Origin: Candidatus Sulfopaludibacter sp. SbA3
GTDB taxonomy: Bacteria > Acidobacteriota > Terriglobia > Bryobacterales > Bryobacteraceae
Assembly: GCA_945861625.1 (NCBI GenBank)
Contig: CAMAVI010000011.1
Coordinates: forward strand, 1-62,248
Direction of reading: 5' to 3'
Length of the DNA: 62,248 bases
The position numbers and the translations under genes are program-made. The notes below the pieces were generated by a model. The model had not been told where the DNA came from. It saw nothing but the letters and a program-made list of their open reading frames with translations, and ran no database searches. Shown here in pieces: positions 1-62,248 of the stretch; within the stretch, counting starts at the first letter, position 1; each line of letters starts with the position of its first letter.

Positions 1-153
1 CAAAGTCATCGGCCATCGCCAGATTCCCCTGCTGCTGTCTTCGATAGCTACCGCCGTCTCTAAGAAATCGCTTGCCAAGGGAGCCGCTGCCGCGTAATCT
101 ATGAGGGTCGAGAGTCGCTAACTTTCTACGACGATCCGGGCAATCTCCAGGTT

Positions 154-1404
154 GTGGGCGAGAGTGCTGATGTTGCAGGTTTCAGCCACGCGTTCCTTTG
201 GCAGAACGGCTTGATGACGGATCTCGGAGCACTTGCGCCAGGATGCAGGAGTGCTGCCTTTGCCATAAATGCTTCTGGTGTTGTTGTTGGGTCCAGTCAA
301 ACTTCCCCTGGTGGACCCTATCACGCAGTAATCTGGCAAGCTGGCGTAATCACCGACCTCGGCGTACTCCCTGGAAATAACTCCAGCACAGGTGTGGATA
401 TCAATGATGCTGCCCAGGTTGTCGCAACTAGCTATACAAATACGGTAAATCAAACCACTGATTTCAGAGGCTTTCTTTGGCAAGACGGAGTTGCGGTTGA
501 TCTTGGCAGCCTGGGCGGTGGTAGCACGTCACCGCATGCCATCAACAACCTGGGGCAGGTGATCGGTACCAGTGCTACCTTGAACGGTTCCCATGCATTC
601 TTGTGGCAGGCCGGATCCTTAGTTGACCTAGGGACACTCGGTGGAAACTTCAGTATACCGTTTGAAATTAACGGCTCCGGTCAAGTTGTCGGATGGGCTT
701 CGGATTCGACTGGCACTACCCAATCCTTCGTATGGCAGAGCGGTACAATGACCAGTCTCCCTACGCTTGGTGGGGGAAGCGCTCACAGTCGGCTGTACAT
801 AAATGGCCAAGGCCAGGTTGCAGGTACAAGCGTTACTCAAACCGGAATTCGCCACGCAGCACTTTGGACAGTTCTTGCTGCCCCTCCAACATTTGCGCTG
901 ACGGCCTCCGCTGGCGACAGAGGGAGCATTTCGCCTTCGGGGAGCACTACTGTCACGATTGGCGCCAATCAGACCTATTCTATTTCGCCGAATCCGTACT
1001 ATCACGTTGCCGATGTAGTCGTTGACGGCGCCTCCGTCGGACCCGTGACTTCGTACACGTTTAATAATGTAGCTGCCAATCACACTATTTCCGCATCGTT
1101 CGTTCTGGTAAACATCGCAATATCGAGTCCGACTGCCCAATCGGTATGGGCGAGGGGCACCGACCACACAATTACATGGACCTACATCAACGATCCGGGC
1201 AAGGTAGTGAAGATCGAGCTTCTCGCGCAAGGATCTGTGGTTGACGTCATCAACAACGGAGTTTCCATTGGCAAGAATGGCAGTGGTTCCTACAAATGGC
1301 ACATTCCGGCAAAGCTTTCGCCCGGATATTACCAGATAAAGGTGACGAGCAAGCCAAACGCGCAGTATTCGGATACGAGTGCCGAATTTGCCGTGCCCTT
1401 CTAA
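154..1404 (+). CDS. HAF-repeat extracellular protein, 5' end missing or degraded
   Basis: The first ~245 residues hold about six HAF-type repeats of the form xINxxGQVVGxS...HAFLWQxGxxxDLGTLGG, as in secreted HAF-family proteins. A ~70-residue bacterial repeat ending TISASF follows, and the last ~95 residues resemble the Kre9/Knh1-type Ser-Thr-rich domain (ISSPTAQSVWARGTDHTITW). The GTG at 154 lies inside the first repeat (NLQVVGESADVAG reads through it in frame from a stop at 61-63), and no signal peptide is visible. The true N-terminus is therefore lost to a frameshift or lies upstream of the window. Bases 1-153 show no other gene. The gene converges on mqnE with a 10-bp gap. A surface or cell-wall role is inferred. 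Confidence 0.6.
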   Translation: MGESADVAGFSHAFLWQNGLMTDLGALAPGCRSAAFAINASGVVVGSSQTSPGGPYHAVIWQAGVITDLGVLPGNNSSTGVDINDAAQVVATSYTNTVNQTTDFRGFLWQDGVAVDLGSLGGGSTSPHAINNLGQVIGTSATLNGSHAFLWQAGSLVDLGTLGGNFSIPFEINGSGQVVGWASDSTGTTQSFVWQSGTMTSLPTLGGGSAHSRLYINGQGQVAGTSVTQTGIRHAALWTVLAAPPTFALTASAGDRGSISPSGSTTVTIGANQTYSISPNPYYHVADVVVDGASVGPVTSYTFNNVAANHTISASFVLVNIAISSPTAQSVWARGTDHTITWTYINDPGKVVKIELLAQGSVVDVINNGVSIGKNGSGSYKWHIPAKLSPGYYQIKVTSKPNAQYSDTSAEFAVPF

Positions 1405-1414
1405 GCGAAGAGAC

Positions 1415-2539
1415 CTACACCAGCACCGTGAACACGTTCTCGGCTTCTTTGCGTTCGACGGCGCGGTAAAGCGTGTCGCGCTCGACGGGCTCGCGGCCGG
1501 CTTCCTGGATCAGGCGCAGTAAATCGCCGCGGCGCAGGCTGCCGCTGGTGGCTCCTCCGGCGTCGCGGTAGATCTTTTCTTCGACGACCGTTCCGTCCAG
1601 GTCGTCCGCGCCGAAGCGCAGCGCGATTTGCGCGATCTGCGGCGTCATCATCACCCAGTAGGCTTTGATGTGCGGGATGTTATCCAGCATCAGCCGCGAC
1701 ACCGCGATCTCGCGAATGTCGTTGAAGCCCGTGGTCTTGCCCACATGCTCCATGGCGGTGTTGTCGGGATGGAATGCCAACGGAATGAACGTCTGGAAGC
1801 CCTGCGTCTCATCCTGCAAGCCGCGCAGCTTGAGCAGGTGGTCGACGCGGTCTTCCGCGGTCTCGATGTGCCCATAGAGCATCGTGCAGTTGGAATGAAT
1901 CCCCAGCTTGTGCGCGATGCGCGCCACGTCGATCCACTGATCGCCCGAAATCTTGTGGTCGCAGATGATGCGGCGCACACGCTCGGAGAAAATCTCGGCG
2001 CCGCCGCCCGGCATTGAATCCATGCCGGCTTCTTTTAAGCGCTCCAGCACTTCGCAATGACTCAGCTTGGTGCGCTGCGCAAAATAGCCGATCTCAACCA
2101 TCGTGAACGCCTTCAGATGCACTTTCGGATAGCGCTGCTTCAAGCCGCGCAGCATCTCGCAGTACCAATCGAGCGTGAGCTCGGGATGCAAGCCGCCGAC
2201 GATGTGGAACTCCGTCACCGCTTCGCTGTAGCCGTGGCCGGCGCGCTCCCAGATCTGTTCGTGCGACCACGTGTATGCCGTAGGGTCCTTGGCCTTCTTC
2301 CCAAACGCGCAGAGCTTGCAACTGGCCACGCACACGTCGGTCGGATTGATGTGGCGGTTGACGTTGAAATACGTCTTGTTGCCGTGCAGGCGCTCCCGCA
2401 CGCGGTTGGCGAGCCAGCCCACGCCCAGCAGGTCGGGTGTCCGGTAAAGCGTCAGCCCGTCTTCGCAATGCAAGCGTTCGCCCTCTTCCACTTTGTCGCG
2501 GATGGCGGAAAGCCGGGAGTCTTCGAAGGCGGGTGTCAT
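1415..2539 (-). CDS. mqnE: Aminofutalosine synthase (radical SAM), menaquinone biosynthesis
   Basis: This 374-residue radical SAM enzyme carries a CxxxCxxC cluster motif (Cys70, Cys74, Cys77). The body matches the MqnE/MqnC family: FHIVGGLHPELTLDWY, then MPGGGAEIFSERVR and a TIM-barrel end with GTVVEEKIYRDAGG. MqnE is known to join 3-[(1-carboxyvinyl)oxy]benzoate to the adenosyl part of SAM, giving aminofutalosine in the futalosine route to menaquinone. It starts 18 bp after the prenyltransferase mqnP on the same strand, so both probably share one transcript. MqnC is the main alternative, but length and the GGLHP block favour MqnE. No other mqn gene is in the window. Confidence 0.85.
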   Translation of the reverse strand: MTPAFEDSRLSAIRDKVEEGERLHCEDGLTLYRTPDLLGVGWLANRVRERLHGNKTYFNVNRHINPTDVCVASCKLCAFGKKAKDPTAYTWSHEQIWERAGHGYSEAVTEFHIVGGLHPELTLDWYCEMLRGLKQRYPKVHLKAFTMVEIGYFAQRTKLSHCEVLERLKEAGMDSMPGGGAEIFSERVRRIICDHKISGDQWIDVARIAHKLGIHSNCTMLYGHIETAEDRVDHLLKLRGLQDETQGFQTFIPLAFHPDNTAMEHVGKTTGFNDIREIAVSRLMLDNIPHIKAYWVMMTPQIAQIALRFGADDLDGTVVEEKIYRDAGGATSGSLRRGDLLRLIQEAGREPVERDTLYRAVERKEAENVFTVLV

Positions 2540-2557
2540 GATGCTAGCGGAGTACGA

Positions 2558-3436
2558 TCACCGGAAAAAGATGTCGCTGGCCCAAAACACCAAGAATATC
2601 ACGCTCACGTAGCCGTTCATGGTGAAGAACGCCGCGTCCACGCGGGACAGATCGGCGGGCCATACCAACTTGTGTTCCCACAGCAGGATTCCGGCCACTG
2701 CCGCGATACCGGCCCAGGCCAAGCCACCCAGCGCGAAGGCGTGCCCCAATATCATTAGGCACGCCAGCATTCCCACGTGTAGCGCCCGCGAAACCCACAA
2801 GGCTCCCGCGATGCCCAGGCGGCGCGGAATGCTGAACAGGCCGGCTTCCAGATCAAACTCGTAGTCCTGGCACGAGTAGATGATGTCGAACCCCGCTGTC
2901 CATAGCGTCACCGCCGCGGTCAGCCAAAGAATGCGTGCATCTAAAGATCCGCGCACGGCGATCCAGGCCGCCGCCGGGGCGATGCCCAGCGAAAATCCCA
3001 GCACCAGATGGGACAGCGACGTGAAGCGCTTGGTGTACGAGTAGAACATGACGATCCCCAGCGCCAAAGGGGCCAGCTTAAAGCACAGGGGATTCAACGC
3101 CAGCGCGGCATACAGAAAAACAGCGCTCCAGAACGCGATGAATCCCCAGGCGAAGCCGCGCGTCAGCGATCCCGCCGGCAGATGCCGCGTCTTTGTCCGT
3201 GGATTCCGGCCGTCGATATCCGTGTCCAATACGCGGTTGAAGGCCATCGCGGCGGAACGCGCCGCCACCATGGCCAGCACAATCCAGCCCAGTTTGGACC
3301 AGATGCCATCGCGGGAAAAGCCCGCATCCCGCCACGCCAGCAAGGTTCCGGTAAGAGCAAAGGGCAGGGCAAATACGGAGTGCTCAAACTTGATCATCTC
3401 CAGCGTAAGCCGGACGCGTTTGAAAAAAGAACTCAA
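2558..3436 (-). CDS. mqnP: UbiA-family prenyltransferase, probably MqnP of the futalosine pathway
   Basis: This 292-residue integral membrane protein has about eight hydrophobic segments. It carries both Asp-rich prenyl-diphosphate motifs of UbiA enzymes: N67xxxD71xxxD75 (NRVLDTDIDGRNP) and a second DYEFDLEAG block. UbiA enzymes transfer a polyprenyl chain to an aromatic acid at the membrane; next to mqnE the acceptor is most likely the 1,4-dihydroxy-6-naphthoate branch. The start is TTG at 3436. It is chosen because TAGAAT sits exactly 6 nt upstream (minus strand), matching a recurrent leaderless pattern here, and there is no Shine-Dalgarno sequence. The start codons of this gene and the divergent lipoprotein gene are only 17 bp apart. 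Confidence 0.8.
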   Translation of the reverse strand: MSSFFKRVRLTLEMIKFEHSVFALPFALTGTLLAWRDAGFSRDGIWSKLGWIVLAMVAARSAAMAFNRVLDTDIDGRNPRTKTRHLPAGSLTRGFAWGFIAFWSAVFLYAALALNPLCFKLAPLALGIVMFYSYTKRFTSLSHLVLGFSLGIAPAAAWIAVRGSLDARILWLTAAVTLWTAGFDIIYSCQDYEFDLEAGLFSIPRRLGIAGALWVSRALHVGMLACLMILGHAFALGGLAWAGIAAVAGILLWEHKLVWPADLSRVDAAFFTMNGYVSVIFLVFWASDIFFR

Positions 3437-3441
3437 CCCAC

Positions 3442-3448
3442 TATTCTA
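3442..3448. promoter_or_regulatory. Overlapping divergent -10 elements for mqnP and the DUF192 lipoprotein gene
   Basis: The string CTATTCTAG contains TATTCT on the plus strand (3442-3447), 6 nt before ATG 3454, and TAGAAT on the minus strand (3448-3443), 6 nt before TTG 3436. Both predicted transcription starts fall on the start codon. The two -10 boxes share six base pairs, so simultaneous open complexes look impossible and the promoters should compete. Confidence 0.6.
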
Positions 3449-3453
3449 GGGGA

Positions 3454-3909
3454 ATGCGAATTCTGCTCGCCGTGGTTCTGGCTGCCGCTCTTGCCCTCTC
3501 CGGTTGCGGCTCGAACTCCAACGTCACGGACGAGATCGGGCTCACCATTGTCACCTTCCCCAATGGCACGAAGATCAATGCCGAAACCATGCGCGACGAC
3601 ATCGAACTGATTAAGGGTATGATGTTCCGCGAAAGCATGCCTGCTAGTCGCGGCATGCTGTTCGTTCATCCCGAGGAAAATATCTTCCATTACTGGATGT
3701 ACCAGACCAAGATCCCGCTCGATATCATCTGGATGGATCATGACCGCCGCATTGTGGAGATGTCGCTTGACACGCCTCCCTGCAAAGCCACTGCCGCCAA
3801 GGAGTGCACGAATTACGGCGGCAATTACAAGTCTAAGTACGCGTTGGAGGTCAACGCGGGGATCGCCAAGAAGAACGGCATCAAGACCGGTGATACTCTC
3901 GATTTCTAG
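3454..3909 (+). CDS. DUF192 lipoprotein
   Basis: The 151-residue product begins with a lipoprotein signal (MRILLAVVLAAALALSGCGS) with a lipobox at Cys18. The rest is a DUF192 domain: MMFRESMPASRGMLFVHPEE, then HYWMYQTKIPLDIIWMD, and the closing ALEVNAGIAKKNGIKTGD. DUF192 proteins are small beta-rich envelope or secreted proteins of unknown biochemical role. The start at 3454 fits the signal peptide and TATTCT-N6-ATG. The 3' end overlaps the convergent rfbD by 4 bp. Confidence 0.85.
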   Translation: MRILLAVVLAAALALSGCGSNSNVTDEIGLTIVTFPNGTKINAETMRDDIELIKGMMFRESMPASRGMLFVHPEENIFHYWMYQTKIPLDIIWMDHDRRIVEMSLDTPPCKATAAKECTNYGGNYKSKYALEVNAGIAKKNGIKTGDTLDF

Positions 3910-4796
3910 TTCTTCTCTAATTTTTTTTGGCGCCCGCGCGCCAGCAGATACAGGTCGATGGCCTGTTCAAGAGTGGGCATCGGGTCGATTCCCAGCGATT
4001 CCATTTTGGCGTTGGATAGCGCCGAATACTTTGGCCGCCGTGCCGCCGTACGGAACTCGCGCTCGTTGGTGGGCTTCAGCGGAGGATTGAGTCCCGCGGC
4101 CGCGAAAATTTTTGCGGCCCAATCGAACCAGGAAATCGGTGTTCCCCCGCCAATGTGGAACAGTCCTTGTGCGCCCCGCTCCACCAAATCCGCCGTCCGC
4201 GAGGCAAGCGCCGGCGCAAAAGTCGGCGAAGCTACGTGATCCTCTACAACCTTGATGGGCTGCCCGCCTTCGGCCAGGCGCAGCATCAGTTCGACAAAAT
4301 TGCCGCGCGCCGTATGCAATCCGCCGGGGCCATAGACGCCGGAAGTGCGGATGATCAGTGCCTGATCCAGGTACGCCCGCGCGTAGTATTCGCCCGCCAG
4401 CTTGGATACCGCGTAGGCGCCCTGCGGCCGCGGCATGTCCTGTTCGGTATAGGCTCGCCCGGCCGTGCCGTCAAAAACGTAATCCGTCGAAAAATGAACC
4501 AGGCGCGCGTCCACTTGGCGGCAGGCCACTGCCAGATTCCGCACGGCGAGACCGTTCACGGAATAGGCGGCCTGCGGTTCTTTCTCGGCGACGTCCACCT
4601 GATTGTAGGCGGCGGCGTTCAAGACAATGGCGGGATCGAACTTGGCCAGCGCCTGTTCCACTTGCGCGGCATCGCTGATATCAACGGTGCTGCGCTCAAA
4701 GCCCGCGACCTCAAAGCCTCTTTTGGCGAACTCGGTTTTGAGCTCCACGCCGAGTTGCCCGCCGCTCCCAAAAATGGCCACCCTATCTGTCTGCAC
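3906..4796 (-). CDS. rfbD: dTDP-4-dehydrorhamnose reductase
   Basis: This 296-residue extended short-chain reductase has a GSGGQLG dinucleotide loop, HFSTDYVFDGTAG, and the catalytic YxxxK in AYAVSKLAGEYYARA, followed by ...RTSGVYGPGG. RmlD/RfbD reduces dTDP-4-dehydro-L-rhamnose to dTDP-L-rhamnose for surface polysaccharides. The start is GTG at 4796, with CATAAT 7 nt upstream, just after the PilZ gene stop. The other rml genes are absent here. A methionine adenosyltransferase beta-subunit type homologue is the alternative. Confidence 0.8.
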   Translation of the reverse strand: MQTDRVAIFGSGGQLGVELKTEFAKRGFEVAGFERSTVDISDAAQVEQALAKFDPAIVLNAAAYNQVDVAEKEPQAAYSVNGLAVRNLAVACRQVDARLVHFSTDYVFDGTAGRAYTEQDMPRPQGAYAVSKLAGEYYARAYLDQALIIRTSGVYGPGGLHTARGNFVELMLRLAEGGQPIKVVEDHVASPTFAPALASRTADLVERGAQGLFHIGGGTPISWFDWAAKIFAAAGLNPPLKPTNEREFRTAARRPKYSALSNAKMESLGIDPMPTLEQAIDLYLLARGRQKKLEKN

Positions 4797-4804
4797 GTTC
4801 TCTA

Positions 4805-5140
4805 TTATGAACGAGCGGGAAAGGCTGTTTTTTGCGAATACGATTCTGGCGGATCGGAAGCGATCAGCGTTTCAAGAACACGCAACCCGACAGTGTAGGT
4901 TCCATCGGAATCCTGAACGCAGCGGCAGATTTCACCGAGCAGAAGCAGGCGGCGATCATCGACTTCGACGGAGGCGCCGCAGGGGACTGGAACTCTTGTG
5001 CGTAGCCGTATTCCGCTTCCCGAAACGTCTACCACTTCCGCGTCAATTGCCCGGCCCAGGCTGGGTCCCGCCATGCGGTCCAAGACTCTCAACGTAGCGG
5101 TCTTGATGACTCTAAGCCGCGATTCCCTGCGCCGTTCCAC
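4805..5140 (-). CDS. PilZ-domain protein
   Basis: This 111-residue protein fits a lone PilZ domain. It opens with the basic MERRRESRLRVIKTATLRV (an RxxxR-like c-di-GMP binding arm), continues AEVVDVSGSGIRLRTRVPVP (D/NxSxxG-like) and ends in a beta-strand region GTYTVGLRVLE. PilZ proteins bind cyclic di-GMP and act on motility, polysaccharide or regulation. The start is GTG, the only in-frame start after an upstream stop. It lies 8 bp before rfbD on the same strand, so co-transcription is likely. Confidence 0.7.
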   Translation of the reverse strand: MERRRESRLRVIKTATLRVLDRMAGPSLGRAIDAEVVDVSGSGIRLRTRVPVPCGASVEVDDRRLLLLGEICRCVQDSDGTYTVGLRVLETLIASDPPESYSQKTAFPARS

Positions 5141-5182
5141 CCTGGGCTCATCGGCTCAAAAGCTGGTTCCCTGAGCGAAAAG

Positions 5183-5572
5183 TCAGCGGTAATGGAAGGC
5201 TGCCCACACAACCAGCACAATGGCCGATGGCAGGGTGATCTCCAGCCACCTGCGGCGCAAGAAGCGCAGCCACGGCGCGTGTGTGCTCTCCAGGCCCCTC
5301 GCGGCGGCCGTTTCCACTGCCGGCGTTGAACGCGGGGCCAGCGATGCCGTCAAGCGGCTGCGCAGCCCTGAGGGTAGACCGTTCAACGCCTTAATGATTT
5401 CGGCGCGTCCGCGGCGGTCCGCAATCAGAATGGTGGCGGAATTGAAGCCGTTGGTTGACTCTTCCAATTCCTTGCGCAACGCGGGCGGGACCTCATTCAC
5501 CGAACGGAATATTTGAGTCCGGCCGCGCTTGGCGATGAAAATCGTGGATGTCTTGACGGTGACTCGATTCAT
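5183..5572 (-). CDS. Small protein with a C-terminal membrane anchor, unknown function
   Basis: I do not recognise this 129-residue protein. The N-terminal ~65 residues are polar with an alternating pattern (VTVKTSTIFIAKRGRTQIF, then SATILIADRRGRAEIIKAL), which looks like two short repeated beta-rich units. The last ~20 residues (ITLPSAIVLVVWAAFHYR) form one transmembrane helix, so it is probably tail-anchored. It starts 2 bp after the LysR stop codon, so the two are almost certainly one operon. Confidence 0.6.
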   Translation of the reverse strand: MNRVTVKTSTIFIAKRGRTQIFRSVNEVPPALRKELEESTNGFNSATILIADRRGRAEIIKALNGLPSGLRSRLTASLAPRSTPAVETAAARGLESTHAPWLRFLRRRWLEITLPSAIVLVVWAAFHYR

Positions 5573-5574
5573 CT

Positions 5575-6531
5575 TCAGTGTCCCAGCGGTGTCGTGCGCA
5601 CCACGGTCCGTTCCGCCGTCCCAGGCCGTTTAGGAGGCGCGGCCGCTTCCGTCACCGCGTGACTCATCGTGACTTCGATGAATCCCAGCGCGGCTTTGGA
5701 GAGGGCCTTGTCCTTCCGGTAGATCAGTCCAATCTGGCGGACCATCGGTTCCGGCCCCAGTCGCCTGGCCACCAGCCGTCCCGCGGCCACTTCCTCGCGG
5801 CAGTGCGATCCGGCGACGAAGCCCACGCCCAGTTCCGCCATCGTGAAGCGCTTCAGCATTTCCGTGGAATCCAATTCCATGGAGATGACGACCTGATCCT
5901 CCACCGGTTCCAGCCACGCGTTCAGCAGGCTCCGCGTGTGTCCCGCCTTGGGCAACAGCAATGGGATGTCCACCAGATCCTGCGGATTGATACGCTCTTT
6001 CTGCGCCAGGGGATGTCGGGGATGAAACAAGGCTTTTATCTCATCGGCGTGAATCTTGGCCACCTGTAGGCGCTTTTCCGTCACGGGGAGCTGCGTAATA
6101 CCGAAGTCAGCCTGATTGTCGACTACCGCCTCGACCACGCGCGACGTATAGGAACGGTCCACCAGAATCTGCACATTCGGGAAGCGCTTCTTGTATTCGG
6201 AAAACACGCGCGGCAGAACGTAAATGCAGGTGGCTTCGTTGGCGGCAATGACCAGTTCGCCGCGCGGCACGCGCTCCAGTTCATTGATGGAATCCTGCGC
6301 GCGCCGCTTGAGATCCAGGATCTGTTCGGCGTATTCGGCGAAGATGTGCCCGGCGGGCGTGAGGGCGATCTTGGTGCCCAATCGCTCAAACAGGGGAGCG
6401 GTCATTTCTTGCTCCAGTTGGCGCACCTGCGCGCTTACGGCCGGCTGGGTCCGGAAACAGGATTGCGCGGCTTTGGAGAAGCTCTTCAGGCGGACAATTT
6501 CCAGAAACGTATGGAGCTGATCGAGGTCCAT
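5575..6531 (-). CDS. LysR-family transcriptional regulator
   Basis: The 318-residue protein starts MDLDQLHTFLEIVRLKSFSK. Its N-terminal winged helix-turn-helix includes RTQPAVSAQVRQLEQEM and residues 1-60. A linker helix is followed by a periplasmic-binding-like effector domain at ~90-295 (RGELVIAANEATCIYVLP). Its layout resembles CbbR/CysB-type members, but the effector cannot be read from the sequence. The divergent TIGR03790 gene starts 74 bp away and is the natural first candidate target. TAGGAC lies 6 nt before the ATG, one base off the leaderless motif. Confidence 0.85.
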   Translation of the reverse strand: MDLDQLHTFLEIVRLKSFSKAAQSCFRTQPAVSAQVRQLEQEMTAPLFERLGTKIALTPAGHIFAEYAEQILDLKRRAQDSINELERVPRGELVIAANEATCIYVLPRVFSEYKKRFPNVQILVDRSYTSRVVEAVVDNQADFGITQLPVTEKRLQVAKIHADEIKALFHPRHPLAQKERINPQDLVDIPLLLPKAGHTRSLLNAWLEPVEDQVVISMELDSTEMLKRFTMAELGVGFVAGSHCREEVAAGRLVARRLGPEPMVRQIGLIYRKDKALSKAALGFIEVTMSHAVTEAAAPPKRPGTAERTVVRTTPLGH

Positions 6532-6605
6532 GACACTGTCCTAAGGGAGCTATCTCCAGTATCTCACCGTCTCCCGTGTCTGTATGGCTGCTAGGATAAT
6601 ATGCG

Positions 6606-7715
6606 ATGGTACCACGCACGATGTTACGCCTCATTCTGCCGGCGTGTTTGCTGGTTCCATTATCCGCGGGAGCGACGCCGGAGCAGGTGCTGGTGGTGGT
6701 GAATGACCATTCTCCACTTTCCGTGAGCATCGGCGAATACTACGCCCAGCGCAGGCACATTCCGCCCGGCAATGTCTGCCATCTTAAGGCCTCGGTCAAG
6801 GAAGACATTCCGCGCCAAGACTACGATCGCGACATCGCGCGCGCGGTGGGAGATTGTTTAACCCGCCGCGGGTTGCGCGAAACCGTCCACTACATCGTGA
6901 CCACGGCGGGCGTTCCCTTGCGGATTCCGGGTACGGGCGGCGTGAACGCGACTGGGGCTTCCGTCGACGGGGAACTGACCTTGCTTTATTCGGATTTGGC
7001 CGGCGGCCGGCCACACGCGCTTCCCGGCGGTATCCCCAATCCTTTTTTCGGGAAACGTGACGTACCGTTTTCGCATCCGCGGTTTCCCATGTATATGGTG
7101 ACGCGGCTGGCTGCCTACGATCTGGCGGGCGTGAAGGCAATGATCGACCGTTCCTTGCAGGCGTCCAATCGCGGCAAGTTCATCATTGATCTTTCGGATT
7201 CCAGCGATGCTGGTGGCAATGGCTGGTTGCGCAATGCAGCGATCCTGCTCCCCAAAGACCGCGTGGTCCTGGACGAGACGACCAAACCGGTCTACGATCA
7301 GGCCAACGTGATCGGCCAAGCCAGTTGGGGCTCCAACGACGCTAGCCGGAAGCGCCGTTTTCCCGGTTTCCACTGGCTCCCGGGAGGCATTGTGACCGAA
7401 TACGTTTCGACCAACGGCCGTACCTTCGCGCGCCCACCGGAAAGCTGGGTGCCCGGCGGCGATTGGATACTGCGGATCGGTTGGTTTGGTGGCTCGCCGC
7501 AGTCGCTGGTGGCCGATTCGATTTTGGAAGGCGCCACCGGCGGCTCCGGGCATGTCTACGAACCGTACCTGACTTTCACTCCGCGGCCGGATTTTTTGCT
7601 ACCTGCGTACTATCGCGGACGCAACCTGGCGGAAAGTTTCTACCTGGCGATTCCCGCGCTGAGCTGGCAGAACATCGTGATCGGCGATCCCTTGTGCTCG
7701 CTCGGGAAACCTTAG
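6606..7715 (+). CDS. TIGR03790-family secreted protein
   Basis: This 369-residue protein has a short signal peptide (LRLILPACLLVPLSAGA) followed by VLVVVNDHSPLSVSIGEYYAQRR and HYIVTTAGVPLRI, characteristic of TIGR03790 proteins, a family of unknown function in acidobacteria and some others. The start could be ATG 6606 (GATAAT 5 nt upstream) or ATG 6621, which gives a cleaner signal peptide. It overlaps the convergent acetyltransferase gene by 4 bp and is divergent from the LysR gene. Confidence 0.7.
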   Translation: MVPRTMLRLILPACLLVPLSAGATPEQVLVVVNDHSPLSVSIGEYYAQRRHIPPGNVCHLKASVKEDIPRQDYDRDIARAVGDCLTRRGLRETVHYIVTTAGVPLRIPGTGGVNATGASVDGELTLLYSDLAGGRPHALPGGIPNPFFGKRDVPFSHPRFPMYMVTRLAAYDLAGVKAMIDRSLQASNRGKFIIDLSDSSDAGGNGWLRNAAILLPKDRVVLDETTKPVYDQANVIGQASWGSNDASRKRRFPGFHWLPGGIVTEYVSTNGRTFARPPESWVPGGDWILRIGWFGGSPQSLVADSILEGATGGSGHVYEPYLTFTPRPDFLLPAYYRGRNLAESFYLAIPALSWQNIVIGDPLCSLGKP

Positions 7716-8224
7716 GCCGGACCCCTACTTTGCGGCTCGCCGGATAACCCTGTCCGTTTTATGACAAAGTCGTGTTCAAACAGCAGGTAGCCGCTGTCGT
7801 GCATTCCGCGGTTGAGGTAGGTGGCCTGGGCGCGCTGGTTGGCCGGGGCCACGTATAGGCGCAGGCCGCACACGTTCCCCGCCCGACTCGCGATTGACTC
7901 CACGTGCGAGTACAGCGCGCGGAACACGCCGCGGCCGCGGAACTCCGGCATCGTATAGACACTCTGGAACCACCAGAACACGCCATTGCGCCAATCCGAC
8001 CACTCATAGGTAATCATCAGTTGGCCCGCGCGCTGCCCGTTCACTTCCGCAATCACGTAAAAGCCCTTGGCGCCGTCCGCGAACACGGCCGCGACGCCCT
8101 GCCTCACGCGATCCGGGTCGAGTGTAATATCCTCCGATTCGCGCGCCAGCCGCAGGTTGCAGTCGACTACAAACGGTGCGTCGTCGAGCGCCGCTGGCCG
8201 GATGGTGATCGAAGAGGACTCCAT
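7712..8224 (-). CDS. GNAT-family N-acetyltransferase
   Basis: This is a 170-residue GNAT domain: SSITIRPAALDDAPFVVDCN at the N-terminus, FWWFQSVYTMPEFRGRGVF (acetyl-CoA loop R/QxxGxG/A), then RLYVAPANQRAQATYLNRG. Substrate unknown. The reading frame stays open to 8338, but the start at 8224 is preferred because TACTAT lies exactly 6 nt upstream and the extra 38 residues look non-coding. Confidence 0.8.
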   Translation of the reverse strand: MESSSITIRPAALDDAPFVVDCNLRLARESEDITLDPDRVRQGVAAVFADGAKGFYVIAEVNGQRAGQLMITYEWSDWRNGVFWWFQSVYTMPEFRGRGVFRALYSHVESIASRAGNVCGLRLYVAPANQRAQATYLNRGMHDSGYLLFEHDFVIKRTGLSGEPQSRGPA

Positions 8225-8230
8225 TGCTCC

Positions 8231-8236
8231 ATAGTA
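8231..8236 (-). promoter_or_regulatory. Leaderless -10 element (TACTAT-N6-ATG) of the GNAT gene
   Basis: On the minus strand TACTAT is followed by 6 nt and the ATG at 8224. This places the predicted transcript start on the start codon. Confidence 0.5.
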
Positions 8237-8291
8237 AACGTCACGGGATCCACTCTCAATTCTGGCCACTTGCGTGCACACTCCCCGGCAC

Positions 8292-8522
8292 ATGCCGGAT
8301 GTGTATCCTGACGGTTCCTCTGAAAATGCCCCGCCCAAACCTCACGGCCCCACCTTTGCCAACTGGTTCGGCGGCCTCTGGTGCCGCTTGTTCCACCGCC
8401 AAGTGATGTTGCCGATTCACGGTTATTATCAATGCCGTAGCTGCTTTCGCCCTATACTTTCGCCGGATACCAGTTTCGCTCGACACGGAGCGCCGCCAGG
8501 ACGATTCTCCTCCTCCCCCTAA
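8292..8522 (+). CDS. Small zinc-ribbon-like protein, unknown function
   Basis: The 76-residue frame contains FANWFGGLWCRLFHRQVMLP and IHGYYQCRSCFRPI, a CxxC with conserved aromatic residues. This resembles small conserved hypothetical proteins I associate with this phylum. The Pro/Ser-rich tail is low complexity. No convincing Shine-Dalgarno or -10 sequence precedes ATG 8292, and GTG 8274 is an alternative start. Confidence 0.45.
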   Translation: MPDVYPDGSSENAPPKPHGPTFANWFGGLWCRLFHRQVMLPIHGYYQCRSCFRPILSPDTSFARHGAPPGRFSSSP

Positions 8523-8560
8523 ACCTTAACGTCTCGCTCGTCGAACCGCGATAATGAAGT

Positions 8561-9535
8561 TTGCGGCCGTTCGAACCCCTGTTCAAAAATTCCCACCTGG
8601 CAACCATTGCCGGTAATTTTTGGTCGCGTCCGGAGAGCGAAAGCCGCTGGCCTGTTTCCGACGTGTTCCATGAACCCGAGCCGGGTGTGAAGCTGTTGGT
8701 TCGCTCGCAGACGCCTGTAGACCCTAAGGGCGAACTCATCTTGATTCACGGACTGGAAGGATCGAGTGAATCCGGCTATGCGCGCAGCATGGCTGCGGCG
8801 GCGCTTGCCGCGGGTTACACCACGCATCGTTACAACATGCGCGGGTGTGGCGGCTCGCCTTGGCATCGCAAAGGGAATTATCACTCAGGTCAGACGGGGG
8901 ACCTGCTGCACGTCGCGCGTGAACGCCAGCAGGCCAGCGGACTGCCCCTCTACGCCGTCGGCTATTCTCTCGGCGGCAACATCGTGCTGAAGCTGGCCGG
9001 CGAGCTTGCGGAACGGGGCCGCGAAGTGTTTGCCGGTGTCTGCTCCGTTTCCGCGCCCATCGATCTGGCAGCCGCCGTCCGGGCCACCGGCGAGCCACGG
9101 AATTTTCTCTACCGCCGCCGCTTTGTAGCCCGTTTGAAAGAACGCGTGCGGGTGCGCCATCCACTGGCCCCCGATTTGTTCCCGCTGGAACATCTGCCCA
9201 AAGTCAAGACGATTTGGGATTTTGACGACCTCTACACCGCCCGCATCTTCGGTTTCGGCGGCGCGGATAACTACTACCGCACGCAGTCGTCGAATCAGTT
9301 TTTGGAGCACATCCGCATTCCCACCATGCTGGTCCAGGCCAAGGATGATCCCATGGTTCCGTTCGCGATTTACGATCATCCGGCGATTCGCGCGAACCCA
9401 TTCCTGAAGTTGGTCGCCGTTGAGCACGGCGGACACCTCGGATTCCTGGCGCGCCGTCGTCCGCGGTTCTGGCTGGATGATTTGATAACCGGCTGGCTCG
9501 CGGAGACAAGCAACTCTACGCGCTCTTCTGTGTGA
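8561..9535 (+). CDS. YheT-type alpha/beta hydrolase
   Basis: This 324-residue alpha/beta hydrolase has the YheT/UPF0017 layout: PLFKNSHLATIAGNFWSRP at the N-terminus, LILIHGLEGSSESGYARSMA (oxyanion region), a nucleophile elbow AVGYSLGGNIVLKLAGE (GYSLGG), an acid in AKDDPMVPF and a His in EHGGHLGFL. Such proteins are putative acyl hydrolases. The start is TTG 8561 with GATAAT 5 nt upstream. Its end overlaps the DUF423 gene end by 20 bp (convergent). Confidence 0.8.
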   Translation: MRPFEPLFKNSHLATIAGNFWSRPESESRWPVSDVFHEPEPGVKLLVRSQTPVDPKGELILIHGLEGSSESGYARSMAAAALAAGYTTHRYNMRGCGGSPWHRKGNYHSGQTGDLLHVARERQQASGLPLYAVGYSLGGNIVLKLAGELAERGREVFAGVCSVSAPIDLAAAVRATGEPRNFLYRRRFVARLKERVRVRHPLAPDLFPLEHLPKVKTIWDFDDLYTARIFGFGGADNYYRTQSSNQFLEHIRIPTMLVQAKDDPMVPFAIYDHPAIRANPFLKLVAVEHGGHLGFLARRRPRFWLDDLITGWLAETSNSTRSSV

Positions 9536-9890
9536 GCCAATACGCCAGCAGCAGCCATCCCGCTATGAAACAGACCCCGCCAATGGGCGTGACGGCTCCC
9601 AGGGCCCGCACGCCACTCACCGCCAGCACATAGAGGCTTCCGGAAAACAGCAGAATACCGGCAAGAAACAGCAGGCAGACCCAACCCGCACGGGATTCGT
9701 TCAGCGCCCCGATGCGCAGCAGGAAAGAAACGATCAACAGGCCTAGTGCGTGCAAGAAGTGGTACAGCACGCCGGTCTGGTAGACCCCCTTCGCATATTC
9801 ATCCAGGCGCTCACGGAGTGCGTGGGCTCCGAACGCTCCCACCATCACCGCCAATGCCAGGAGGAAGGCCCCGATCGCGCTCCAGTTCAT
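9516..9890 (-). CDS. DUF423 (YgdD-type) small membrane protein
   Basis: The product is about 124 residues with four hydrophobic helices. It contains the DUF423 hallmarks GAFGAHALRERL near the N-terminus, TGVLYHFLHALGLL and a closing VTPIGGVCFIAGWLLLA. Function unknown. The start at ATG 9890 is preferred over TTG 9899 because TACTTT lies 7 nt upstream. It sits 19 bp after hpnD on the same strand, so it could also be read from the hopanoid operon. Confidence 0.8.
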   Translation of the reverse strand: MNWSAIGAFLLALAVMVGAFGAHALRERLDEYAKGVYQTGVLYHFLHALGLLIVSFLLRIGALNESRAGWVCLLFLAGILLFSGSLYVLAVSGVRALGAVTPIGGVCFIAGWLLLAYWLTQKSA

Positions 9891-9897
9891 GCTTATC

Positions 9898-9903
9898 AAA
9901 GTA
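9898..9903 (-). promoter_or_regulatory. Putative -10 (TACTTT-N7-ATG) before the DUF423 gene
   Basis: TACTTT on the minus strand lies 7 nt before ATG 9890, one base longer than the usual spacing in this window. It could give the gene its own leaderless transcript within or after the hopanoid operon. Confidence 0.35.
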
Positions 9904-9909
9904 GCATCT

Positions 9910-10740
9910 TCAGGCGATCACGCTGCGGGCCAGCACCCAGATCTTCTCCCACGTGGGAACGCGAATGCGGCGCGCGAGCACATCGTAGCCCGAAGCCACA
10001 ATGCGGTCCAGCAATCGCGAGTATATTCCGATCAGCGCGCGCAGGGAACTCCGGCTGCCCGCGTGGACCAGTTCGACGAGCGGCGCCGAATCCCGGTAGT
10101 AGGCGCGAGCCCTCCACGCCTCGAATTCCATGAGCGCGACAAATTTGTCGCGCGGTTCCAGCGTGTCCGCTGACACTCCGAAGCGCGCGAAGTCTTCCGC
10201 CGGCAGATACACGCGATTCTTTCCGGCGTCTTCCTGCACATCGCGCAGGATGTTCGTTAACTGGAAAGCGATTCCGCACTTCTCCGCCAGTTCCAAGGCT
10301 TTCGGCGACTCAAATCCAAAAATGTGGACGACGGTCAACCCGACAACGCTGGCCACGTGATAGCAGTAATCGTAGAGTTCGGCGAAGGTTTGCATCCGCC
10401 GCGGCTCCAGATCCGAGCTGACGCCTTCGATCATGTCGAAAAAGTATTCATGCGGAATCTGGTAGCGCGCAACCGCGTCCATGAACGCCGGCCACATCGG
10501 ATGTTCGCCCGCGCGCCCGGCCAACGCCTCTTCCAGATCTCCTCGCCAGCGCGCGATGGCGGCGGCGCGGTCCGGGATGCCCTCGTCGTCGCTGAGGTCG
10601 TCGCAATACCGCATGAACGCGTACATCGCGCACATGGCGTTGCGCTTGGGTTTAGAAAGCAACAGAAAGGAATAGTAAAAATTCTTGGCTTGCGCGCGCG
10701 CCACGCCTTCGCACCAGGCGTAGGATTCAGTAACGTTCAT
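9910..10740 (-). CDS. hpnD: HpnD-like presqualene diphosphate synthase
   Basis: This 276-residue trans-isoprenyl-diphosphate synthase has a first Asp motif YCDDLSDDEG and a second DVQEDAGKNRVYLP, with the SFLLLSKPKR substrate arm. HpnD condenses two farnesyl diphosphates to presqualene diphosphate; HpnC then forms hydroxysqualene and HpnE reduces it to squalene. Its ATG overlaps the hpnC stop by 4 bp (ATGA), so translation is probably coupled. A phytoene synthase is the alternative, made unlikely by the hpnC partner and nearby shc. Confidence 0.85.
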   Translation of the reverse strand: MNVTESYAWCEGVARAQAKNFYYSFLLLSKPKRNAMCAMYAFMRYCDDLSDDEGIPDRAAAIARWRGDLEEALAGRAGEHPMWPAFMDAVARYQIPHEYFFDMIEGVSSDLEPRRMQTFAELYDYCYHVASVVGLTVVHIFGFESPKALELAEKCGIAFQLTNILRDVQEDAGKNRVYLPAEDFARFGVSADTLEPRDKFVALMEFEAWRARAYYRDSAPLVELVHAGSRSSLRALIGIYSRLLDRIVASGYDVLARRIRVPTWEKIWVLARSVIA

Positions 10741-11669
10741 ACAGCCCGTGAAAAAGCCCGCCGTGTGATGGCGCTCAGCAGTAAGCCCACGCGCTCGGTC
10801 TTGGAAATCGCCGGCCGCGCGCGCAGCACGTCGTATCCCTGGCGTTCGATTTTTCCAAGGATCTTCAAGCCTCCCCGGCTGAACAAATCCAGGTCAATGG
10901 CCAGACGGCGGTCCACTTGATCGGCCAGGGGCAGGCCCTGCAGAAATAATTCGCGCGCCACGGCGATCGCTTCCACCATCGCACCCCGGAATCCCGGGGT
11001 GAAGCGCCGAGCGAACAGCTCATCCACGGAGTAGCCGTGCTTTTCCAGCACGTCGAGCGGCAGATACACGCGATCTTTCTCGAGATCCACAATCACGTCC
11101 TGCCAAAAGTTAGCCAGTTGCAGAGCTGTACACGTGGCATCGGAGAGCGCCTGCCGCGCGGCGTCGTGATAACCGCACAGTCCCAGAACCAGCCGCCCCA
11201 CGGGGTTGGCGGAATACTTGCAGTACTGGAAGAGCTCCTCGAAATTGCGATAGCGCGTCACGGTCTGATCCTGCTCAAAGGCCGTGATCAGATCGTCGAA
11301 CGGCTCCCTGGGCAGCTTGTGCCGCGCCACCGTGTCCCGCAGCGCGACAAACACCGGATGGGCCGCGCGCCCCTCGTACATCGCGTGCAGCTCCCCGCGC
11401 CACCAGCGCAGCAGCCGCAAGCTTTCCTGTGTGTCGCCGATCTCGTCGCCCAGGTCATCCGACCAGCGGCAGAACGCATATACGTTATAGAAATCCTGAT
11501 GCAGCCGCTTGGGGAGCAAAAAGCTCACCACATGAAAATTTTCGTAATGGTGCGTGGCCAGCCAGTGGGTATATGCGAGCGATTCCCCGCTAGGCCAAGT
11601 TCGTCCTAACTGATCGGGGGTTTTGAGGAAGTCGACAGGCGCGAGAAACACTTGCGGGCTCGAGCGCAA
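10737..11669 (-). CDS. hpnC: HpnC-like hydroxysqualene synthase
   Basis: This 310-residue squalene/phytoene synthase-fold protein carries YAFCRWSDDLGDEIGD and FWQDVIVDLEKDRVYLP as the two Asp motifs, plus an N-terminal HYENFHVVSFLLP typical of HpnC. HpnC converts presqualene diphosphate to hydroxysqualene. The start is TTG 11669, directly after the TGA of the upstream dehydrogenase with no gap. A hpnE desaturase gene, which normally completes this trio, is absent from the window. Confidence 0.85.
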   Translation of the reverse strand: MRSSPQVFLAPVDFLKTPDQLGRTWPSGESLAYTHWLATHHYENFHVVSFLLPKRLHQDFYNVYAFCRWSDDLGDEIGDTQESLRLLRWWRGELHAMYEGRAAHPVFVALRDTVARHKLPREPFDDLITAFEQDQTVTRYRNFEELFQYCKYSANPVGRLVLGLCGYHDAARQALSDATCTALQLANFWQDVIVDLEKDRVYLPLDVLEKHGYSVDELFARRFTPGFRGAMVEAIAVARELFLQGLPLADQVDRRLAIDLDLFSRGGLKILGKIERQGYDVLRARPAISKTERVGLLLSAITRRAFSRAV

Positions 11670-12713
11670 TCAGGGAATAATCGCGGTCTTCAGATGGCCG
11701 TTGTGGCTCATCAGGTGCTGCATCACTTCGAGAAGGTTCGTCAATGGTTCCACGCCGTTCACGAAATCCTTGGCCGTGATGTAGCCACGGCTGATGGCAT
11801 CGAGCGATTTGCGGATCAGCGCCGGCGTGTGATGGAAGCTGGCCTTGCAGGTGAGCTCGGAATAATGCAGCAGATGCGTGTCCAGATGGACTTCGGTGCC
11901 GCTGGCGCAGCCGCCGAAGAAATTCACCACGCCTCCGCGCCGCAGCAGGCGCGTGGCCAGTTGCCACAGCTCCGGCATGCCCACCGCTTCGATGACTACA
12001 TCCGCTCCGCGGCCTTCCGTCATGCGTTTCACGGCGCTGACCACGTCCGTGCCGTCGGTATTCACGATCAGTTCATCGGCGCCCATGCGCGCGGCGCGAT
12101 CCAATTGCGGCTGGCGGCGGCCGATGGCGATCACGCGCGCCCCGTACATGGCCTTCGCCAGGCGCACGAACATCATGCCGATGGGGCCCATGCCGATCAC
12201 GGCGATGGTATCGCCGGGGCGGAGATTGCTCTCTTCCAGTCCGCGCAAAACGCAGGCCAGCGGTTCGGCCAGCGCGGCGTCCTGGTAGCCCACGTGATCC
12301 GGCAGCAGGTGCAGATTCTTGCGCACGATGCGTTCCGGAATGCGGATGTACTCCGCATAGGCGCCATTATTGAAGAGCAAGTCCGAGCAGAGATTTTCCT
12401 GGTCGCGGCGGCAGTAAAAGCATTCGCCGCAGGGCGCCGAATTCGCGGCCATCACGCGCTGCCCAATCCGGAAGCCTGTAACGTTTTCTCCCAGGGCCAC
12501 GATGTCGCCGGCCAGCTCATGCCCGAACAGCGCGGGAGGTGTAATCATGCGCGCATGATATCCGCGGCGGAACACCTTCACGTCCGTGCCGCAGGTGAGC
12601 GCGGCGCGCACGCGCACCAGAACATCGCCGGGACCGATAGGCGGTACGTCCACGGTTTCGATTTGCAGCTGCTCTTTGCCGTACAGAACCGCCGCTGTCA
12701 TCTGTTGGGTCAC
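11670..12713 (-). CDS. Zinc-dependent alcohol dehydrogenase in the hopanoid operon
   Basis: This 347-residue MDR-family dehydrogenase has a catalytic zinc site (TCGTDVKVF and GHELAGDIV), a structural zinc cluster (CGECFYCRRDQENLC) and a Rossmann loop VIGMGPIGMMF. It resembles sorbitol/threonine dehydrogenases, but its substrate is not evident. It lies between a sister dehydrogenase (7 bp gap) and hpnC (0 bp gap), inside a row of hopanoid genes. A role in hopanoid side-chain reduction is inferred from position only. Confidence 0.8.
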   Translation of the reverse strand: MTQQMTAAVLYGKEQLQIETVDVPPIGPGDVLVRVRAALTCGTDVKVFRRGYHARMITPPALFGHELAGDIVALGENVTGFRIGQRVMAANSAPCGECFYCRRDQENLCSDLLFNNGAYAEYIRIPERIVRKNLHLLPDHVGYQDAALAEPLACVLRGLEESNLRPGDTIAVIGMGPIGMMFVRLAKAMYGARVIAIGRRQPQLDRAARMGADELIVNTDGTDVVSAVKRMTEGRGADVVIEAVGMPELWQLATRLLRRGGVVNFFGGCASGTEVHLDTHLLHYSELTCKASFHHTPALIRKSLDAISRGYITAKDFVNGVEPLTNLLEVMQHLMSHNGHLKTAIIP

Positions 12714-12720
12714 TCAGTCG

Positions 12721-13770
12721 TCACCTTTGGGGCTGCACTATGATCTTCAACGATTCCGCGTCAGGATGCAACGCCCGCTCAATTCCTTGATGAATCCCGC
12801 TTAATGGGTAGCAGTGGGAAATCAGCTCTTCCACGGGCAAAAGCCCCGAAAAAACCATTTCCGCCGACTCCGCCTGCAAATCCACTGAGGCGCTGTAAGA
12901 ACCGCACAGCGTGCGCTCGCCCATGCAGATATCGGCTCCCGAGACTTCGATTCGTTCCTGGTGCGACGTCTGCGCAAACAGCAGGATCCTCGCCCCGGGG
13001 CGCGAAATGGCCGCCGCCTGTTCCACAATGCCCTTGGCGGACGCCGCCACAATGACTACGTCGGCGCCACGCCCTTCCGTCATTTCCCGCACCGTGCGCT
13101 CGAACGCCGCATCCCGCGGATCGAAACTCTCATGGGCGCCAAACTTACGCGCAAGCGCGCGGCGGGTCTCAAACGTATCGGTGGTCACGAGGCGGACACC
13201 CAACTGCGCGGCCATCATGGTAAAGATCAATCCCACCGGACCCTGTCCCAGGATGGCGACCACGTCGCCCGGCCGCGGGTCGATCTGCCGCATGCCTTTA
13301 AGGCACGTATTCACCGGCTCCACAAAAGAAGCCGCGTTGAAGGAGACCCTGGCGGGGATCTTCTCGATGCCCCGCTCCACGATCCAGTCCATCACGCGCA
13401 CGTATTGGGAGAATCCTCCGCCCGCCGGCTCATAGCCCGCCGTGACGCCGACTTTCTTATACACCGGGCATTGCGCGTAGAGCTTCCGGTTGCAGTAAAA
13501 ACATTCTCCGCAGGGAATGTGGTGGAAGACGATCACTCGGTCGCCCGCCGCGTACTGGGTCACTCCCTCGCCCACCGCCGCGATCACACCAGCGGTTTCG
13601 TGGCCGAAGACGCGCGGACCAGGAAGCAGGTTGTAGGCGATTTTCTTCAGGTCGGTCGGACAGATGCCGCAGCTCTCCACGCGGATCAGTACCTCGCCGC
13701 GCCCGATTTCCGGGACTGGAATGGATTCTACGTCCACGACGCTCTCGCCTTTGTAGACGGCGGCCTTCAT
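12721..13770 (-). CDS. Second zinc-dependent alcohol dehydrogenase in the hopanoid operon
   Basis: This MDR dehydrogenase of ~349 residues shows ESCGICPTDLKKIAYNL and FGHETAGVIAAVG (catalytic zinc), CGECFYCNRKLYAQC (structural zinc) and AILGQGPVGLIFTMM (NAD(P) loop). The start MKAAVYKGESVV at 13770 is the usual family N-terminus; the frame also allows TTG 13821, which would overlap hpnG by 20 bp. It is clearly diverged from its downstream sister, suggesting different substrates or subunits rather than a recent duplication. Confidence 0.8.
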   Translation of the reverse strand: MKAAVYKGESVVDVESIPVPEIGRGEVLIRVESCGICPTDLKKIAYNLLPGPRVFGHETAGVIAAVGEGVTQYAAGDRVIVFHHIPCGECFYCNRKLYAQCPVYKKVGVTAGYEPAGGGFSQYVRVMDWIVERGIEKIPARVSFNAASFVEPVNTCLKGMRQIDPRPGDVVAILGQGPVGLIFTMMAAQLGVRLVTTDTFETRRALARKFGAHESFDPRDAAFERTVREMTEGRGADVVIVAASAKGIVEQAAAISRPGARILLFAQTSHQERIEVSGADICMGERTLCGSYSASVDLQAESAEMVFSGLLPVEELISHCYPLSGIHQGIERALHPDAESLKIIVQPQR

Positions 13771-13801
13771 GGTGGACAAAGCCTTTTCGGCGGTGACCAG
13801 A

Positions 13802-14473
13802 CTAGAATCGGCTGTGGGCAAGAAAGTCTCCTAAAGCGTCTGCCGCGCGGCGGCAGTTCCGATCGAACTTCATTAATTGTGACATTACCGTGAAGGGCCG
13901 CGCCATAGCCGCCAGCGCGATGCGGGTCCGGGAGAAATCGCCGCGCGCGTTGCGGTAACGGTTAAAATCCAGGGGCAAAGAGTCCCCGGCTTCGTCGGAG
14001 ACCACGCGCACGCATAGATACGGAAGTTTCCACTCCGTCGCGGCTTCCTGGACGGCCGCGGCTTCCATGTCCACGGCAATCGCGCCGGTCTTTTCGCGGA
14101 GCAGTTGCTTGTCCCGCGCGGCTACCACCACATGGTTCACGGTATGAATTTCGCCGCGCACAAACTTCGCTGTAGTTTCCAGTGGAGCATCTCCCGAGAC
14201 AACGATGTCGCCCACGCGCAGCGCCGGATCCAAGGCGCCGCACAATCCCGTGCTCATGATGCCCTGTACGCTCCGCGCCGGCTGGCCCGACAACGCTTCC
14301 CGCACCAGAGCGCTGCCGGGACCGTTGGCGATCATCCACCAGCGGTCTCCGTTGCGCTGGATCTCCCTGGCGAACTTCGCGCCCGGCCAAACGAGGGCCG
14401 ACACGTTTCCCGCGCGCCGCGCAACTCCGTCGAATTCACGCCGTTCGGCGGCTACCAATAGCCAGGTCCGCAC
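13802..14473 (-). CDS. hpnG: HpnG nucleoside phosphorylase of hopanoid side-chain synthesis
   Basis: This 223-residue purine-phosphorylase-fold protein has GIMSTGLCGALDP, AIAVDMEAAAVQEAA and CVRVVSDEAGDSLPLD (base and ribose site, catalytic Asp). HpnG removes adenine from adenosylhopane to give ribosylhopane or its phosphorylated form. Its start overlaps the end of hpnA by 38 bp, so the pair is tightly coupled. Confidence 0.85.
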   Translation of the reverse strand: MRTWLLVAAERREFDGVARRAGNVSALVWPGAKFAREIQRNGDRWWMIANGPGSALVREALSGQPARSVQGIMSTGLCGALDPALRVGDIVVSGDAPLETTAKFVRGEIHTVNHVVVAARDKQLLREKTGAIAVDMEAAAVQEAATEWKLPYLCVRVVSDEAGDSLPLDFNRYRNARGDFSRTRIALAAMARPFTVMSQLMKFDRNCRRAADALGDFLAHSRF

Positions 14474-15458
14474 AATATCCGTTTGCCTGAAACCATTCCG
14501 CGGCGCCGCGCAACGCTTCTACAGCCGGCCGGGCCTGGTATCCCAATTCCCGCGTAGCTTTGTCATGCCGCACCCACATCTTCTTGCGCGCCATGCGCAC
14601 GGCGTCCAACGGAGCCCGCGGCTCTTTCCCGGTCACGGCCGCCCAGCTTGTGGATGCTACACCGGCCACATAGGCCACCGCATACGGAATGCGGATCTTC
14701 GGAGCGGCGCGTCCGGTTACGTCCGCCAGCTTGCCAAAGATTTGTTGTAGTGTCAGATTCTCGCCGCCCAGGATATACCGTTCGCCCACCCTTCCCCGGT
14801 CGCATGCGATCAGGTGCCCTTCCGCCACGTCTTTCACATCGACGGCGTTCAACCCCGTGTCCAGGAACGCCGGCATGGAGCCGCGCAGGAAATCCACCAC
14901 CATCTTGCCCGTCGGCGTTGGACGGAAATCGTGGTCTCCCAACGGAGCCGTCGGATTCACGATCACCACCGGGAAGCCATCCTTTGCGAACTCCAGGGCC
15001 ACTTGTTCGGCGAGGAACTTGGAGCGTTTGTAAGGGCCTTGCATGTCGTCCAGGCTCACTGGGGAATCTTCGGAAGCGATCATGCCGGCGCGCATCCCCA
15101 TGCAACCTACGGTGCTGGTGTATACGCAGCGCTCCACGCCGGCGTCCCGCGCGGCTGTCAGTACATTACGCGTTCCGTCCACGTTGGACCGGTACATCTC
15201 TTCCGGCCGCGGCACCCATAGCCGGTAATCCGCGGCGACGTGATAAACCACTCCACAGCCTTCCACCGCGCGCGCCAGGGATTCTGCGTCGCGCAGGTCT
15301 CCCCGCACCGTCTCCATCCCCGGCAATTCCCGCAGCGCCCGCGCGCCCCGCTGCGGATCGCGCGCCAGACCTCGCACCGGCAGGCCGCGTTCCAGTAGTT
15401 TTCGCGCCACGTGCCAGCCCACGAATCCCGTCACTCCGGTGACCAGCGTGGGCTTCAT
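14436..15458 (-). CDS. hpnA: HpnA-like hopanoid-associated sugar epimerase
   Basis: This 340-residue extended short-chain dehydrogenase begins KPTLVTGVTGFVGWHVARKL (TGxxGFxG loop) and has YHVAADYRLWVPRPEEMYR and GPYKRSKFLAEQVAL (YxxxK). The AADYRLWV block is typical of HpnA and of dihydroflavonol-reductase-like proteins. HpnA is usually linked to hopanoid operons, but its exact reaction is not settled. It follows hpnH by 10 bp. Confidence 0.8.
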   Translation of the reverse strand: MKPTLVTGVTGFVGWHVARKLLERGLPVRGLARDPQRGARALRELPGMETVRGDLRDAESLARAVEGCGVVYHVAADYRLWVPRPEEMYRSNVDGTRNVLTAARDAGVERCVYTSTVGCMGMRAGMIASEDSPVSLDDMQGPYKRSKFLAEQVALEFAKDGFPVVIVNPTAPLGDHDFRPTPTGKMVVDFLRGSMPAFLDTGLNAVDVKDVAEGHLIACDRGRVGERYILGGENLTLQQIFGKLADVTGRAAPKIRIPYAVAYVAGVASTSWAAVTGKEPRAPLDAVRMARKKMWVRHDKATRELGYQARPAVEALRGAAEWFQANGYCADLAIGSRRTA

Positions 15459-15468
15459 GAATGTGCTC

Positions 15469-16584
15469 TCAGCGCAGAAGCCAGCTGAGCGACTTGAACG
15501 GATCCATCATCTTGGCATTCACTCCGTACGCCGCCGACGGCTCATAGCCGCAGTGCACCATGCAGTCCTCGCAGCGCGGATCGTTGCCCGTGCCGTAGTT
15601 TTCCCATGGCGTCCGCGTCATCAGTTCTTCAAACGTGTTGTAGTGCCCGTCCGTGATCAGGTAGCACGGGCCTTTCCAGCCTTTGACGTTGTATGTGGGC
15701 ATGCCCCACGCCGTGCACGGTAGTTCGCGCTCGCCCTTCAGAAAATCCATGTAAACCGGCGATGAAACCAGCGGGAAACGCTTGGCCATCTTGTCGATGG
15801 CCTTGAATTTCTCGTGGACATCCTCGCGCGTCAGGAACATTTCCCGGTCGTTTACCGCCGAATATCCATAACCCGGTGAAATACTGTGGCCATCGACCCC
15901 GAATTGTTCCAGAAATTCAAACAACTGCCAGATCTCATTCATATCGGTCTCTTTAAAAACCGTCGTATTGGAAAAGACCTTGAAGCCGCCCTCTTTCGCG
16001 GCTTTGACGCCGTCGATGGCCTCTTTGAACACGCCCTCGCGTTCCACCGCGATATCGTGATTCTTCTCCATGCCGTCCAGGTGGACGTTGAACACCAGGT
16101 TGGGATGCGGCGTGAAGTCTTTCAGGCGCTTGCGCAGGAACATGCCGTTCGTACAAAGCTGGATGTAACGTCCGCGCTTCAGAATTTCCGCGCACATCAC
16201 GCCGATATCGGGCAGCAGTAACGGCTCGCCGCCGCAGATCGATACCATCGGAGCGCCGCATTCATCCACGGCTTTCAGGCAATTTTCCAGTGACACTCGC
16301 TCGCGGATGGAATCTTCGTATTCGCGAATCCGTCCGCAACCCGTGCAAGTCAGGTTACAGGCGTGCAGCGGCTCCAGCATCATCACCAGCGGGAAGCGCT
16401 TGTGGATCATGGGATGCGGCTTGCGCTCGCTCCGGGCCGACGGAATCTGTGTGTGGATGATCTTAAAGGGGTTCGCCAGATCCTCTTCCGGAGCCACTGT
16501 CTTCTGCCACTCCGGTTTCGGGCGCAGTTTGTTCTTGGCGATGTACGTCGCCATATCGGCCACCTGATTCAACGGGACTCTCAT
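15469..16584 (-). CDS. hpnH: HpnH, radical SAM adenosylhopane synthase
   Basis: This 371-residue radical SAM protein has a CxxxCxxC cluster at Cys76, Cys80 and Cys83 (EPLHACNLTCTGCGR), SICGGEPLLLPDI, and a C-terminal Cys-rich CEDCMVHCGYEPSA. HpnH attaches 5'-deoxyadenosine to diploptene to give adenosylhopane, the first step to C35 hopanoids. The start at 16584 overlaps the shc stop as ATGA. The frame stays open far upstream, but MRVPLNQVADMATYI is the expected N-terminus. Confidence 0.9.
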   Translation of the reverse strand: MRVPLNQVADMATYIAKNKLRPKPEWQKTVAPEEDLANPFKIIHTQIPSARSERKPHPMIHKRFPLVMMLEPLHACNLTCTGCGRIREYEDSIRERVSLENCLKAVDECGAPMVSICGGEPLLLPDIGVMCAEILKRGRYIQLCTNGMFLRKRLKDFTPHPNLVFNVHLDGMEKNHDIAVEREGVFKEAIDGVKAAKEGGFKVFSNTTVFKETDMNEIWQLFEFLEQFGVDGHSISPGYGYSAVNDREMFLTREDVHEKFKAIDKMAKRFPLVSSPVYMDFLKGERELPCTAWGMPTYNVKGWKGPCYLITDGHYNTFEELMTRTPWENYGTGNDPRCEDCMVHCGYEPSAAYGVNAKMMDPFKSLSWLLR

Positions 16585-18515
16585 GTGCGCTCGGCTCCCT
16601 GTGTGCCTTTCGCCTTCAGGTACGTGGCTAGCGCCAGCACCGGGAACGAATGACGGTAGTAGTGATATTGCAGATAAAAGACTCCCGGAAAGCCGGTGCC
16701 CGTGGCCAACGCTTCGTCCCAGCCGCCATCGGCCCGCTGCGTTTCCATCAAATATTCGATGCCTTTTTGCGCACTCTCGCTGGTCGAATCCCCGCTGGCG
16801 AGTAGCCCCAGGACCGCCCATGCTGTTTGCGATGGCGTGCTGGGCGCGGCCACGAACATGTTCCGGGCATAGCTTTCACAGCTCTCGCCCCAGCCGCCGT
16901 CCCCATTCTGGATGGAACGAAGCCATTCGCCCCCGCGCAAAATATAGGCCTCGCGGTTATCCTCGCCGGCTGCTTCCAGCCCGCGCAGCGCCAGGAACGT
17001 GCCGTATACGTAGTCGACTCCCCAGCGCCCGTACCAACTTCCGTCCTGCTCCTGGGTCCGCTTCAGAAATTCGATCCCTCGCCGGATGGCCGCATGGTCG
17101 CGTTTCACGCCGCATGCCGACAGCCCCTCCAGCACCCGGCCCGTGATGTCCGGACAAGTCGGATCGAGCATGGCGTTGTGATCGGCGAATGGAACCGAAC
17201 TCAAAAATTGCCAGTTATTGTCCACGTCAAACGCCGCCCAGCCGCCGTCTTTCGATTGCATGGCCAGCAGCCAGTCCACCGCGCGACGCATGCAGGCATC
17301 TTGCTTGACCGGATCGCTGCCGCGTGACCGTGCCAGGGCCAGCAGCACCTGCGCCGTATCGTCGATATCGGGATAGAACTCGTTGGCAAACTCGAAATAC
17401 CAGCCGGAGGGTTCCACGTTGGGCCGCTTGACGCTCCAGTCCCCGCGCCGCCGGACTTCCTTGGTCAAAAGCCAATCGGTGGAGCGGGCGAGTGCGTGAT
17501 CCGGTGCTTGCCCAGATTCGCCCAACGCATACGCGGCGATGCCGGTATCCCACACTACGGAAAAACAGGGCTGGAAAAAGAAGCCCCGCTCGTCATCCAC
17601 CAGCAGGTTAAAGAACTGCTGCTCGGCCTCCACCATGTCCGGGTGATCCTTGGCATAGCCCAGCAGATCCAGCGCCATAATGACGTACATCATGGGCGGG
17701 TAAATGGCCGCCACGCCGTCGCTGTAGCGTGTGCGCTCCAGCATCCACTTCTCGGCCCGCCGGATTGCCAGCCGCCGCAGGGACTTGGAACCATGCCGTT
17801 CCCAGAATTTCAAAGCGCGATCGGCCAGCAGAAAGAAATTGCGCCAACTAAAAAAGCCTTCATCGTTGGGGAACCGTAGCGGCACGCCGGGCACCAGAAG
17901 TTCGTCCACTGTAAACCCAGCCGGCGCCGGCCGCCCCGTATTGAGAGCGTCCACAATCGCCAGCGGAATAACGATCGCCCGCGTCCAGGACGCCATCTCG
18001 TAAATCAGTCGTCCCAGTAACATGCCTTCCACGGGTATGGAAGGCGCGTATTCGCGCGGATACAATCCGAACAGACTCAGGTTGACCTTGACGTAGCTGT
18101 TGGCCGCCTGCAAGCCACCCAGCGCCAAAATTCGCTCGCGCAGGCGCGTCAGATGCAAATCGTCGTAGGCGATTCCCGCCAGCTTTAGCGAAGTATAGGC
18201 CTTGACGGAGGCGCTGATTTCCGAAGGACCCTGCGCGTAGATGTTGAAGCCGCCGTCCGCCAGTTGCCGCGCCAGAATCGATTGCACGGCTTTCTGGATA
18301 CGCTCCTGGGAAGGTGGATTCCAAACGCCGTTCACGGGCGGATGCCGCCACAATTCCAGCAGGATGAAATCGGATTCCAGCGTTGTATCCGCCGTCAGAT
18401 CCGCCCACCAATATCCGTCGCGGTGCTGTTTGCCCAGCAGAAACCCGACCGCGTGCCGCAGCGTCTGCGCACAGCGGGTCAAAAGCGTATCGGTAACTTG
18501 GAGGCTCGGACTCAT
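16581..18515 (-). CDS. shc: Squalene-hopene cyclase
   Basis: This 644-residue cyclase has the catalytic DxDDTA motif (DIDDTA, residues 383-388). It also carries several QW repeats, for example QLADGGFNIY, QSKDGGWAAFDVD, QEQDGSWYGRWG and QNGDGGWGESCESY. It folds squalene into hopene/diplopterol at the membrane. Length matches bacterial SHC. Its ATG overlaps the ispH stop by 4 bp and its stop overlaps hpnH, showing a polycistronic unit. Confidence 0.95.
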   Translation of the reverse strand: MSPSLQVTDTLLTRCAQTLRHAVGFLLGKQHRDGYWWADLTADTTLESDFILLELWRHPPVNGVWNPPSQERIQKAVQSILARQLADGGFNIYAQGPSEISASVKAYTSLKLAGIAYDDLHLTRLRERILALGGLQAANSYVKVNLSLFGLYPREYAPSIPVEGMLLGRLIYEMASWTRAIVIPLAIVDALNTGRPAPAGFTVDELLVPGVPLRFPNDEGFFSWRNFFLLADRALKFWERHGSKSLRRLAIRRAEKWMLERTRYSDGVAAIYPPMMYVIMALDLLGYAKDHPDMVEAEQQFFNLLVDDERGFFFQPCFSVVWDTGIAAYALGESGQAPDHALARSTDWLLTKEVRRRGDWSVKRPNVEPSGWYFEFANEFYPDIDDTAQVLLALARSRGSDPVKQDACMRRAVDWLLAMQSKDGGWAAFDVDNNWQFLSSVPFADHNAMLDPTCPDITGRVLEGLSACGVKRDHAAIRRGIEFLKRTQEQDGSWYGRWGVDYVYGTFLALRGLEAAGEDNREAYILRGGEWLRSIQNGDGGWGESCESYARNMFVAAPSTPSQTAWAVLGLLASGDSTSESAQKGIEYLMETQRADGGWDEALATGTGFPGVFYLQYHYYRHSFPVLALATYLKAKGTQGAERT

Positions 18516-19501
18516 ACCCTCGCGATGGTATGCAGCTGTACCTTGCGGCCCAGTTCGTTCGGCAAGCTAAAGCGCACGTCTTCTTCCTTGATCTCAACTT
18601 CTTCCACTTCGCTGAAACCCTTGGTTTGCAGGGAGGCGATCAGTTCCTGCACCAGGTTCTCCGGCGCGGAGGCGCCCGCGGTCACGGCTACCGTTTCTAC
18701 GTCTTTCAGCCATTCCGGCCGGATCTCACTCAAGTCGTCGATCAGGTAGGACCGTATGCCCTCTTTCTCGCAAACTTCCACCAGGCGGCGCGAATTCGAA
18801 CTGTTCTGGGAACCTACCACCAGCAGCAACTGGCACAAGGGCGCCACGGCCTTGACCGCCAACTGGCGATTCTCCGTCGCGTAGCAGATGTCCTGCGCCG
18901 GCGGTCCTTGGATCTTGGGGAAGCGTTCCCTCAGGCGGGCGACGATGTCTTTGGTCTCTTCCAAACTCAGTGTCGTCTGTGTGATGAAACCCACCTTTTC
19001 AGGATTTCGAATCACGAGTTGGTCCACGTCCCCTACCGTGGAAACCAGCACGGTCGCTTCCGGCGCTTCGCCCAGCGTTCCGATCACTTCATCGTGATCT
19101 TTATGCCCAATCAGAACGATCGAGTAATCCTTGCGGGCGAACCTCACCGCTTCCAGATGCACTTTGGTTACCAGCGGGCACGTGGCGTCGATCACCTGCA
19201 GATCCCGCTCCAACGCTTCTTTCCGGACGCTGGGAGACACGCCGTGGGCGCTGAAAATGACGCGGGCGCCGGCGGGAACCTCGTGCAGTTCTTCGACGAA
19301 AACTGCTCCCGCGGCCCGCAATTCATCCACCACGTGCTTGTTATGGACAATTTCCTTGCGCACGTAGATCGGCGCGCCGTACAGTTCCAAAGCGATCTTG
19401 ACCACGTCGATGGCCCGCACCACGCCCGCACAGAAACCGCGAGGCCGCAACAGGATAATCTTTTTGGTGGAGACTTCGGTAGCGGACGCGAAAGTAGCCA
19501 T
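18512..19501 (-). CDS. ispH: 4-hydroxy-3-methylbut-2-enyl diphosphate reductase
   Basis: This 329-residue IspH/LytB has the three cluster cysteines in PRGFCAGVVRA (Cys24), IDATCPLVTKVH (Cys108) and QDICYATENRQ (Cys206), plus the HGVSPSV block. It makes IPP and DMAPP, the precursors used by the downstream hopanoid genes. As first gene of the operon it couples precursor supply to hopanoid synthesis. An extended -10 lies 11 nt before its ATG. Confidence 0.95.
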   Translation of the reverse strand: MATFASATEVSTKKIILLRPRGFCAGVVRAIDVVKIALELYGAPIYVRKEIVHNKHVVDELRAAGAVFVEELHEVPAGARVIFSAHGVSPSVRKEALERDLQVIDATCPLVTKVHLEAVRFARKDYSIVLIGHKDHDEVIGTLGEAPEATVLVSTVGDVDQLVIRNPEKVGFITQTTLSLEETKDIVARLRERFPKIQGPPAQDICYATENRQLAVKAVAPLCQLLLVVGSQNSSNSRRLVEVCEKEGIRSYLIDDLSEIRPEWLKDVETVAVTAGASAPENLVQELIASLQTKGFSEVEEVEIKEEDVRFSLPNELGRKVQLHTIARV

Positions 19502-19512
19502 AGAGAATACCC

Positions 19513-19521
19513 ATTATAACA
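19513..19521 (-). promoter_or_regulatory. Extended -10 promoter (TGTTATAAT) of the ispH-hopanoid operon
   Basis: On the minus strand TGTTATAAT combines a TGn extension with a consensus TATAAT, ending 11 nt before the ispH ATG. The predicted leader is only about 5 nt. No clear TTGACA-like -35 is visible, which fits an extended -10 promoter. Confidence 0.6.
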
Positions 19522-19580
19522 GGATGGTTTCTTCCGCCGGCTGAGGAAACGTTAATCGCAACTACAGAGGGATCAACCGT

Positions 19581-19880
19581 TTAGCGGGGGCCCAGTAATA
19601 TGCGATGAACGGCGGCGGGGCTGCTGGACCTGAGAATGCAGGTGCGCCGGTGGCTTTGCCCTTCCACTTGGACTTCGCCCTGCCGCCCTGTCACCCGGTA
19701 GCCCGCTCTAGCCCCATGGTGCAGAGTCAGGGATTCCAGCGGCCAGTCGGAATCGGCAATCATGCGAATTCCACCTTCCTGCCCGACGAGGATGGTCATT
19801 GGGGAACACGCTTCGCCATGGCGGCCCGCCGACTCGGCGGCCTCCAGGATTTCGCGGGCATGGTCCAGGAATAAGTCCAC
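19581..19880 (-). CDS. Conserved small protein of unknown function
   Basis: The product is 99 residues: an amphipathic N-terminal helix (MDLFLDHAREILEAAESAGRH), then TILVGQEGGIRMIADSDWPL and a basic end RRTCILRSSS. I recognise the ILVG...GGIRMIxDSDWPL pattern as a conserved acidobacterial hypothetical protein but know no function. The start is GTG 19880, 18 bp after the MBOAT gene, so it is probably the last gene of that operon. Confidence 0.65.
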   Translation of the reverse strand: MDLFLDHAREILEAAESAGRHGEACSPMTILVGQEGGIRMIADSDWPLESLTLHHGARAGYRVTGRQGEVQVEGQSHRRTCILRSSSPAAVHRILLGPR

Positions 19881-19898
19881 TGCTGCCGGACTTATCGC

Positions 19899-21206
19899 TC
19901 AAAACTGGAAGTACAAGAACATTTGCTGTTCCGGGAGGCTCAGCGCCGCCGTGATCAACCCCAGCAACAACAGCACTGTGCACGCCCAGGGATTCCAGTG
20001 GTTCGCGGTGATTGTCTTTGCCAGTTGAAGCCGCGGCTCCAGTAAATGGAATAGCACCACGCCGCACACGATCACCACGGCAATCCATTCGTCAGGTTGA
20101 AATCCAGAGAAGAACGGCCCATGGAATAGACCCGCCGTATACGCGGTCAGGTCGGAGAGGCGCTCGGTGCGGAACAACACCCAGCCCGCCACGGTGAGTT
20201 GCTGCATCAGCAGGATCGAGTTCATCCGCTTGGTCGCGTGATGGATCACCAGCAGGAACCCGTGATAAATCCCCCACAGCAAGAAGGTCCATTGGTAGCC
20301 GTGCCACAGGCCACACACCGCCATGGTCACCAGCAGATTCAAGTACATCGGGATGCGAGATCTTGAACGGTGGCCGGGTAATGAGAAATACACATAGTCA
20401 CGCAGCCAGTTGGAAAGCGAGATGTGCCAGCGGCGCCAGAAGTCAGCCGGGTTGCGCGCCAGGTACGGCCAGTTGAAGTTTTCCGGCAGCTGGTAGCCGA
20501 ACAGTCGCGCCGCGCCCAGCGCCATGTCGCTGTAGCCGGAAAAATCGCAGTAGATCTGCGCTGCGAATCCGTAAGTCGCCAGCAGAATCCGGCTCGGGCT
20601 CACCTCCTGGTGCATGTGGATATCCGCAAACACGGGATTGGCCACCAGGCCCAGGTTGTCCGCCAGCGCCAGTTTCTTGAACAAGCCAAAGACGATGAGC
20701 ACAACGCCTTCCCACCGCGCCGCGGAATCGACGAGAGGCCGCTTCGCGAGTTGCGGAAGGAACTCCTCCGCACGAACAATGGGTCCGGCCGTGAGCCGCG
20801 GGAAGAAGCTCATGTACAGGCCGAAGTCCAACAGATTCCCGGCTCCAGGTTTCGCGCTCCGGTAGGATTCCATCATCCAGGCGATGGCTTGCAGTAAGTA
20901 GAAACTCAGCCCAACGGGCACGGGATTCAACCAGCCTTTCGCAGCCGCCAGACCGCCGGCGGCGATCCACACTCCGGCGATCAGCACACCACGATTGGCC
21001 ATACGCGCCACCGCGAAACTTCCCGCCGTGACGCCGGCCAGAAGCAGCATATAAATCAACTTCGATCCGGCCGGGAAAAATGACGAATAGATAAAATAGC
21101 TCGCCGCGATCAGCAGCATCTTGCGGGCCGCGTTGTGCCGGATCAGTTGGCACGCGCACCACAGTGCAACGACGACAAACCAGAAGGCAGGAGAGTCAAA
21201 GGACAC
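19899..21206 (-). CDS. MBOAT-family membrane O-acyltransferase (AlgI-like)
   Basis: This 435-residue multispanning protein has the AlgI/DltB-type core: GLSFYLLQAIAWMMESYR, FPRLTAGPIVRAEEFLPQL, IYCDFSGYSDMALGAARLFG, NFNWPYLARNPADFWRRWHI and the conserved His in VCGLWHGYQWTF. MBOAT proteins of this branch move acyl (often acetyl) groups across the membrane to polysaccharides. It overlaps the upstream SGNH gene by 11 bp, the usual partner for periplasmic O-acetyl transfer. The target polymer is unknown. Confidence 0.85.
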   Translation of the reverse strand: MSFDSPAFWFVVVALWCACQLIRHNAARKMLLIAASYFIYSSFFPAGSKLIYMLLLAGVTAGSFAVARMANRGVLIAGVWIAAGGLAAAKGWLNPVPVGLSFYLLQAIAWMMESYRSAKPGAGNLLDFGLYMSFFPRLTAGPIVRAEEFLPQLAKRPLVDSAARWEGVVLIVFGLFKKLALADNLGLVANPVFADIHMHQEVSPSRILLATYGFAAQIYCDFSGYSDMALGAARLFGYQLPENFNWPYLARNPADFWRRWHISLSNWLRDYVYFSLPGHRSRSRIPMYLNLLVTMAVCGLWHGYQWTFLLWGIYHGFLLVIHHATKRMNSILLMQQLTVAGWVLFRTERLSDLTAYTAGLFHGPFFSGFQPDEWIAVVIVCGVVLFHLLEPRLQLAKTITANHWNPWACTVLLLLGLITAALSLPEQQMFLYFQF

Positions 21207-22266
21207 GGGTGCGCAAGTACTCCGTAAACTGCTGGCCGCCGTTGCGGTTCAGATGGACCGTATCGGCGAACATGCTGCAATCGGCCTCGAAATCGGGCAG
21301 AACCGTCACGCCCGCCACGCCCGCCGCCACTTTTCGGATGGTCTCTTGCGAACGTGCCCGGTACGTGGCCCGATACTGCTCAAACTCCGGATCGTAAACC
21401 GGCGCCGCGATCACGTACACCGGCGCCACCGCCGCGAGCGCCCGCAACAGGTGGCGAAAGCGTTGAGTTTCGAAGGCATCCACTTCTAACGGCTTGCCTG
21501 CGCGCACAGCATAACCCACCTGCACCTTCGCATAGTCGTTCGCGGCCGGATCCCGCGCCACCTCCAACCGCCGGATTTTTTCATTGAGCTCCGCGAGTGG
21601 CCCAATGCCGCATAGCGAAAACGAGTTACTCGACTCATACGCCGGAGTGTCGCGGTTCAGGTCCGCCAGGTATTGGCGAACCCGCGCGGCTTCGTCGAGC
21701 CTGCGGGCCGGATGCAGCAGAACGTCGCGCAGTTCGGAATGGTAGAGCGCCGGGCGGATCGCCACCCGCGAGGCATATTCCAGGTAGCTCGCCGAGTCTT
21801 GGGTGTGCGTGGTCAAACGTTCGAGATCCTCACGACCCACCACTGTCTTCAGTAACATCAGATCGTTTAGCAAGTAGCTAAAATTCGGACGTAAACTCAG
21901 CACCTCCGGAGTCGTCGTCAGAATAATCTTGCGGGGCTGGACTCCTTCGCGCATGGCCAGTGAAAGCATGCGCTCGAACAAATAGACGTGCCCACCAGGA
22001 ATGCCCAAATTGAGCGCCCTCACGTCCGGCGAATGCGCATGGAACCACTCCGCGTGGAAGTCCTCCGCCGCCGTTGAGTTTCCCAGTACGATAATCGCCG
22101 CATCGCGATGCGCCCGGCTCCGTGCGCGCGCCACCTCAACGGGCAGAGAAGCACTCTCATTAGAAAGCAGGAGCGTGAAGCCGTCGAAATAAAACAACCA
22201 CACGGTGACGGCGACGATGCCCCAGAAGGTCCCCACTCCCAGCGCTCGCGATATACCGTGCCTCAT
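21196..22266 (-). CDS. Membrane-anchored SGNH-fold protein, AlgJ/AlgX-like partner of the MBOAT enzyme
   Basis: The 356-residue protein has one N-terminal membrane helix (VGTFWGIVAVTVWLFYF). An SGNH-like domain follows with IIVLGNSTAAEDF (Ser in GNS), ALNLGIPGG and a C-terminal CSMFADTVHLNRNGGQQF (Asp-x-x-His dyad). The catalytic residues are present, so an active periplasmic acyltransferase or esterase is likely. It overlaps the MFS gene by 4 bp (ATGA). Confidence 0.7.
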   Translation of the reverse strand: MRHGISRALGVGTFWGIVAVTVWLFYFDGFTLLLSNESASLPVEVARARSRAHRDAAIIVLGNSTAAEDFHAEWFHAHSPDVRALNLGIPGGHVYLFERMLSLAMREGVQPRKIILTTTPEVLSLRPNFSYLLNDLMLLKTVVGREDLERLTTHTQDSASYLEYASRVAIRPALYHSELRDVLLHPARRLDEAARVRQYLADLNRDTPAYESSNSFSLCGIGPLAELNEKIRRLEVARDPAANDYAKVQVGYAVRAGKPLEVDAFETQRFRHLLRALAAVAPVYVIAAPVYDPEFEQYRATYRARSQETIRKVAAGVAGVTVLPDFEADCSMFADTVHLNRNGGQQFTEYLRTRVL

Positions 22267-23492
22267 GCCACTTCAACTGCCTCGGGCGCGGGCTCGTTTT
22301 TCCAATGCCGCAGACTTCGCGACAGCGCCCCGATCCCGGCCACCACCACGATGGTCGCGATGCCGCCCCACACCACGGAGGGCACCGTTCCCAGCCACGC
22401 CGCTGCCCAGCCCGATTCCACCGCGCCCCACTGGTTCGAGCATGCGATGAACAGCCCATTGACCGCCGACACTCTCCCGCGCAAGTGATCCGGCGTCCGC
22501 GTCTGCACCAGCGTCAAGCGCAGCACCACGCTGACGCTATCGAACACGCCGGTGAAAAACAGCATGGCGAAGGCCACCCACGCCGACTTGGCCAGGGCGA
22601 AGCCAATCGTAGCGACTCCGAATCCAGCCACCGCCCACAGCAGAACCTTGCCGGCGTTTTGCGTTCTTCCGCGATGCGCCAGGATTACCGCCATCAGCGC
22701 CGCGCCGAATGCCGGAGCCGCGCGTAGCCATCCCAATCCCGTTGCGCCCACGTGCAGTATGTCCTGCGCAAAGATCGGCAGCAGGGTCACCGCGCCGCCG
22801 AAAAACACCGCCAGCAGATCCAGACTCAACGCGGCCAAGATGACTTTCTCGCGCCATACGAAGCGGATGCCTTCGCCCACCTGCCTCCAATTCATTGGAG
22901 GCTTACTGGACTCTTCGCGCGGCTTCAGACGCAACAGTGCATAGCACGCCAGCGACGCCAGCGCGCAAAACGCCTGTGCCAGGTATACGGACCCGCTCCC
23001 TTTCCAGGCAATGAGCAACCCCGCCAGCGCCGGTCCCGTCACGGTTGCCATCTCGCGTCCTGTTCCCTGCCAACTGATGGCACTGGTCAAGTTCTCGGGC
23101 TCCACCACCTGCAGCAGCATCGCCGAACTCGCGGGCCACTGAAACGCGCGCGCCGTGGCCACCAGCAACAGGCACGTGTAAATTAAGAACACTCCGCGCG
23201 AAGCCCCCGCGCCCGCCAATAGGAATCCCACCAGTGCCACGATGGTCTGCGTCAGGATCGCCGTCTTGCGCCGGTCGAAATGGTCCGCCGCGTATCCCGC
23301 TGCGAACGTAAACAAGATCGGCGGGATGATCTGCACCAGGCCCACATTGCCCAGCACGATCGCCGAGTGCGTCGCCTGGTACAAGTCCCAGCCGACCACG
23401 ATCGACAGCATCTGCTGCGCGAGCATCGCCAAAACGCCGGACGCCAGCAGGAACTGGAAATTCCTGGATTTTAGGGAGGCGTAAGCAGCCAC
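22263..23492 (-). CDS. MFS transporter (MFS_3 / EntS-like)
   Basis: This 409-residue protein has ~12 hydrophobic helices, the GYAADHFDRRKTAILTQ motif-A loop between helices 2 and 3, and QWPASSAMLLQVVEPENLTSA typical of the MFS_3 exporter branch. The substrate is not evident. It is the first gene of an operon with the SGNH, MBOAT and small protein genes. The start is GTG 23492. Confidence 0.8.
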   Translation of the reverse strand: MAAYASLKSRNFQFLLASGVLAMLAQQMLSIVVGWDLYQATHSAIVLGNVGLVQIIPPILFTFAAGYAADHFDRRKTAILTQTIVALVGFLLAGAGASRGVFLIYTCLLLVATARAFQWPASSAMLLQVVEPENLTSAISWQGTGREMATVTGPALAGLLIAWKGSGSVYLAQAFCALASLACYALLRLKPREESSKPPMNWRQVGEGIRFVWREKVILAALSLDLLAVFFGGAVTLLPIFAQDILHVGATGLGWLRAAPAFGAALMAVILAHRGRTQNAGKVLLWAVAGFGVATIGFALAKSAWVAFAMLFFTGVFDSVSVVLRLTLVQTRTPDHLRGRVSAVNGLFIACSNQWGAVESGWAAAWLGTVPSVVWGGIATIVVVAGIGALSRSLRHWKNEPAPEAVEVA

Positions 23493-23521
23493 TTCTGATT
23501 AGTGTCGCATCTTGCCCGGCG

Positions 23522-23959
23522 TTAATGCGGCAACTTGGGCCGCAACATGCCGTAGAGCCAGGTCCCGGCCAACGCGCTGGCGATTGCCGCGAGCATGACC
23601 GTGATTCCGTTGCCCACCAGCACGAACAGAGGCCCCGGACAAGCGCCGGTCAGCGCCCATCCTAAGCCGAAGATCGTGCCGCCCAGCACATAGCGCACGC
23701 CGGTGCCCATGGTTTTCGGCGAGATGACGATTCGCTCGCCCGTGATCGCTTTCGCGTTCAATCGTTTGATGATGGCGACCGATGCGGCAGCCACCACAAC
23801 GGCGGCGCCGATGATTTCATACATGCGCGGCGACTGAAACCGGAACATCTCCTGAATTCGGAACCAGGAAAGCACTTCCGACATCGTCAATGTGATGCCG
23901 AAGCACACGCCGAGCAGCAAGTGCGCGGTGAGTGCCCAACGATTGTGATGCGTATTCAT
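23522..23959 (-). CDS. YeeE/YedE-family membrane protein, second half of a pair
   Basis: The product is 145 residues with four hydrophobic segments and a GWALTGACPGPLFVLVGNG signature, in which the Cys is conserved in YeeE/YedE (DUF6691) sulfur-transport proteins. The frame extends upstream to 24175, but ATG 23959 (MNTHHNRWALTAHLLLGV) lies 5 bp after the partner gene and is the credible start. Two half-size proteins probably assemble as one channel for thiosulfate or a similar sulfur species. Confidence 0.75.
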   Translation of the reverse strand: MNTHHNRWALTAHLLLGVCFGITLTMSEVLSWFRIQEMFRFQSPRMYEIIGAAVVVAAASVAIIKRLNAKAITGERIVISPKTMGTGVRYVLGGTIFGLGWALTGACPGPLFVLVGNGITVMLAAIASALAGTWLYGMLRPKLPH

Positions 23960-23964
23960 GGTGC

Positions 23965-24534
23965 TCAAAATAGGAACGGAAAGATAAAATGCGTGGCCAA
24001 TAAGCCCCCAGCAAAAAAGCCTGCCACTGCGACTAACGACGGCAACTGCAAATCCGCGAGTCCCGCAATCGCATGTCCAGAAGTGCATCCGCCCGCGTAA
24101 GACGCGCCAAACCCTACCAGGAATCCGCCCACGATCACCGGGACAAATCCCTTGACCGTCGCCAGCGTGGACCAAGCGAACACCTCACGCGGCGCGAGCC
24201 CCGAAAAATCGTGGATTCCCAGATTCCCCAAAGCGTCTCTTGTCGCTTGCGAGATTGCCACGTCGTGGGGCCCCATCCATTGCGAAGCCAGAAATCCTCC
24301 CACGCCCGCCCCGCCCACGAACAGCAAATTCCACAGCCCGGTCTGCTTCCAGTCATACCGGAAATACTCAAGCCGGCTGGAAAATAGAGCCGAACACAGA
24401 TGCCGCAGGTTTGCTGAAACTCCGAACATCCGGTTTTCAAGAATTAATAATGCCGGAACGAACAATCCAATCACCGGACCGGCAACATACCAGGGCCAGG
24501 CTTCGGAAAAGACTTCAGAAAACAGACTTGCCAT
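23965..24534 (-). CDS. YeeE/YedE-family membrane protein, first half of a pair
   Basis: The 189-residue protein has five hydrophobic segments and the conserved GFGASYAGGCTSGHAIAGL block (Cys and His of the YeeE family). A GGAGG-like Shine-Dalgarno sequence lies 8 nt before ATG 24534, unlike the leaderless neighbours. It forms a two-gene operon with the next gene. Confidence 0.8.
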   Translation of the reverse strand: MASLFSEVFSEAWPWYVAGPVIGLFVPALLILENRMFGVSANLRHLCSALFSSRLEYFRYDWKQTGLWNLLFVGGAGVGGFLASQWMGPHDVAISQATRDALGNLGIHDFSGLAPREVFAWSTLATVKGFVPVIVGGFLVGFGASYAGGCTSGHAIAGLADLQLPSLVAVAGFFAGGLLATHFIFPFLF

Positions 24535-24581
24535 GCTTTGCTTCCTCCGAGAAACTCCCCGCCTCGCCAGAATAGGCGCGC

Positions 24582-24587
24582 TAGAAT
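24582..24587 (+). promoter_or_regulatory. Leaderless -10 (TAGAAT-N6-TTG) of the pepP-accB-accC operon
   Basis: TAGAAT is followed by 6 nt and TTG 24594. The same hexamer and spacing precede the TTG start of mqnP. Confidence 0.5.
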
Positions 24588-24593
24588 AACAGT

Positions 24594-25679
24594 TTGAACC
24601 ATTTGAGCGAGATTGAACAGCGCCGCCAGGACGTCTCGGCGGGCCTGGCCGGGCTGAAAGCGGACGCCCTGCTGGTCACCTCGGCCGCCAACGTCCGTTA
24701 CCTTTCCGGTTTCGACGGATCGAACGGCTTGATTCTGCTGACGCCCACGGAAACCCACTTCTTCACCGATCCCCGCTACGAGATTGCCGCCAAGCAGAAC
24801 ATCACCGGCAAAGTCCACGTGGTCAAAGGCCCGCTGATTGCCGCGGCCGCCAAGATCATCCAACGCAAGCGGATCAAGCGGATCGGCTTTGAAAGCGGCT
24901 GGACGCAGTACGACGCCTATCAACGCCTACGGGACGCTCTGCCGCGCTCCCTGTCGCTGGTCCCCATCGGCCGCGTCATCGAAGAGCGCCGGATGATCAA
25001 GTCGGCCGCCGAGATCGATATCATCCGCCGTAGCGTCAATCTCAATTCAGAAGCTTACTCTCGCGTGCTCAAACGGATTCGCCCCGGTGTGCGGGAGCTG
25101 GATATCGCCGCTGAAATCGAGTTCCAAATGAAGGTGCTGGGCGCCGAGAAGCCCGCCTTCGATACTATCGTCGCCGCCGGACCCCGCGCGGCGCTGCCGC
25201 ACGCTCATCCCGGTTCTTACCGGCTGGCGGGCAATGAACTACTATTGATGGATATGGGCGCGAGCCTCCAGGGCTATTGCAGCGACATGACCCGCACGGT
25301 TCATCTGGGCAAGCCGCCGAAGAAGATCCGCGATTTGTATAACGCGGTGCTGGAAGCTCAGCTTGCCGGAATCGCCGCGGTCCGCCCCGGCGTAACCGCG
25401 GGGAAAGTGGATGCCGCCACCCGCAACGTCCTTAAGAAACACAAGCTCGACAAGGCCTTCGTTCACTCCACCGGGCACGGCCTGGGACTCGAAATCCACG
25501 AGCCGCCGCGTCTCGGCAAGAAAGATCCCACCAAGCTCGCGGTTGGCATGGCTATCACCATCGAGCCCGGCGTTTACATCGAGGGACTGGCCGGCATCCG
25601 CATCGAAGACACCGTCCTTGTAACGCAGAATGGTTGTGAAGTTTTGACGCCATCCTCGAAAGAGTTCATCGTTTTATAA
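24594..25679 (+). CDS. Xaa-Pro aminopeptidase (M24B)
   Basis: This 361-residue protein has a creatinase-type N-terminal domain (residues ~5-130) and a pita-bread metallopeptidase domain. Metal ligands are visible in LLMDMGASLQGYCSDMTRT (two Asp), HSTGHGLGLEIHE (His), ITIEPGVYIEG (Glu) and IRIEDTVLVT (Glu). It removes N-terminal residues before proline. The start is TTG 24594, supported by TAGAAT-N6. accB follows after 12 bp, an arrangement common in acidobacteria and Firmicutes. Confidence 0.85.
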   Translation: MNHLSEIEQRRQDVSAGLAGLKADALLVTSAANVRYLSGFDGSNGLILLTPTETHFFTDPRYEIAAKQNITGKVHVVKGPLIAAAAKIIQRKRIKRIGFESGWTQYDAYQRLRDALPRSLSLVPIGRVIEERRMIKSAAEIDIIRRSVNLNSEAYSRVLKRIRPGVRELDIAAEIEFQMKVLGAEKPAFDTIVAAGPRAALPHAHPGSYRLAGNELLLMDMGASLQGYCSDMTRTVHLGKPPKKIRDLYNAVLEAQLAGIAAVRPGVTAGKVDAATRNVLKKHKLDKAFVHSTGHGLGLEIHEPPRLGKKDPTKLAVGMAITIEPGVYIEGLAGIRIEDTVLVTQNGCEVLTPSSKEFIVL

Positions 25680-25691
25680 ATCACACCTATA

Positions 25692-26144
25692 ATGAACAGC
25701 GACGAAATCAAAGAACTGATTCAGATTTTTAACGAGAGCGGCGTGGCCGAGATGGAAGTCCAGCGCGGCGAAAATCGCCTACGTCTGCGGCGCGGCCCGA
25801 CCGCGCAGGAGCTGGTTGTCCCTGTTGCATCCCACGCTCCCGCTCCGGCTGCGCATGCAGTTCCCATGGCGGCTCCAGCCAAGCCCTCCGCGCCCGAGCC
25901 CAACCACACGATCGTGAAGTCGCCGATTGTGGGCACCTATTACGATTCGCCATCCCCCGATGCGCCGTCCTTCGTCAAGATCGGCGATTCGGTCGAGCCC
26001 GGCCAGGTCCTGTGCATCATCGAATCCATGAAACTGATGAACGAGATTGAGGCCGAGATCGCCGGCACCATCGTTCACAAACTAGCCGAGAACGGGCGCC
26101 CCGTCGAATACGGCGAAGCACTGTTTGCCGTTCGCCCGCGTTAA
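25692..26144 (+). CDS. accB: Biotin carboxyl carrier protein of acetyl-CoA carboxylase
   Basis: The 150-residue protein has an N-terminal helix region, an Ala/Pro-rich linker (~45-72) and a C-terminal biotinyl domain with [13 protein letters not shown], where Lys114 is biotinylated. AccB carries CO2 from AccC to the carboxyltransferase for malonyl-CoA synthesis. accC starts 7 bp downstream. Confidence 0.95.
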
Positions 26145-26151
26145 GGACAGC

Positions 26152-27519
26152 ATGTTTAACAAAGTCCTGATCGCCAACCGCGGCGAGATCGCCCTGCGCA
26201 TCATCTGCGCCTGCAAAGATCTAGGCATTCGAACGGTCGCTGTGTATTCGGAGGCCGACCGCCATAGCCTGCACACGCGTTTTGCCGATGAAGCCATCTG
26301 CATTGGCCCCGCCAAAAGTGCCCGCAGCTATCTCGACATTCCCTCCGTCATCAGCGCCGCCGAAATTACCAATGCCGACGCGGTCCACCCCGGCTACGGC
26401 TTCCTTTCCGAAAACGCCGACTTCGCCGAGGTCTGCGAAACCTCCGGCCTGCGCTTCATCGGCCCCAAGCCGGAAGTGATTCGCCGCATGGGCCTCAAGC
26501 AGGAAGCCCGCACGGCGATGGATGAAGCGGGTGTCCCGATTCTGCCGGGTTCAAAAGGCATCCTGAACAGCGTCGAGGAAGCGCTGGAGGTGGCCGAAGG
26601 CATCGGCTATCCCATCATGCTCAAGGCTTCCGCCGGTGGCGGTGGCCGCGGCATGCGCGTGGTCCGCTCCGCCGAAGAGTTGCCGCAGTTGATGGCGCAG
26701 GCGCAGACCGAAGCGGCCGCGGCGTTTTCCAACGGCGACATGTATATGGAAAAGCTGGTGGACAACGCACGCCACATAGAGTTTCAGATCCTGGCCGACA
26801 CGTACGGCAACGTCGAGGTCTTGGGCGAGCGCGAGTGCTCCATCCAGCGCCGCCATCAAAAGCTGATTGAAGAATCGCCCTCGGTCGCCGTGAACGCGGA
26901 ACTGCGCAAACGCATTTCGGATTCGCTCAGAGTCGCCTTCCGAGACATCGGGTACACCAACGCCGGTACGGTCGAGTTCCTGATGGACGCCCAAGGCAAC
27001 TTGTATTTCATCGAAGTTAACGCGCGCATTCAGGTGGAGCACCCTGTGACCGAAATGGTGACCGGCATCGACCTGGTGAAAAGCCAGATCCGCATCGCCG
27101 CCGGCGAACGCCTGGATCAGATCCTGCCCTTCCCGCCGGGCAGGACCATCGAACTGCGCGGTCACGCTCTGGAGTGCCGCATTAACGCCGAGCATCCCGA
27201 AACACTCGTTCCCTCACCCGGCCGCATCACCGGGCTCAATCTCCCGGGCGGCGTGGGCGTCCGAGTGGACACCGCGGCGTATCAGGACGGCGACATTTCT
27301 CCGTACTACGATTCGCTGGTGGCCAAGCTGATCACGCACGGCCGCGACCGCGCCGAAGCCATCGCCCGCATGAAGCGCGCGCTTAGCATGTTCGTGGTGG
27401 AAGGCATCTACACCGCCATCCCTCTACATCAGAAGATCCTCAACCACCCCGACTTCGTCGCAGGCAAGATCGACACGGGGTTCCTGGGGCGTTCGGGGCT
27501 GTTGCCGGAAAAGAAGTAA
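26152..27519 (+). CDS. accC: Biotin carboxylase of acetyl-CoA carboxylase
   Basis: This 455-residue ATP-grasp enzyme begins [20 protein letters not shown] and has [16 protein letters not shown] (ATP loop), [17 protein letters not shown] and [15 protein letters not shown]. It carboxylates the biotin on AccB. The frame opens earlier at 26125, but ATG 26152 is preceded by AAGGA and matches the family N-terminus. Confidence 0.95.
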
Positions 27520-27523
27520 GTTC

Positions 27524-27745
27524 CTACGCTGCCACTTCCACGTAATCTACTGAGGAGCTCGGTTCGGGGATGGGCTCGCCGATTTCGCGCATGACCTCGA
27601 AATGGTGAGCCAACGCCTCCTGGAGGTCCCTGCGAGTTGCTTCTTCCGTGTCCCCGGCGGCAACACATCCCGGCACGTCCGGACAGTAAGCGGAGAAACC
27701 CATGCTCGTCCGCTCGATCACGATAGGGTAGAGTTTCCTGTTCAT
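27524..27745 (-). CDS. hicB: HicB-family antitoxin
   Basis: This 73-residue protein has the partial-RNase-H HicB fold: YPIVIERTSMGFSAYCPDVP and GCVAAGDTEEATRRDLQEAL. HicB normally neutralises the HicA mRNA interferase. Its ATG overlaps the stop of an upstream hicA remnant (ATGA), so this is an originally normal hicAB order with a broken toxin. Confidence 0.8.
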   Translation of the reverse strand: MNRKLYPIVIERTSMGFSAYCPDVPGCVAAGDTEEATRRDLQEALAHHFEVMREIGEPIPEPSSSVDYVEVAA

Positions 27746-27885
27746 TTCAGGCCTGCTTTCTTGAGTATAGCGTTCAGGGTTCCTGGCGCGAGCTCCTTGC
27801 CATCGTTACCCGGGACGGTGACCAGGCTCGGCCGCGAACCTTCATCGGCATGCCATCGAATAGTTGGCTCTGCCTGCCTGAAATC
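27742..27885 (-). pseudogene. Truncated hicA toxin remnant
   Basis: In frame before the hicB start the minus strand encodes GSRPSLVTVPGNDGKELAPG and then TLNAILKKAGLK-stop, the conserved C-terminal half of HicA (VPxHxGKELxPGTLxxILRxAGL). Upstream, an in-frame TGA sits at 27886-27888, with no usable start codon and no N-terminal half. The toxin is therefore probably inactive while the antitoxin frame is intact. Confidence 0.6.
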
Positions 27886-27912
27886 TCAGAACTGCTGTGG
27901 CGGTAGGCATGT

Positions 27913-27918
27913 TATTCT
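27913..27918 (+). promoter_or_regulatory. Leaderless -10 (TATTCT-N6-ATG)
   Basis: TATTCT is followed by 6 nt and ATG 27925, the same hexamer and spacing as at the DUF192 gene. Confidence 0.5.
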
Positions 27919-27924
27919 GGCCGC

Positions 27925-28179
27925 ATGGTACGCTGCGAGATCGAAATCGACGACGATACGAATCGCCTGCTTACGGAACTTGCCTCCGAGTATGAAGGCG
28001 ATTTAAGCCTAGCCTTGGCGGATCTGGTTCACGCGCGCGAAGGGCTGGAAGAATACGCGGAGCGAAGCGAAGCGGCCCACGAAGATACGCTGTTCGCTCT
28101 ACGCGACAGATCCGAAGTGGATTTCCGGGAAGGGCGCACGGTTAGCTGGGAAGACGTCAAGTCTCGCAACGGGTTGTGA
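27925..28179 (+). CDS. Antitoxin-like small acidic protein
   Basis: The 84-residue protein has an N-terminal beta strand (MVRCEIEIDDDTNRLLTELA), a helical middle and a C-terminal FREGRTVSWEDVKSRNGL resembling toxin-neutralising tails of ribbon-helix-helix antitoxins. No intact toxin gene follows. A 43-codon frame overlapping its stop may be a decayed ParE/RelE-like gene. Function is inferred from length and tail only. Confidence 0.5.
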   Translation: MVRCEIEIDDDTNRLLTELASEYEGDLSLALADLVHAREGLEEYAERSEAAHEDTLFALRDRSEVDFREGRTVSWEDVKSRNGL

Positions 28180-28307
28180 CGATTCGGTTCGCCGCGGCAG
28201 CCTCCGAACTCCCCCTATCCACGAAGAGAAAAGCAGCCGGTTCGAGGGACCTGCTGGAACAACACTCCCGGATGTATCGCATTCCAGGCGCCATGCGTCG
28301 GGCGTGA
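28176..28307 (+). pseudogene. Possible decayed toxin frame after the antitoxin-like gene
   Basis: A GTG at 28176 overlaps the stop of the upstream gene (GTGA) and opens 43 codons beginning VTIRFAAAASEL, reminiscent of ParE/RelE toxin N-termini. The rest has no recognisable toxin sequence and stops early. This is weak evidence. The remaining 28308-28473 holds only the regulator leader. Confidence 0.2.
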
Positions 28308-28473
28308 GGACTGGGAGGATCTCTACAGCCTCACTCCCCCTTCGCGCGCCGCCGCAACTAAGGCGACCTTAGCCAGGAAGTAAGTAATATCTCGGCGCCA
28401 AACATAAGAGGTCCCTGATTTGCGCGGGTACTAGAACCGCATATCATCGGGACGGAGCAATGAGTTGGAGCTT

Positions 28474-29220
28474 ATGGAAACCATGACCCCCCCCGTCAAC
28501 AGCGGCCCTGAGTTAAGAGAAGTCAGGAAGGGAACCATCCGTCTGGTGATTGCCGATGACCACCCGATCGTGCGCGATGGTCTCAAGAAACTACTGATGC
28601 TTGAGGACGACCTCGACGTCGTCGGTGAAGCGGGCGATGGCCGCGAAGTGCTGGAAAAGGTCCGCGAACTCGATCCCGACGTGCTCCTGCTGGATCTCCG
28701 CATGCCCAACCTGGACGGGCTGGGTGCGCTACAGGCCCTGGCGCAGGTGAACAAACGCACCCGCGTCATCGTGCTCACCGCATCGGAGGACAAGAACGAA
28801 TTCGTGCAGGCCATGAAGCTGGGCTGCAGCGGCATCGTGCTGAAGCAGACCGCGCCGGAGCTGATCGTCAAGAGCATCCGCAAGGTGCATTCGGGTGAGA
28901 TCTGGTTGGACTCGCACACCACGGCGGCCGTCATGCGCCAGTTTTCCACCTCGCTCGAAGGCAGCAATGGCACTGCGCCGGGCGGAGGCAAGGGCCGCGA
29001 ACGCAGCCCGCTTTCCACGCGCGAGCGGGAAATCGTGGCGCTGGTCGCGCAGGGCTACAAAAACAAGGAAATGGCCGAGAAGATGTTCATCAGTGAGCAG
29101 ACCGTGAAGAATCACCTGCACAACATCTTCGATAAGCTCGGCGTCTCCGACCGCCTGGAGTTGGCGCTCTACGCCATCCACAAGGGCCTGCATCTGCCGG
29201 GCGAACCGCCCATTCGCTAG
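28474..29220 (+). CDS. NarL/FixJ-family response regulator
   Basis: This response regulator of ~248 residues has a receiver domain (RLVIADDHPIVRDGLKKLL, phospho-acceptor Asp in VLLLDLRMPNLDG, Thr/Lys in VIVLTASEDKN and GIVLKQTAPE). A LuxR-type helix-turn-helix follows (LSTREREIVALVAQGYKNKE and SEQTVKNHLHNIFDKLGV). No histidine kinase is adjacent, so it is an orphan here. ATG 28474 is chosen because GGAG lies 3 nt upstream; TTG 28465 is also in frame. It overlaps nth by 4 bp, convergently. Confidence 0.85.
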   Translation: METMTPPVNSGPELREVRKGTIRLVIADDHPIVRDGLKKLLMLEDDLDVVGEAGDGREVLEKVRELDPDVLLLDLRMPNLDGLGALQALAQVNKRTRVIVLTASEDKNEFVQAMKLGCSGIVLKQTAPELIVKSIRKVHSGEIWLDSHTTAAVMRQFSTSLEGSNGTAPGGGKGRERSPLSTREREIVALVAQGYKNKEMAEKMFISEQTVKNHLHNIFDKLGVSDRLELALYAIHKGLHLPGEPPIR

Positions 29221-29909
29221 GCTGTTTTATCGGCCGCGTTACACAGCGCGGACAATCTACATTCCGCGCACTTGGGCTTGCGCGCCACGCACAACGCGCG
29301 GCCGTGGTGAATGATCTGATGCGAGAACAGAATCCACTTTTCGCGCGGAATCGTTTGCATCAAATCCTTCTCGATCTTTACCGGATCGCTTTCCTTCGTC
29401 AGGTCCAGCCTCTGCGCGATGCGCTGCACATGCGTATCCACCACCACGCCTGACGCGATCCCGAAAGCCGTTCCCAGCACCACGTTGGCGGTCTTGCGCG
29501 CGGCTCCTGGCACCGTCAGCAGCTTGTCGATCTCGCGCGGCACGTCACCGCCAAAATCGCCCAGGATCTTGCGCGCGGCCCCGCTCACGGATTTCGCCTT
29601 ATTGTTGAAGAAACCCGTCGAGCGGATGTCCTGCGCCAGCTCATCCTGGCTCGCGTTGGCGAAATCCTGAATCGTGGGGTACTTGCGGAACAGACCCGGC
29701 GTGACCATGTTGACCCGCTTGTCGGTGCACTGCGCCGAAAGGATCGTCGCCACCAGGAGTTGCCAGGGATTGGAATGCTCCAGCGCGCAGGTCACGTTGG
29801 GATACAGCTCGTCCAAGCCCTTGAGGATCCTCTCCAAGCGCGCGCGCCGTTCCGCGGCGTTTTTTGGGCGGGGCGAGGCGGACCTGGATTTTTTCGGGGA
29901 AGTAGCCAC
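29217..29909 (-). CDS. nth: Endonuclease III
   Basis: The 230-residue glycosylase/AP lyase has the helix-hairpin-helix LLTVPGAARKTANVVLG with catalytic Lys139, catalytic Asp158 in GVVVDTHVQR, and the [4Fe-4S] pattern C-x6-C-x2-C-x5-C at Cys207, 214, 217 and 223. It removes oxidised pyrimidines in base excision repair. The start is GTG 29909, one base overlapping the stop of the upstream zinc-ribbon gene. Confidence 0.95.
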   Translation of the reverse strand: MATSPKKSRSASPRPKNAAERRARLERILKGLDELYPNVTCALEHSNPWQLLVATILSAQCTDKRVNMVTPGLFRKYPTIQDFANASQDELAQDIRSTGFFNNKAKSVSGAARKILGDFGGDVPREIDKLLTVPGAARKTANVVLGTAFGIASGVVVDTHVQRIAQRLDLTKESDPVKIEKDLMQTIPREKWILFSHQIIHHGRALCVARKPKCAECRLSALCNAADKTA

Positions 29910-30217
29910 TAGTCGAAGTCGATATCGCGCAGAGGCGGCGGGGCGTCGGGATTCTCTTTGGCGAGCTTTAGCATCTCATCAAACTTCTTGCTCAGCACAT
30001 CGTGGTGAACCTTGTGGCTCTCCACGGATTTCTTGAACGCTTCCTCGCGGCGGCCGGCTTCGCCCTTTTGCTTTTGGACCGCGGCCTCCAGGTCGGCGAA
30101 GGTGGCCGGTTTGACGTGCTCCACATGGCGGATCACCGCCGCGGTTGCGGGGTCAATGTGCAACTCGGCTTGGCAACACGGACAAGTGACGGTGATCAAG
30201 GGATTACTTTTGGCCAT
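29909..30217 (-). CDS. Small zinc-ribbon protein with helical tail
   Basis: The product is 102 residues: [20 protein letters not shown] gives one CxxC near the N-terminus, followed by a long charged helix ([20 protein letters not shown]) and an acidic end. I know no function. The frame continues to 30409, but ATG 30217 is the plausible start. TACACT lies 10 nt upstream, overlapping the divergent mscL promoter. It is probably co-transcribed with nth. Confidence 0.65.
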
Positions 30218-30227
30218 CGTATCCGCT

Positions 30228-30237
30228 AGTGTATACT
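30228..30237. promoter_or_regulatory. Overlapping divergent -10 elements, zinc-ribbon gene and mscL
   Basis: AGTGTATACT contains TATACT on the plus strand (30232-30237), serving mscL with a ~20-nt leader and GGAGG at 30247. On the minus strand TACACT (30233-30228) lies 10 nt before the ATG at 30217. Confidence 0.45.
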
Positions 30238-30263
30238 GCCCGGTACGGAGGTGGGGAACCCAC

Positions 30264-30701
30264 ATGTTCAAAGAATTCAAGACATTCATCATGCGAGGCA
30301 ATGTCCTCGATCTGGCGATCGGCGTGATCATCGGTGCCGCGTTCGGAAAGATTGTGGATTCATTAGTCAACGACATACTGAATCCCGTCATCGGCCTGGC
30401 GCTAGGCAAGGTTGATTTTTCGAACTTATTTGTTTCCTTGAATGGCGAGATCTACGCGACCATTGCTGATGCCAAGAAAGCCGCGGCACCCACGCTCAAT
30501 TACGGTATGTTCGTCAATGCCGTAATTCAGTTCGTGATCGTGGCGTTCGTGATCTTTATGATCGTCAAGCAGGTGAACCGCTTGATGCCCGCACCGGCGC
30601 CACCGCCGCCCGCGCCTGCCACCAAGGATTGCCCGGAATGCACCAGCGCCATACCAGCCAAGGCAAAGCGCTGCCCGCAGTGCACCTGCGCTCTTGCGTA
30701 G
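30264..30701 (+). CDS. mscL: Large-conductance mechanosensitive channel with zinc-ribbon tail
   Basis: The 145-residue protein begins with the MscL signature [20 protein letters not shown] and has two membrane helices ([18 protein letters not shown] and [18 protein letters not shown]). After a proline-rich linker it adds [18 protein letters not shown], a CxxC...CxxC zinc-ribbon-like tail absent from classical MscL. The channel releases solutes on hypo-osmotic shock. The frame opens earlier, but ATG 30264 with GGAGG upstream fits the family. Confidence 0.9.
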
Positions 30702-30710
30702 GGAGATAGT

Positions 30711-31709
30711 TTAGCGGAACTGATCCGGCCGGCGCTTCAAGGTCGGCCGGTCGTCGTCGCCCGCGCCCTTGTCTTTTCCGTCTTTGCTATCGCCGCTGGT
30801 TCCGGAGCCCGGAGCCTTGCGCAGCGTGGGACGGTTCAGGTCCTGGTTATCTACCTTGCGGCGGTTATGCATCGCCAAGAGCCGGGTTTTGACGTCGTTG
30901 TACTCTGACGTGGTAACCACGTATTCCGGACGCTCCTTCAGAAGCTGCTGAATATTCTTCTGCGCTGTCTCAATGCGGTCGCCGGTCAGCGGATGCGAGG
31001 AGAAAACCTTGGACATGGTGCCAGGCTTTTTCTTCTCCAGCGACTGGATCTTTTCGAAGAAGTCGACGAACGCGCCGGGGTCGTAGCCGCTCTTGTATAG
31101 GTATTGCAGCCCCAACAGATCGGCGTCGGATTCAAAGCCGCGCGAAAAAGTCAAAAAGCCCACGGGGATGGCGATGCTGGCCGCTTGCCGGATACCGTAG
31201 CCCGTCCAGCCGCCCATGAAGATCAAAGGAATGGTGGCCAACTGCGCGATGTTCCCCCGCGTGGCTTGCCGGGTGCCGTGCCGCGCGGCGACGTGCGCGA
31301 TCTCATGCGCCATCACGCCCGCCAACTCCGCTTCCGATTCCGTCTTCAGCATCAGCCCGGAGTTCACAAAGAAAAAACCGCCAGGCAGCGCGAAGGCGTT
31401 GACCTCTTCGGTATCGATCATCTTGATGGTGAAGGGAACCTTGGCATCGGAGTTCCGCACCAGGTTTTGGCCCAGCCGATTGATATATTCCGCGATCACT
31501 GGATCGTCGATGATCTTGGCCTGCCTCTCGATCTGTTGCGCGAGCCCCTTGCCCAGCGCGATTTCCTTCTCGATCGAGTAGAAGTTCACGCCCTTGCCGA
31601 CGTCGCGGTTGCCGATTTCATCCGGGTCCTTCTTCTTGTCGGCGGCCCACAAAGAGAAGGCCAGCAGCGAAACTGCAGCCACGGAAGCAAGCGGTACGAG
31701 GCGGCGCAT
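30711..31709 (-). CDS. Secreted M48-family metalloprotease
   Basis: The 332-residue protein has a signal peptide (VPLASVAAVSLLAFSLWA), the zinc motif HEIAHVAARHG in GVMAHEIAHVAARHG and a third ligand in GFESDADLLGLQYL. It resembles BepA/Oma1-type periplasmic proteases that control outer-membrane protein quality. The C-terminal ~45 residues are low-complexity Gly/Asp/Lys. The promoter shows TATACT (minus strand, 31731-31736) and GAGGA before ATG 31709. Confidence 0.85.
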   Translation of the reverse strand: MRRLVPLASVAAVSLLAFSLWAADKKKDPDEIGNRDVGKGVNFYSIEKEIALGKGLAQQIERQAKIIDDPVIAEYINRLGQNLVRNSDAKVPFTIKMIDTEEVNAFALPGGFFFVNSGLMLKTESEAELAGVMAHEIAHVAARHGTRQATRGNIAQLATIPLIFMGGWTGYGIRQAASIAIPVGFLTFSRGFESDADLLGLQYLYKSGYDPGAFVDFFEKIQSLEKKKPGTMSKVFSSHPLTGDRIETAQKNIQQLLKERPEYVVTTSEYNDVKTRLLAMHNRRKVDNQDLNRPTLRKAPGSGTSGDSKDGKDKGAGDDDRPTLKRRPDQFR

Positions 31710-31768
31710 AGAGATATTCCTCTGATTCTGAGTATACGCTTTTAGGACGCGTGCGGGGCCGGAAAGAT

Positions 31769-31774
31769 TACCCT
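31769..31774 (+). promoter_or_regulatory. Leaderless -10 (TACCCT-N6-ATG)
   Basis: TACCCT, 6 nt, then ATG 31781. This selects the 31781 start over the in-frame GTG 31751. Confidence 0.5.
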
Positions 31775-31780
31775 AAATGC

Positions 31781-32866
31781 ATGCACCGTGAAATGTTCCC
31801 TGTCACCAAGAACCTGGTCTACCTGAACCACGCAGCCGTGGCGCCCCTGTGCCTCCCGGCCGCGCAAGCCATGGAACGCCTGACCAGGGACGCCCTGGAC
31901 TGGGGATCGTTCCACTACGGCCAATGGCTGGATTGCTACGACGGCCTTCGCCGGGGGACGGCCCGGCTCATCAACGGCACCCCGGAGGAGATTGCTCTCG
32001 TCAAGAACACGTCCGAGGGGATCGCTACTGTTGCCATGGGGCTGGATTGGCGTCCGGGCGACCGCATCGTGGCCTTTGCAGAGGAGTTCCCCGCTAACCA
32101 GTATCCCTGGCAGAGGCTAGAATCCAAAGGAGTTAAGGTGGACTGGCTGCCCGCCACCGCGCCGTTGGACCGCATCGAACAAGCCGCCATAGGCGCTCGC
32201 CTGCTCAGTATCAGCTTCGTGCAGTTCCTGACCGGCTATATGGCCGATGTTGTGGGGATCGGTGAAATCTGCCAGCGCCACGGCGTCACATACTTTGTCG
32301 ACGCAATCCAAGGTCTGGGCGCGTTCCCCATTGACGTGCGGGCGGCGCATATTGACGCCCTCGCCGCCGACGGCCACAAGTGGCTCCTGGGACCAGAAGG
32401 TTGCGGTATCCTCTACATTTCACGCGAGCTTCAGGAGCGCGTCGAGCCGGTGGAATTTGGCTGGACCAACGTGGCGTCCCATAACGACTACGCCAGCCGC
32501 GACATGACCCTGCGCCCCGACGCCGGACGCTACGAGTGCGGAACGCTCAACACGGTTGGCTGCTTCGGTCTGCGCGCGGCGATCGACTTCCTGCTCGAAG
32601 CCGGCGTGGAAAACATAGCACCCGTAGTGCGCGGATTGGCCGGTCAGATTGTCGAAGGCGTTCGTAAGAAAGGCTATGAAGTGCTCGGCGAGCCCAATGC
32701 CGGCATCGTCAGCTTTCGCAAGGCGGGTGTGGACAGCGCTGCCCTTTGCGCCAGCCTGCGGGAGCGCTCCATCATTACGGCCCCGCGCGCCGGCTGGGTG
32801 CGTGCGTCACCGCACTTCTACATCACGCCGGAGGAAATCGCTAAGATGCTGGAGTTACTGCCCTGA
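31781..32866 (+). CDS. Class V aminotransferase (cysteine desulfurase / selenocysteine lyase type)
   Basis: The 361-residue PLP enzyme has LVYLNHAAVAPLCLPAAQAM at the N-terminus, VKNTSEGIATVA, VDAIQGLGAFPIDVR and the PLP lysine in AADGHKWLLGPEG. Candidate activities are cysteine desulfurase or isopenicillin-N-epimerase-like reactions; no partner gene (sufE, iscU) is nearby to decide. The start at 31781 is set by TACCCT-N6. Confidence 0.8.
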   Translation: MHREMFPVTKNLVYLNHAAVAPLCLPAAQAMERLTRDALDWGSFHYGQWLDCYDGLRRGTARLINGTPEEIALVKNTSEGIATVAMGLDWRPGDRIVAFAEEFPANQYPWQRLESKGVKVDWLPATAPLDRIEQAAIGARLLSISFVQFLTGYMADVVGIGEICQRHGVTYFVDAIQGLGAFPIDVRAAHIDALAADGHKWLLGPEGCGILYISRELQERVEPVEFGWTNVASHNDYASRDMTLRPDAGRYECGTLNTVGCFGLRAAIDFLLEAGVENIAPVVRGLAGQIVEGVRKKGYEVLGEPNAGIVSFRKAGVDSAALCASLRERSIITAPRAGWVRASPHFYITPEEIAKMLELLP

Positions 32867-32875
32867 CGGTGGCCT

Positions 32876-33061
32876 CTAACCGTGACCCAGATACATCAGC
32901 CAGCTCAGGCCGAAGATCGCGGCGAGGAAGTAGGCGAAGCAGCGGACGCCATAACGGAGCCGCTCGCGGTCAGTTCGTTTCGTAATTACGCCGAGTACCG
33001 CTGACGTGAACAGGGCGAACAAGAGCGACGCCTCAAAGTGAGATAAATTCATTTTGGGCAT
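32876..33061 (-). CDS. Small two-helix membrane protein
   Basis: The 61-residue product has two hydrophobic helices (EASLLFALFTSAVLGVI and FAYFLAAIFGLSWLMYLG) around a basic loop TKRTDRERLRYG. No family recognised. A leaderless signature (TAAACT-N6-ATG) supports it as a real gene. Its end lies 10 bp from the convergent aminotransferase gene. Confidence 0.65.
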   Translation of the reverse strand: MPKMNLSHFEASLLFALFTSAVLGVITKRTDRERLRYGVRCFAYFLAAIFGLSWLMYLGHG

Positions 33062-33067
33062 AGGGTT

Positions 33068-33073
33068 AGTTTA
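33068..33073 (-). promoter_or_regulatory. Leaderless -10 (TAAACT-N6-ATG)
   Basis: On the minus strand TAAACT is followed by 6 nt and ATG 33061. The identical arrangement precedes hicB at 40929. Confidence 0.5.
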
Positions 33074-33081
33074 GCAACGCG

Positions 33082-33480
33082 CTAGTCTTTTCTTCCCGTG
33101 GCGATTTCCCAGGCGTCCACCATGGCCAGCAGGTTCAGAAGCCCCGCCGCCACCAGAAACTTGGTGCCGTAATCGTGAACGTGCCCGGCCTGATCCGGTT
33201 GCGAATAGCCCAGCCACACGGTCAAGAAATACAGCACGCCGGCCAGCAGGTCGCCAATGAACCCGCCGTAGTAAATGACCATGGTGAGCAGGTCGCCGCT
33301 CTGGGGTTGAAACAGCGTGCCGCGCATCATCAAGCCCAGCAGGAAGATGAAGATCACCGAGACCGACAGGATCGCGCCGCGCGCCGTGCGCTTCAGCATG
33401 ACATGGCCCGCGCCGGGAATGAGCCAGGCCATCGCTACCACAGGAACCCAACTCTTCTCAGATTTCAGATTTTCCGCCAC
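33082..33480 (-). CDS. DUF6677-like membrane protein
   Basis: The 132-residue protein has about four hydrophobic segments: VVAMAWLIPGAGHVMLKRTA (a WLxPGxGH motif typical of small TM2/DUF6677-like proteins), AILSVSVIFIFLLGLMM, GGFIGDLLAGVLYFLTVW and LVAAGLLNLLAMVDAW. Function unknown. The start is GTG 33480 with TAAAAT 5 nt upstream. Confidence 0.75.
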   Translation of the reverse strand: MAENLKSEKSWVPVVAMAWLIPGAGHVMLKRTARGAILSVSVIFIFLLGLMMRGTLFQPQSGDLLTMVIYYGGFIGDLLAGVLYFLTVWLGYSQPDQAGHVHDYGTKFLVAAGLLNLLAMVDAWEIATGRKD

Positions 33481-33485
33481 GGCCC

Positions 33486-33491
33486 ATTTTA
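33486..33491 (-). promoter_or_regulatory. Leaderless -10 (TAAAAT-N5-GTG)
   Basis: On the minus strand TAAAAT is followed by 5 nt and GTG 33480. Confidence 0.4.
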
Positions 33492-33506
33492 TCGCATCAT
33501 GAGGGG

Positions 33507-34361
33507 ATGCAGATGTCTCGGCGGATCGCCCTCGAACTCCTCCGTGTCGAAACGTGGATTCCGTGGATCTTCCGCGGGTTGCGGGTGCTGATGATTCTGG
33601 CCGCCGCCTGGCTCTTTACGCATGTTGCCCGCCGCCTGTTGCGCCGTCTACGCGCCTACGCCGTGCGCTCCATGGACCGGCGCGGAACGGCGACGGACCT
33701 GGAGCTGGAAAAACGCGCCGCGACTATCGTGACGGTGCTGGCCAAGCTGGCCAGTTTCGTCATCTGGATGGTGGCAGTGACGATGGCGTTGAATGAGCTG
33801 ACGTTCAACGTCCAGCCGCTGCTGGCCAGCCTGGGTGTGGCGGGCTTGGCGCTGGGCTTGGGCGCGCAGGCGTTGATCAAGGACTGGTTGGGCGGGCTGC
33901 TGATCTTGCTCGAAGACCAGATCCGCATTGGCGACGCGGTGACCATCAACGGCGTCTCCGGGTCTGTCGAGGAAATCAACCTGCGGACCACGGTGCTGCG
34001 CAGTGAGAATGGCGCGGTGCATGTGATTGCCAACGGGTTGATCACAACGATATCGAACCTGACGCGCGAGTACGCCTACTTTATCTTCGAAGCCACGCTC
34101 GCGCACGGCACCGACGTGGATCACGCGCTGCGAATTCTGAACGAAGTGGGGGTCGGGGTGGCTCAGGACGAACCATTCCGCGCCTTGATCCTGGCGCCGA
34201 TGGAAGTGATGGGCGTGGACCGCCTAGCCGAGCGCGGCATCCTGCTGCGCTCGCGCATCAAGACGCTCCCATCCAAACAGGCCATCGTCGGGCGGGAACT
34301 GAACCGCCGCGTAAGCGCTCAATGGGCCGCGGCCGGGATTGCGTTTCCAGCGATGAGCTGA
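33507..34361 (+). CDS. MscS-family mechanosensitive channel
   Basis: The 284-residue protein has an N-terminal helix, a pair of further helices and the MscS pore/beta domain: LASLGVAGLALGLGAQALIKDWLGGL (abridged hallmark GLALGLGAQ), then EDQIRIGDAVTINGVSGSVE and INLRTTVLRSENGAVHVIAN. It opens under membrane tension. A GAGGGG sequence precedes ATG 33507; ATG 33513 is an alternative. Confidence 0.85.
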   Translation: MQMSRRIALELLRVETWIPWIFRGLRVLMILAAAWLFTHVARRLLRRLRAYAVRSMDRRGTATDLELEKRAATIVTVLAKLASFVIWMVAVTMALNELTFNVQPLLASLGVAGLALGLGAQALIKDWLGGLLILLEDQIRIGDAVTINGVSGSVEEINLRTTVLRSENGAVHVIANGLITTISNLTREYAYFIFEATLAHGTDVDHALRILNEVGVGVAQDEPFRALILAPMEVMGVDRLAERGILLRSRIKTLPSKQAIVGRELNRRVSAQWAAAGIAFPAMS

Positions 34362-34380
34362 GACGGGATTCGCAACGCTA

Positions 34381-34479
34381 TTATTCAACCAGCATCTCCG
34401 CATGGCGAATTACCGCGACGCGGTCGTGCTTCCTGTCGAAAAATACCACGCTCAGGGGGCCGTCCTGGGCGGAGGTCAT
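34381..34479 (-). CDS. Putative 32-residue small protein with strong ribosome binding site
   Basis: The minus strand carries GGAGG (34486-34490) 6 nt before an ATG that opens 32 codons (MTSAQDGPLSVVFFDRKHDR, then VAVIRHAEMLVE-stop). A TATACT -10 (34529-34534) lies about 40 nt further upstream. No family recognised. The rest of the 34362-34584 gap shows nothing else. Confidence 0.35.
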   Translation of the reverse strand: MTSAQDGPLSVVFFDRKHDRVAVIRHAEMLVE

Positions 34480-34584
34480 CGCGCACCTCCAGCATGCACA
34501 AGCCTAGCAAGGCAAGGCGTATTACGTAAGTATAGAATTGCCCTTATTGGGATGCTGCCAAGTTGTAGTCATCACAGACGTAAA

Positions 34585-35829
34585 CTACAATCCCAGCTTC
34601 TTATCCAGCTCCGCTGAAACTGCCGCCAGGCGCTCCGGATTACGCATCAGGTTGCGGACGCCGTCGCTGCCGAAGTTCTCGTAAAGTGCGTCCACCGCGG
34701 CGAGCGCCAGCGAGTAAGCGACTCGCGCGCCCGCGGAATCGAGCTGCGACCAGCCCTGCTTCATTTGTTCGAGCTTGGGCAGTTGCCCGGCTTTCGCCAG
34801 GGCGGCGATCCGCGCCTTGGCCGCCGGGCTGAGCGCCGCTCCGGAAAGCTTTTGCGCCAGACCTTCGTGCAGCCAGGAAGGCCATTCGCCCAGCATCGCC
34901 AGGCAGGCGTGCGTGGTCTCATGGGCCAGCGTCTGTTCGGCTACCGCGTTCATCTCCTGCCCGTTCATCGCCGGGACACGGATGCGGCCGTCGAACTGGC
35001 CGCCGCTCCATTCGACGGCGTCGGTGGCTTTGCGGTACGCCTCGCGACTCTGCACGATGGTCACGATTTTTTCTTCCGCCGCGCAGCCCAACTGCGACGA
35101 TACACGCGCATAGGTAGCGTCCACCACCTTCACCATCGCGCGCGCCGTATCCACCGGAATCGTGCCGGAATCGTAGCGCAGAACCACTCGCACGCCGTAA
35201 AGTTTCTCGCTGCTTTGATCGTTGACCTGCTCGCGCTGCACCTGTTTATAGAGCTGTTCCAAGCCCGGATTGGGGGCCGCGTCCAGCGCTTCACGCCATA
35301 ATTCCAGCGCCTGCTTGGCTTCGTCGGAGCGCCAGGCGGCCACGCCGGCCAAGGCGAGCAGAGCCGGATCGCGGCGCTTCTTCAGTTCCGGTTCGAGCAG
35401 AGCCAGCGCGCGCGCGGGCTGGCCCAGTTCGATGGCCTGCTCGGCTTGCGCGAGGATGACTTTGGCCGACGCGGGCAAGGGGGACTGCCCGCTTGCGCCT
35501 TTCAACGCAGCCAGTGGCTGCGTGCCGCGCGCCGCGTGCAGCGCCGCGCTGGTGGTGACCCAGGCCGCTTCGCGCCGCAACTTGTCGAAGGAATTCAGAT
35601 CTTCAATCGCGGCGGAAGGCAGGTAACCTTCCACCCGCTTGCCGTCCATCTCGATGGCGACCTTATAGCAGGGAACACTTTCGCCGCTCAGGGCGAAACG
35701 CAGTTGAATGGGCGTGCCCGCCGTCAACGTGGCTACCGTCCGCGCGTCCGCCGCGCAGCCGCTCCGCAAAGCGGTGCCGTCTTGCTTGACGCTTGCCGAT
35801 AGTAACAGGAGTAGCGGGAGCAATCCCAT
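34585..35829 (-). CDS. Secreted peptidase-MA-like protein with TPR-like region
   Basis: The 414-residue protein has a signal peptide (GLLPLLLLLSASVKQ), an N-terminal beta domain, helical TPR-like repeats around 100-210 and a C-terminal gluzincin-like region with LAHETTHACLAMLGEWPSWL and HEGLAQ (HExxH plus downstream Glu). This matches the peptidase MA-like group, of which few members are characterised. The start has TATCGT-N6-ATG. Confidence 0.7.
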   Translation of the reverse strand: MGLLPLLLLLSASVKQDGTALRSGCAADARTVATLTAGTPIQLRFALSGESVPCYKVAIEMDGKRVEGYLPSAAIEDLNSFDKLRREAAWVTTSAALHAARGTQPLAALKGASGQSPLPASAKVILAQAEQAIELGQPARALALLEPELKKRRDPALLALAGVAAWRSDEAKQALELWREALDAAPNPGLEQLYKQVQREQVNDQSSEKLYGVRVVLRYDSGTIPVDTARAMVKVVDATYARVSSQLGCAAEEKIVTIVQSREAYRKATDAVEWSGGQFDGRIRVPAMNGQEMNAVAEQTLAHETTHACLAMLGEWPSWLHEGLAQKLSGAALSPAAKARIAALAKAGQLPKLEQMKQGWSQLDSAGARVAYSLALAAVDALYENFGSDGVRNLMRNPERLAAVSAELDKKLGL

Positions 35830-35835
35830 ATTTCG

Positions 35836-35841
35836 ACGATA
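35836..35841 (-). promoter_or_regulatory. Leaderless -10 (TATCGT-N6-ATG)
   Basis: On the minus strand TATCGT is followed by 6 nt and ATG 35829. Confidence 0.45.
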
Positions 35842-35887
35842 CGCCTAGTGTGCCTGGAAAGCGCTCCGGGGAAGACCTTAGTCCGGT

Positions 35888-37627
35888 TTAAGGCAACGCT
35901 CGATTCGCGGCGGTGGCGGCTCCTGGGGCTGGCGCGATCTTATAGACTGTACCGATCCCGGCGGTAAAGACGGGAGTCAGTTCCGGGTTGTTCTTTATCA
36001 GGAATTGCACTTCTTCCCGATCGTCACTGCCGGTCTCGCGTCCCAAATCGTCATTCGTAAAGTAGATGTACTGCAATCCGCGGCTCCGGCAATAGTCCGG
36101 GAGTTCTCGGTAAGCTTCCAGGATCGACGCATGATCTTCGCGATACCACCACAGCGGATCGAGCGGCCGGTGGAGCCCGCGCCGTCCCGTGTACAGGTAG
36201 AGCAGGGGATCGTCATAGGAAAGAATGGTGGCCGATGCCGGCAGATTCGCCCGGATCCAGGCGTAGGCCGCCCGCTGATCGCGCAGTTTGGCGCTTTTTT
36301 GATCCACGGTTTCCTGCAAAAAGAATAGGCTCATGAAAACCTGGAGCCCCAGCGCGCCCAGGAAGATGAGCGCCGCCACCGCCGAAAGCGCGCGCGCGGC
36401 AACGCGCTGGCTGGCATCCTTGTGGCGGAATCCTGCCTTAAACATATGCCCCATGTGTTCGAGCTCCGCGAGCAAGCCGGCCAGCAATAAAGGATAGAGC
36501 GGAATCATGTAACGTTCCGTCGAGGGGAAATTGCACACCAGCAGAATGCCGCACGACACCAGCGCGTAAAGCCCGTATTCGATTCCGAATTTGCGGCGGG
36601 CCAGGCGCACCGTGCCCGCAATCATCGCGACCGCGATCACCTGAGTCAGAATCTTCAGGGGCAGCAGGCCGTAGATGCGCGGCAGCGCCATCGAACCCAT
36701 CGCGTAAAGCAGTTGATCGATGTTCTTCCAGAGGAGCACGGGCATGTCGTTCCAGGTCACATGCATCATATAGCGCACGTAGTCGGTGTAAAACATGGTG
36801 GCCAGATCGGTTGTGTGGGAGATGTGCGAGCGGGTCCATAAGCTCCAGCCCGCCACGAACGGAAGCATGCCGGCCGCAAATGCCGCGGCGCGCCGTGGTT
36901 GGCGCCGCCAGAGATACCACGCGGGTAGAGCGATGAGCAGGGCGATTCCGGATGACCGCGCGAGATACGCGGCTCCTCCCAGAACTCCGGCCAGGAAGGC
37001 GGCGCGCACGCCGCCGCGCAAGTCATTGCCCGCATCATTGCCCGCGTCATTGCCCGTATCATTGCCCGTATCATTGCCCGCATCATTGCCCGTATCATTG
37101 CCCGCATCATTGCCCGCATCATTGCCCGTATCATTGCCCGTATCATTGCGCGAAGCCACGATCAATGCGGCGATCAGCCAGCAGGAAAAAAACAGGTCGG
37201 AAAACAAGATGCTGCCGAACCAGATCACGTACGGATTCAGTCCCAACAGCGCCACCAGCAGCCAGATCCGCCACTCCGGCACGCCGTTGCGCCGGTACCA
37301 GATCCACGCCAGCGCCAGATAGCCCGCCAGCATCAGCCAGCCCAGGAAAGTAGCGATGCGCAGGTTTTCCGGAAAATGCGGATCGATCTTCCAGGCCGCG
37401 GATAGGTACAGCGGATAGAGCGGCGGGAACTTGGTCTGCAGCGGGTTCTCCGGCAAACTCGAAATGCGGTAGCCGCCGTCTTGCGCGATGCTCTTCGCGC
37501 CCACGAAGAGGAGCCCATCGTCATGCAGATAGGCGAATTGCGGCATGTCGCGGTTCTTCCAAACGAAGTGGAGCGATGGGAGCAAGATCGCGGTGAAAAT
37601 TAGAATGGTACGGATGCGTGCGCTCAT
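35888..37627 (-). CDS. GT39/ArnT-like membrane glycosyltransferase with NDxG repeat
   Basis: The 579-residue protein has ~10 hydrophobic segments and the lipid-linked sugar transferase layout: acidic FAYLHDDGLLFVGAKSIAQD in the first external loop and KFPPLYPLYLSAAWKIDP. At about residues 160-200 it holds ten tandem NDTG/NDAG tetrapeptides. The paralogue at 44799-46406 has a short loop (AAEHPDGRG) at the same place. It lies 9 bp after the methyltransferase gene, in a surface-glycan operon. Donor and acceptor unknown. Confidence 0.8.
   Translation of the reverse strand: MSARIRTILIFTAILLPSLHFVWKNRDMPQFAYLHDDGLLFVGAKSIAQDGGYRISSLPENPLQTKFPPLYPLYLSAAWKIDPHFPENLRIATFLGWLMLAGYLALAWIWYRRNGVPEWRIWLLVALLGLNPYVIWFGSILFSDLFFSCWLIAALIVASRNDTGNDTGNDAGNDAGNDTGNDAGNDTGNDTGNDAGNDAGNDLRGGVRAAFLAGVLGGAAYLARSSGIALLIALPAWYLWRRQPRRAAAFAAGMLPFVAGWSLWTRSHISHTTDLATMFYTDYVRYMMHVTWNDMPVLLWKNIDQLLYAMGSMALPRIYGLLPLKILTQVIAVAMIAGTVRLARRKFGIEYGLYALVSCGILLVCNFPSTERYMIPLYPLLLAGLLAELEHMGHMFKAGFRHKDASQRVAARALSAVAALIFLGALGLQVFMSLFFLQETVDQKSAKLRDQRAAYAWIRANLPASATILSYDDPLLYLYTGRRGLHRPLDPLWWYREDHASILEAYRELPDYCRSRGLQYIYFTNDDLGRETGSDDREEVQFLIKNNPELTPVFTAGIGTVYKIAPAPGAATAANRALP
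37024..37149. repeat. 12-bp coding tandem repeat, ~10.5 units
   Basis: CATTGCCCGCAT and CATTGCCCGTAT units alternate, read on the minus strand as AATGATGCGGGC (NDAG) and AATGATACGGGC (NDTG). The order from the protein N-terminus is T T A A T A T T A A, suggesting a 24- to 72-bp higher-order duplication. Unit length is a multiple of 3, so copy changes keep the frame. Confidence 0.9.
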
Positions 37628-37636
37628 GGATTGCGG

Positions 37637-38320
37637 TTACTTCGCGGCCAGCACGCAGTACTGCGCGCCCAGCGGCAGATGCGAGAAGAATTCTTCCGTT
37701 GGCCGCAGGAACGCCAGGGGCCGCGGGAAGTAGAATAAAGTCCAACTGTGCGGCGCGGCGATAAAGCCACCGGCGCGCACCAGGCGGCGGGCCTCGGGAA
37801 TGGAGAGAGGGATGGCATCGCGGTCGAAAGGGATGCGGCTCATTACCAGGCGCGTTCCCGGATTCCACGGATTATTTTCAAACAGCGCCAGATGCCCGCC
37901 GGGACGCAGTGCGCGATAGATAGACTCGATCGCGCCCACGCGCTGCTCCGGTTCGATGTGGTGGAATACGCCGTTGACGTAGCACAGGTCGAAACCATTT
38001 TCGTCCGCAAGTTCCGCCAGAGGGCGGAAGCGCACGCGGCCGGAGCCGTAACGTTCCGTTCCGTATTCCAGAGCCTTTTCGCTGGTGTCCACGCCAACGA
38101 TTTCCGCATGAGGGAATTTTTCGCTCAGATGCCGCGTCGCGGTTCCGATGCCGCAGCCGAAGTCCAGAATCCGCCGCGGCCGGAAATCGGGTGGCAGACG
38201 GGAAGGCAGGCTCTCGATGCGTCCACGGATGAAAAATTCCTGGCCTTCTCCGGACAAACGGATGCCCTGGTTGAGCATCTGGTTGTATTCGGCGCTGAGG
38301 TCAAACAAGGCTTCCGGCAT
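37637..38320 (-). CDS. Class I SAM-dependent methyltransferase
   Basis: The 227-residue protein has the SAM motif ILDFGCGIGTATRHLSEKF, an acidic residue in AEIVGVDTSEKALEYG, LCYVNGVFHHIEPEQR and ALRPGGHLALFENNPW. The substrate is unknown; between a GT2 and a GT39 gene it may modify a glycan lipid. It starts directly after the GT2 stop codon. Confidence 0.85.
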   Translation of the reverse strand: MPEALFDLSAEYNQMLNQGIRLSGEGQEFFIRGRIESLPSRLPPDFRPRRILDFGCGIGTATRHLSEKFPHAEIVGVDTSEKALEYGTERYGSGRVRFRPLAELADENGFDLCYVNGVFHHIEPEQRVGAIESIYRALRPGGHLALFENNPWNPGTRLVMSRIPFDRDAIPLSIPEARRLVRAGGFIAAPHSWTLFYFPRPLAFLRPTEEFFSHLPLGAQYCVLAAK

Positions 38321-39514
38321 CTATTTCTTCCTGAGGTCCTGCCAGTACGCGGCGCGTTCGCGCACCAAGTCCAGAACATAATCCAGCGAGCGAGTCACCA
38401 GCAGAACCGCCATCGCTGAAAAACAAGATGTCATCACGATGAACCGCGACCAGTGCTCGTAGGTGGATCCGGTTTCCAATCGTTCGAGGAAGCTGCCTAA
38501 CACCAGCGATCCGCCGGCGGCGGCCAGGACCGCGTTGACCGTCCAGAACCAGCCGCCCCGGAAAAATGTTTCCCAGGCTGAAGCCTTGCGCGATCCGACT
38601 TCTTCGGCGAGCGCAATTTCGATAATCCGTTTGCTCAGATAGCTGGCGCACACGCACAGCACAGCGCCGATTCCCAGTAAGTGACTTACCAGGAAGCGGT
38701 AGATCATCCATTCGAGCACGCGATGGTGCCGCAGATAGTAGACCGCCGGCGGGTACATCAATACGGCCGAAGAGGCCATCATCACCAGTGCGGCTGCATT
38801 GAGCGGACGGGAAGGCCGGTACAAGAACGCCGATTCCAGAATCACGCGCAGAAAGCGCAGCCCGTCCTTAATGACGCGCAATTTCGATTCGCCGACGCGC
38901 TCATGATAGGGCATGTCGACTTCGCCGATGCGCAACGCTCCCGACAGCATCGCCCGCGCGCTCATGGCCGGGGTGAAGTGCAGGCCGTCGGGCAAAGGAA
39001 ACAACCGGTTCAGACTGGAGCGCCGGACCACGCGCATGCCGCTGGCTGTATCGCGCACGCGGGAGCGCGCAAACAGGCTGAGCAGTGAAGCGAAGATGAC
39101 ATTTCCCACCCGGCGCAGCAGCGGCATTTCGCTCTTAGCGTTCAAGCGGCAGCCCAGCACTACGTCGTTATTGTTGTCGATGAGTTGATTGCAAAGAGGA
39201 GCGAAGAACTCCGGGTCGCAGGTGCCATCCGCGTCCAGGAACCCGAGAACGTCGGCGTCGGATTTCTGCCAAGCTTCCTTAATGGCCGCCCCGTAGCCCT
39301 GGTTTTGCGTGAATACGATGAGATTGATCAGATCGCCGTATTTGGCGGCGCGCTCGACGGTGCGGTCCGTGGAACCGTCGCTCACGACGGTGACTTCCAC
39401 TTCCGTTACAGCGGAGTGCTCCTTTATATAACGCTTGGCGGCCAGCGCGCGTTCAATGATGCTTTCTATGTTATCTTCTTCATTCAACGCGGGTATGGCA
39501 ATGCCTAGTTTCAT
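38321..39514 (-). CDS. GT2 glycosyltransferase with C-terminal membrane helices
   Basis: The 397-residue protein begins KLGIAIPALNEEDNIESIIE and has VTVVSDGSTDRTVE, a DxD motif in GFLDADGTCDPEFF and RDTASGMRVVRRSSL. Four hydrophobic helices follow after ~240. It resembles dolichol/undecaprenyl-phosphate sugar transferases that charge lipid donors for GT39/ArnT enzymes, which fits the GT39 gene two positions downstream. AGGAG lies 9 nt before ATG 39514. It is divergent from the pilin gene. Confidence 0.85.
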   Translation of the reverse strand: MKLGIAIPALNEEDNIESIIERALAAKRYIKEHSAVTEVEVTVVSDGSTDRTVERAAKYGDLINLIVFTQNQGYGAAIKEAWQKSDADVLGFLDADGTCDPEFFAPLCNQLIDNNNDVVLGCRLNAKSEMPLLRRVGNVIFASLLSLFARSRVRDTASGMRVVRRSSLNRLFPLPDGLHFTPAMSARAMLSGALRIGEVDMPYHERVGESKLRVIKDGLRFLRVILESAFLYRPSRPLNAAALVMMASSAVLMYPPAVYYLRHHRVLEWMIYRFLVSHLLGIGAVLCVCASYLSKRIIEIALAEEVGSRKASAWETFFRGGWFWTVNAVLAAAGGSLVLGSFLERLETGSTYEHWSRFIVMTSCFSAMAVLLVTRSLDYVLDLVRERAAYWQDLRKK

Positions 39515-39808
39515 CCGTGGGTCTCCTGGAGGCCGCTTTACTTCCAGTCCTTGCTATCGGCTCAATAACTTGGGAAGTTTAACCGCAGCGGCGCCGGGCT
39601 GCTTGCAACCCGCTTTCTCCCCGCAAGCGGGGGTACCGTACTAGTTCTAAGGGTCTGCAAGTACTTCAAAAAAAGGGTTTCTTAGACGTTTTCTGAGGGC
39701 AGACTAGGCCTAAACCCTGATTTAACGGAAGCCGGATTCACGATAAAGTTCTCGTAGCGACAGAGACAGTCGCCGAAGAGATTAGACGGAGAGGAAACTA
39801 GGAGACTC
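39515..39808. other. Divergent intergenic region, GT2 operon and Flp pilin leader
   Basis: No gene seen. It holds a GC hairpin CCCCGCAAGCGGGG (39619-39632) and a long-range inverted repeat AGGGTTT (39674-39680) / AAACCCT (39712-39718) in the likely pilin leader. The pilin ribosome binding site AGGAG lies just before 39809. Confidence 0.4.
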
Positions 39809-40000
39809 ATGAAAAACTTACTGCTTAAGCTGAAGATGATGAAGGATACCCGTGGTCAGGACCTCATCGAATACGCGTTGATGGCTGGCTTCGTTGCCGT
39901 TGCCGCTGGCGCGATCATGCCGGGCGTTGCGACGTCCATCAGCACGATCTTCTCGAAGGTCGCGTCCGTGATGGCCGCTGCGACCAACGCCGGTAGCTAA
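39809..40000 (+). CDS. Flp-family type IVb pilin
   Basis: The 63-residue prepilin has a basic leader MKNLLLKLKMMKDTRG, the prepilin-peptidase site G|QDLIEYALMAGFVAV (Glu at +5 of the mature protein) and a hydrophobic helix. Flp pilins form thin adhesion fibres assembled by Tad machinery. No tad gene is in the window, so assembly must come from elsewhere. An AGGAG site and a strong terminator mark an independent transcript. Confidence 0.85.
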   Translation: MKNLLLKLKMMKDTRGQDLIEYALMAGFVAVAAGAIMPGVATSISTIFSKVASVMAAATNAGS

Positions 40001-40020
40001 ATATCTACCTTTCGGCGACC

Positions 40021-40070
40021 GGAGGAACGGGCGGGCTGCGGCCTCAGCCCGTTCCTCCTCGCTTTTATTT
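40021..40070 (+). terminator. Rho-independent terminator of the pilin gene
   Basis: GGAGGAACGGG (40021-40031) pairs with CCCGTTCCTCC (40048-40058), an 11-bp stem with a 16-nt GC-rich loop, followed by GCTTTTATTT. Confidence 0.85.
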
Positions 40071-40127
40071 GTCCCCGCTATTCCCGCCCCGCGGATTCCC
40101 CCATCGTATTTCCCCTTTGACCCGTTC

Positions 40128-40133
40128 TATCCT
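40128..40133 (+). promoter_or_regulatory. Leaderless -10 (TATCCT-N6-ATG)
   Basis: TATCCT, 6 nt, then ATG 40140. The element lies downstream of the pilin terminator. Confidence 0.5.
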
Positions 40134-40139
40134 TGAAAA

Positions 40140-40808
40140 ATGCAGCAAGTACTGGTCTACGCCGATTCGCTGACGTGGGGCATCATCCCCGATTCCCGCC
40201 AGCGCTTACCGTTTGATGAACGCTGGCCCGGCGCACTCGAGGGGAAGCTCAGCGCCTCCGGACGGCGCGTGCGGGTCATCGAAGATTGCCTGAATGGCCG
40301 GCGCACGGTCTGGGAAGATCCGTTCAAGCCGGGCCGCAATGGGCTTCAGGGATTGCAGCAACGCATCGAGATCTGCTCGCCCTTATCGCTGGTGATTTTG
40401 ATGCTGGGAACCAACGACGTGCAGTACTGTCATCCATATAATGACGGATGGGCCGCCGGGCAGGGCATCGCGGCGCTGGTCCGCGAGATCCGCGTTGCGC
40501 CCATCGAGCCGGGCATGCCGGTGCCGCCCATACTGATCGTGTGTCCGCCCCGCATGAGCACTCCCAAGGGGCTTATCGCGGAGAAGTTTCGGGGCGCCGA
40601 AACCAGGTGCGAGGGCATGGCCGAGGCGTATCAGGAGGTTGCCGCCGCGCTGGGCTGCCACTTTTTCGATGCAAACACGGTAATCACCGCGAGCAAAGTG
40701 GACGGTGTCCATCTGGATCCGGATCAGCACCTGGCTCTGGGGGCGGCACTCGCCGGCGTTGTGGGGCCGCTGCTGCTGACCGCCGGTTCACAGGAACCTA
40801 TCACATAA
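40140..40808 (+). CDS. SGNH/GDSL-family hydrolase (arylesterase type)
   Basis: The 222-residue protein has SGNH blocks: VLVYADSLTWGIIP (nucleophile Ser; the usual GDS is ADS here), EDCLNGRRTVWEDPFKPGRN, LVILMLGTNDVQY and the Asp-His dyad in SKVDGVHLDPDQH. It is probably a cytosolic esterase, as no signal peptide is present. Substrate unknown. Confidence 0.8.
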   Translation: MQQVLVYADSLTWGIIPDSRQRLPFDERWPGALEGKLSASGRRVRVIEDCLNGRRTVWEDPFKPGRNGLQGLQQRIEICSPLSLVILMLGTNDVQYCHPYNDGWAAGQGIAALVREIRVAPIEPGMPVPPILIVCPPRMSTPKGLIAEKFRGAETRCEGMAEAYQEVAAALGCHFFDANTVITASKVDGVHLDPDQHLALGAALAGVVGPLLLTAGSQEPIT

Positions 40809-40928
40809 ACCCGTTCGTGACCGGGAGTTGCGCGCGAGTGAATTCATGCCCAAAAAACGTCACGGGAGTGAATCGGTAAACACTGTGCCGTTGCGGGTTC
40901 TATCCACTCGTGGCGTTAGCCAAGGAGC

Positions 40929-40934
40929 TAAACT
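40929..40934 (+). promoter_or_regulatory. Leaderless -10 (TAAACT-N6-ATG) of hicBA
   Basis: TAAACT, 6 nt, then ATG 40941. Confidence 0.5.
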
Positions 40935-40940
40935 AGAGAC

Positions 40941-41156
40941 ATGGCACGCCAGTTTGATGTCGTTATCGAGCGAGATGAAGACGGGCTGTACGTTGCCTCG
41001 GTACCCCAATTGCCAGGGTGTCACACCGATGGCACCTCGCTCGACGAACTCATGGTAGAGATTCGCGAAGCCATTGAGCTTTGCCTTGAAGTGGAAGGTG
41101 GGCAGCCGGCCAACTTGGAATTCGTCGGCATTCAGCGGGTCACAATCGCCGCATGA
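40941..41156 (+). CDS. hicB: HicB antitoxin
   Basis: The 71-residue HicB fold: FDVVIERDEDGLYVASVPQL, PGCHTDGTSLDELMVEIREA and a C-terminal strand FVGIQRVTIAA. It should bind and block the HicA toxin encoded next, and usually also represses the operon. hicA begins 4 bp before its stop (ATGA). The order is antitoxin first, opposite to the degenerate locus at 27.7 kb. Confidence 0.85.
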   Translation: MARQFDVVIERDEDGLYVASVPQLPGCHTDGTSLDELMVEIREAIELCLEVEGGQPANLEFVGIQRVTIAA

Positions 41157-41374
41157 GTACTCTCCCGCGTCCTGCGGGAAAAGAGCTTGTCAAAGCCCTG
41201 GAGCGGGCAGGCTTCATTGCGGAGCGTGTCCAGGGTAGTCATTATTTCCTGCGTCATCAGGACGGTCGAGCGACCGTTGTTCCACTTCGCACCCGTACGC
41301 TGGGCCTGGGGCTCTTACGGAAGATTTTGTCCGATTGTGGCATCAAGCCGGAGCAGCTTAGCGATCTGCTGTGA
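41153..41374 (+). CDS. hicA: HicA toxin (mRNA interferase)
   Basis: The 73-residue dsRBD-like toxin: AGKELVKALERAGFIAERVQ, then GSHYFLRHQDGRATVVPLRT with the catalytic His of the GSH motif, and LLRKILSDCGIKPEQLSDLL. HicA cleaves mRNA. All expected elements are present, so the module is probably functional. Confidence 0.85.
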   Translation: MSTLPRPAGKELVKALERAGFIAERVQGSHYFLRHQDGRATVVPLRTRTLGLGLLRKILSDCGIKPEQLSDLL

Positions 41375-41493
41375 GCGGGGCGACGCCGTACATCACTGAC
41401 GAGCACGCCGTTGATCATTCTCAATCCCGGCGGGGTGGTTCCCTGGCAAAGTGTGGTTTTCGCTAAGCAGCACCATTTTGAACGGCTTAGGAA

Positions 41494-42036
41494 TCAAGTA
41501 TCCGTTTTGCTGCGAGCGCCGATCAGCTTTTCTCCTGAAATCTGGACTAGGTTCGCGCCCCCTGATTTGGGCGGAATCGCCGCGGGTTCGGACCTGCTCG
41601 ATTTGCCAATCCAAACATAGGGACCGGCGCCCTTTAGTCTGGCACGGTCGTTTGGGTTTACTAGTTTGCAATTTGCTAACGAAAGGCATCCGCACCCGAT
41701 ACACCCGGTGAGACCTCCGCGCAGGCGCTGCAGCTCCGCAATACGCTCATCAACACGCTCACTCCAGCGAGTCGAGATTTGAGCCCAATCAGAGCCGCCT
41801 GGCACGCGGTCTGTGGGTAACCGGCCGAGTTCTGCGCCGACCTCTTCAAGGGTGAGCCCGATTCGCTGGGCGAACACGATGAAAGCGATCCGGCGAAGCA
41901 CTTCACGCGGATATCTGCGGTGCCCTGATCCTGCACGCTGAGATTTGATCAGGCCCCGCTCCTCGTAAAACCGGAGGGCCGAGGAAGCCACGCCGCTTCG
42001 GCGTGAGACCTCGGTAATCGTGAGAAACGAGTCCAT
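41494..42036 (-). CDS. soxR: SoxR-family redox-sensing MerR regulator
   Basis: The 180-residue protein has a MerR DNA-binding domain (LTITEVSRRSGVASSALRFY, EERGLIKSQRAGSGHRRYPR), a dimerisation helix and the [2Fe-2S] motif CIGCGCLSLANC. SoxR proteins sense redox-cycling compounds or superoxide. Typical SoxR ends soon after NPNDRxxxxGxGP; here ~40 further residues follow (WIGKSSRSEPAAIPPKSGGA...), an unusual tail. TACGAT lies 11 nt before ATG 42036, and its -35 region overlaps the operator of the divergent promoter. Confidence 0.85.
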   Translation of the reverse strand: MDSFLTITEVSRRSGVASSALRFYEERGLIKSQRAGSGHRRYPREVLRRIAFIVFAQRIGLTLEEVGAELGRLPTDRVPGGSDWAQISTRWSERVDERIAELQRLRGGLTGCIGCGCLSLANCKLVNPNDRARLKGAGPYVWIGKSSRSEPAAIPPKSGGANLVQISGEKLIGARSKTDT

Positions 42037-42061
42037 GCCAGAACTTTATCGTATTTTTTCC

Positions 42062-42092
42062 TTGACTTCAAGTTCACTTTAACTTGTAGACT
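42062..42092 (+). promoter_or_regulatory. SoxR-type promoter with 19-bp spacer and operator
   Basis: TTGACT (42062-42067) and TAGACT (42087-42092) are 19 bp apart, the stretched spacing of MerR-family activated promoters. An inverted repeat CTTCAAGTT-N6-AACTTGTAG (42066-42089) is centred on the spacer. It lies between soxR and the NmrA gene. Confidence 0.75.
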
Positions 42093-42132
42093 CAAAACCG
42101 TACCGAACTTCGATTCACAGGAGAGAACTTAC

Positions 42133-43005
42133 ATGGCTGAGAAATTTCTGATTACCGGAGCGACCGGGAAAACCGCGGAACTCGTAGCGCGGCAGCTTCA
42201 CGCAAACGGCAGGGACGTGCGTGCCCTCGTGCGCAACGAGGCAAAGGCGAGCGCCCTAAAGCAGGCGGGCATCACGCTCGCGCTCGGGGATTTCAATGAC
42301 CCCGCGTCGCTCGCTCGCGCACTCGACGGCGTGACGAGCGTGTTCCTTGTCGTCCCACCGGACGAAAACGATGGAGCGATGATCGAGCGGTTCCTTCAGG
42401 CGGCCACTTCCAGTGCGCTGCGACCGCGGATCGTGAGGCTGAGTGCGATCAAGGCGACGGAAGGCGGGCCGTCGGAAAGCACCCGCAACCATGGACGCGC
42501 GGACCGAGCGCTCTTGGAGTCCGGGCTCCCCTACGCGATCTTGCGCCCCAACTACTTCATGCAGAACTTCTTCGGCTCGACAGAGTCCATTCTCACGAGT
42601 GGCACCCTGGTCCACGGCATGGGTGAGGGCCGGATTGGATTCATCGACGTGCGCGACATTGCCGATGTCGCTGCCGCCGTGCTGCTCGACCGGAGCTGGG
42701 ATCGCGGTATCTACGACCTTACCGGACCCGCATCCGTGTCGTTCCAGGACGTGGCACGAGAGTTCAGCGCCGCACTGGGCCGTGAGGTGACGTGCGTGCA
42801 GGTGACGCCCGAATCCGTGCGCGCGGCTCTACTCCAGAAGGGCTGGGGACCATGGGGCGCTGGCTTGATGGCGGACTACTCGGCGGCCTATGGGAAGGGC
42901 TGGGGCGACTTCACAACGTCCTTCGTCCAAAAGATCGCGGGCCATGAGGCACGTAGCGTTGCTCAGTTTGCGCGCGAAGTCTTCGCCCCGGCGCTGAAGC
43001 GTTGA
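42133..43005 (+). CDS. NmrA-family NAD(P)-binding oxidoreductase
   Basis: The 290-residue atypical short-chain reductase has EKFLITGATGKTAELVARQL (GxxGxxG-like loop), SVFLVVPPDEND and LPYAILRPNYFMQNFFGSTE. It resembles QOR2/azoreductase-like NmrA proteins that reduce quinones. CAGGAGAG precedes the ATG. It is the first gene behind the SoxR-type promoter, so induction by redox-active compounds is likely. Confidence 0.85.
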   Translation: MAEKFLITGATGKTAELVARQLHANGRDVRALVRNEAKASALKQAGITLALGDFNDPASLARALDGVTSVFLVVPPDENDGAMIERFLQAATSSALRPRIVRLSAIKATEGGPSESTRNHGRADRALLESGLPYAILRPNYFMQNFFGSTESILTSGTLVHGMGEGRIGFIDVRDIADVAAAVLLDRSWDRGIYDLTGPASVSFQDVAREFSAALGREVTCVQVTPESVRAALLQKGWGPWGAGLMADYSAAYGKGWGDFTTSFVQKIAGHEARSVAQFAREVFAPALKR

Positions 43006-43029
43006 TGAAAGCCGCTGCCGGACGCGCAA

Positions 43030-43638
43030 ATGACGAGTAGCATCAAAGTGGTCGGCCTCGGCGGGTCGCTGGCCCACGCATCGAGCAGCCTCGCGGCTCT
43101 GCGGATCACGCTGGAAGGGGCGGACAAGGCTGGAGCCGTGACGGAGCTTCTCGATGTTCGCGAGCTCAACCTTCCGATGTACGATCCGACAGAAAAGAAT
43201 CCCCCCGACTCAGTACGCCAACTCTGCAAGGCTGTTGAGAATTCGCATGGTTTGATCTGGAGCAGTCCGCTCTACCACGGGACCATCAGCGGCGCGTTCA
43301 AAAATGCGCTCGACTGGTTGCAGCTTTTAAGCACTAAGAACCCGCCGTATCTGACGGACAAGGTTGTCGGGCTGGTGGGCGCGGCCGGCGGCGGGCATGG
43401 ATTGCAGGCAATTAACACAATGGAGTTCGTCGTTCGCGCCCTGCGCGGTTGGGCCGTACCCTTGGTCGTGCCTATCTCCCGATCCTGGGCTGCGTTTGAC
43501 GAAAACGGAGGAGCCACCGATCCGAAGCTCGTACAACAGCTCCACTCGCTCGGGGAAGAGGTTACGCGCATGGCCCGGCGAATCTCAATCGAGCCTCTAA
43601 CCGGCAACAAAGTAACAACCCAACTAAGAAAGCGGTGA
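43030..43638 (+). CDS. NADPH-dependent FMN reductase / quinone reductase
   Basis: The 202-residue flavodoxin-fold protein has KVVGLGGSLAHASSSLAALR (FMN phosphate loop), IWSSPLYHGTISGAFKNALD and VVGLVGAAGGGHGLQAINTM. Such enzymes reduce FMN, quinones, azo dyes or chromate. It lies 24 bp after the NmrA gene, in the SoxR-controlled operon. Confidence 0.85.
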   Translation: MTSSIKVVGLGGSLAHASSSLAALRITLEGADKAGAVTELLDVRELNLPMYDPTEKNPPDSVRQLCKAVENSHGLIWSSPLYHGTISGAFKNALDWLQLLSTKNPPYLTDKVVGLVGAAGGGHGLQAINTMEFVVRALRGWAVPLVVPISRSWAAFDENGGATDPKLVQQLHSLGEEVTRMARRISIEPLTGNKVTTQLRKR

Positions 43639-43644
43639 AAACTG

Positions 43645-43797
43645 ATGCAAAGAAATAGAGCGTGGCGGATTCATCGATACGGCGGCCCAGAGGTTCTACA
43701 CCTCGACGAAATTCCAATCCCACAACCAACCTCCCGCGAGGTTCTGGTTCAGATAAAAGCCACCGGCGTGAAACTCTCGGTTGGCGGGCGGTGCTAG
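43645..43797 (+). pseudogene. Truncated zinc-type quinone oxidoreductase, N-terminus only
   Basis: Fifty codons read RAWRIHRYGGPEVLHLDEIP, IPQPTSREVLVQIKATGV and then KLSVGGRC-stop. The first ~43 residues match the N-terminus of MDR quinone oxidoreductases (~320 residues). The catalytic and Rossmann domains are missing, and the next gene starts at the base after the stop. A deletion probably removed the body. Confidence 0.7.
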
Positions 43798-44736
43798 ATG
43801 AATCAAACAGAACAAGTCATTCGACATGAGCTATCAGCAAAAGACGGCGCAATGGTCGCGGCCATCCGCGCTCAGGTCGCGTCCATGAAGGGCTCTATGG
43901 CCGGGATCGAAGCCCGTCCGATGTTCGACCACATTATGGAACAGACGCCGGAAGCTGCTGGGGTCACCTACCAGGATGGCGTGGTTGGCGGCGTGCCCGG
44001 AATCTGGTTCCGCCCAAAGTCCGCGCGCCCTGGAAACGTGATTCTATACTGCCATGGCGGAGCGTACATCATGGGCTCGGTCCGTGCGTATCGGAATTTT
44101 GTCGGCCAAATCGCCGCCCGCACAGTTACGGCGGTGTTCTCCGTCGACTACAGGCTTGCTCCGGAGCACCCGTTTCCCGCCGCCGTCGATGATGCCCAGG
44201 CCGCGTACCGGGGGCTTGTCGAGCAAGGAGCTCAGCGAATCATTGTTGCCGGAGACTCGGCCGGAGGCGGCCTCGCCCTCGTTCTGCTCTCACTCGCGCA
44301 GGTCAACTCAGCCGCGGGCAACGGGCTTGCGCCGTCGGCGGGCATCATACTGTCGCCGTGGACCGATTTGGCGGTGACCGGGCAGAGCGTTCATAATCGT
44401 GCTGACGAGGAACTGTTCCTGACGCGGGACGTGTTGGAGGCAGCGAGAAAATTCTACATCGGCATTCGAGATCCAACCGATCCTCTCGTGTCTCCGCTGT
44501 ACGGCAAACTGAAGGGTCTGCCTCCGATCCAGCTGCACGTGGGAACAAGCGAGATCCTTCTTGACGACAGCATCCGATACGCAGAGCGCGCCCGCGCCCA
44601 GGGCGTCGACGCCACGGCTCACGTCTGGGAGGGAATGCCGCATGTCTTTCCGGCGAGCGTTGGAACATTCGACGCCGCGGATGAGGCGCTAAGCATCATG
44701 GCTGCGTTCGTCCACGACAAACTTCGCGCCCAATGA
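43798..44736 (+). CDS. Alpha/beta hydrolase fold-3 (HSL-family) esterase
   Basis: The 312-residue esterase has VILYCHGGAYIMGSVRAYRN (HGG oxyanion hole), DYRLAPEHPFPAAVDDAQAA, the nucleophile in IVAGDSAGGGLALVLL (GDSAGG), an acid in VGTSEILLDDS and His in WEGMPHVFP. It hydrolyses short acyl esters. It is the last gene of the SoxR-type operon. Its link to redox stress is by position only. Confidence 0.85.
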   Translation: MNQTEQVIRHELSAKDGAMVAAIRAQVASMKGSMAGIEARPMFDHIMEQTPEAAGVTYQDGVVGGVPGIWFRPKSARPGNVILYCHGGAYIMGSVRAYRNFVGQIAARTVTAVFSVDYRLAPEHPFPAAVDDAQAAYRGLVEQGAQRIIVAGDSAGGGLALVLLSLAQVNSAAGNGLAPSAGIILSPWTDLAVTGQSVHNRADEELFLTRDVLEAARKFYIGIRDPTDPLVSPLYGKLKGLPPIQLHVGTSEILLDDSIRYAERARAQGVDATAHVWEGMPHVFPASVGTFDAADEALSIMAAFVHDKLRAQ

Positions 44737-44798
44737 CCCGAAGCCGCGCTGAAGGCCTGCTTTGTTCTGAACGGAACGATCAGTCGCGAAGGGCAGAG

Positions 44799-46406
44799 TT
44801 AACGGACGCGGTACAGGATCGCGCTGGAGTCTTCGTAAACGCGTTCCAAAGCCGGGTTGGCGGCCATGACGCGCAAAGCGTCTTCATTGCGCTGCAGGCC
44901 GATCTTCGTGATGCCGACGTAATCCAAATGGTGCTGGCGCGCGAACGCGGCCACCTTTTGATAGCGCGTAGCCACACCGTCGTCGCCGCCGGAAGCGTAC
45001 CACTCGCGGGGTGGAACCACGTAATTGGTGGCGGGATGCCCGCTGCCGAAATAGAGCGCGGTGTCGCTTTCCCACATCACGGCCGCATTCGCGGGCAGGT
45101 TCTTGGAGATCCATTGATACAGGCGGGCGAACTGCGCGGCATTGGAGCGGTCCGTGCGCGCGATTTCCGGCATGACACGGGCGTCCATGTAGACCTGGAG
45201 ACCCGCGCCGCACAGCAGAATGAGGCCCAGAACTCCCGCGAATCCATAAGCAACCACGCGCTGGCTGCGGTCTTTATGGTGGAAAGCCGTGCGGAAAAGG
45301 CCCGCCAGGTGAGCCATCTCAAAACAGAATCCGGTGAGCAGGAGCGGGGCCACCGGCAGGATGAAACGTTGATTGGGTTGGAAGTGCCACACGACGAGCA
45401 TGGCCAGCGATATCGCGCCAAACAGCGGATACAAGAGCGAGCCGTGCTTGCGGGACATGCGGACGCAACCCAAAATCATGGCAATGCCGAGCGGTTCCAG
45501 GATGAGTTTGGCGGGCAACCCCACCAGCATCTGTGGAAACACGAGTGACCCCATGGCCAGCAGCAGCGCGTCGACGTTGTTCCAGAGGACCTGCCCGAAG
45601 TTGTCCCAACCTACGTTGTAGAACTGGTAGGCGACGTAGTTGGTGTAAGACATGGTGACCACATCGCGTCCCGGCGCGGCGTACCCGTGTGTCCACAGCG
45701 TCCATCCGGCGACGGCGGGCAGCATGCCGGCCAGGAACCAAAGCGCGCCGCGATAATTCCTTTTCCAGAGATAGTACACAACGGCCGCGGGCAGCAGAGC
45801 GATTCCCGCCGTGCGAGCCAGGAACGCGGCCCCCGCGATTCCACCGGCGAGCAGAGGCCACTTCCAGCCGCGCCCATCCGGGTGTTCGGCGGCCCAGATG
45901 GCACCAAACAAAAAGACCATGAAGAAGACTTCGGAGACCAGGTTTGACGTGAAAAACAATACGTACGGATTGAGAGCGAACAGTCCGGTCACCAGCCATG
46001 GCACGGGCGCCGCGAATCCGTGGCGGCGGCACCATTGGTAGATCAGGCCCAAAACGACCGGCAAGCACATCCAGCTCAACAGTAAAGCAATGGAGAGATT
46101 CGCCGGATAGGACGGATGGATCCGCCAGGCCAGCGACAATAACAGCGGATAGAGCGGCGGATACTTGGTTTGCGCGGGCGCCGTGGGAATGCTCGCGACC
46201 CGGTAACCCGAACCCTCCGCGAGGGTTTTTGCGGAGCCGAAATACAACCCGTCATCCTGCAGGACGCCGAAGTGCGGCACGTCGCGGTTGAGCCACACGA
46301 ACAAGAGCGCGGGCAAGCAGAGCAGCGCAATGATGAGGGCAGGCTTGGGACTTCCCGCGGAAACATGCGGGCGGGTCACGGTAGCTTTTGGCGATTCGAT
46401 GAGCAT
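44799..46406 (-). CDS. GT39/ArnT-like membrane glycosyltransferase, paralogue of the 35.9 kb gene
   Basis: The 535-residue protein has ~10 membrane helices and the same blocks as the paralogue: LPALLFVWLNRDVPHFGVLQ, DDGLYFGSAKTLAEGSGYRV and KYPPLYPLLLSLAWRIHP. It lacks the NDxG repeat. It probably moves a sugar from a polyprenyl phosphate on the outer face. It follows the TPR lipoprotein gene by 74 bp. Confidence 0.8.
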   Translation of the reverse strand: MLIESPKATVTRPHVSAGSPKPALIIALLCLPALLFVWLNRDVPHFGVLQDDGLYFGSAKTLAEGSGYRVASIPTAPAQTKYPPLYPLLLSLAWRIHPSYPANLSIALLLSWMCLPVVLGLIYQWCRRHGFAAPVPWLVTGLFALNPYVLFFTSNLVSEVFFMVFLFGAIWAAEHPDGRGWKWPLLAGGIAGAAFLARTAGIALLPAAVVYYLWKRNYRGALWFLAGMLPAVAGWTLWTHGYAAPGRDVVTMSYTNYVAYQFYNVGWDNFGQVLWNNVDALLLAMGSLVFPQMLVGLPAKLILEPLGIAMILGCVRMSRKHGSLLYPLFGAISLAMLVVWHFQPNQRFILPVAPLLLTGFCFEMAHLAGLFRTAFHHKDRSQRVVAYGFAGVLGLILLCGAGLQVYMDARVMPEIARTDRSNAAQFARLYQWISKNLPANAAVMWESDTALYFGSGHPATNYVVPPREWYASGGDDGVATRYQKVAAFARQHHLDYVGITKIGLQRNEDALRVMAANPALERVYEDSSAILYRVR

Positions 46407-46480
46407 GGCCTAACTGTTTCATCGGCCGGGCTTACGTCTCACTTTACCCTGGCTAGTTTGTCCCGCCTACTTTGCGCAAC

Positions 46481-48019
46481 TTACTTCAAACCGAGCTTCT
46501 GGCGCAATTCCAGGAACCGCGGGAATATCAGGGATTGCAGTAGCGGTTCGCCGATTGCTTCCGGCAGCGGCCAGCGTTTCAGCAGGGCGCGGGCGTCCTC
46601 GGTCTTGCCTTGGCTAGCCAGCGCCGCGGCGTACAGAATTCGCGGGAAGCCGTCGGCTGAGGGGTCACTGGCGAAGTAGGCGGCCCGGATCTGGGCCAGG
46701 TCATCGGGAAAATGAGCCTGTCCGCGCCAGATCATGCGTTGCCGGTCGATCACTACCTTCTGCGCGGCGGGTGCGGAATCCAGTTTCTTTAGAGCCTGTT
46801 CGGCGCGGCCGGTGGTATAGAGCCAGGTGGCCTCGCGCCAGGCGGTGTTGGGATCATTCCGCGCCGCGCTAGCTGCGAAATAGCGCCGGGCAATGCCATC
46901 CGCGCCGGGCAGGTCGCCGGAGAGCCAGTGGGCGTAGGCGGCTTTCAGCAACGAACGGCCCTGCAGAAAGCCTGGGTCGCGCGCCGCCACTTGCAGAAAA
47001 TATTTTTCGGCGTCCACAAAACGGCCGTTCATGAAATGGACTTCACCGAGCGAATCGAGGGCATTGGTTTCCTGCCCCGGCTGGCGTCCATAGGTACCTA
47101 AAATGCTCTTGGCCGCCTCCAGATTGCCGGCTTCGCCCTCGGCATAACCCAGTGTGTTCATGACACCGGCATTAGCCGGCTGCAACGCAAGAACCTTGCG
47201 AAAGTGCCCAGCCGCCGCCGCGAAGTTGCGCTGCGTTTGCTCGGCTGCCGCCAGCGACAGCCAGCTCGCGGGATCGCGGGGAGCGATTTCCGATAACGCG
47301 GTTAAGGCCGCGATTTGCGCCGGGCCGTTCTTGCGCAGCACCGCCGACTCGTATTGCAAGCGGGCCTTATGATAGGGAGTCCGCAGTGACGCGCGCGCCA
47401 GGGCGCGCTCCGCCGTCGCGACGGCCAGATCGGGCTTGCCTGCCCTCGCGAGTTGCCGCACCCAATCGCTCCACGCGGCGCCGAAATCGGGATCGATGGT
47501 AGTGGCACGTTCAAACTCGCCGCGGCCCCAGGCGGTAGCGGCGTCGGGCCGCGCCGTGGAGAACGGCTTGGCGTCCGGATCCAGTTTCCGCGCCAGCGTG
47601 TTGGCGGCGAACAGTATGGTGCCATCGGCCGCGCCGGTTTCCACCATTTTGTGGCTTTCCACGTCTTCAAAGGAGTACTCGAAGCGCAGCGCAGGTTCGG
47701 CATCGGAACTGCTTCCGCGCTTGGAATAAGTACAGTGCAGCATCCGCGTGGCTCCGCCAAGGATGGCGTCAGCGGTGGTGGCGGCGCGGAAGGCAGTGGC
47801 CCGCGGCAAGCCCACGAATTCTTCCGCCAGAATCGCGGGCCCCGCGTTGCGGACCCAATCGAGCGAAGCGTCGCCCGTGACGTTATCGAAGGGCAGCAGC
47901 GCCAGCCGCTCCACGGCGCGGGGCGGCGTGCGCGAACAGGAGAGCAGGCAAGCCAAGGCTGAAACGACCGCGGCGAGCGCGAGAATGCGGGACGAAACCA
48001 GATAAGAGCGGTGCTTCAG
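46481..48019 (-). CDS. TPR lipoprotein, probable CTG start
   Basis: The product has ~10 TPR-like helical repeats (for example WLSLAAAEQTQRNFAAAAGH, LGYAEGEAGNLEAAKSILGT). The first usual start, TTG 47956, gives only MACLLSCS, too short for export. In frame upstream lies CTG 48019, overlapping the previous stop as CTGA. It adds a basic n-region (KHRSYLVSSR) and a hydrophobic stretch, ending in the lipobox LLSC. With that start it is a ~512-residue lipoprotein. No ATG, GTG or TTG exists in between. Confidence 0.65.
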   Translation of the reverse strand: MKHRSYLVSSRILALAAVVSALACLLSCSRTPPRAVERLALLPFDNVTGDASLDWVRNAGPAILAEEFVGLPRATAFRAATTADAILGGATRMLHCTYSKRGSSSDAEPALRFEYSFEDVESHKMVETGAADGTILFAANTLARKLDPDAKPFSTARPDAATAWGRGEFERATTIDPDFGAAWSDWVRQLARAGKPDLAVATAERALARASLRTPYHKARLQYESAVLRKNGPAQIAALTALSEIAPRDPASWLSLAAAEQTQRNFAAAAGHFRKVLALQPANAGVMNTLGYAEGEAGNLEAAKSILGTYGRQPGQETNALDSLGEVHFMNGRFVDAEKYFLQVAARDPGFLQGRSLLKAAYAHWLSGDLPGADGIARRYFAASAARNDPNTAWREATWLYTTGRAEQALKKLDSAPAAQKVVIDRQRMIWRGQAHFPDDLAQIRAAYFASDPSADGFPRILYAAALASQGKTEDARALLKRWPLPEAIGEPLLQSLIFPRFLELRQKLGLK

Positions 48020-48762
48020 AGGACCTTCGGCTCCAGCGTCATCAGTTTTTGGAATTCAGGATCGCTTTGCAGTTGGGAGAACTCGGGCTCCTCGGTGAAC
48101 TTCTTGCGTTCCTTGAAGCCTTCCTCCAGAGCCTTGCGGATGTAATTGAGAGCCTGTTCATTGCGTCCCGCCTTGGCGTAGTTCTTGGCCATGTAATAGA
48201 AGAAAGTGGGGCGGTCGCCCACGGTGCGATCCTGCACCACGGTGCCGGTGCCGCCGCGGCTCTCGAAGATCTCGGGGTCGAGAGCCAGCGCCTTCTGATA
48301 GGAGTCCGAAGCCAGCTCATATTGCTTGCGCGCAAAGTACGCCGACCCCAGATTGGCCACGGTGGAGGCTGAATCCGGGCTCATGCGCAGGACGCGCTTG
48401 TATTCGCCAATCGCGCGGCGGTAGTTCTTCTTGGAGTAGTAAATGGTCCCCAGGTTGTTGATCGCCGCCACGAACTTGGGGTCGAGCTTCGCGGAGCGCT
48501 CATAAGCCTTCTGCGCGTTGTTGATTTCGCTCAACTGGTGATAAGCGATGCCGATCTTGTTCCAGATCACCGCGCTTTCCGGCGCCTGCTTGTAGGTTTC
48601 AATGGCGTCGCGGTACATCTTCCGCGCCATCTGGATGTCGCCACGCTCCTGGGTGGAAAGCACCGGACGGGGAGCGGCGGCCGGTTCGTTGTTGGCCGCG
48701 TTCTGCACGGGCGCGGTCTGGAATGCGAGTCCTGCAATGAGCAATAAGGAGAGCTGGAGCAT
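48016..48762 (-). CDS. Secreted TPR protein
   Basis: The 248-residue protein has a signal peptide (LQLSLLLIAGLAFQTAP) and at least four TPR units (AVIWNKIGIAYHQLSEINNA, AAINNLGTIYYSKKNYRRAI, STVANLGSAYFARKQYELAS, FFYYMAKNYAKAGRNEQALN). It probably acts as an envelope scaffold. AGGAGG lies 4 nt before ATG 48762, with TAAAGT further upstream. It is the first gene of the operon with the TPR lipoprotein. Confidence 0.8.
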   Translation of the reverse strand: MLQLSLLLIAGLAFQTAPVQNAANNEPAAAPRPVLSTQERGDIQMARKMYRDAIETYKQAPESAVIWNKIGIAYHQLSEINNAQKAYERSAKLDPKFVAAINNLGTIYYSKKNYRRAIGEYKRVLRMSPDSASTVANLGSAYFARKQYELASDSYQKALALDPEIFESRGGTGTVVQDRTVGDRPTFFYYMAKNYAKAGRNEQALNYIRKALEEGFKERKKFTEEPEFSQLQSDPEFQKLMTLEPKVL

Positions 48763-48829
48763 AACGCCTCCTGTCTGGTTACTACTTTAGCACCGGCAAT
48801 TTGGACTGGCGATCATTACTTAGCCAGCG

Positions 48830-50980
48830 TTACTTAGCCAGCGCGGGCAGAGTGGTAAACGTCAGCGCGGGCGGGATGCGGATGCCCAGGGCCCCGATCT
48901 GTCCGCTCACAAATTCGATGGTGCCGCGCTTGCCAGCGGTGACGGGGAATTTGTCGACGCCGAGAGTGAACGCCGTGTGGCCGTTGGCGGCCAGAGTCAG
49001 CGTATCCGTGGCAATCTGGTTACCGGCGTCATCGCGAACGATCACCGGAACGTTGATGTCCTGAGCAGCGATACTATTGACGGCGATGCCGGTGGCCGTT
49101 CCGGACGTATTGTCAAAAGCGATCAGATAGCCGCTCGCGATGCGGTTTTCCAGCGGCACGACGGCCTCCTGGCCGTTGGGATTGTAACGGAAGATGACGA
49201 AGCCTCCGATGTTGCCGGTGGCGGTGAGCTGCGCCGAGCCGATGATGGGCGCGGGATCGGACGCGGGGGCTGTGCTCTGTACGATCAGCGTCGCTCCCGC
49301 GGCGATGGTTTGGGTGACGGAGTTCGCGGTGTTCGAGCTTCCGGTTTGCGGGAAGGTGAGCGGAATGGAGAGCGGCGTCCCGGTGCCGGTAGCGAAGAAC
49401 TTCAGGGTAGCTTGCGCGGCAGTCGCGTCGGTGTTGACCAGCACGAACGTGGTCTGCCATCCCGCTCCGGTGGCGATGTGCGCGATGCTGCCGCCGTTCG
49501 TGCCGACATCGGCCAGGGCGGGAACGGTGGTGAGCGTCAACGTGTTGGTTCCGGTGGAAGTGGTGAGCGGAGTGGTGCGGATGCCCAATACGCTGATACG
49601 GCCTCCGGAGGGCGTGGTGAACTCGATGGTACCGCGCTTGTTGGCAGTGAACGGATACTGTTGCGACAGCACGAACGAGGTATGGCCGTTTGCTGGTAGC
49701 GAATACGCGGTAAAGGGTGGACTAATGACCGCTCCGGTGTCGTCGCGGATCACAATGGGGATGCTGGCGAAGTTGTTCGCCACGTTGTGTACGGCTACAC
49801 CGAGCACGACTCCGCCGGTGTTATCGAAAGCGAGCACGTAGGAAGAAGCGTTGCGCGTCTCCAGCGGCACCACGGCTTCCTGCGAGCCGGGGATCAGGCG
49901 GAAGATCGCGAAACCGTCGATGGAACCTGTGGCGGAAAGCTGGGCAGAGCCGATTTGTACGGGAGGCGTTTGCGGGCCCGCGGTAGCCACGATCAGCGAA
50001 GCATTTGCAGGGATGATCCGGTCGAACGAAGCTGCTAAGAACTCCGGCCCGGGCTTGGGTGGTTGTGGCAAGATTCCCGGCAACGGGATCGGCGTCGATG
50101 GTTGTTGCGGAAACACCAAGGGCAGCGTCAGAGGACCCGCCTGATCGCTGAACAGATTCAATCCCGCGGTCGCCGGGGTTGCCGATTTGTTCACGAGCGT
50201 GAACGTTGTCGTCCAGACGTCCTGCGCCGCGATGTGCGGCATCGCCCCGACGAAAGTCAGGCCGGGAGTGGAGAGCGCCGCTTGTTCGATGGCAACGGTT
50301 GTGCGTTCGATCGTCACGCTTCCGCGCAGGGATGATCCAAAGTTGGCGCTGACGCTAAACGTGACCACGCCGTTGCCGGTTCCCGACGTGGCGCTGGTGA
50401 AGGCGATCCAAGTGGGTCTGTTCCAAACGCTCCACGAACACCCAACTGGCGCCGTGACTGAAATGCTCCCGCTGCCGCCCGTGGCCGGGAGGGCCTGATT
50501 TCCGGGGCTGAGTGTGTAGGTGCACGGTGGCGTTGCCGGCGGACTCTCCACCACCATGGTGACGCCGGGAGAACCAAGCCTGAAGACTTTGCTCGAAGAA
50601 TTGATGATTATCCCCACTGTCGCAATCCCAGTGGGTGCATCTTCCGGGACCATCACGTCAATCCGGCTCACGGGTCCGTCAATCCTCCGTATTTCCGTAG
50701 CGATAGCTTCTCCAATTGACGTGTATTGGTCGGCAGAAAAGTCCTTCTCCACGCCAGTGGCATATATGGACACGACGCTCCCCCGGGGGGCCGGATGGCT
50801 GATCGAATTCAATGTGCCGTCTTGATTGACGATTCGGCCTTGGCCGGCGCCGGTGTCGTCCAGAGTAAAGATGCCGGGCGAACCACGGGAATCATAGCCC
50901 CAGGGGAAGGAGTCAGAGGCGGCACCCCGGTACACCACTTGCACTTGAAGCGGTCCAAAAGGCACAATGTAGTCGGGCAC
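48830..50980 (-). CDS. C-terminal part of a frameshifted TIGR03437 surface protein
   Basis: The 716-codon frame begins in the middle of a TIGR03437-type domain (DYIVPFGPLQVQVVYRG, PGIFTLDDTGAGQGRIVNQD, RGSVVSIYATGVEKDF). A BACON-like domain follows (YTLSPGNQALPATGGSGSIS, GCSWSVWNRPTWIAF), then two long similar beta-rich units ending AVVPLETRNAS and AVVPLENRIAS. It has no start or signal of its own and continues the upstream frame (50809-52221) after a one-base shift. Confidence 0.75.
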   Translation of the reverse strand: MPDYIVPFGPLQVQVVYRGAASDSFPWGYDSRGSPGIFTLDDTGAGQGRIVNQDGTLNSISHPAPRGSVVSIYATGVEKDFSADQYTSIGEAIATEIRRIDGPVSRIDVMVPEDAPTGIATVGIIINSSSKVFRLGSPGVTMVVESPPATPPCTYTLSPGNQALPATGGSGSISVTAPVGCSWSVWNRPTWIAFTSATSGTGNGVVTFSVSANFGSSLRGSVTIERTTVAIEQAALSTPGLTFVGAMPHIAAQDVWTTTFTLVNKSATPATAGLNLFSDQAGPLTLPLVFPQQPSTPIPLPGILPQPPKPGPEFLAASFDRIIPANASLIVATAGPQTPPVQIGSAQLSATGSIDGFAIFRLIPGSQEAVVPLETRNASSYVLAFDNTGGVVLGVAVHNVANNFASIPIVIRDDTGAVISPPFTAYSLPANGHTSFVLSQQYPFTANKRGTIEFTTPSGGRISVLGIRTTPLTTSTGTNTLTLTTVPALADVGTNGGSIAHIATGAGWQTTFVLVNTDATAAQATLKFFATGTGTPLSIPLTFPQTGSSNTANSVTQTIAAGATLIVQSTAPASDPAPIIGSAQLTATGNIGGFVIFRYNPNGQEAVVPLENRIASGYLIAFDNTSGTATGIAVNSIAAQDINVPVIVRDDAGNQIATDTLTLAANGHTAFTLGVDKFPVTAGKRGTIEFVSGQIGALGIRIPPALTFTTLPALAK

Positions 50981-52221
50981 GACGGGGCAATCGCGGTAAT
51001 CCGGCCCTCCTGAATGTAGAGTAAAGACGCGGGAACGCCCGCTACGAGAACGGAGGTTTCTGCGAGCATAGTAGGCAAGTGCGATATGTCGCCATCGAAG
51101 GGCGCGGCGACGCCGATATCCGGTCCCAGCCCAGCCCCCACAATGCTGATCAACTCATTTTGCACACCAAGTTGCGCCTGGTGGCTGGCCGCATTCAAGA
51201 CTGCCCCGAAAACAGGCTTCCCCGGCGGAGACTGAGTCAGGATCACCTGCACGGCGATGGCGATCGCGCCCGTGCCTCCATCGACGCCTGTGATCGTAAC
51301 GGTACCCGTATGAACTCCGGGACCAAGGGTGGCGGAGTCGATGTATATCCCCGCATCCGCTGTGCTTTCGGCCAAAACGATAACATGCGAGAATGTGAGC
51401 CAAGGCCGGTCTGCGCGCATCGATAAGTACACTGCGTTTTGCGTGCCACTGTTGCGGAGCGTGGCAATCTGCCCTTGGCGGCCTCCGAATGCCACGCCTG
51501 TGAACGAAAGAGAAGTGGTGGATGCGGAAACCGCAACATTGCCGGGCGGATCGAGAGTGAGTTGAACGGGGATGGCGATTCCGGAAATCTTTACGGCATA
51601 GCTGTAGGACCCGGGCGCAAGCCCAAACGTTTCTACCCTCACTGGAATGCGCAGGCTTTCGCCGGGGGCGATCGTCCTATTGGCCAGTTCGATGGTCGCA
51701 GACTTGTCACTTCCGGTGACTATGAACGCGTCGATGGTCCCGGTGTTGACAACCGTTAGCTCTTGCGGGGATGGCCTAACGCCATTCGCCAGCGCACGGA
51801 AGCTCAGCGCTTGCGGAGAAATCGACAATTTCACGGCCGATTCGCGTACGGCAAGGTGAACCGGAAGGATCGCATCGCCAATTGTGACGACATCATCGTA
51901 GGCACCGGGCGGGAATCCAGTGCTGAATACGAAAACCTGCATCTCAACACTGGCGCCTGGCTCGATGTAGCCTAAGAATTTGGCTATTCCGGCAAACTTT
52001 GGACCTCCTAAAGTCCCGGCGAATATTTTCGTTGTTCCCGTGTTGATAACCGTAACCGTTTGTGGCGGCGGGGGCAGGGAAATTGCCTCAGCGGAAAAAC
52101 TCAGTGACGATGGCGTGACCAACAGGGTCTGTGCTGACGCGGTCGCAGAGAGGAAAGCGGCGAGCACTAGCAGGACAGGCTTAGCGCGGACGATCGTCTT
52201 GCAACTCACTGTGAATCCCAT
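50809..52221 (-). CDS. N-terminal part of the frameshifted TIGR03437 surface protein
   Basis: The 470-codon frame has a signal peptide (PVLLVLAAFLSATASAQ), three or four Ig-like beta domains (LLVTPSSLSFSAEAISLPPP, LSISPQALSFRALANGVRPS) and the first half of TIGR03437 (NAASHQAQLGVQNELISIVG, LYIQEGRITAIAP). After TAIAP the reading loses similarity and runs 50 unrelated residues. The other half resumes at 50980 in the -1 frame. Inserting one base at ~50978-50985 would restore one ~1130-residue protein. Confidence 0.75.
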   Translation of the reverse strand: MGFTVSCKTIVRAKPVLLVLAAFLSATASAQTLLVTPSSLSFSAEAISLPPPPQTVTVINTGTTKIFAGTLGGPKFAGIAKFLGYIEPGASVEMQVFVFSTGFPPGAYDDVVTIGDAILPVHLAVRESAVKLSISPQALSFRALANGVRPSPQELTVVNTGTIDAFIVTGSDKSATIELANRTIAPGESLRIPVRVETFGLAPGSYSYAVKISGIAIPVQLTLDPPGNVAVSASTTSLSFTGVAFGGRQGQIATLRNSGTQNAVYLSMRADRPWLTFSHVIVLAESTADAGIYIDSATLGPGVHTGTVTITGVDGGTGAIAIAVQVILTQSPPGKPVFGAVLNAASHQAQLGVQNELISIVGAGLGPDIGVAAPFDGDISHLPTMLAETSVLVAGVPASLLYIQEGRITAIAPSCPTTLCLLDRFKCKWCTGVPPLTPSPGAMIPVVRPASLLWTTPAPAKAESSIKTAH

Positions 52222-52342
52222 AGCACGCGTAGTTCCAACGGCAAGTAGCTGAAAAAACAGGAAACGAAGGACTTGTAATGTGTCGCGCGGACTCAGGAAA
52301 ACTCGCGCTTGTCACACCCGGTTTCGGCCAGCGCCCGCGATT

Positions 52343-54856
52343 TTACCGGAAAATATCCTTCAGCCGTCCAAAAAATCCCTTGGATTTCTTGACGGGTTCG
52401 GGTTCCGGCGGTTGGGCGGGCGTAATGGGAATGCTGCGGACCTGGGGACGCGCGGGGGCTTTCACGGGTTCGACGGAGGCGACGGTGGTCTTTTCCGGTA
52501 TCGCGGGCGTGGTGGAGGGCTCCCAGCCGGCGATCTGCGTGCGGCCTCCGTGCAGCTTACAGGATTCGACAGGCTGCGTGCCGGCGATGAACACCTCGCT
52601 GCGCACCTTGGGGCAATTGGAGGTGGCCAGCATGCCGGTCTCGGCGTCGATGTCGGCGGTGACCACGCCCTCCGGCGCTTCGAAGTCGTGCACGTTGCGG
52701 TACTGGCGGTGCGAGTGGGCGCGCTTCATGAATTCGGTCCAAATGGGGAGAGCGCTGCGCGCGCCTTCGAGTTTAAAGTCGCGGTTATCGTCGAAGCCCA
52801 CCCACACCACACAGATCACTTTCGACGTGAAGCCGGCAAACCAGCCGTCGCGCGAAGTGCCGGTCTTGCCCGCGGCGGGCAGAATGAAGCCGCGCCCGCG
52901 CACTCCGGCGGCGGTCCCGCTGCGCAGAACTTCCTGCAAAACATTGGTGACCACGTAGGCCACGCGCGGGTCGATGGCCTGCGATTCCTGCACCTGCGCC
53001 TGAAACAGCGAGCGCCCGTCCTGATTGCGGATAGTGCTGATGTAGCCGGGCTTCTTGAGGATGCCTCCGTTGGGGAACACCGTGTAGGCGCCGGCGATCT
53101 CGATGGGCATCACTTCGTAAGCGCCGAGCGCGATGGCGGGCGTGGGCTTGATGTCCAGGTTGAGGCCGACCGCGCGCGCGATTTCCGCCACTTTGTCGTA
53201 GCCCACCATCTCGGCCACCTTCACGGCGGGGATGTTCATCGAATGCGCCAGCGCCTGGCGCAGGGTCACCGCGCCCGAATACTTGTCTTCGAAATCGGCC
53301 GGCTCATAGGGTTTGTCGTCGAACATGAAGGTGGTGGGCTCATCCACCACGGTGGTGGCGGGCGTGATCACTCTGCCGCCTTCTTCCAGGGCCGCGCCGA
53401 AGGCGGCGGTGTAAACGAAGGGTTTGAAAGATGACCCCGGCTGGCGCTTGGCGACGGCGTGATCCAACTGGCTCATGCCATAGCTGCGTCCGCCGACCAG
53501 CGCCTTCACTTGCCCGGTTTCGGTGTCGAGAGCCACCAGCGCCACCTGCGCCAAGGGCATCTCATCGGTGCCGTATTTCTTGTTGCGGCGCTTCCATTGC
53601 GCGTCTGTCTCCTGAATGCCGAGGCGTACGGCTTCCACGGCGTCGCGCTGCAGGTTCATGTCGAGTGTGGTGTAGACGCGGAAGGAATTGTTTTGGAAGT
53701 CGTAATCCTGAAAGCGGCTTTGCAATGTGTCGTTGACCAGGTCGACGAAGTAGGGAGCGTCGGTCGATTCGGCGGCGCCTTGCACCACGGTGAGCGGAGA
53801 AGCAGCGGCGTCCTGATATTCTTCCTCGGTCAGGTAGCCGTTTTCGTGCATGGCCTTCAAGACCAGGTTGCGGCGGCCGCGCGCGCGATCCGGGTAGCGG
53901 AAGGGATTGCGGCCAATGGGCGACTGAATCAGGCCGGCGATCAACGCCGCATCCGCCGCCGTGACCTGGTTCAGATCCTTGGCCAGATACACCGAGGCGG
54001 CCTGCGCGAAGCCGTGAATACTGAAGCTGCCCTGGTGGCCCAGGTAAATCGCGTTGGCGTAGTCTTCAAAGATTTGTTCCTTGGTGAGCTGGCGTTCCAG
54101 ATGCAGCGTGATCAGTGTTTCGGGAAGTTTGCGGCGCCAGCCGCGCTCGGTGCCGAGCCACAGCGTGCGCGCCAATTGCTGCGTCAGCGTGGAGGCGCCC
54201 TGCGACCCGCGGCGGTCCTTGATGTCCACCAAAATCGCGCGCAGGATGCCGATGGGGTCGAAACCGGAGTGGGAGAAGAAGTGCTTGTCTTCGGCCGAGA
54301 GCACGGCGTTGAGCATGACCTTGGGAATGTCGCCGTAGCGCACGATGCGGCGCTTCTCCCGCTTCTGGTCGAACAGGTTGGTGATGGGCTCGGGCTCCAG
54401 GTTGTAGAGCGTGCGCTCGCTTTGGTCGCGCAGGGAAATGATCTGGCTCACCACGCCGCGCTGGATCTTGATCACCGCGCCTTCGCTGTCGAAGGCTTCC
54501 GGGCCGGGATTGATTTCGATGGCGTCGGGACGCACGTGGTACCAGCCCAGTGGGTTGCGGTTGGATTCGGAGTAGCCGGTGCGCCGCAGGTAATCGGCAA
54601 GTTCTTGCGGGCGGGTCTGATCGCCCACCGCCACTGGTTGCGGGGCCGCGTAGAGCATTGATGTGTTGGCAAACGGGCCGTTGCGCAGCTTGTCTTCGAT
54701 GACGCGCGCGTACTTGTTGTAGTAATAAGTGAACACGCCCAAGGAGATGGCGCTGAACGCGACGAAGGCGAGCAGGGAGTAGCGCGCCCAGCGGTTGGCG
54801 AGAAAGCGCGTGATCAGCGCGTTCTTGGGCAGTTGAAACTTAAACTTGATGGCCAC
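52343..54856 (-). CDS. Class A penicillin-binding protein (PBP1-type)
   Basis: The 837-residue bifunctional enzyme has a cytosolic/membrane N-terminus (YSLLAFVAFSAISLGVFTYY), a GT51 transglycosylase domain (SAEDKHFFSHSGFDPIGILR, QGASTLTQQLARTLWL) and a transpeptidase domain with SSFKPF (SxxK), HSMN and GKTGTS. The C-terminus is Pro/Lys rich. It polymerises and crosslinks peptidoglycan. It has ~12 bp to the upstream small membrane protein gene, so co-transcription is likely. The start is GTG. Confidence 0.9.
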   Translation of the reverse strand: MAIKFKFQLPKNALITRFLANRWARYSLLAFVAFSAISLGVFTYYYNKYARVIEDKLRNGPFANTSMLYAAPQPVAVGDQTRPQELADYLRRTGYSESNRNPLGWYHVRPDAIEINPGPEAFDSEGAVIKIQRGVVSQIISLRDQSERTLYNLEPEPITNLFDQKREKRRIVRYGDIPKVMLNAVLSAEDKHFFSHSGFDPIGILRAILVDIKDRRGSQGASTLTQQLARTLWLGTERGWRRKLPETLITLHLERQLTKEQIFEDYANAIYLGHQGSFSIHGFAQAASVYLAKDLNQVTAADAALIAGLIQSPIGRNPFRYPDRARGRRNLVLKAMHENGYLTEEEYQDAAASPLTVVQGAAESTDAPYFVDLVNDTLQSRFQDYDFQNNSFRVYTTLDMNLQRDAVEAVRLGIQETDAQWKRRNKKYGTDEMPLAQVALVALDTETGQVKALVGGRSYGMSQLDHAVAKRQPGSSFKPFVYTAAFGAALEEGGRVITPATTVVDEPTTFMFDDKPYEPADFEDKYSGAVTLRQALAHSMNIPAVKVAEMVGYDKVAEIARAVGLNLDIKPTPAIALGAYEVMPIEIAGAYTVFPNGGILKKPGYISTIRNQDGRSLFQAQVQESQAIDPRVAYVVTNVLQEVLRSGTAAGVRGRGFILPAAGKTGTSRDGWFAGFTSKVICVVWVGFDDNRDFKLEGARSALPIWTEFMKRAHSHRQYRNVHDFEAPEGVVTADIDAETGMLATSNCPKVRSEVFIAGTQPVESCKLHGGRTQIAGWEPSTTPAIPEKTTVASVEPVKAPARPQVRSIPITPAQPPEPEPVKKSKGFFGRLKDIFR

Positions 54857-54868
54857 GCAGGCTTCCGG

Positions 54869-55309
54869 TCACTTTTTGGTTTCTTCTAGTGAATATAGTT
54901 CTTTCCAGATGTCTTCGTGAGGTTCCCAGTCGGGTTCGTGGCGGCCGGTGATCTGCAGGTCATCCACCTTTAGAGTGCCGTGGCCGTACAGGCAGATGTA
55001 TTCGGTTTGCGGGCCGCCGAACAGGACGTGGGTCCAGGAGCCGGTGTGCACGGGCATGCGCAGGCGGCGCAGGCAGGTGCGGCAGCGGTACCGCTGGTCG
55101 AGCACGATAAGCCAAAGCAAACCGGCCGCGAACAGACAGTAGAGCATGACCGCGAACGTGTAGCCGAGGTCAGTGGCGAAGGGGTCTTTCATCTGGATAT
55201 ACTTGACCGATTTCGGCGGCGGCACCAGCCAGACCACTAGTTTGCGGAAGCCCCATAGGACCGCGGCGGCGGCAAGCAACTTCGCGATCAGGTAGGACCA
55301 GTACTTCAT
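54869..55309 (-). CDS. Small membrane protein with zinc-finger-like cytosolic tail
   Basis: The 146-residue protein has two helices (LIAKLLAAAAVLWGFRKLVV and VMLYCLFAAGLLWLIVL), then YRCRTCLRRLRMPVHTGSWT with CxxC and YICLYGHGTLKV. Function unknown. It directly precedes the penicillin-binding protein gene and may be linked to envelope synthesis by position. No clear start signal beyond ATG 55309. Confidence 0.6.
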   Translation of the reverse strand: MKYWSYLIAKLLAAAAVLWGFRKLVVWLVPPPKSVKYIQMKDPFATDLGYTFAVMLYCLFAAGLLWLIVLDQRYRCRTCLRRLRMPVHTGSWTHVLFGGPQTEYICLYGHGTLKVDDLQITGRHEPDWEPHEDIWKELYSLEETKK

Positions 55310-55458
55310 AAAGTTCCGATCTCTCTATCCTTAGTGTGGCACATCCACTCTACTAGTAGAGATGCAAAATGGACACGTTGGTTTCATCGGCAGGGAAGGG
55401 GGCGGGGAGTAGGCGGATCTCAGTGTTGAGATCTATTGCCGCCCATCTTCAAGACGAG

Positions 55459-55626
55459 TTATGCGGCTTTCGTGGACAGGGCGATCCGCGCCAGGCTAGC
55501 GACGCTTTCGATGACGTGTCCGAGTAGAACCTCGTTCTTCTGCTGCATGTGGGCGATCAACTCCACGGTCTGTGTCAGCGCTTCGTGGCGCTCGGTCAGC
55601 TTGGCGAGGCGTTGGTCGATGTCCAT
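55459..55626 (-). CDS. 55-residue coiled-coil-like small protein
   Basis: The minus strand encodes MDIDQRLAKLTERHEALTQT, VELIAHMQQKNEVLLGHVIE and SVASLARIALSTKAA-stop. It is almost fully helical, with heptad-like spacing. The MDIDQRLxxLT...MQQxNE pattern recurs in acidobacterial small proteins. A TATACT lies 9 nt before the ATG. Function unknown. Bases 55310-55458 hold nothing I can name. Confidence 0.65.
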   Translation of the reverse strand: MDIDQRLAKLTERHEALTQTVELIAHMQQKNEVLLGHVIESVASLARIALSTKAA

Positions 55627-55635
55627 TTGAGCAAC

Positions 55636-55641
55636 AGTATA
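55636..55641 (-). promoter_or_regulatory. Putative -10 (TATACT-N9-ATG) of the 55-residue gene
   Basis: TATACT on the minus strand lies 9 nt before ATG 55626, giving a leader of about 3 nt. Confidence 0.4.
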
Positions 55642-55764
55642 TCGGACGCCGGATTCTTCTCAGGAGATGCCTTGTGCTCGCGTGGCGGCTACAACCAGGC
55701 ACCTACCTATCACCAGCCATTTTCGAGGCCAGTGACACGGTTTTCATGGGCGTGGGCGATCCGC

Positions 55765-55850
55765 CCGCCGATGAACACGGATGGACGCGGATGGAGAACC
55801 ATAAGCTGGCGGTTCGCTATCGGCGATCATCTGCGTTGATCAGCGGGCCA
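55765..55850. repeat. Possible dispersed GATGAACACGGATGGACG-type repeat
   Basis: GATGAACACGGATGGACG and, inverted further on, GATCATCTGCGTTGATCA resemble the widespread intergenic ATCTGCGT(T/G)CATC family. Only one copy is in this window. No gene is visible in 55642-55920. Confidence 0.3.
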
Positions 55851-55920
55851 AAATCTTCTTGCTTTAGCCACACAGACCACGGACGCATGTTTCGCGAGGG
55901 AGCGGCTCATCCGGAGCGGG

Positions 55921-55938
55921 GTGGTGCATATGCACCAC
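55921..55938. promoter_or_regulatory. 18-bp perfect palindrome, probable operator
   Basis: GTGGTGCATATGCACCAC is a perfect 18-bp palindrome ending 22 bp before a consensus TATAAT (55961-55966). It abuts the -35 position of the FecR/DUF6600 gene promoter. A dimeric repressor or activator site is inferred. Confidence 0.6.
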
Positions 55939-55960
55939 TCTGAGAGACCATAAAAGATTT

Positions 55961-55966
55961 TATAAT
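55961..55966 (+). promoter_or_regulatory. -10 TATAAT of the FecR/DUF6600 gene
   Basis: Consensus TATAAT, with an expected transcript start near 55973 and a ~40-50-nt leader. No good -35 is visible at the palindrome edge, which fits regulation by an activator. Confidence 0.5.
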
Positions 55967-56012
55967 CAATAGCTTACGATTGGCTTTGCGCGTGCTGATC
56001 AGAGGGTGACTG

Positions 56013-58205
56013 GTGAATGCCATGAAACGGCTGACGATCGCAATGACGGTGTTGATGGCGGCAATCGGCGCGCCCATGCTGGTGCATGCGCAACAGCCGC
56101 CCGCGTATCCGGCGGGTCAGGATGCCGCGCAAAATGAAGACCCGGCTGATGCGGGCGAGCACGGTGTCGCGCGGGTCAGCTTGGTGAACGGTTCGGTGAG
56201 CGTCACGCGCGGAGATGCGTCTGAGCCGGCGGCTTCGACGGTGAACTCTCCGCTGGTGACGGCCGATCGCATCGCGACGGGCGAGGGTTCGCGCGCTGAA
56301 GTACAGTTTGACGCTTCCCACGTGATCCGCCTGGCGCCTAACACGGAAGTCCGCATGGGCGATTTGCAGTATCACCGCTATCTGGTGCAACTCATGCAAG
56401 GCACCACGACGTTCCGCGTGCTGCGGGACAGCTCTTCCGATAGCAGCGCCAAAGTGGAAGTCAGCACGCCGAGCGTATCGCTGATACCGCTACGCGCGGG
56501 CATCTATCGCGTGACCGTTCGCCCCGACGGCACCAGCGAAATCACCGTCCGCGGGGGCGAGGCGGAGTTGCTTTCTCCCAGTGGATCGGAGCGCCTGGCC
56601 GCCGGACAGACCCTGCTGTCGCGCGGGCCGGCCTCCGATTCCGAATTCATGACCGCAGCGGCCATTCCCGCGGATGAATGGGACCACTGGAACGCGGAGC
56701 GTGACCGCGCCTTTGAGCATTATGGCGAGACGGCGCGCTATGCGAGTCCCGACATATACGGGACCGAAGAGCTGGCGGGTCATGGGCGTTGGATCTGGGA
56801 CGCGCCGTACGGTTGGGTGTGGACGCCGAACGGAGTGAGCGCGGATTGGGCGCCGTATCGCGACGGCCGCTGGGACTATGTGAATTACTACGGGTGGAGC
56901 TGGGTCAGCTATGATCCGTGGGGCTGGGCTCCGTATCATTATGGCCGCTGGTATCGCGGCAACTTCGGCTGGGGGTGGTATCCGGGCGTTATCGGGCCCC
57001 GGCATTATTGGAGGCCGGCGCTGGTGGGGTTTTTCGGCTTCGGTTCCCCGGGCTTTGGCGCTAGTTTTGGTTTCGGCTCCGGCGGTTTCGGATACGGTCA
57101 TGTGGGCTGGGTGCCGCTGGCTCCGTATGAAGCGTATCGCCCGTGGTACGGACGCGGATACGGGGGGCGCGGCGTGAACGTCATCTCCAATATCAACGTC
57201 TACAACAGTTATCGTAACGCGCGTCATGAAAACGCGATCACAGGGCTGCGGGCGGGCGATTTCGGGCGCGTGGCGGTGGGCAGAAACGCGTTTGTACGTC
57301 CGGCGCATGCGGAACTTTCCCGCGCGGGGATGGTGAACGGCGGACTTCCGTTCGGTCCTTCCCGCGGCGGCGGATTTGATAACGGCCGGGCAGGCGGAGT
57401 GGTTCCGCGGAGTGGCGAGGGCTTTAACCGTGGTGCTGGCGGCGGTTTTGATAGTGGCGGTTTTAATCGCGGTGGTTTTAATCGCGGTGGTTTTAATCGC
57501 GGTGGATGGCGGCGGCCCGACGCGCAAGCGGGCGGCGGGGATCGCGGCAATGGAGGCTTCCGCGGTTTCGCTCCGCAGAGGGAGCCGCAACCGGTGCGTA
57601 TTAGCCCGCCGATTGTGAACGAGAGGCCGAATGCCGGCGGCCGGGATAATCGCGCGCCGCGCCGGGAGTTTGACGGTTTTGGCGGGCCTCGCCAGGGCCG
57701 TGACGGTGGAGGATTCGGTGCGCCGCCGGCTCCCACCATGGAACGCGGTCCACAAGGGGGGCCGCCTCAAGGTGGACCGCCGCAGGGTCGTGCGCCACAG
57801 GGTGGCGGACGGTTTGACAACCCACGTGGGGGATCGCGCGAAGGTGGGGCGGCACCCGCGGGACCAGGTGTCGACCGTGGCAGTGTTGATCGTGGCGGAT
57901 TTGGCCGAGGTGGTTTCGGCGGACGTGGCGGCGGCAACCCTGGCGGTGTTAACCCAGGTGGTGCTGGCCCCGGTGGCGGGAACCCAGGCGGCGGCAGCCC
58001 CGGTGCAGGTCCCGGTGGCCGTGGTGGCGGGTTCGGCGGCGGCGGAAATCCCGGTGGCGGTGGCGGCGGAGGCCGCAGTGGTGGCGGTGGACAAGGTGGC
58101 GGCGGTGGACAAGGTGGCGGCGGTGGACAAGGTGGCGGCCGTGGACAAGGTGGCGGCGGTGGACAAGGTGGCGGCCGTGGACAAGGTGGCGGCCGTGGCC
58201 GCTAA
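56013..58205 (+). CDS. Secreted FecR/DUF6600 protein with Gly-rich repeat tail
   Basis: The 730-residue protein has a signal peptide (LTIAMTVLMAAIGAPMLVHAQ region), a FecR-like domain at ~50-200 (RVSLVNGSVSVTRGDASEPA, ADRIATGEGSRAEVQFDASH), a Trp/Tyr-rich DUF6600 region at ~235-390 (DAPYGWVWTPNGVSADWAPY, WGWAPYHYGRWYRGNFGWGW) and a ~250-residue Gly/Arg/Gln tail with GGFNR and GGGGGQ repeats. It is probably a cell-surface protein. The start may be GTG 56013 or ATG 56022. A terminator follows. Confidence 0.8.
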   Translation: MNAMKRLTIAMTVLMAAIGAPMLVHAQQPPAYPAGQDAAQNEDPADAGEHGVARVSLVNGSVSVTRGDASEPAASTVNSPLVTADRIATGEGSRAEVQFDASHVIRLAPNTEVRMGDLQYHRYLVQLMQGTTTFRVLRDSSSDSSAKVEVSTPSVSLIPLRAGIYRVTVRPDGTSEITVRGGEAELLSPSGSERLAAGQTLLSRGPASDSEFMTAAAIPADEWDHWNAERDRAFEHYGETARYASPDIYGTEELAGHGRWIWDAPYGWVWTPNGVSADWAPYRDGRWDYVNYYGWSWVSYDPWGWAPYHYGRWYRGNFGWGWYPGVIGPRHYWRPALVGFFGFGSPGFGASFGFGSGGFGYGHVGWVPLAPYEAYRPWYGRGYGGRGVNVISNINVYNSYRNARHENAITGLRAGDFGRVAVGRNAFVRPAHAELSRAGMVNGGLPFGPSRGGGFDNGRAGGVVPRSGEGFNRGAGGGFDSGGFNRGGFNRGGFNRGGWRRPDAQAGGGDRGNGGFRGFAPQREPQPVRISPPIVNERPNAGGRDNRAPRREFDGFGGPRQGRDGGGFGAPPAPTMERGPQGGPPQGGPPQGRAPQGGGRFDNPRGGSREGGAAPAGPGVDRGSVDRGGFGRGGFGGRGGGNPGGVNPGGAGPGGGNPGGGSPGAGPGGRGGGFGGGGNPGGGGGGGRSGGGGQGGGGGQGGGGGQGGGRGQGGGGGQGGGRGQGGGRGR
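57456..57500 (+). repeat. 15-bp coding tandem repeat, 3 units (GGFNR)
   Basis: Three units of GG(C/T)GGTTTTAATCGC encode GGFNR three times in the Gly-rich tail, nearly identical at DNA level. Confidence 0.85.
58077..58202 (+). repeat. 18-bp coding tandem repeat, ~7 units (GGGGGQ/GGGRGQ)
   Basis: GGTGGCGG(C)(G/C)GTGGACAA repeats with 18-bp period up to the stop codon. The DNA identity between units indicates recent expansion. Confidence 0.85.
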
Positions 58206-58233
58206 TCTCCGAACCTAACGATTTTTCCCCTCA

Positions 58234-58293
58234 GGCCCGTTAGAGATCCCGATGCCTCACGCGGCGAGATCCCTAGCGGGCCCTTTTTTATTT
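58234..58293 (+). terminator. Rho-independent terminator after the FecR/DUF6600 gene
   Basis: GCCCGTTAG (58234-58242) pairs with CTAGCGGGC (58273-58281), with further pairing of GATC/GATC inside, followed by CCTTTTTTATTT. Confidence 0.7.
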
Positions 58294-58378
58294 CCGCCAG
58301 GGTGGTGGCGCGGTAGATGGAACGCGTGGCATGGATAGGGATGTCGCCAACTTCCTTACTATTATGTAGGCTGGAAGC

Positions 58379-59206
58379 GTGCACACACGGCGCGGAGTTC
58401 GCAGGGCTGCCGTTAACTTCATCGTCACGGCTATCGTGCTCTCGTGTGCGCTGAGCGTCGTTGGAATGGCGCAGATGCGGCAGCGCGTGTGGGCACGCTA
58501 CGAAAGAGAAATGCAGGACCCGGTGGAAGATCCTCCCGACGTGGGGCGCAAGGGAGACTTCGCCTTGGGCCGCCTGCGCTATGCGTCCTCCTACGACCGC
58601 GGGAATTTCCGCTGGCGCTGGGGGATCGACGCGAACAAAGGCGACCGCCTCTTCATTGGGCTGCTGAGCCGACTCACGCGGATTGACGCCGAACCGATTG
58701 AAACCATCATCGACATCGACAGCGATGATGTGTTCAACCTGCCCTTCCTGGTGGCGATCTCGATCGGGGACTGGAAGGTCTCGCGGCAGCAGGGCGCGCG
58801 GCTGCGGCAGTACTTTGAGCGCGGAGGCTTCCTTCTGGTGGACGATTTCCATAACGAACGCGAGTGGGCCAACTTCATGGCCGGCATGCATCAGATTGAT
58901 CCCCAGGCGGAGGCCGAGGAATTGGGCGGCGACGATCCCGCCTTTCATGTGATTTTCGATCTGAACGAGCGCATCCGCGTGCCGGGCGCCAACGTGGTCC
59001 ACGGGTCCGGGATTGAGCGGGGAGGCGTGGTGCCGCACTGGCGCGCCATTCGGGATTCCAAGGGCCGTATGATGGTAGCGATATCATTCAATCAGGACCT
59101 GGGCGACGGTTGGGAATTCGCCGACGACCCCTATTATCCAGAGCGATATTCAACCGAAGCGATCCGCATCGGAACGAGCTATGCGGTATACGCCATGACG
59201 CACTAA
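58379..59206 (+). CDS. DUF4159 secreted protein
   Basis: The 275-residue protein has an N-terminal hydrophobic signal (VNFIVTAIVLSCALSVVGMA) and a DUF4159 domain: GRLRYASSYDRGNFRWRWGI, LPFLVAISIGDWKVSRQQGA and RGGFLLVDDFHNEREWANFM. DUF4159 has a class I glutamine-amidotransferase-like fold and no established role. The start is GTG 58379. The hydrolase gene follows 32 bp downstream. Confidence 0.75.
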   Translation: MHTRRGVRRAAVNFIVTAIVLSCALSVVGMAQMRQRVWARYEREMQDPVEDPPDVGRKGDFALGRLRYASSYDRGNFRWRWGIDANKGDRLFIGLLSRLTRIDAEPIETIIDIDSDDVFNLPFLVAISIGDWKVSRQQGARLRQYFERGGFLLVDDFHNEREWANFMAGMHQIDPQAEAEELGGDDPAFHVIFDLNERIRVPGANVVHGSGIERGGVVPHWRAIRDSKGRMMVAISFNQDLGDGWEFADDPYYPERYSTEAIRIGTSYAVYAMTH

Positions 59207-59238
59207 TTGATAATCCATCGATTGAGGAGACCTCTGCT

Positions 59239-59976
59239 ATGACACAAGCAAGATTGCGGTGTGGGACGTTGCTTCTTGCGGCGGCCATCGCCGCAATGTT
59301 CGCGGCTCCGCTCGCTGAGGCGGAGGTACTTGAGAAGACTAAGAAGGTGGGCCGCACCACTGTTCGTTATAAAGTCGTTCTTCCCAACGCATATGATTCC
59401 GCGAAGGCGTACCCGGCGATTCTGGCCTTGGGCGGAGGTCCGCAAAACATGACCACCGTGGACCGTATACTCGGCCGCAATTTCCGCGCGGAGGCGGAGA
59501 AGCGCGGCTATATCGTGGTGGCGCCCGCCGCGCCGGACGATCAACTGTTCTTCGAGGACGGGGCGCGCATTTTCCCTGAATTCTTGAAATTAATCCTGAC
59601 GGATTACAAGATCCAAGACGACAGGTTTCATATCGCCGGGCCATCCAACGGCGGGATCGCGGCATTCCACGTGGCGGCCGCGAACCCTCAGTACTTCTTG
59701 TCCGTGACCGCTTTCCCTGGCTATATGTGGGAGCCCAGCGCGGCCAAGCTGCAGGCGATTTCCAAGATGTGCGTGTTCATGTATGTCGGCGAGAACGACG
59801 AATACAGGTGGCACCCGGAGATGAGAAAAGAAGCGCAACTGTTGCGCTCCCTGGGGACCGTGGCCCGTTATACAGAGGAGAAGGGGCAGCCGCACCGGAT
59901 GGAAACGCTGGCCGGCGCCAGCGCCGCGCGCCTGTTCGAAGGCTTCGAGGAAACCAAAAAGGGTTGCAGCAGGTAG
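59239..59976 (+). CDS. Secreted alpha/beta hydrolase (PHB-depolymerase / feruloyl-esterase like)
   Basis: The 245-residue protein has a signal peptide (CGTLLLAAAIAAMFAAPLAEA), RYKVVLPNAYDSAKAYPAIL, the nucleophile elbow FHIAGPSNGGIAAFHVAA (GxSxGG) and a late His in KGQPHRME. It is probably a secreted esterase. The frame opens at 59110, but ATG 59239 with GAGGAG upstream is the right start. Confidence 0.8.
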   Translation: MTQARLRCGTLLLAAAIAAMFAAPLAEAEVLEKTKKVGRTTVRYKVVLPNAYDSAKAYPAILALGGGPQNMTTVDRILGRNFRAEAEKRGYIVVAPAAPDDQLFFEDGARIFPEFLKLILTDYKIQDDRFHIAGPSNGGIAAFHVAAANPQYFLSVTAFPGYMWEPSAAKLQAISKMCVFMYVGENDEYRWHPEMRKEAQLLRSLGTVARYTEEKGQPHRMETLAGASAARLFEGFEETKKGCSR

Positions 59977-60001
59977 GAGTGGGGGCAACTGGGCGCCGGT
60001 T

Positions 60002-61180
60002 TCAAAAATCGGACGTAGCGCCGCCGCCTCCCGAATCTCCCCCGCCGAAGCGGACTGCGGGGTTGTCTGCCCGCGGGCCAGGCACGATTGCGTTCGGTGT
60101 AACGAGCCCGATTACCGTCGCCCCAACGTTCATCCAGAGGCCGTCCTTTGCGGAGAGGCGGTGGGCGGTAAAGCCGTGGCGAATTCCGTCCGTTCCCTGC
60201 GCGAGCCAACGCCGGATGAAGAGCGCGGCACCAATCAACAGAGCACCCAGGAGCATCGGGTCCCAGCTATGCCGCAGCCAGCCGAGATACGGCTTATTGG
60301 TGACCAGGGTCAGGATGGCGGTGAGGACGCCCACGGCGATGACGAACCGGTCTTTCCCGCGCAGGCCGCGCGCCAGCACCACGGGCGGCAAGCACCAGGT
60401 CAGCACCCACGTAGCCCAGTAAAACGGCCTTGAGAATTCGGTGGCCGTCCGAGGGGCAGCCAACCAGTTCTTGGCCAGGTCCAGGGGAGACAACTGGAGG
60501 TTGATCGCCAGGTAAATGCCGAGCCAGAGGAGCGCTTCGGCGATTGAATATTTCTGGTTGAGATACGTGAAACGGTGGCGGGGGCGCACGGCGGTCACGA
60601 TGAACAGACTGATCGCATAGAGCGCCGCGATCGTCAGATGCTGCGCCGGACGCGACGGGGTCCAATGACGGGGCAGCCAGAGGGTGAAAATCATCGCCGC
60701 CGGAAATGCATACGGGAACCCGAAACGATGCCATATCCAAAGCGACAGGATGGCGCCGGCGGCGGGGATCAGAATATCCATTCTTTGGGAAAAGGCGGCG
60801 AGGCCAGCGCAGAGAAAACCGGCTGAACAGACGGCGAAGCCTTCTTCGATCCCATAGCGATAGAGGCGGGCTTGAGCAACAGCGATCTCGGCGGCTCCGT
60901 ACGAGAGGGCAGCGAAGATGAGCAGAAAAACGCCGGCGGTTTGCTTTCCTGGATGCGAGAGAAAAACCGCGAAGAACAGTCCTGCCACGGCGACCGTGAG
61001 GATCAGCGTAAAAAGTAACAGGACCAGGCGCAGAAACACGTTGGTGCGCCGGAGATCGCAGGGAGTTTCCTGTTCCAGGCGCTGGTACTGCTCTTGGGTG
61101 ACAAAACCTTCGCCGGCCCATTCCTTGAGCAGATCGCGGGCGCGCAAAGCTTCCTCGCTGGATTCGCTGTAGGCTCTCAC
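60002..61180 (-). CDS. DUF2157-like multispanning membrane protein, distal copy
   Basis: The ~392-residue protein begins with a polar cytosolic region (RARDLLKEWAGEGFVTQEQY) resembling the N-terminus of DUF2157 proteins. Ten or so helices follow, and it ends with a Gly-rich tail (RFGGGDSGGGGATSDF). The start is GTG 61180, overlapping the upstream gene's stop as GTGA; the longer frame to 61624 is only the shadow of that gene. Function unknown. Confidence 0.75.
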   Translation of the reverse strand: MRAYSESSEEALRARDLLKEWAGEGFVTQEQYQRLEQETPCDLRRTNVFLRLVLLLFTLILTVAVAGLFFAVFLSHPGKQTAGVFLLIFAALSYGAAEIAVAQARLYRYGIEEGFAVCSAGFLCAGLAAFSQRMDILIPAAGAILSLWIWHRFGFPYAFPAAMIFTLWLPRHWTPSRPAQHLTIAALYAISLFIVTAVRPRHRFTYLNQKYSIAEALLWLGIYLAINLQLSPLDLAKNWLAAPRTATEFSRPFYWATWVLTWCLPPVVLARGLRGKDRFVIAVGVLTAILTLVTNKPYLGWLRHSWDPMLLGALLIGAALFIRRWLAQGTDGIRHGFTAHRLSAKDGLWMNVGATVIGLVTPNAIVPGPRADNPAVRFGGGDSGGGGATSDF

Positions 61181-62121
61181 GTTTCCCTTCCGAAGCGGCG
61201 CGCGATCTGGGTCAGCACGACGAGCATGGCGAGGCCGGTAACGAAGAAGTAACTGAGCATCGCCGTGATTCCATGCAATTCGCGAATGAGGATTGCACTG
61301 ACCCCCACGTAGCCGTAAACGGCGGCATAGGCGACAAAGGAAAACTGGCGGCGGGAGAGACCCCAGGCGAGAGACGCGCTGCAGGCGGCCAGAAGCCACA
61401 GAAGCCACACGAAGTATCCCTCCCGCTGGAAGGTCCCGGAGAGCAGCGACCAAAAGAGAACGTTGGCCGCGATGTTCAGATACGTTCCGAAGAAATGCGG
61501 TTTCAACCCGCGGCGTTCCAGCGCGACCCCGGCGCCGCCCACTGTCAGGCTGTAGAGAATCGCATATTGCCGGTACGCTGCGTCCTGATGGGACGGCCAG
61601 TGCGAGATGGTGAGTCCGAACCACCCGGCGAGCGAGGACAACGCCAGCGACAAGACGAAGCGGTTGTCAAAACGGTAGGCGAGGGAAAAGCACACTCCGG
61701 CGGTGGCCAGCAGATACAGATCCCATTGTCCCGAGAGAATGTGAAACCGCCTCTCGACGTATGCGAGTTCCACGGTCCAAACCAGCGTACCGAGGTAAAG
61801 CACGTAGTCGAAGACCAGACTGGGCGAAGGTGTTTCCCCGGGTGACCAGGCGGGCGCGCGGGAGAAGCAGTACCAAAAAGAGGCGGCCAGCATTGCCGAG
61901 AGGACAGTCAGGATGGCCGCATCACCGAGCTGCTGTGACCATGTGGTGACGGTCCAGCCGAGACCGCCAACGAACGCCAGGATGCCCGCGTATAGGAGAA
62001 TGTTCAGTTCCAGAAAGAGGGAAAAAGGTTCTCCACGCGAGAGGCCGGCCAGGAGTGTATGCTGTTCAGGCGATATCTCGCCGCGCTCCCTCCACTGCTC
62101 CAATCGGGCGAGTATCGTCAA
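61177..62121 (-). CDS. DUF2157-domain membrane protein, proximal copy
   Basis: The 314-residue protein begins LARLEQWRERGEISPEQHTL, the DUF2157 N-terminal helical hairpin, followed by about eight to ten membrane helices. Function unknown. The start is TTG 62121, with AGGA a few bases upstream. It forms a two-gene operon with a downstream gene of similar architecture. Bases 62122-62248 show no gene. Confidence 0.75.
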   Translation of the reverse strand: MTILARLEQWRERGEISPEQHTLLAGLSRGEPFSLFLELNILLYAGILAFVGGLGWTVTTWSQQLGDAAILTVLSAMLAASFWYCFSRAPAWSPGETPSPSLVFDYVLYLGTLVWTVELAYVERRFHILSGQWDLYLLATAGVCFSLAYRFDNRFVLSLALSSLAGWFGLTISHWPSHQDAAYRQYAILYSLTVGGAGVALERRGLKPHFFGTYLNIAANVLFWSLLSGTFQREGYFVWLLWLLAACSASLAWGLSRRQFSFVAYAAVYGYVGVSAILIRELHGITAMLSYFFVTGLAMLVVLTQIARRFGRET

Positions 62122-62248
62122 GAGGTCCTATCCCTCGCTTGCGAAGCGCTGCATGAATTTACCCATGGTACATGGTAGTAGGCTCGATATCACTGCTGTC
62201 CGGTTATGGTCCGAGGGATTCCCGCTAACTAACTGAACAGTAGATAGA

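Follow-up and report, generated by a model that had tools for sequence, protein, structure and literature searches.

TANNNT boxes six nucleotides before start codons point to leaderless genes in a Bryobacterales genome

Zheng et al. (2011) found TA-led genes in 3/3 Acidobacteria genomes, at a mean of 13.3% of genes (9.7-19.4), and took a TANNNT motif whose first T lies about 12 bp upstream of the start to be the -10 box of genes without a leader (PMC3160421). In Deinococcus-Thermus, TANNNT ~6-7 bp before ORFs is reported to serve leaderless genes as their -10 region, with experimental support and conservation among homologues (PMC12340547). The genes described here share motif, position and leaderless reading with the former (PMC3160421) and resemble the latter in TANNNT spacing and conservation; about 30% of Deinococcus-Thermus ORFs carry the motif (PMC12340547), whereas our excess at N5-N9 amounts to about 10% of non-operonic genes. 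The class is therefore known, and was reported earlier for Acidobacteriota (PMC3160421), so that the gain is a careful confirmation and two sharper questions. As far as the accessible text of these sources goes, neither orthologue-level conservation of spacing, seen here in Bryobacterales, nor a divergent pair was found in Zheng et al. 2011 (PMC3160421), and the Deinococcus-Thermus text, when searched, held no bidirectional or TTG case (PMC12340547). The genes bear on how genes begin in a large, little-cultured group, and gene callers that seek a Shine-Dalgarno (SD) sequence will misplace such starts.

An earlier note had listed ten sites in the window (the whole 62,248-nt stretch analysed) at which TANNNT is followed by exactly 6 nt and a start codon (N6), with two near variants. 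Read by eye in the printed sequences, 10/10 sites and both variants are as it gave them; the list adds the genes and our reading of each site:

3434..3456, both strands: predicted shared symmetric promoter CAA-cccac-TATTCTA-gggga-ATG, from which the two transcripts, one per strand, would start 18 bp apart
3443..3448, minus strand: putative -10 box TAGAAT, 6 nt before TTG 3436; UbiA gene 2558-3436 (Pfam UbiA, E 3e-50)
3442..3447, plus strand: putative -10 box TATTCT, 6 nt before ATG 3454; DUF192 lipoprotein-like gene 3454-3909 (Pfam DUF192, E 5e-28)
8231..8236, minus strand: putative -10 box TACTAT, 6 nt before ATG 8224; GNAT gene 7712-8224
24582..24587, plus strand: putative -10 box TAGAAT, 6 nt before TTG 24594; M24 aminopeptidase gene 24594-25679
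27913..27918, plus strand: putative -10 box TATTCT, 6 nt before ATG 27925; ORF of 84 aa
31769..31774, plus strand: putative -10 box TACCCT, 6 nt before ATG 31781; class V aminotransferase gene 31781-32866
33068..33073, minus strand: TAAACT before ATG 33061, an operon case; judged a coincidence
35836..35841, minus strand: putative -10 box TATCGT, 6 nt before ATG 35829; ORF 34585-35829 (414 aa)
40128..40133, plus strand: putative -10 box TATCCT, 6 nt before ATG 40140; GDSL hydrolase gene 40140-40808
40929..40934, plus strand: TAAACT, ambiguous, 6 nt before ATG 40941; HicB-like antitoxin gene 40941-41156
33486..33491, minus strand: near variant TAAAAT, N5, before GTG 33480
9898..9903, minus strand: near variant TACTTT, N7, before ATG 9890

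Our gene starts came from a codon-usage caller that makes no use of upstream signal. It takes five of the ten sites (3454, 8224, 24594, 31781 and 40140), errs at two by choosing internal starts (3397 for 3436, 35769 for 35829) and misses three short ORFs (27925, 33061 and 40941). The counts come from a sample covering 33% of the genome, made up of the beginnings and middle parts of contigs C1-C37 and not drawn at random; we left out 34 genes that lack an upstream neighbour in their stretch, genes with <130 nt upstream and the 16S locus (L021). Of 547 non-operonic starts in this sample, 36 have TANNNT at N6, where the other offsets yield 7.1 each (P 6e-15); this baseline of 1.3% per offset bears out the earlier estimate of under 2% by chance. 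N6 is the sharpest offset (36 vs 8-17 at N5 and N7-N9), and N7, N8 and N9 also exceed the baseline (15, 17 and 16); the other in-frame offsets N3, N9 and N12 give 5, 16 and 8. Operonic starts have the N6 box in 5/323 cases (non-operonic vs operonic, P 4e-4). The window itself contributes 5 of its 31 called non-operonic starts, against 0.45 per offset (P 8e-5); with the window excluded, 31/516 remain against 6.7 (P 4e-12), so the excess does not stem from picking inside the window. In the first 0.87 Mb of the sample, the N6 box precedes 30 per 1000 in-frame start codons, against 7 and 8 per 1000 out-of-frame ATG/GTG/TTG triplets in the same regions. What we observe is an excess that is specific in position, restricted mainly to non-operonic starts and conserved.

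Scoring TANNNT by offset at non-operonic starts was the check named beforehand, and its result, a sharp N6 peak and no refutation, holds for the genome sample and for three relatives pooled (18/489 vs 4.0; singly 6/170, 7/173 and 5/146 vs 1.7, 1.1 and 1.2). The genes had been called "widespread"; with an N5-N9 excess equal to about 10% of the sample's non-operonic genes, the word means a sizeable minority. For a phylum-wide view we used crude whole-genome counts with N12 as control, a single control offset in the same frame as N6. The genome itself has 335 at N6 vs 246 at N12; relative to a reversed-pattern control there is no excess (335 vs 345), and we set that control aside for the phylum count because TA becomes AT in it. 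N6 exceeds N12 in 129 of 149 Acidobacteriota genomes, with P<0.01 in 77; the other 72 lack an N6 excess at this threshold, and in 3 genomes N6 is depleted at P<0.01. Two families, f22 (9 genomes, N6/N12 ratio 1.02) and f49 (3 genomes, 0.89), were taken as groups lacking the signal.

The 16S rRNA tail, GGATCACCTCCTTTCT, is a normal anti-SD, and the sites were said to have no good SD sequence. This is nearly right: eight of the ten have no 4-base SD core (GGAG, GAGG, AGGA or AAGG) in -20..-1, the exceptions being 8224, with GGAG very close at -6, and 40941, with AAGGAG rather far upstream at -19..-14, which makes the latter site ambiguous. Across the N6 set an SD core occurs in 0/36, vs 34/512 controls with the six hexamer bases masked, a difference that does not reach significance (P 0.16). 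Nor is there a -35 excess in the set: the best TTGACA match averages 2.44/6 vs 2.26 at TANNNT inside genes, and only 5/36 N6 sites have a TTGACA-like element with >=4 matches at 16-18 bp. The combination TTGAC + TANNNT + ATG occurs at 53 places in the whole genome vs 36 for a reversed control. G is rare at -1 (1/36 vs 118/512, P 0.003) and A frequent at -5 (19/36 vs 122/512, P 5e-4), so that the bases beside these starts look like an initiation site.

Box-to-start spacing is kept across orthologues while neighbouring bases drift. These comparisons covered 30 of 119, 106 and 116 matching genomes, one locus per genome, and 15 loci each for 33061 and 35829; for DUF192, 12 duplicates and 55 loci with no DUF192 match were dropped from 110. 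Because orthologues have common ancestry, these counts are not independent of one another. For the UbiA gene, 10 of the 12 relatives from the same genus have TANNNT N5-N9 upstream of the in-frame start that aligns with it (3 at N6, 1 at N5, 1 at N7, 2 at N8, 3 at N9), and the start codon is TTG in 10 of 12; outside the genus this layout is found in few loci. Among 43 distinct divergent loci, the DUF192 gene's own included, 41 have an in-frame start with the motif N5-N9 ahead of it, N8 being the common spacing (30/43). At 24594 an in-frame TTG with TANNNT recurs in 12/12 same-genus relatives (N6 in 11, N7 in 1), and in 1 of 17 loci from other genera. The 414-aa protein starting at 35829, which has no match in a Pfam search, keeps N6 in 11 of 14 relatives, with N5 in one, N7 in one and no box in one. 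Likewise with no Pfam match, the 27925 ORF is present in 3 of 23 genus genomes, its own included, and keeps N6 in both relatives (2/2; 86% and 40-41% identical). The aminotransferase gene has N6 at the same start in three relatives; TANNNT is at N5-N7 in 24/29 loci when any in-frame start from -90 to +60 is counted, and N12 is over-represented there as well (12/30). The sole homologue of the 8224 GNAT gene among the compared loci, from another family and 51% identical (L183), is also TANNNT-N6-ATG. For 40140 and 40941 no homologue was found among the relatives' loci compared. The 33061 gene is conserved in 21/23 genus genomes, and we rejected its box as a promoter: 0/14 relatives have it, and the start there directly follows the upstream stop codon. 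Of the five sites that our caller did not take, orthologues back 3436, 35829 and 27925 and reject 33061.

A hexamer at N6 occupies -12 to -7, the canonical place for a transcript start at +1. We infer the promoter role of the box, the transcript start point and the mode of ribosome initiation: TANNNT at N6 would act as the -10 element of a promoter for the housekeeping sigma factor, and RNA polymerase would begin transcription on the start codon's first base or no more than 1-3 nt away from it. The mRNA would therefore have neither leader nor SD site, and ribosomes would recognise the start codon at the mRNA's 5' end. That the N6 genes are leaderless, or within a few nucleotides of it, is in our judgement very probably right and the best reading; the earlier leaderless interpretation gains support from the N6 peak at non-operonic starts, in this genome and the pooled relatives, and from the spacing that orthologues keep.

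Its most serious competitor, to which we give appreciable weight though well short of even, is that the boxes are real promoters whose transcripts carry a leader of 1-10 nt, with the start point picked upstream or downstream of the usual distance, making the genes short-leadered and not strictly leaderless. The counts at N7, N8 and N9 (15, 17 and 16 vs 7.1) speak for it, as does the prevalence of N8 among DUF192 orthologues (30/43), and at 24594 all 13 of 13 loci have a purine at -2, with T at +1, a pattern compatible with transcription from -2; against it, the peak is sharpest at N6. We consider it very improbable that TANNNT marks something other than a promoter, for example AT-rich unstructured start regions or in-frame stops (TAA/TAG at -12) bounding the ORF. 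The N6 hexamer is indeed in frame with the start, and TAA/TAG boxes do give in-frame stops, but a stop effect would recur at each in-frame offset (N3, N9 and N12 have 5, 16 and 8 against 36), the boxes of the N6 set mostly begin TAT or TAC, which are not stops, and neither the final T at -7 nor the drop of G at -1 would be accounted for. Chance matches selected by eye have next to no likelihood as a general account: 33061 is such a case, and 40941 and 40140 have no homologue for comparison, but the excess outside the window (31/516 vs 6.7) refutes this for the class as a whole.

Returning to the leaderless reading, the pair 3436(-)/3454(+) would give it a bidirectional form. Its opposite-strand boxes overlap and its start codons are 18 bp apart across a 17-bp intergenic stretch, in the symmetric arrangement CAA-N5-TATTCTA-N5-ATG, such that a single box, TATTCTA, would be used on either strand and yield two leaderless genes. 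Bacterial bidirectional promoters with symmetric -10 elements most commonly have a distance of 18 bp between divergent starts, 10 and 23 bp being frequent too (PMC10268837, PMC12825309); the window's pair and a divergent pair at L016 with starts 23 bp apart match two of these distances. Here, by contrast, both predicted start points are start codons, and "leaderless" occurs 0 times in the accessible text of those two papers (PMC10268837, PMC12825309). Our literature search found no report of a head-to-head pair with starts 18 bp apart and one shared symmetric -10 box. The 18-bp layout recurs in L076, L078 and L209 (L209 being from the genome of L076). It is not in excess across the genome, where it occurs at 12 sites and its reversed pattern at 9, and of the sample's 140 divergent pairs the window's alone has it at called starts or a nearby alternative. 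We do not accept a general class of bidirectional leaderless pairs, as 2/140 match in both frames and one of these (L059) lies ~100 nt off the called starts. A further match at 40921-40943 has no minus-strand ORF of at least 90 aa starting there and was therefore taken as chance. We keep the bidirectional reading, as a prediction, only for 3436/3454 and, at 23 bp, for L016; the former is small enough to be a convenient object for tests, since a promoter in 17 bp of intergenic DNA seems to serve two genes.

The TTG starts bear on the poorly understood rule that governs the choice of start codon in leaderless mRNAs, for which they supply concrete cases; the claim is based on two gene families (3436 UbiA and 24594 M24). 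At such starts the transcript could begin 2 nt upstream. The comparison is with the mycobacterial leaderless genes of Shell et al. 2015. Mycobacterial leaderless mRNAs are likewise translated without an SD sequence, with transcription starting at the start codon, and there ATG or GTG is necessary at the 5' end and TTG ineffective (PMC4633059, as far as its accessible text goes), whereas here TTG starts hold the N6-type position in whole clades. Conserved TTG starts in this position were not found described in our literature search. We put forward only tentatively, as less likely than its opposite, that this lineage uses UUG as a start at, or 2 nt from, the mRNA 5' end, unlike the mycobacterial AUG/GUG-only rule, and that symmetric -10 boxes let one short promoter drive two head-to-head leaderless mRNAs, with strict spacing selected on both sides. 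In-frame scans give a weak excess of TTG at N6, with 9 vs a mean of 5.7 in the genome itself, 4 vs 1.3 in G006, 1 vs 0.3 in G049 and 1 vs 1.0 in G005.

In sampled sequence from the genome of Candidatus Sulfopaludibacter sp. SbA3, TANNNT hexamers, read here as -10 boxes, are concentrated six nucleotides ahead of start codons (N6, N counting the nucleotides between hexamer and start). We sampled 60 stretches of 20 kb plus the window (contig C11), together 1.262 Mb or 33% of a 3.82-Mb genome in 174 contigs (GC 60.6%). Gene starts were taken from a simple codon-usage caller that uses no upstream signal, rerun over the full sample, and were counted as non-operonic if the neighbour was divergent or the same-strand gene lay at least 40 nt away. 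TANNNT stood at N6 in 36 of 547 non-operonic starts against a baseline of 7.1, the mean over offsets N12-N44 (P 6e-15), bearing out the enrichment that the earlier note had predicted; other spacings gave 8 (N5), 15 (N7), 17 (N8) and 16 (N9), and operonic starts had N6 in 5 of 323. The excess persisted with the window excluded (31/516 versus 6.7, P 4e-12), and the window alone had 5/31 versus 0.45. In the first 0.87 Mb, in-frame start codons near gene starts peaked at N6 (30 per 1000) and out-of-frame ones did not (7 and 8 per 1000). Summed over N5-N9, the excess amounts to 56 genes, or 10.3% of non-operonic genes, a figure that would be an underestimate if start calls were wrong.

Around these boxes, G is avoided at -1 in the N6 set (1/36 versus 118/512 other starts, P 0.003) and A is favoured at -5 (19/36 versus 122/512, P 5e-4); no -35 box stands out. 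A Shine-Dalgarno core in -20..-4 precedes 0/36 N6 starts versus 136/512 others, a difference that is not significant when those other starts are scored with their hexamer positions masked (34/512, P 0.16). The anti-Shine-Dalgarno sequence of the 16S rRNA is intact, and both modes of initiation should therefore exist side by side. The HicB-like antitoxin gene at 40941 has both a TANNNT-N6 box and AAGGAG at -19..-14.

The sequence ahead of the twelve starts listed in the earlier note has TANNNT exactly 6 nt before each of the ten N6 sites, and the near variants 33480 and 9890 are N5 and N7 as described. Conservation at individual window sites was as follows.

35829(-): TANNNT at N6 in 11/14 same-genus relatives, N5 in 1, N7 in 1, none in 1; protein identity 50-85%
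24594(+), M24 aminopeptidase: box kept in 12/12 same-genus relatives, at N6 in 11 and N7 in 1; TTG in all
27925(+): box kept in 2/2 relatives
31781(+), class V aminotransferase: N6 at the same start in 3 relatives
8224(-), GNAT: box kept in the 1/1 homologue, from another family
3454(+), DUF192 lipoprotein-like: TANNNT at N5-N9 in 41/43 distinct divergent UbiA-DUF192 loci (own counted), exactly N8 in 30 and N6 in 8

Anchored on the first in-frame ATG/GTG, the 35829 loci keep T-12 (12/15), A-11 (12/15) and T-7 (13/15) while the middle bases vary. Among the UbiA-DUF192 loci, 26/43 share TAyNATnnTA-N4-start with 17 different N4 sequences; a leaderless gene (its mRNA beginning at the start codon) would need the box at a constant distance from the start, whatever the letters in between, and a leadered gene would not. 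DUF192 orthologues across the family (for example L089, L097, L102 and L103) carry a near-invariant TACCATTTTA-N4-ATG ahead of the gene, longer than a plain -10 box. At 31781, counting any in-frame start gives N5-N7 in 24/29, in most cases N7 ahead of a more upstream start, and N12 is also frequent (12/30). The proposed N6 site at 33061 did not hold up: its box occurs in 0/14 relatives, owing to the operon arrangement of the gene behind its upstream neighbour. No homologue of 40140 (GDSL hydrolase) or 40941 was found among the relatives' sequences searched.

TTG starts pose a particular question, since CTG and TTG are reported to be ineffective in leaderless position in mycobacteria (PMC4633059) and a review describes non-AUG codons as far less efficient in E. 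coli (PMC9031893). At 24594, TTG is present in 13/13 genus loci and ATG is absent from -90 to +60; at N6 spacing the box's own TAA/TAG places a stop in frame four codons before the TTG, which rules out an earlier start. All 13 of these loci have a purine at -2 and 12/13 a pyrimidine at -1, so the transcript could equally well carry a two-base leader with 5' G/A or begin strictly with UUG. Beyond the genus this layout recurs in 1/17, and genome-wide the TTG excess at N6 is weak.

The UbiA gene 3436(-) and 3454(+) lie head to head, their start codons separated by 17 bp (CAA-cccac-TATTCTA-gggga-ATG); TATTCT on the plus strand and TAGAAT on the minus strand share five overlapping bases. If both genes are leaderless, the predicted transcript starts would be 18 bp apart, reported as the commonest start spacing at bacterial bidirectional promoters; 23 bp is another common one (PMC10268837, PMC12825309). 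The 18-bp layout is identical in L076 and L078, the TTG side lies 3 nt further out in L077, L079 and L080, and other loci of the family retain the symmetric box with the UbiA start at varied distances. A second pair, L016 5852(-)/5875(+) (G000:C17), has overlapping -10 boxes (TAAACT-N6-GTG and TACACT-N6-GTG, CACAGAATCAGTTTACACTCTTATCGTG) and two GTG starts 23 bp apart. As a class, the head-to-head 18-bp pattern shows no excess in this genome (12 versus 9 for the reversed pattern). Further divergent pairs with TANNNT at N5-N7 of both in-frame starts are L022 15069/15105 and L010 15966/16002 (36 bp each), L034 6947/6998 (51 bp) and L189 14023/14042 in the relative G049 (19 bp).

The same pipeline, applied to 400 kb per genome, recovered the N6 signal in a same-genus relative (6/170 starts, P 0.008), a same-family relative (7/173, P 1e-4) and a relative from another family of the order (5/146, P 0.008); pooled, 18/489 versus 4.0 (P 2e-7). 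In a cruder count of TANNNT-N5-H-ATG against its N12 equivalent in 149 whole Acidobacteriota genomes, N6 exceeded N12 in 129, with P<0.01 in 77; 3 genomes had a deficit at the same level. By this count our genome has 335 versus 246 (ratio 1.36), with no excess over a reversed-pattern control (TA replaced by AT; 345), which in our view is less apt than the N12 control. The strongest families were f17 (3.7x, 1 genome), f16 (2.5x, 3 genomes) and f24 (2.4x, 13/13 significant); f22 (9 genomes) and others had no N6 excess over N12. Ratios in f24, f17, f16, f45 and f56 (2.3-3.7) are much above our 1.36, which may reflect a greater reliance on leaderless genes in these lineages.

The gene class itself is already known: Zheng 2011 (PMC3160421) reports TA-led genes in 3/3 Acidobacteria genomes, at 13.3% of genes, and a Deinococcus study (PMC12340547) reports the motif experimentally as a -10 region. 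In the open-licence literature we found nothing on leaderless genes in Bryobacterales, which does not prove absence, and only unrelated work on transcription-start mapping for Acidobacteria; no bacterial leaderless bidirectional pair was evident from titles and counts among the matches listed. One 39-base sequence resembling a promoter recurs at four positions in the SbA3 genome (C32:35962, C79:16241, C115:10016 and C147:6004). Three of the four lie no more than ~105 bases from the end of a contig, the pattern that a repeated mobile element interrupting the assembly would give.
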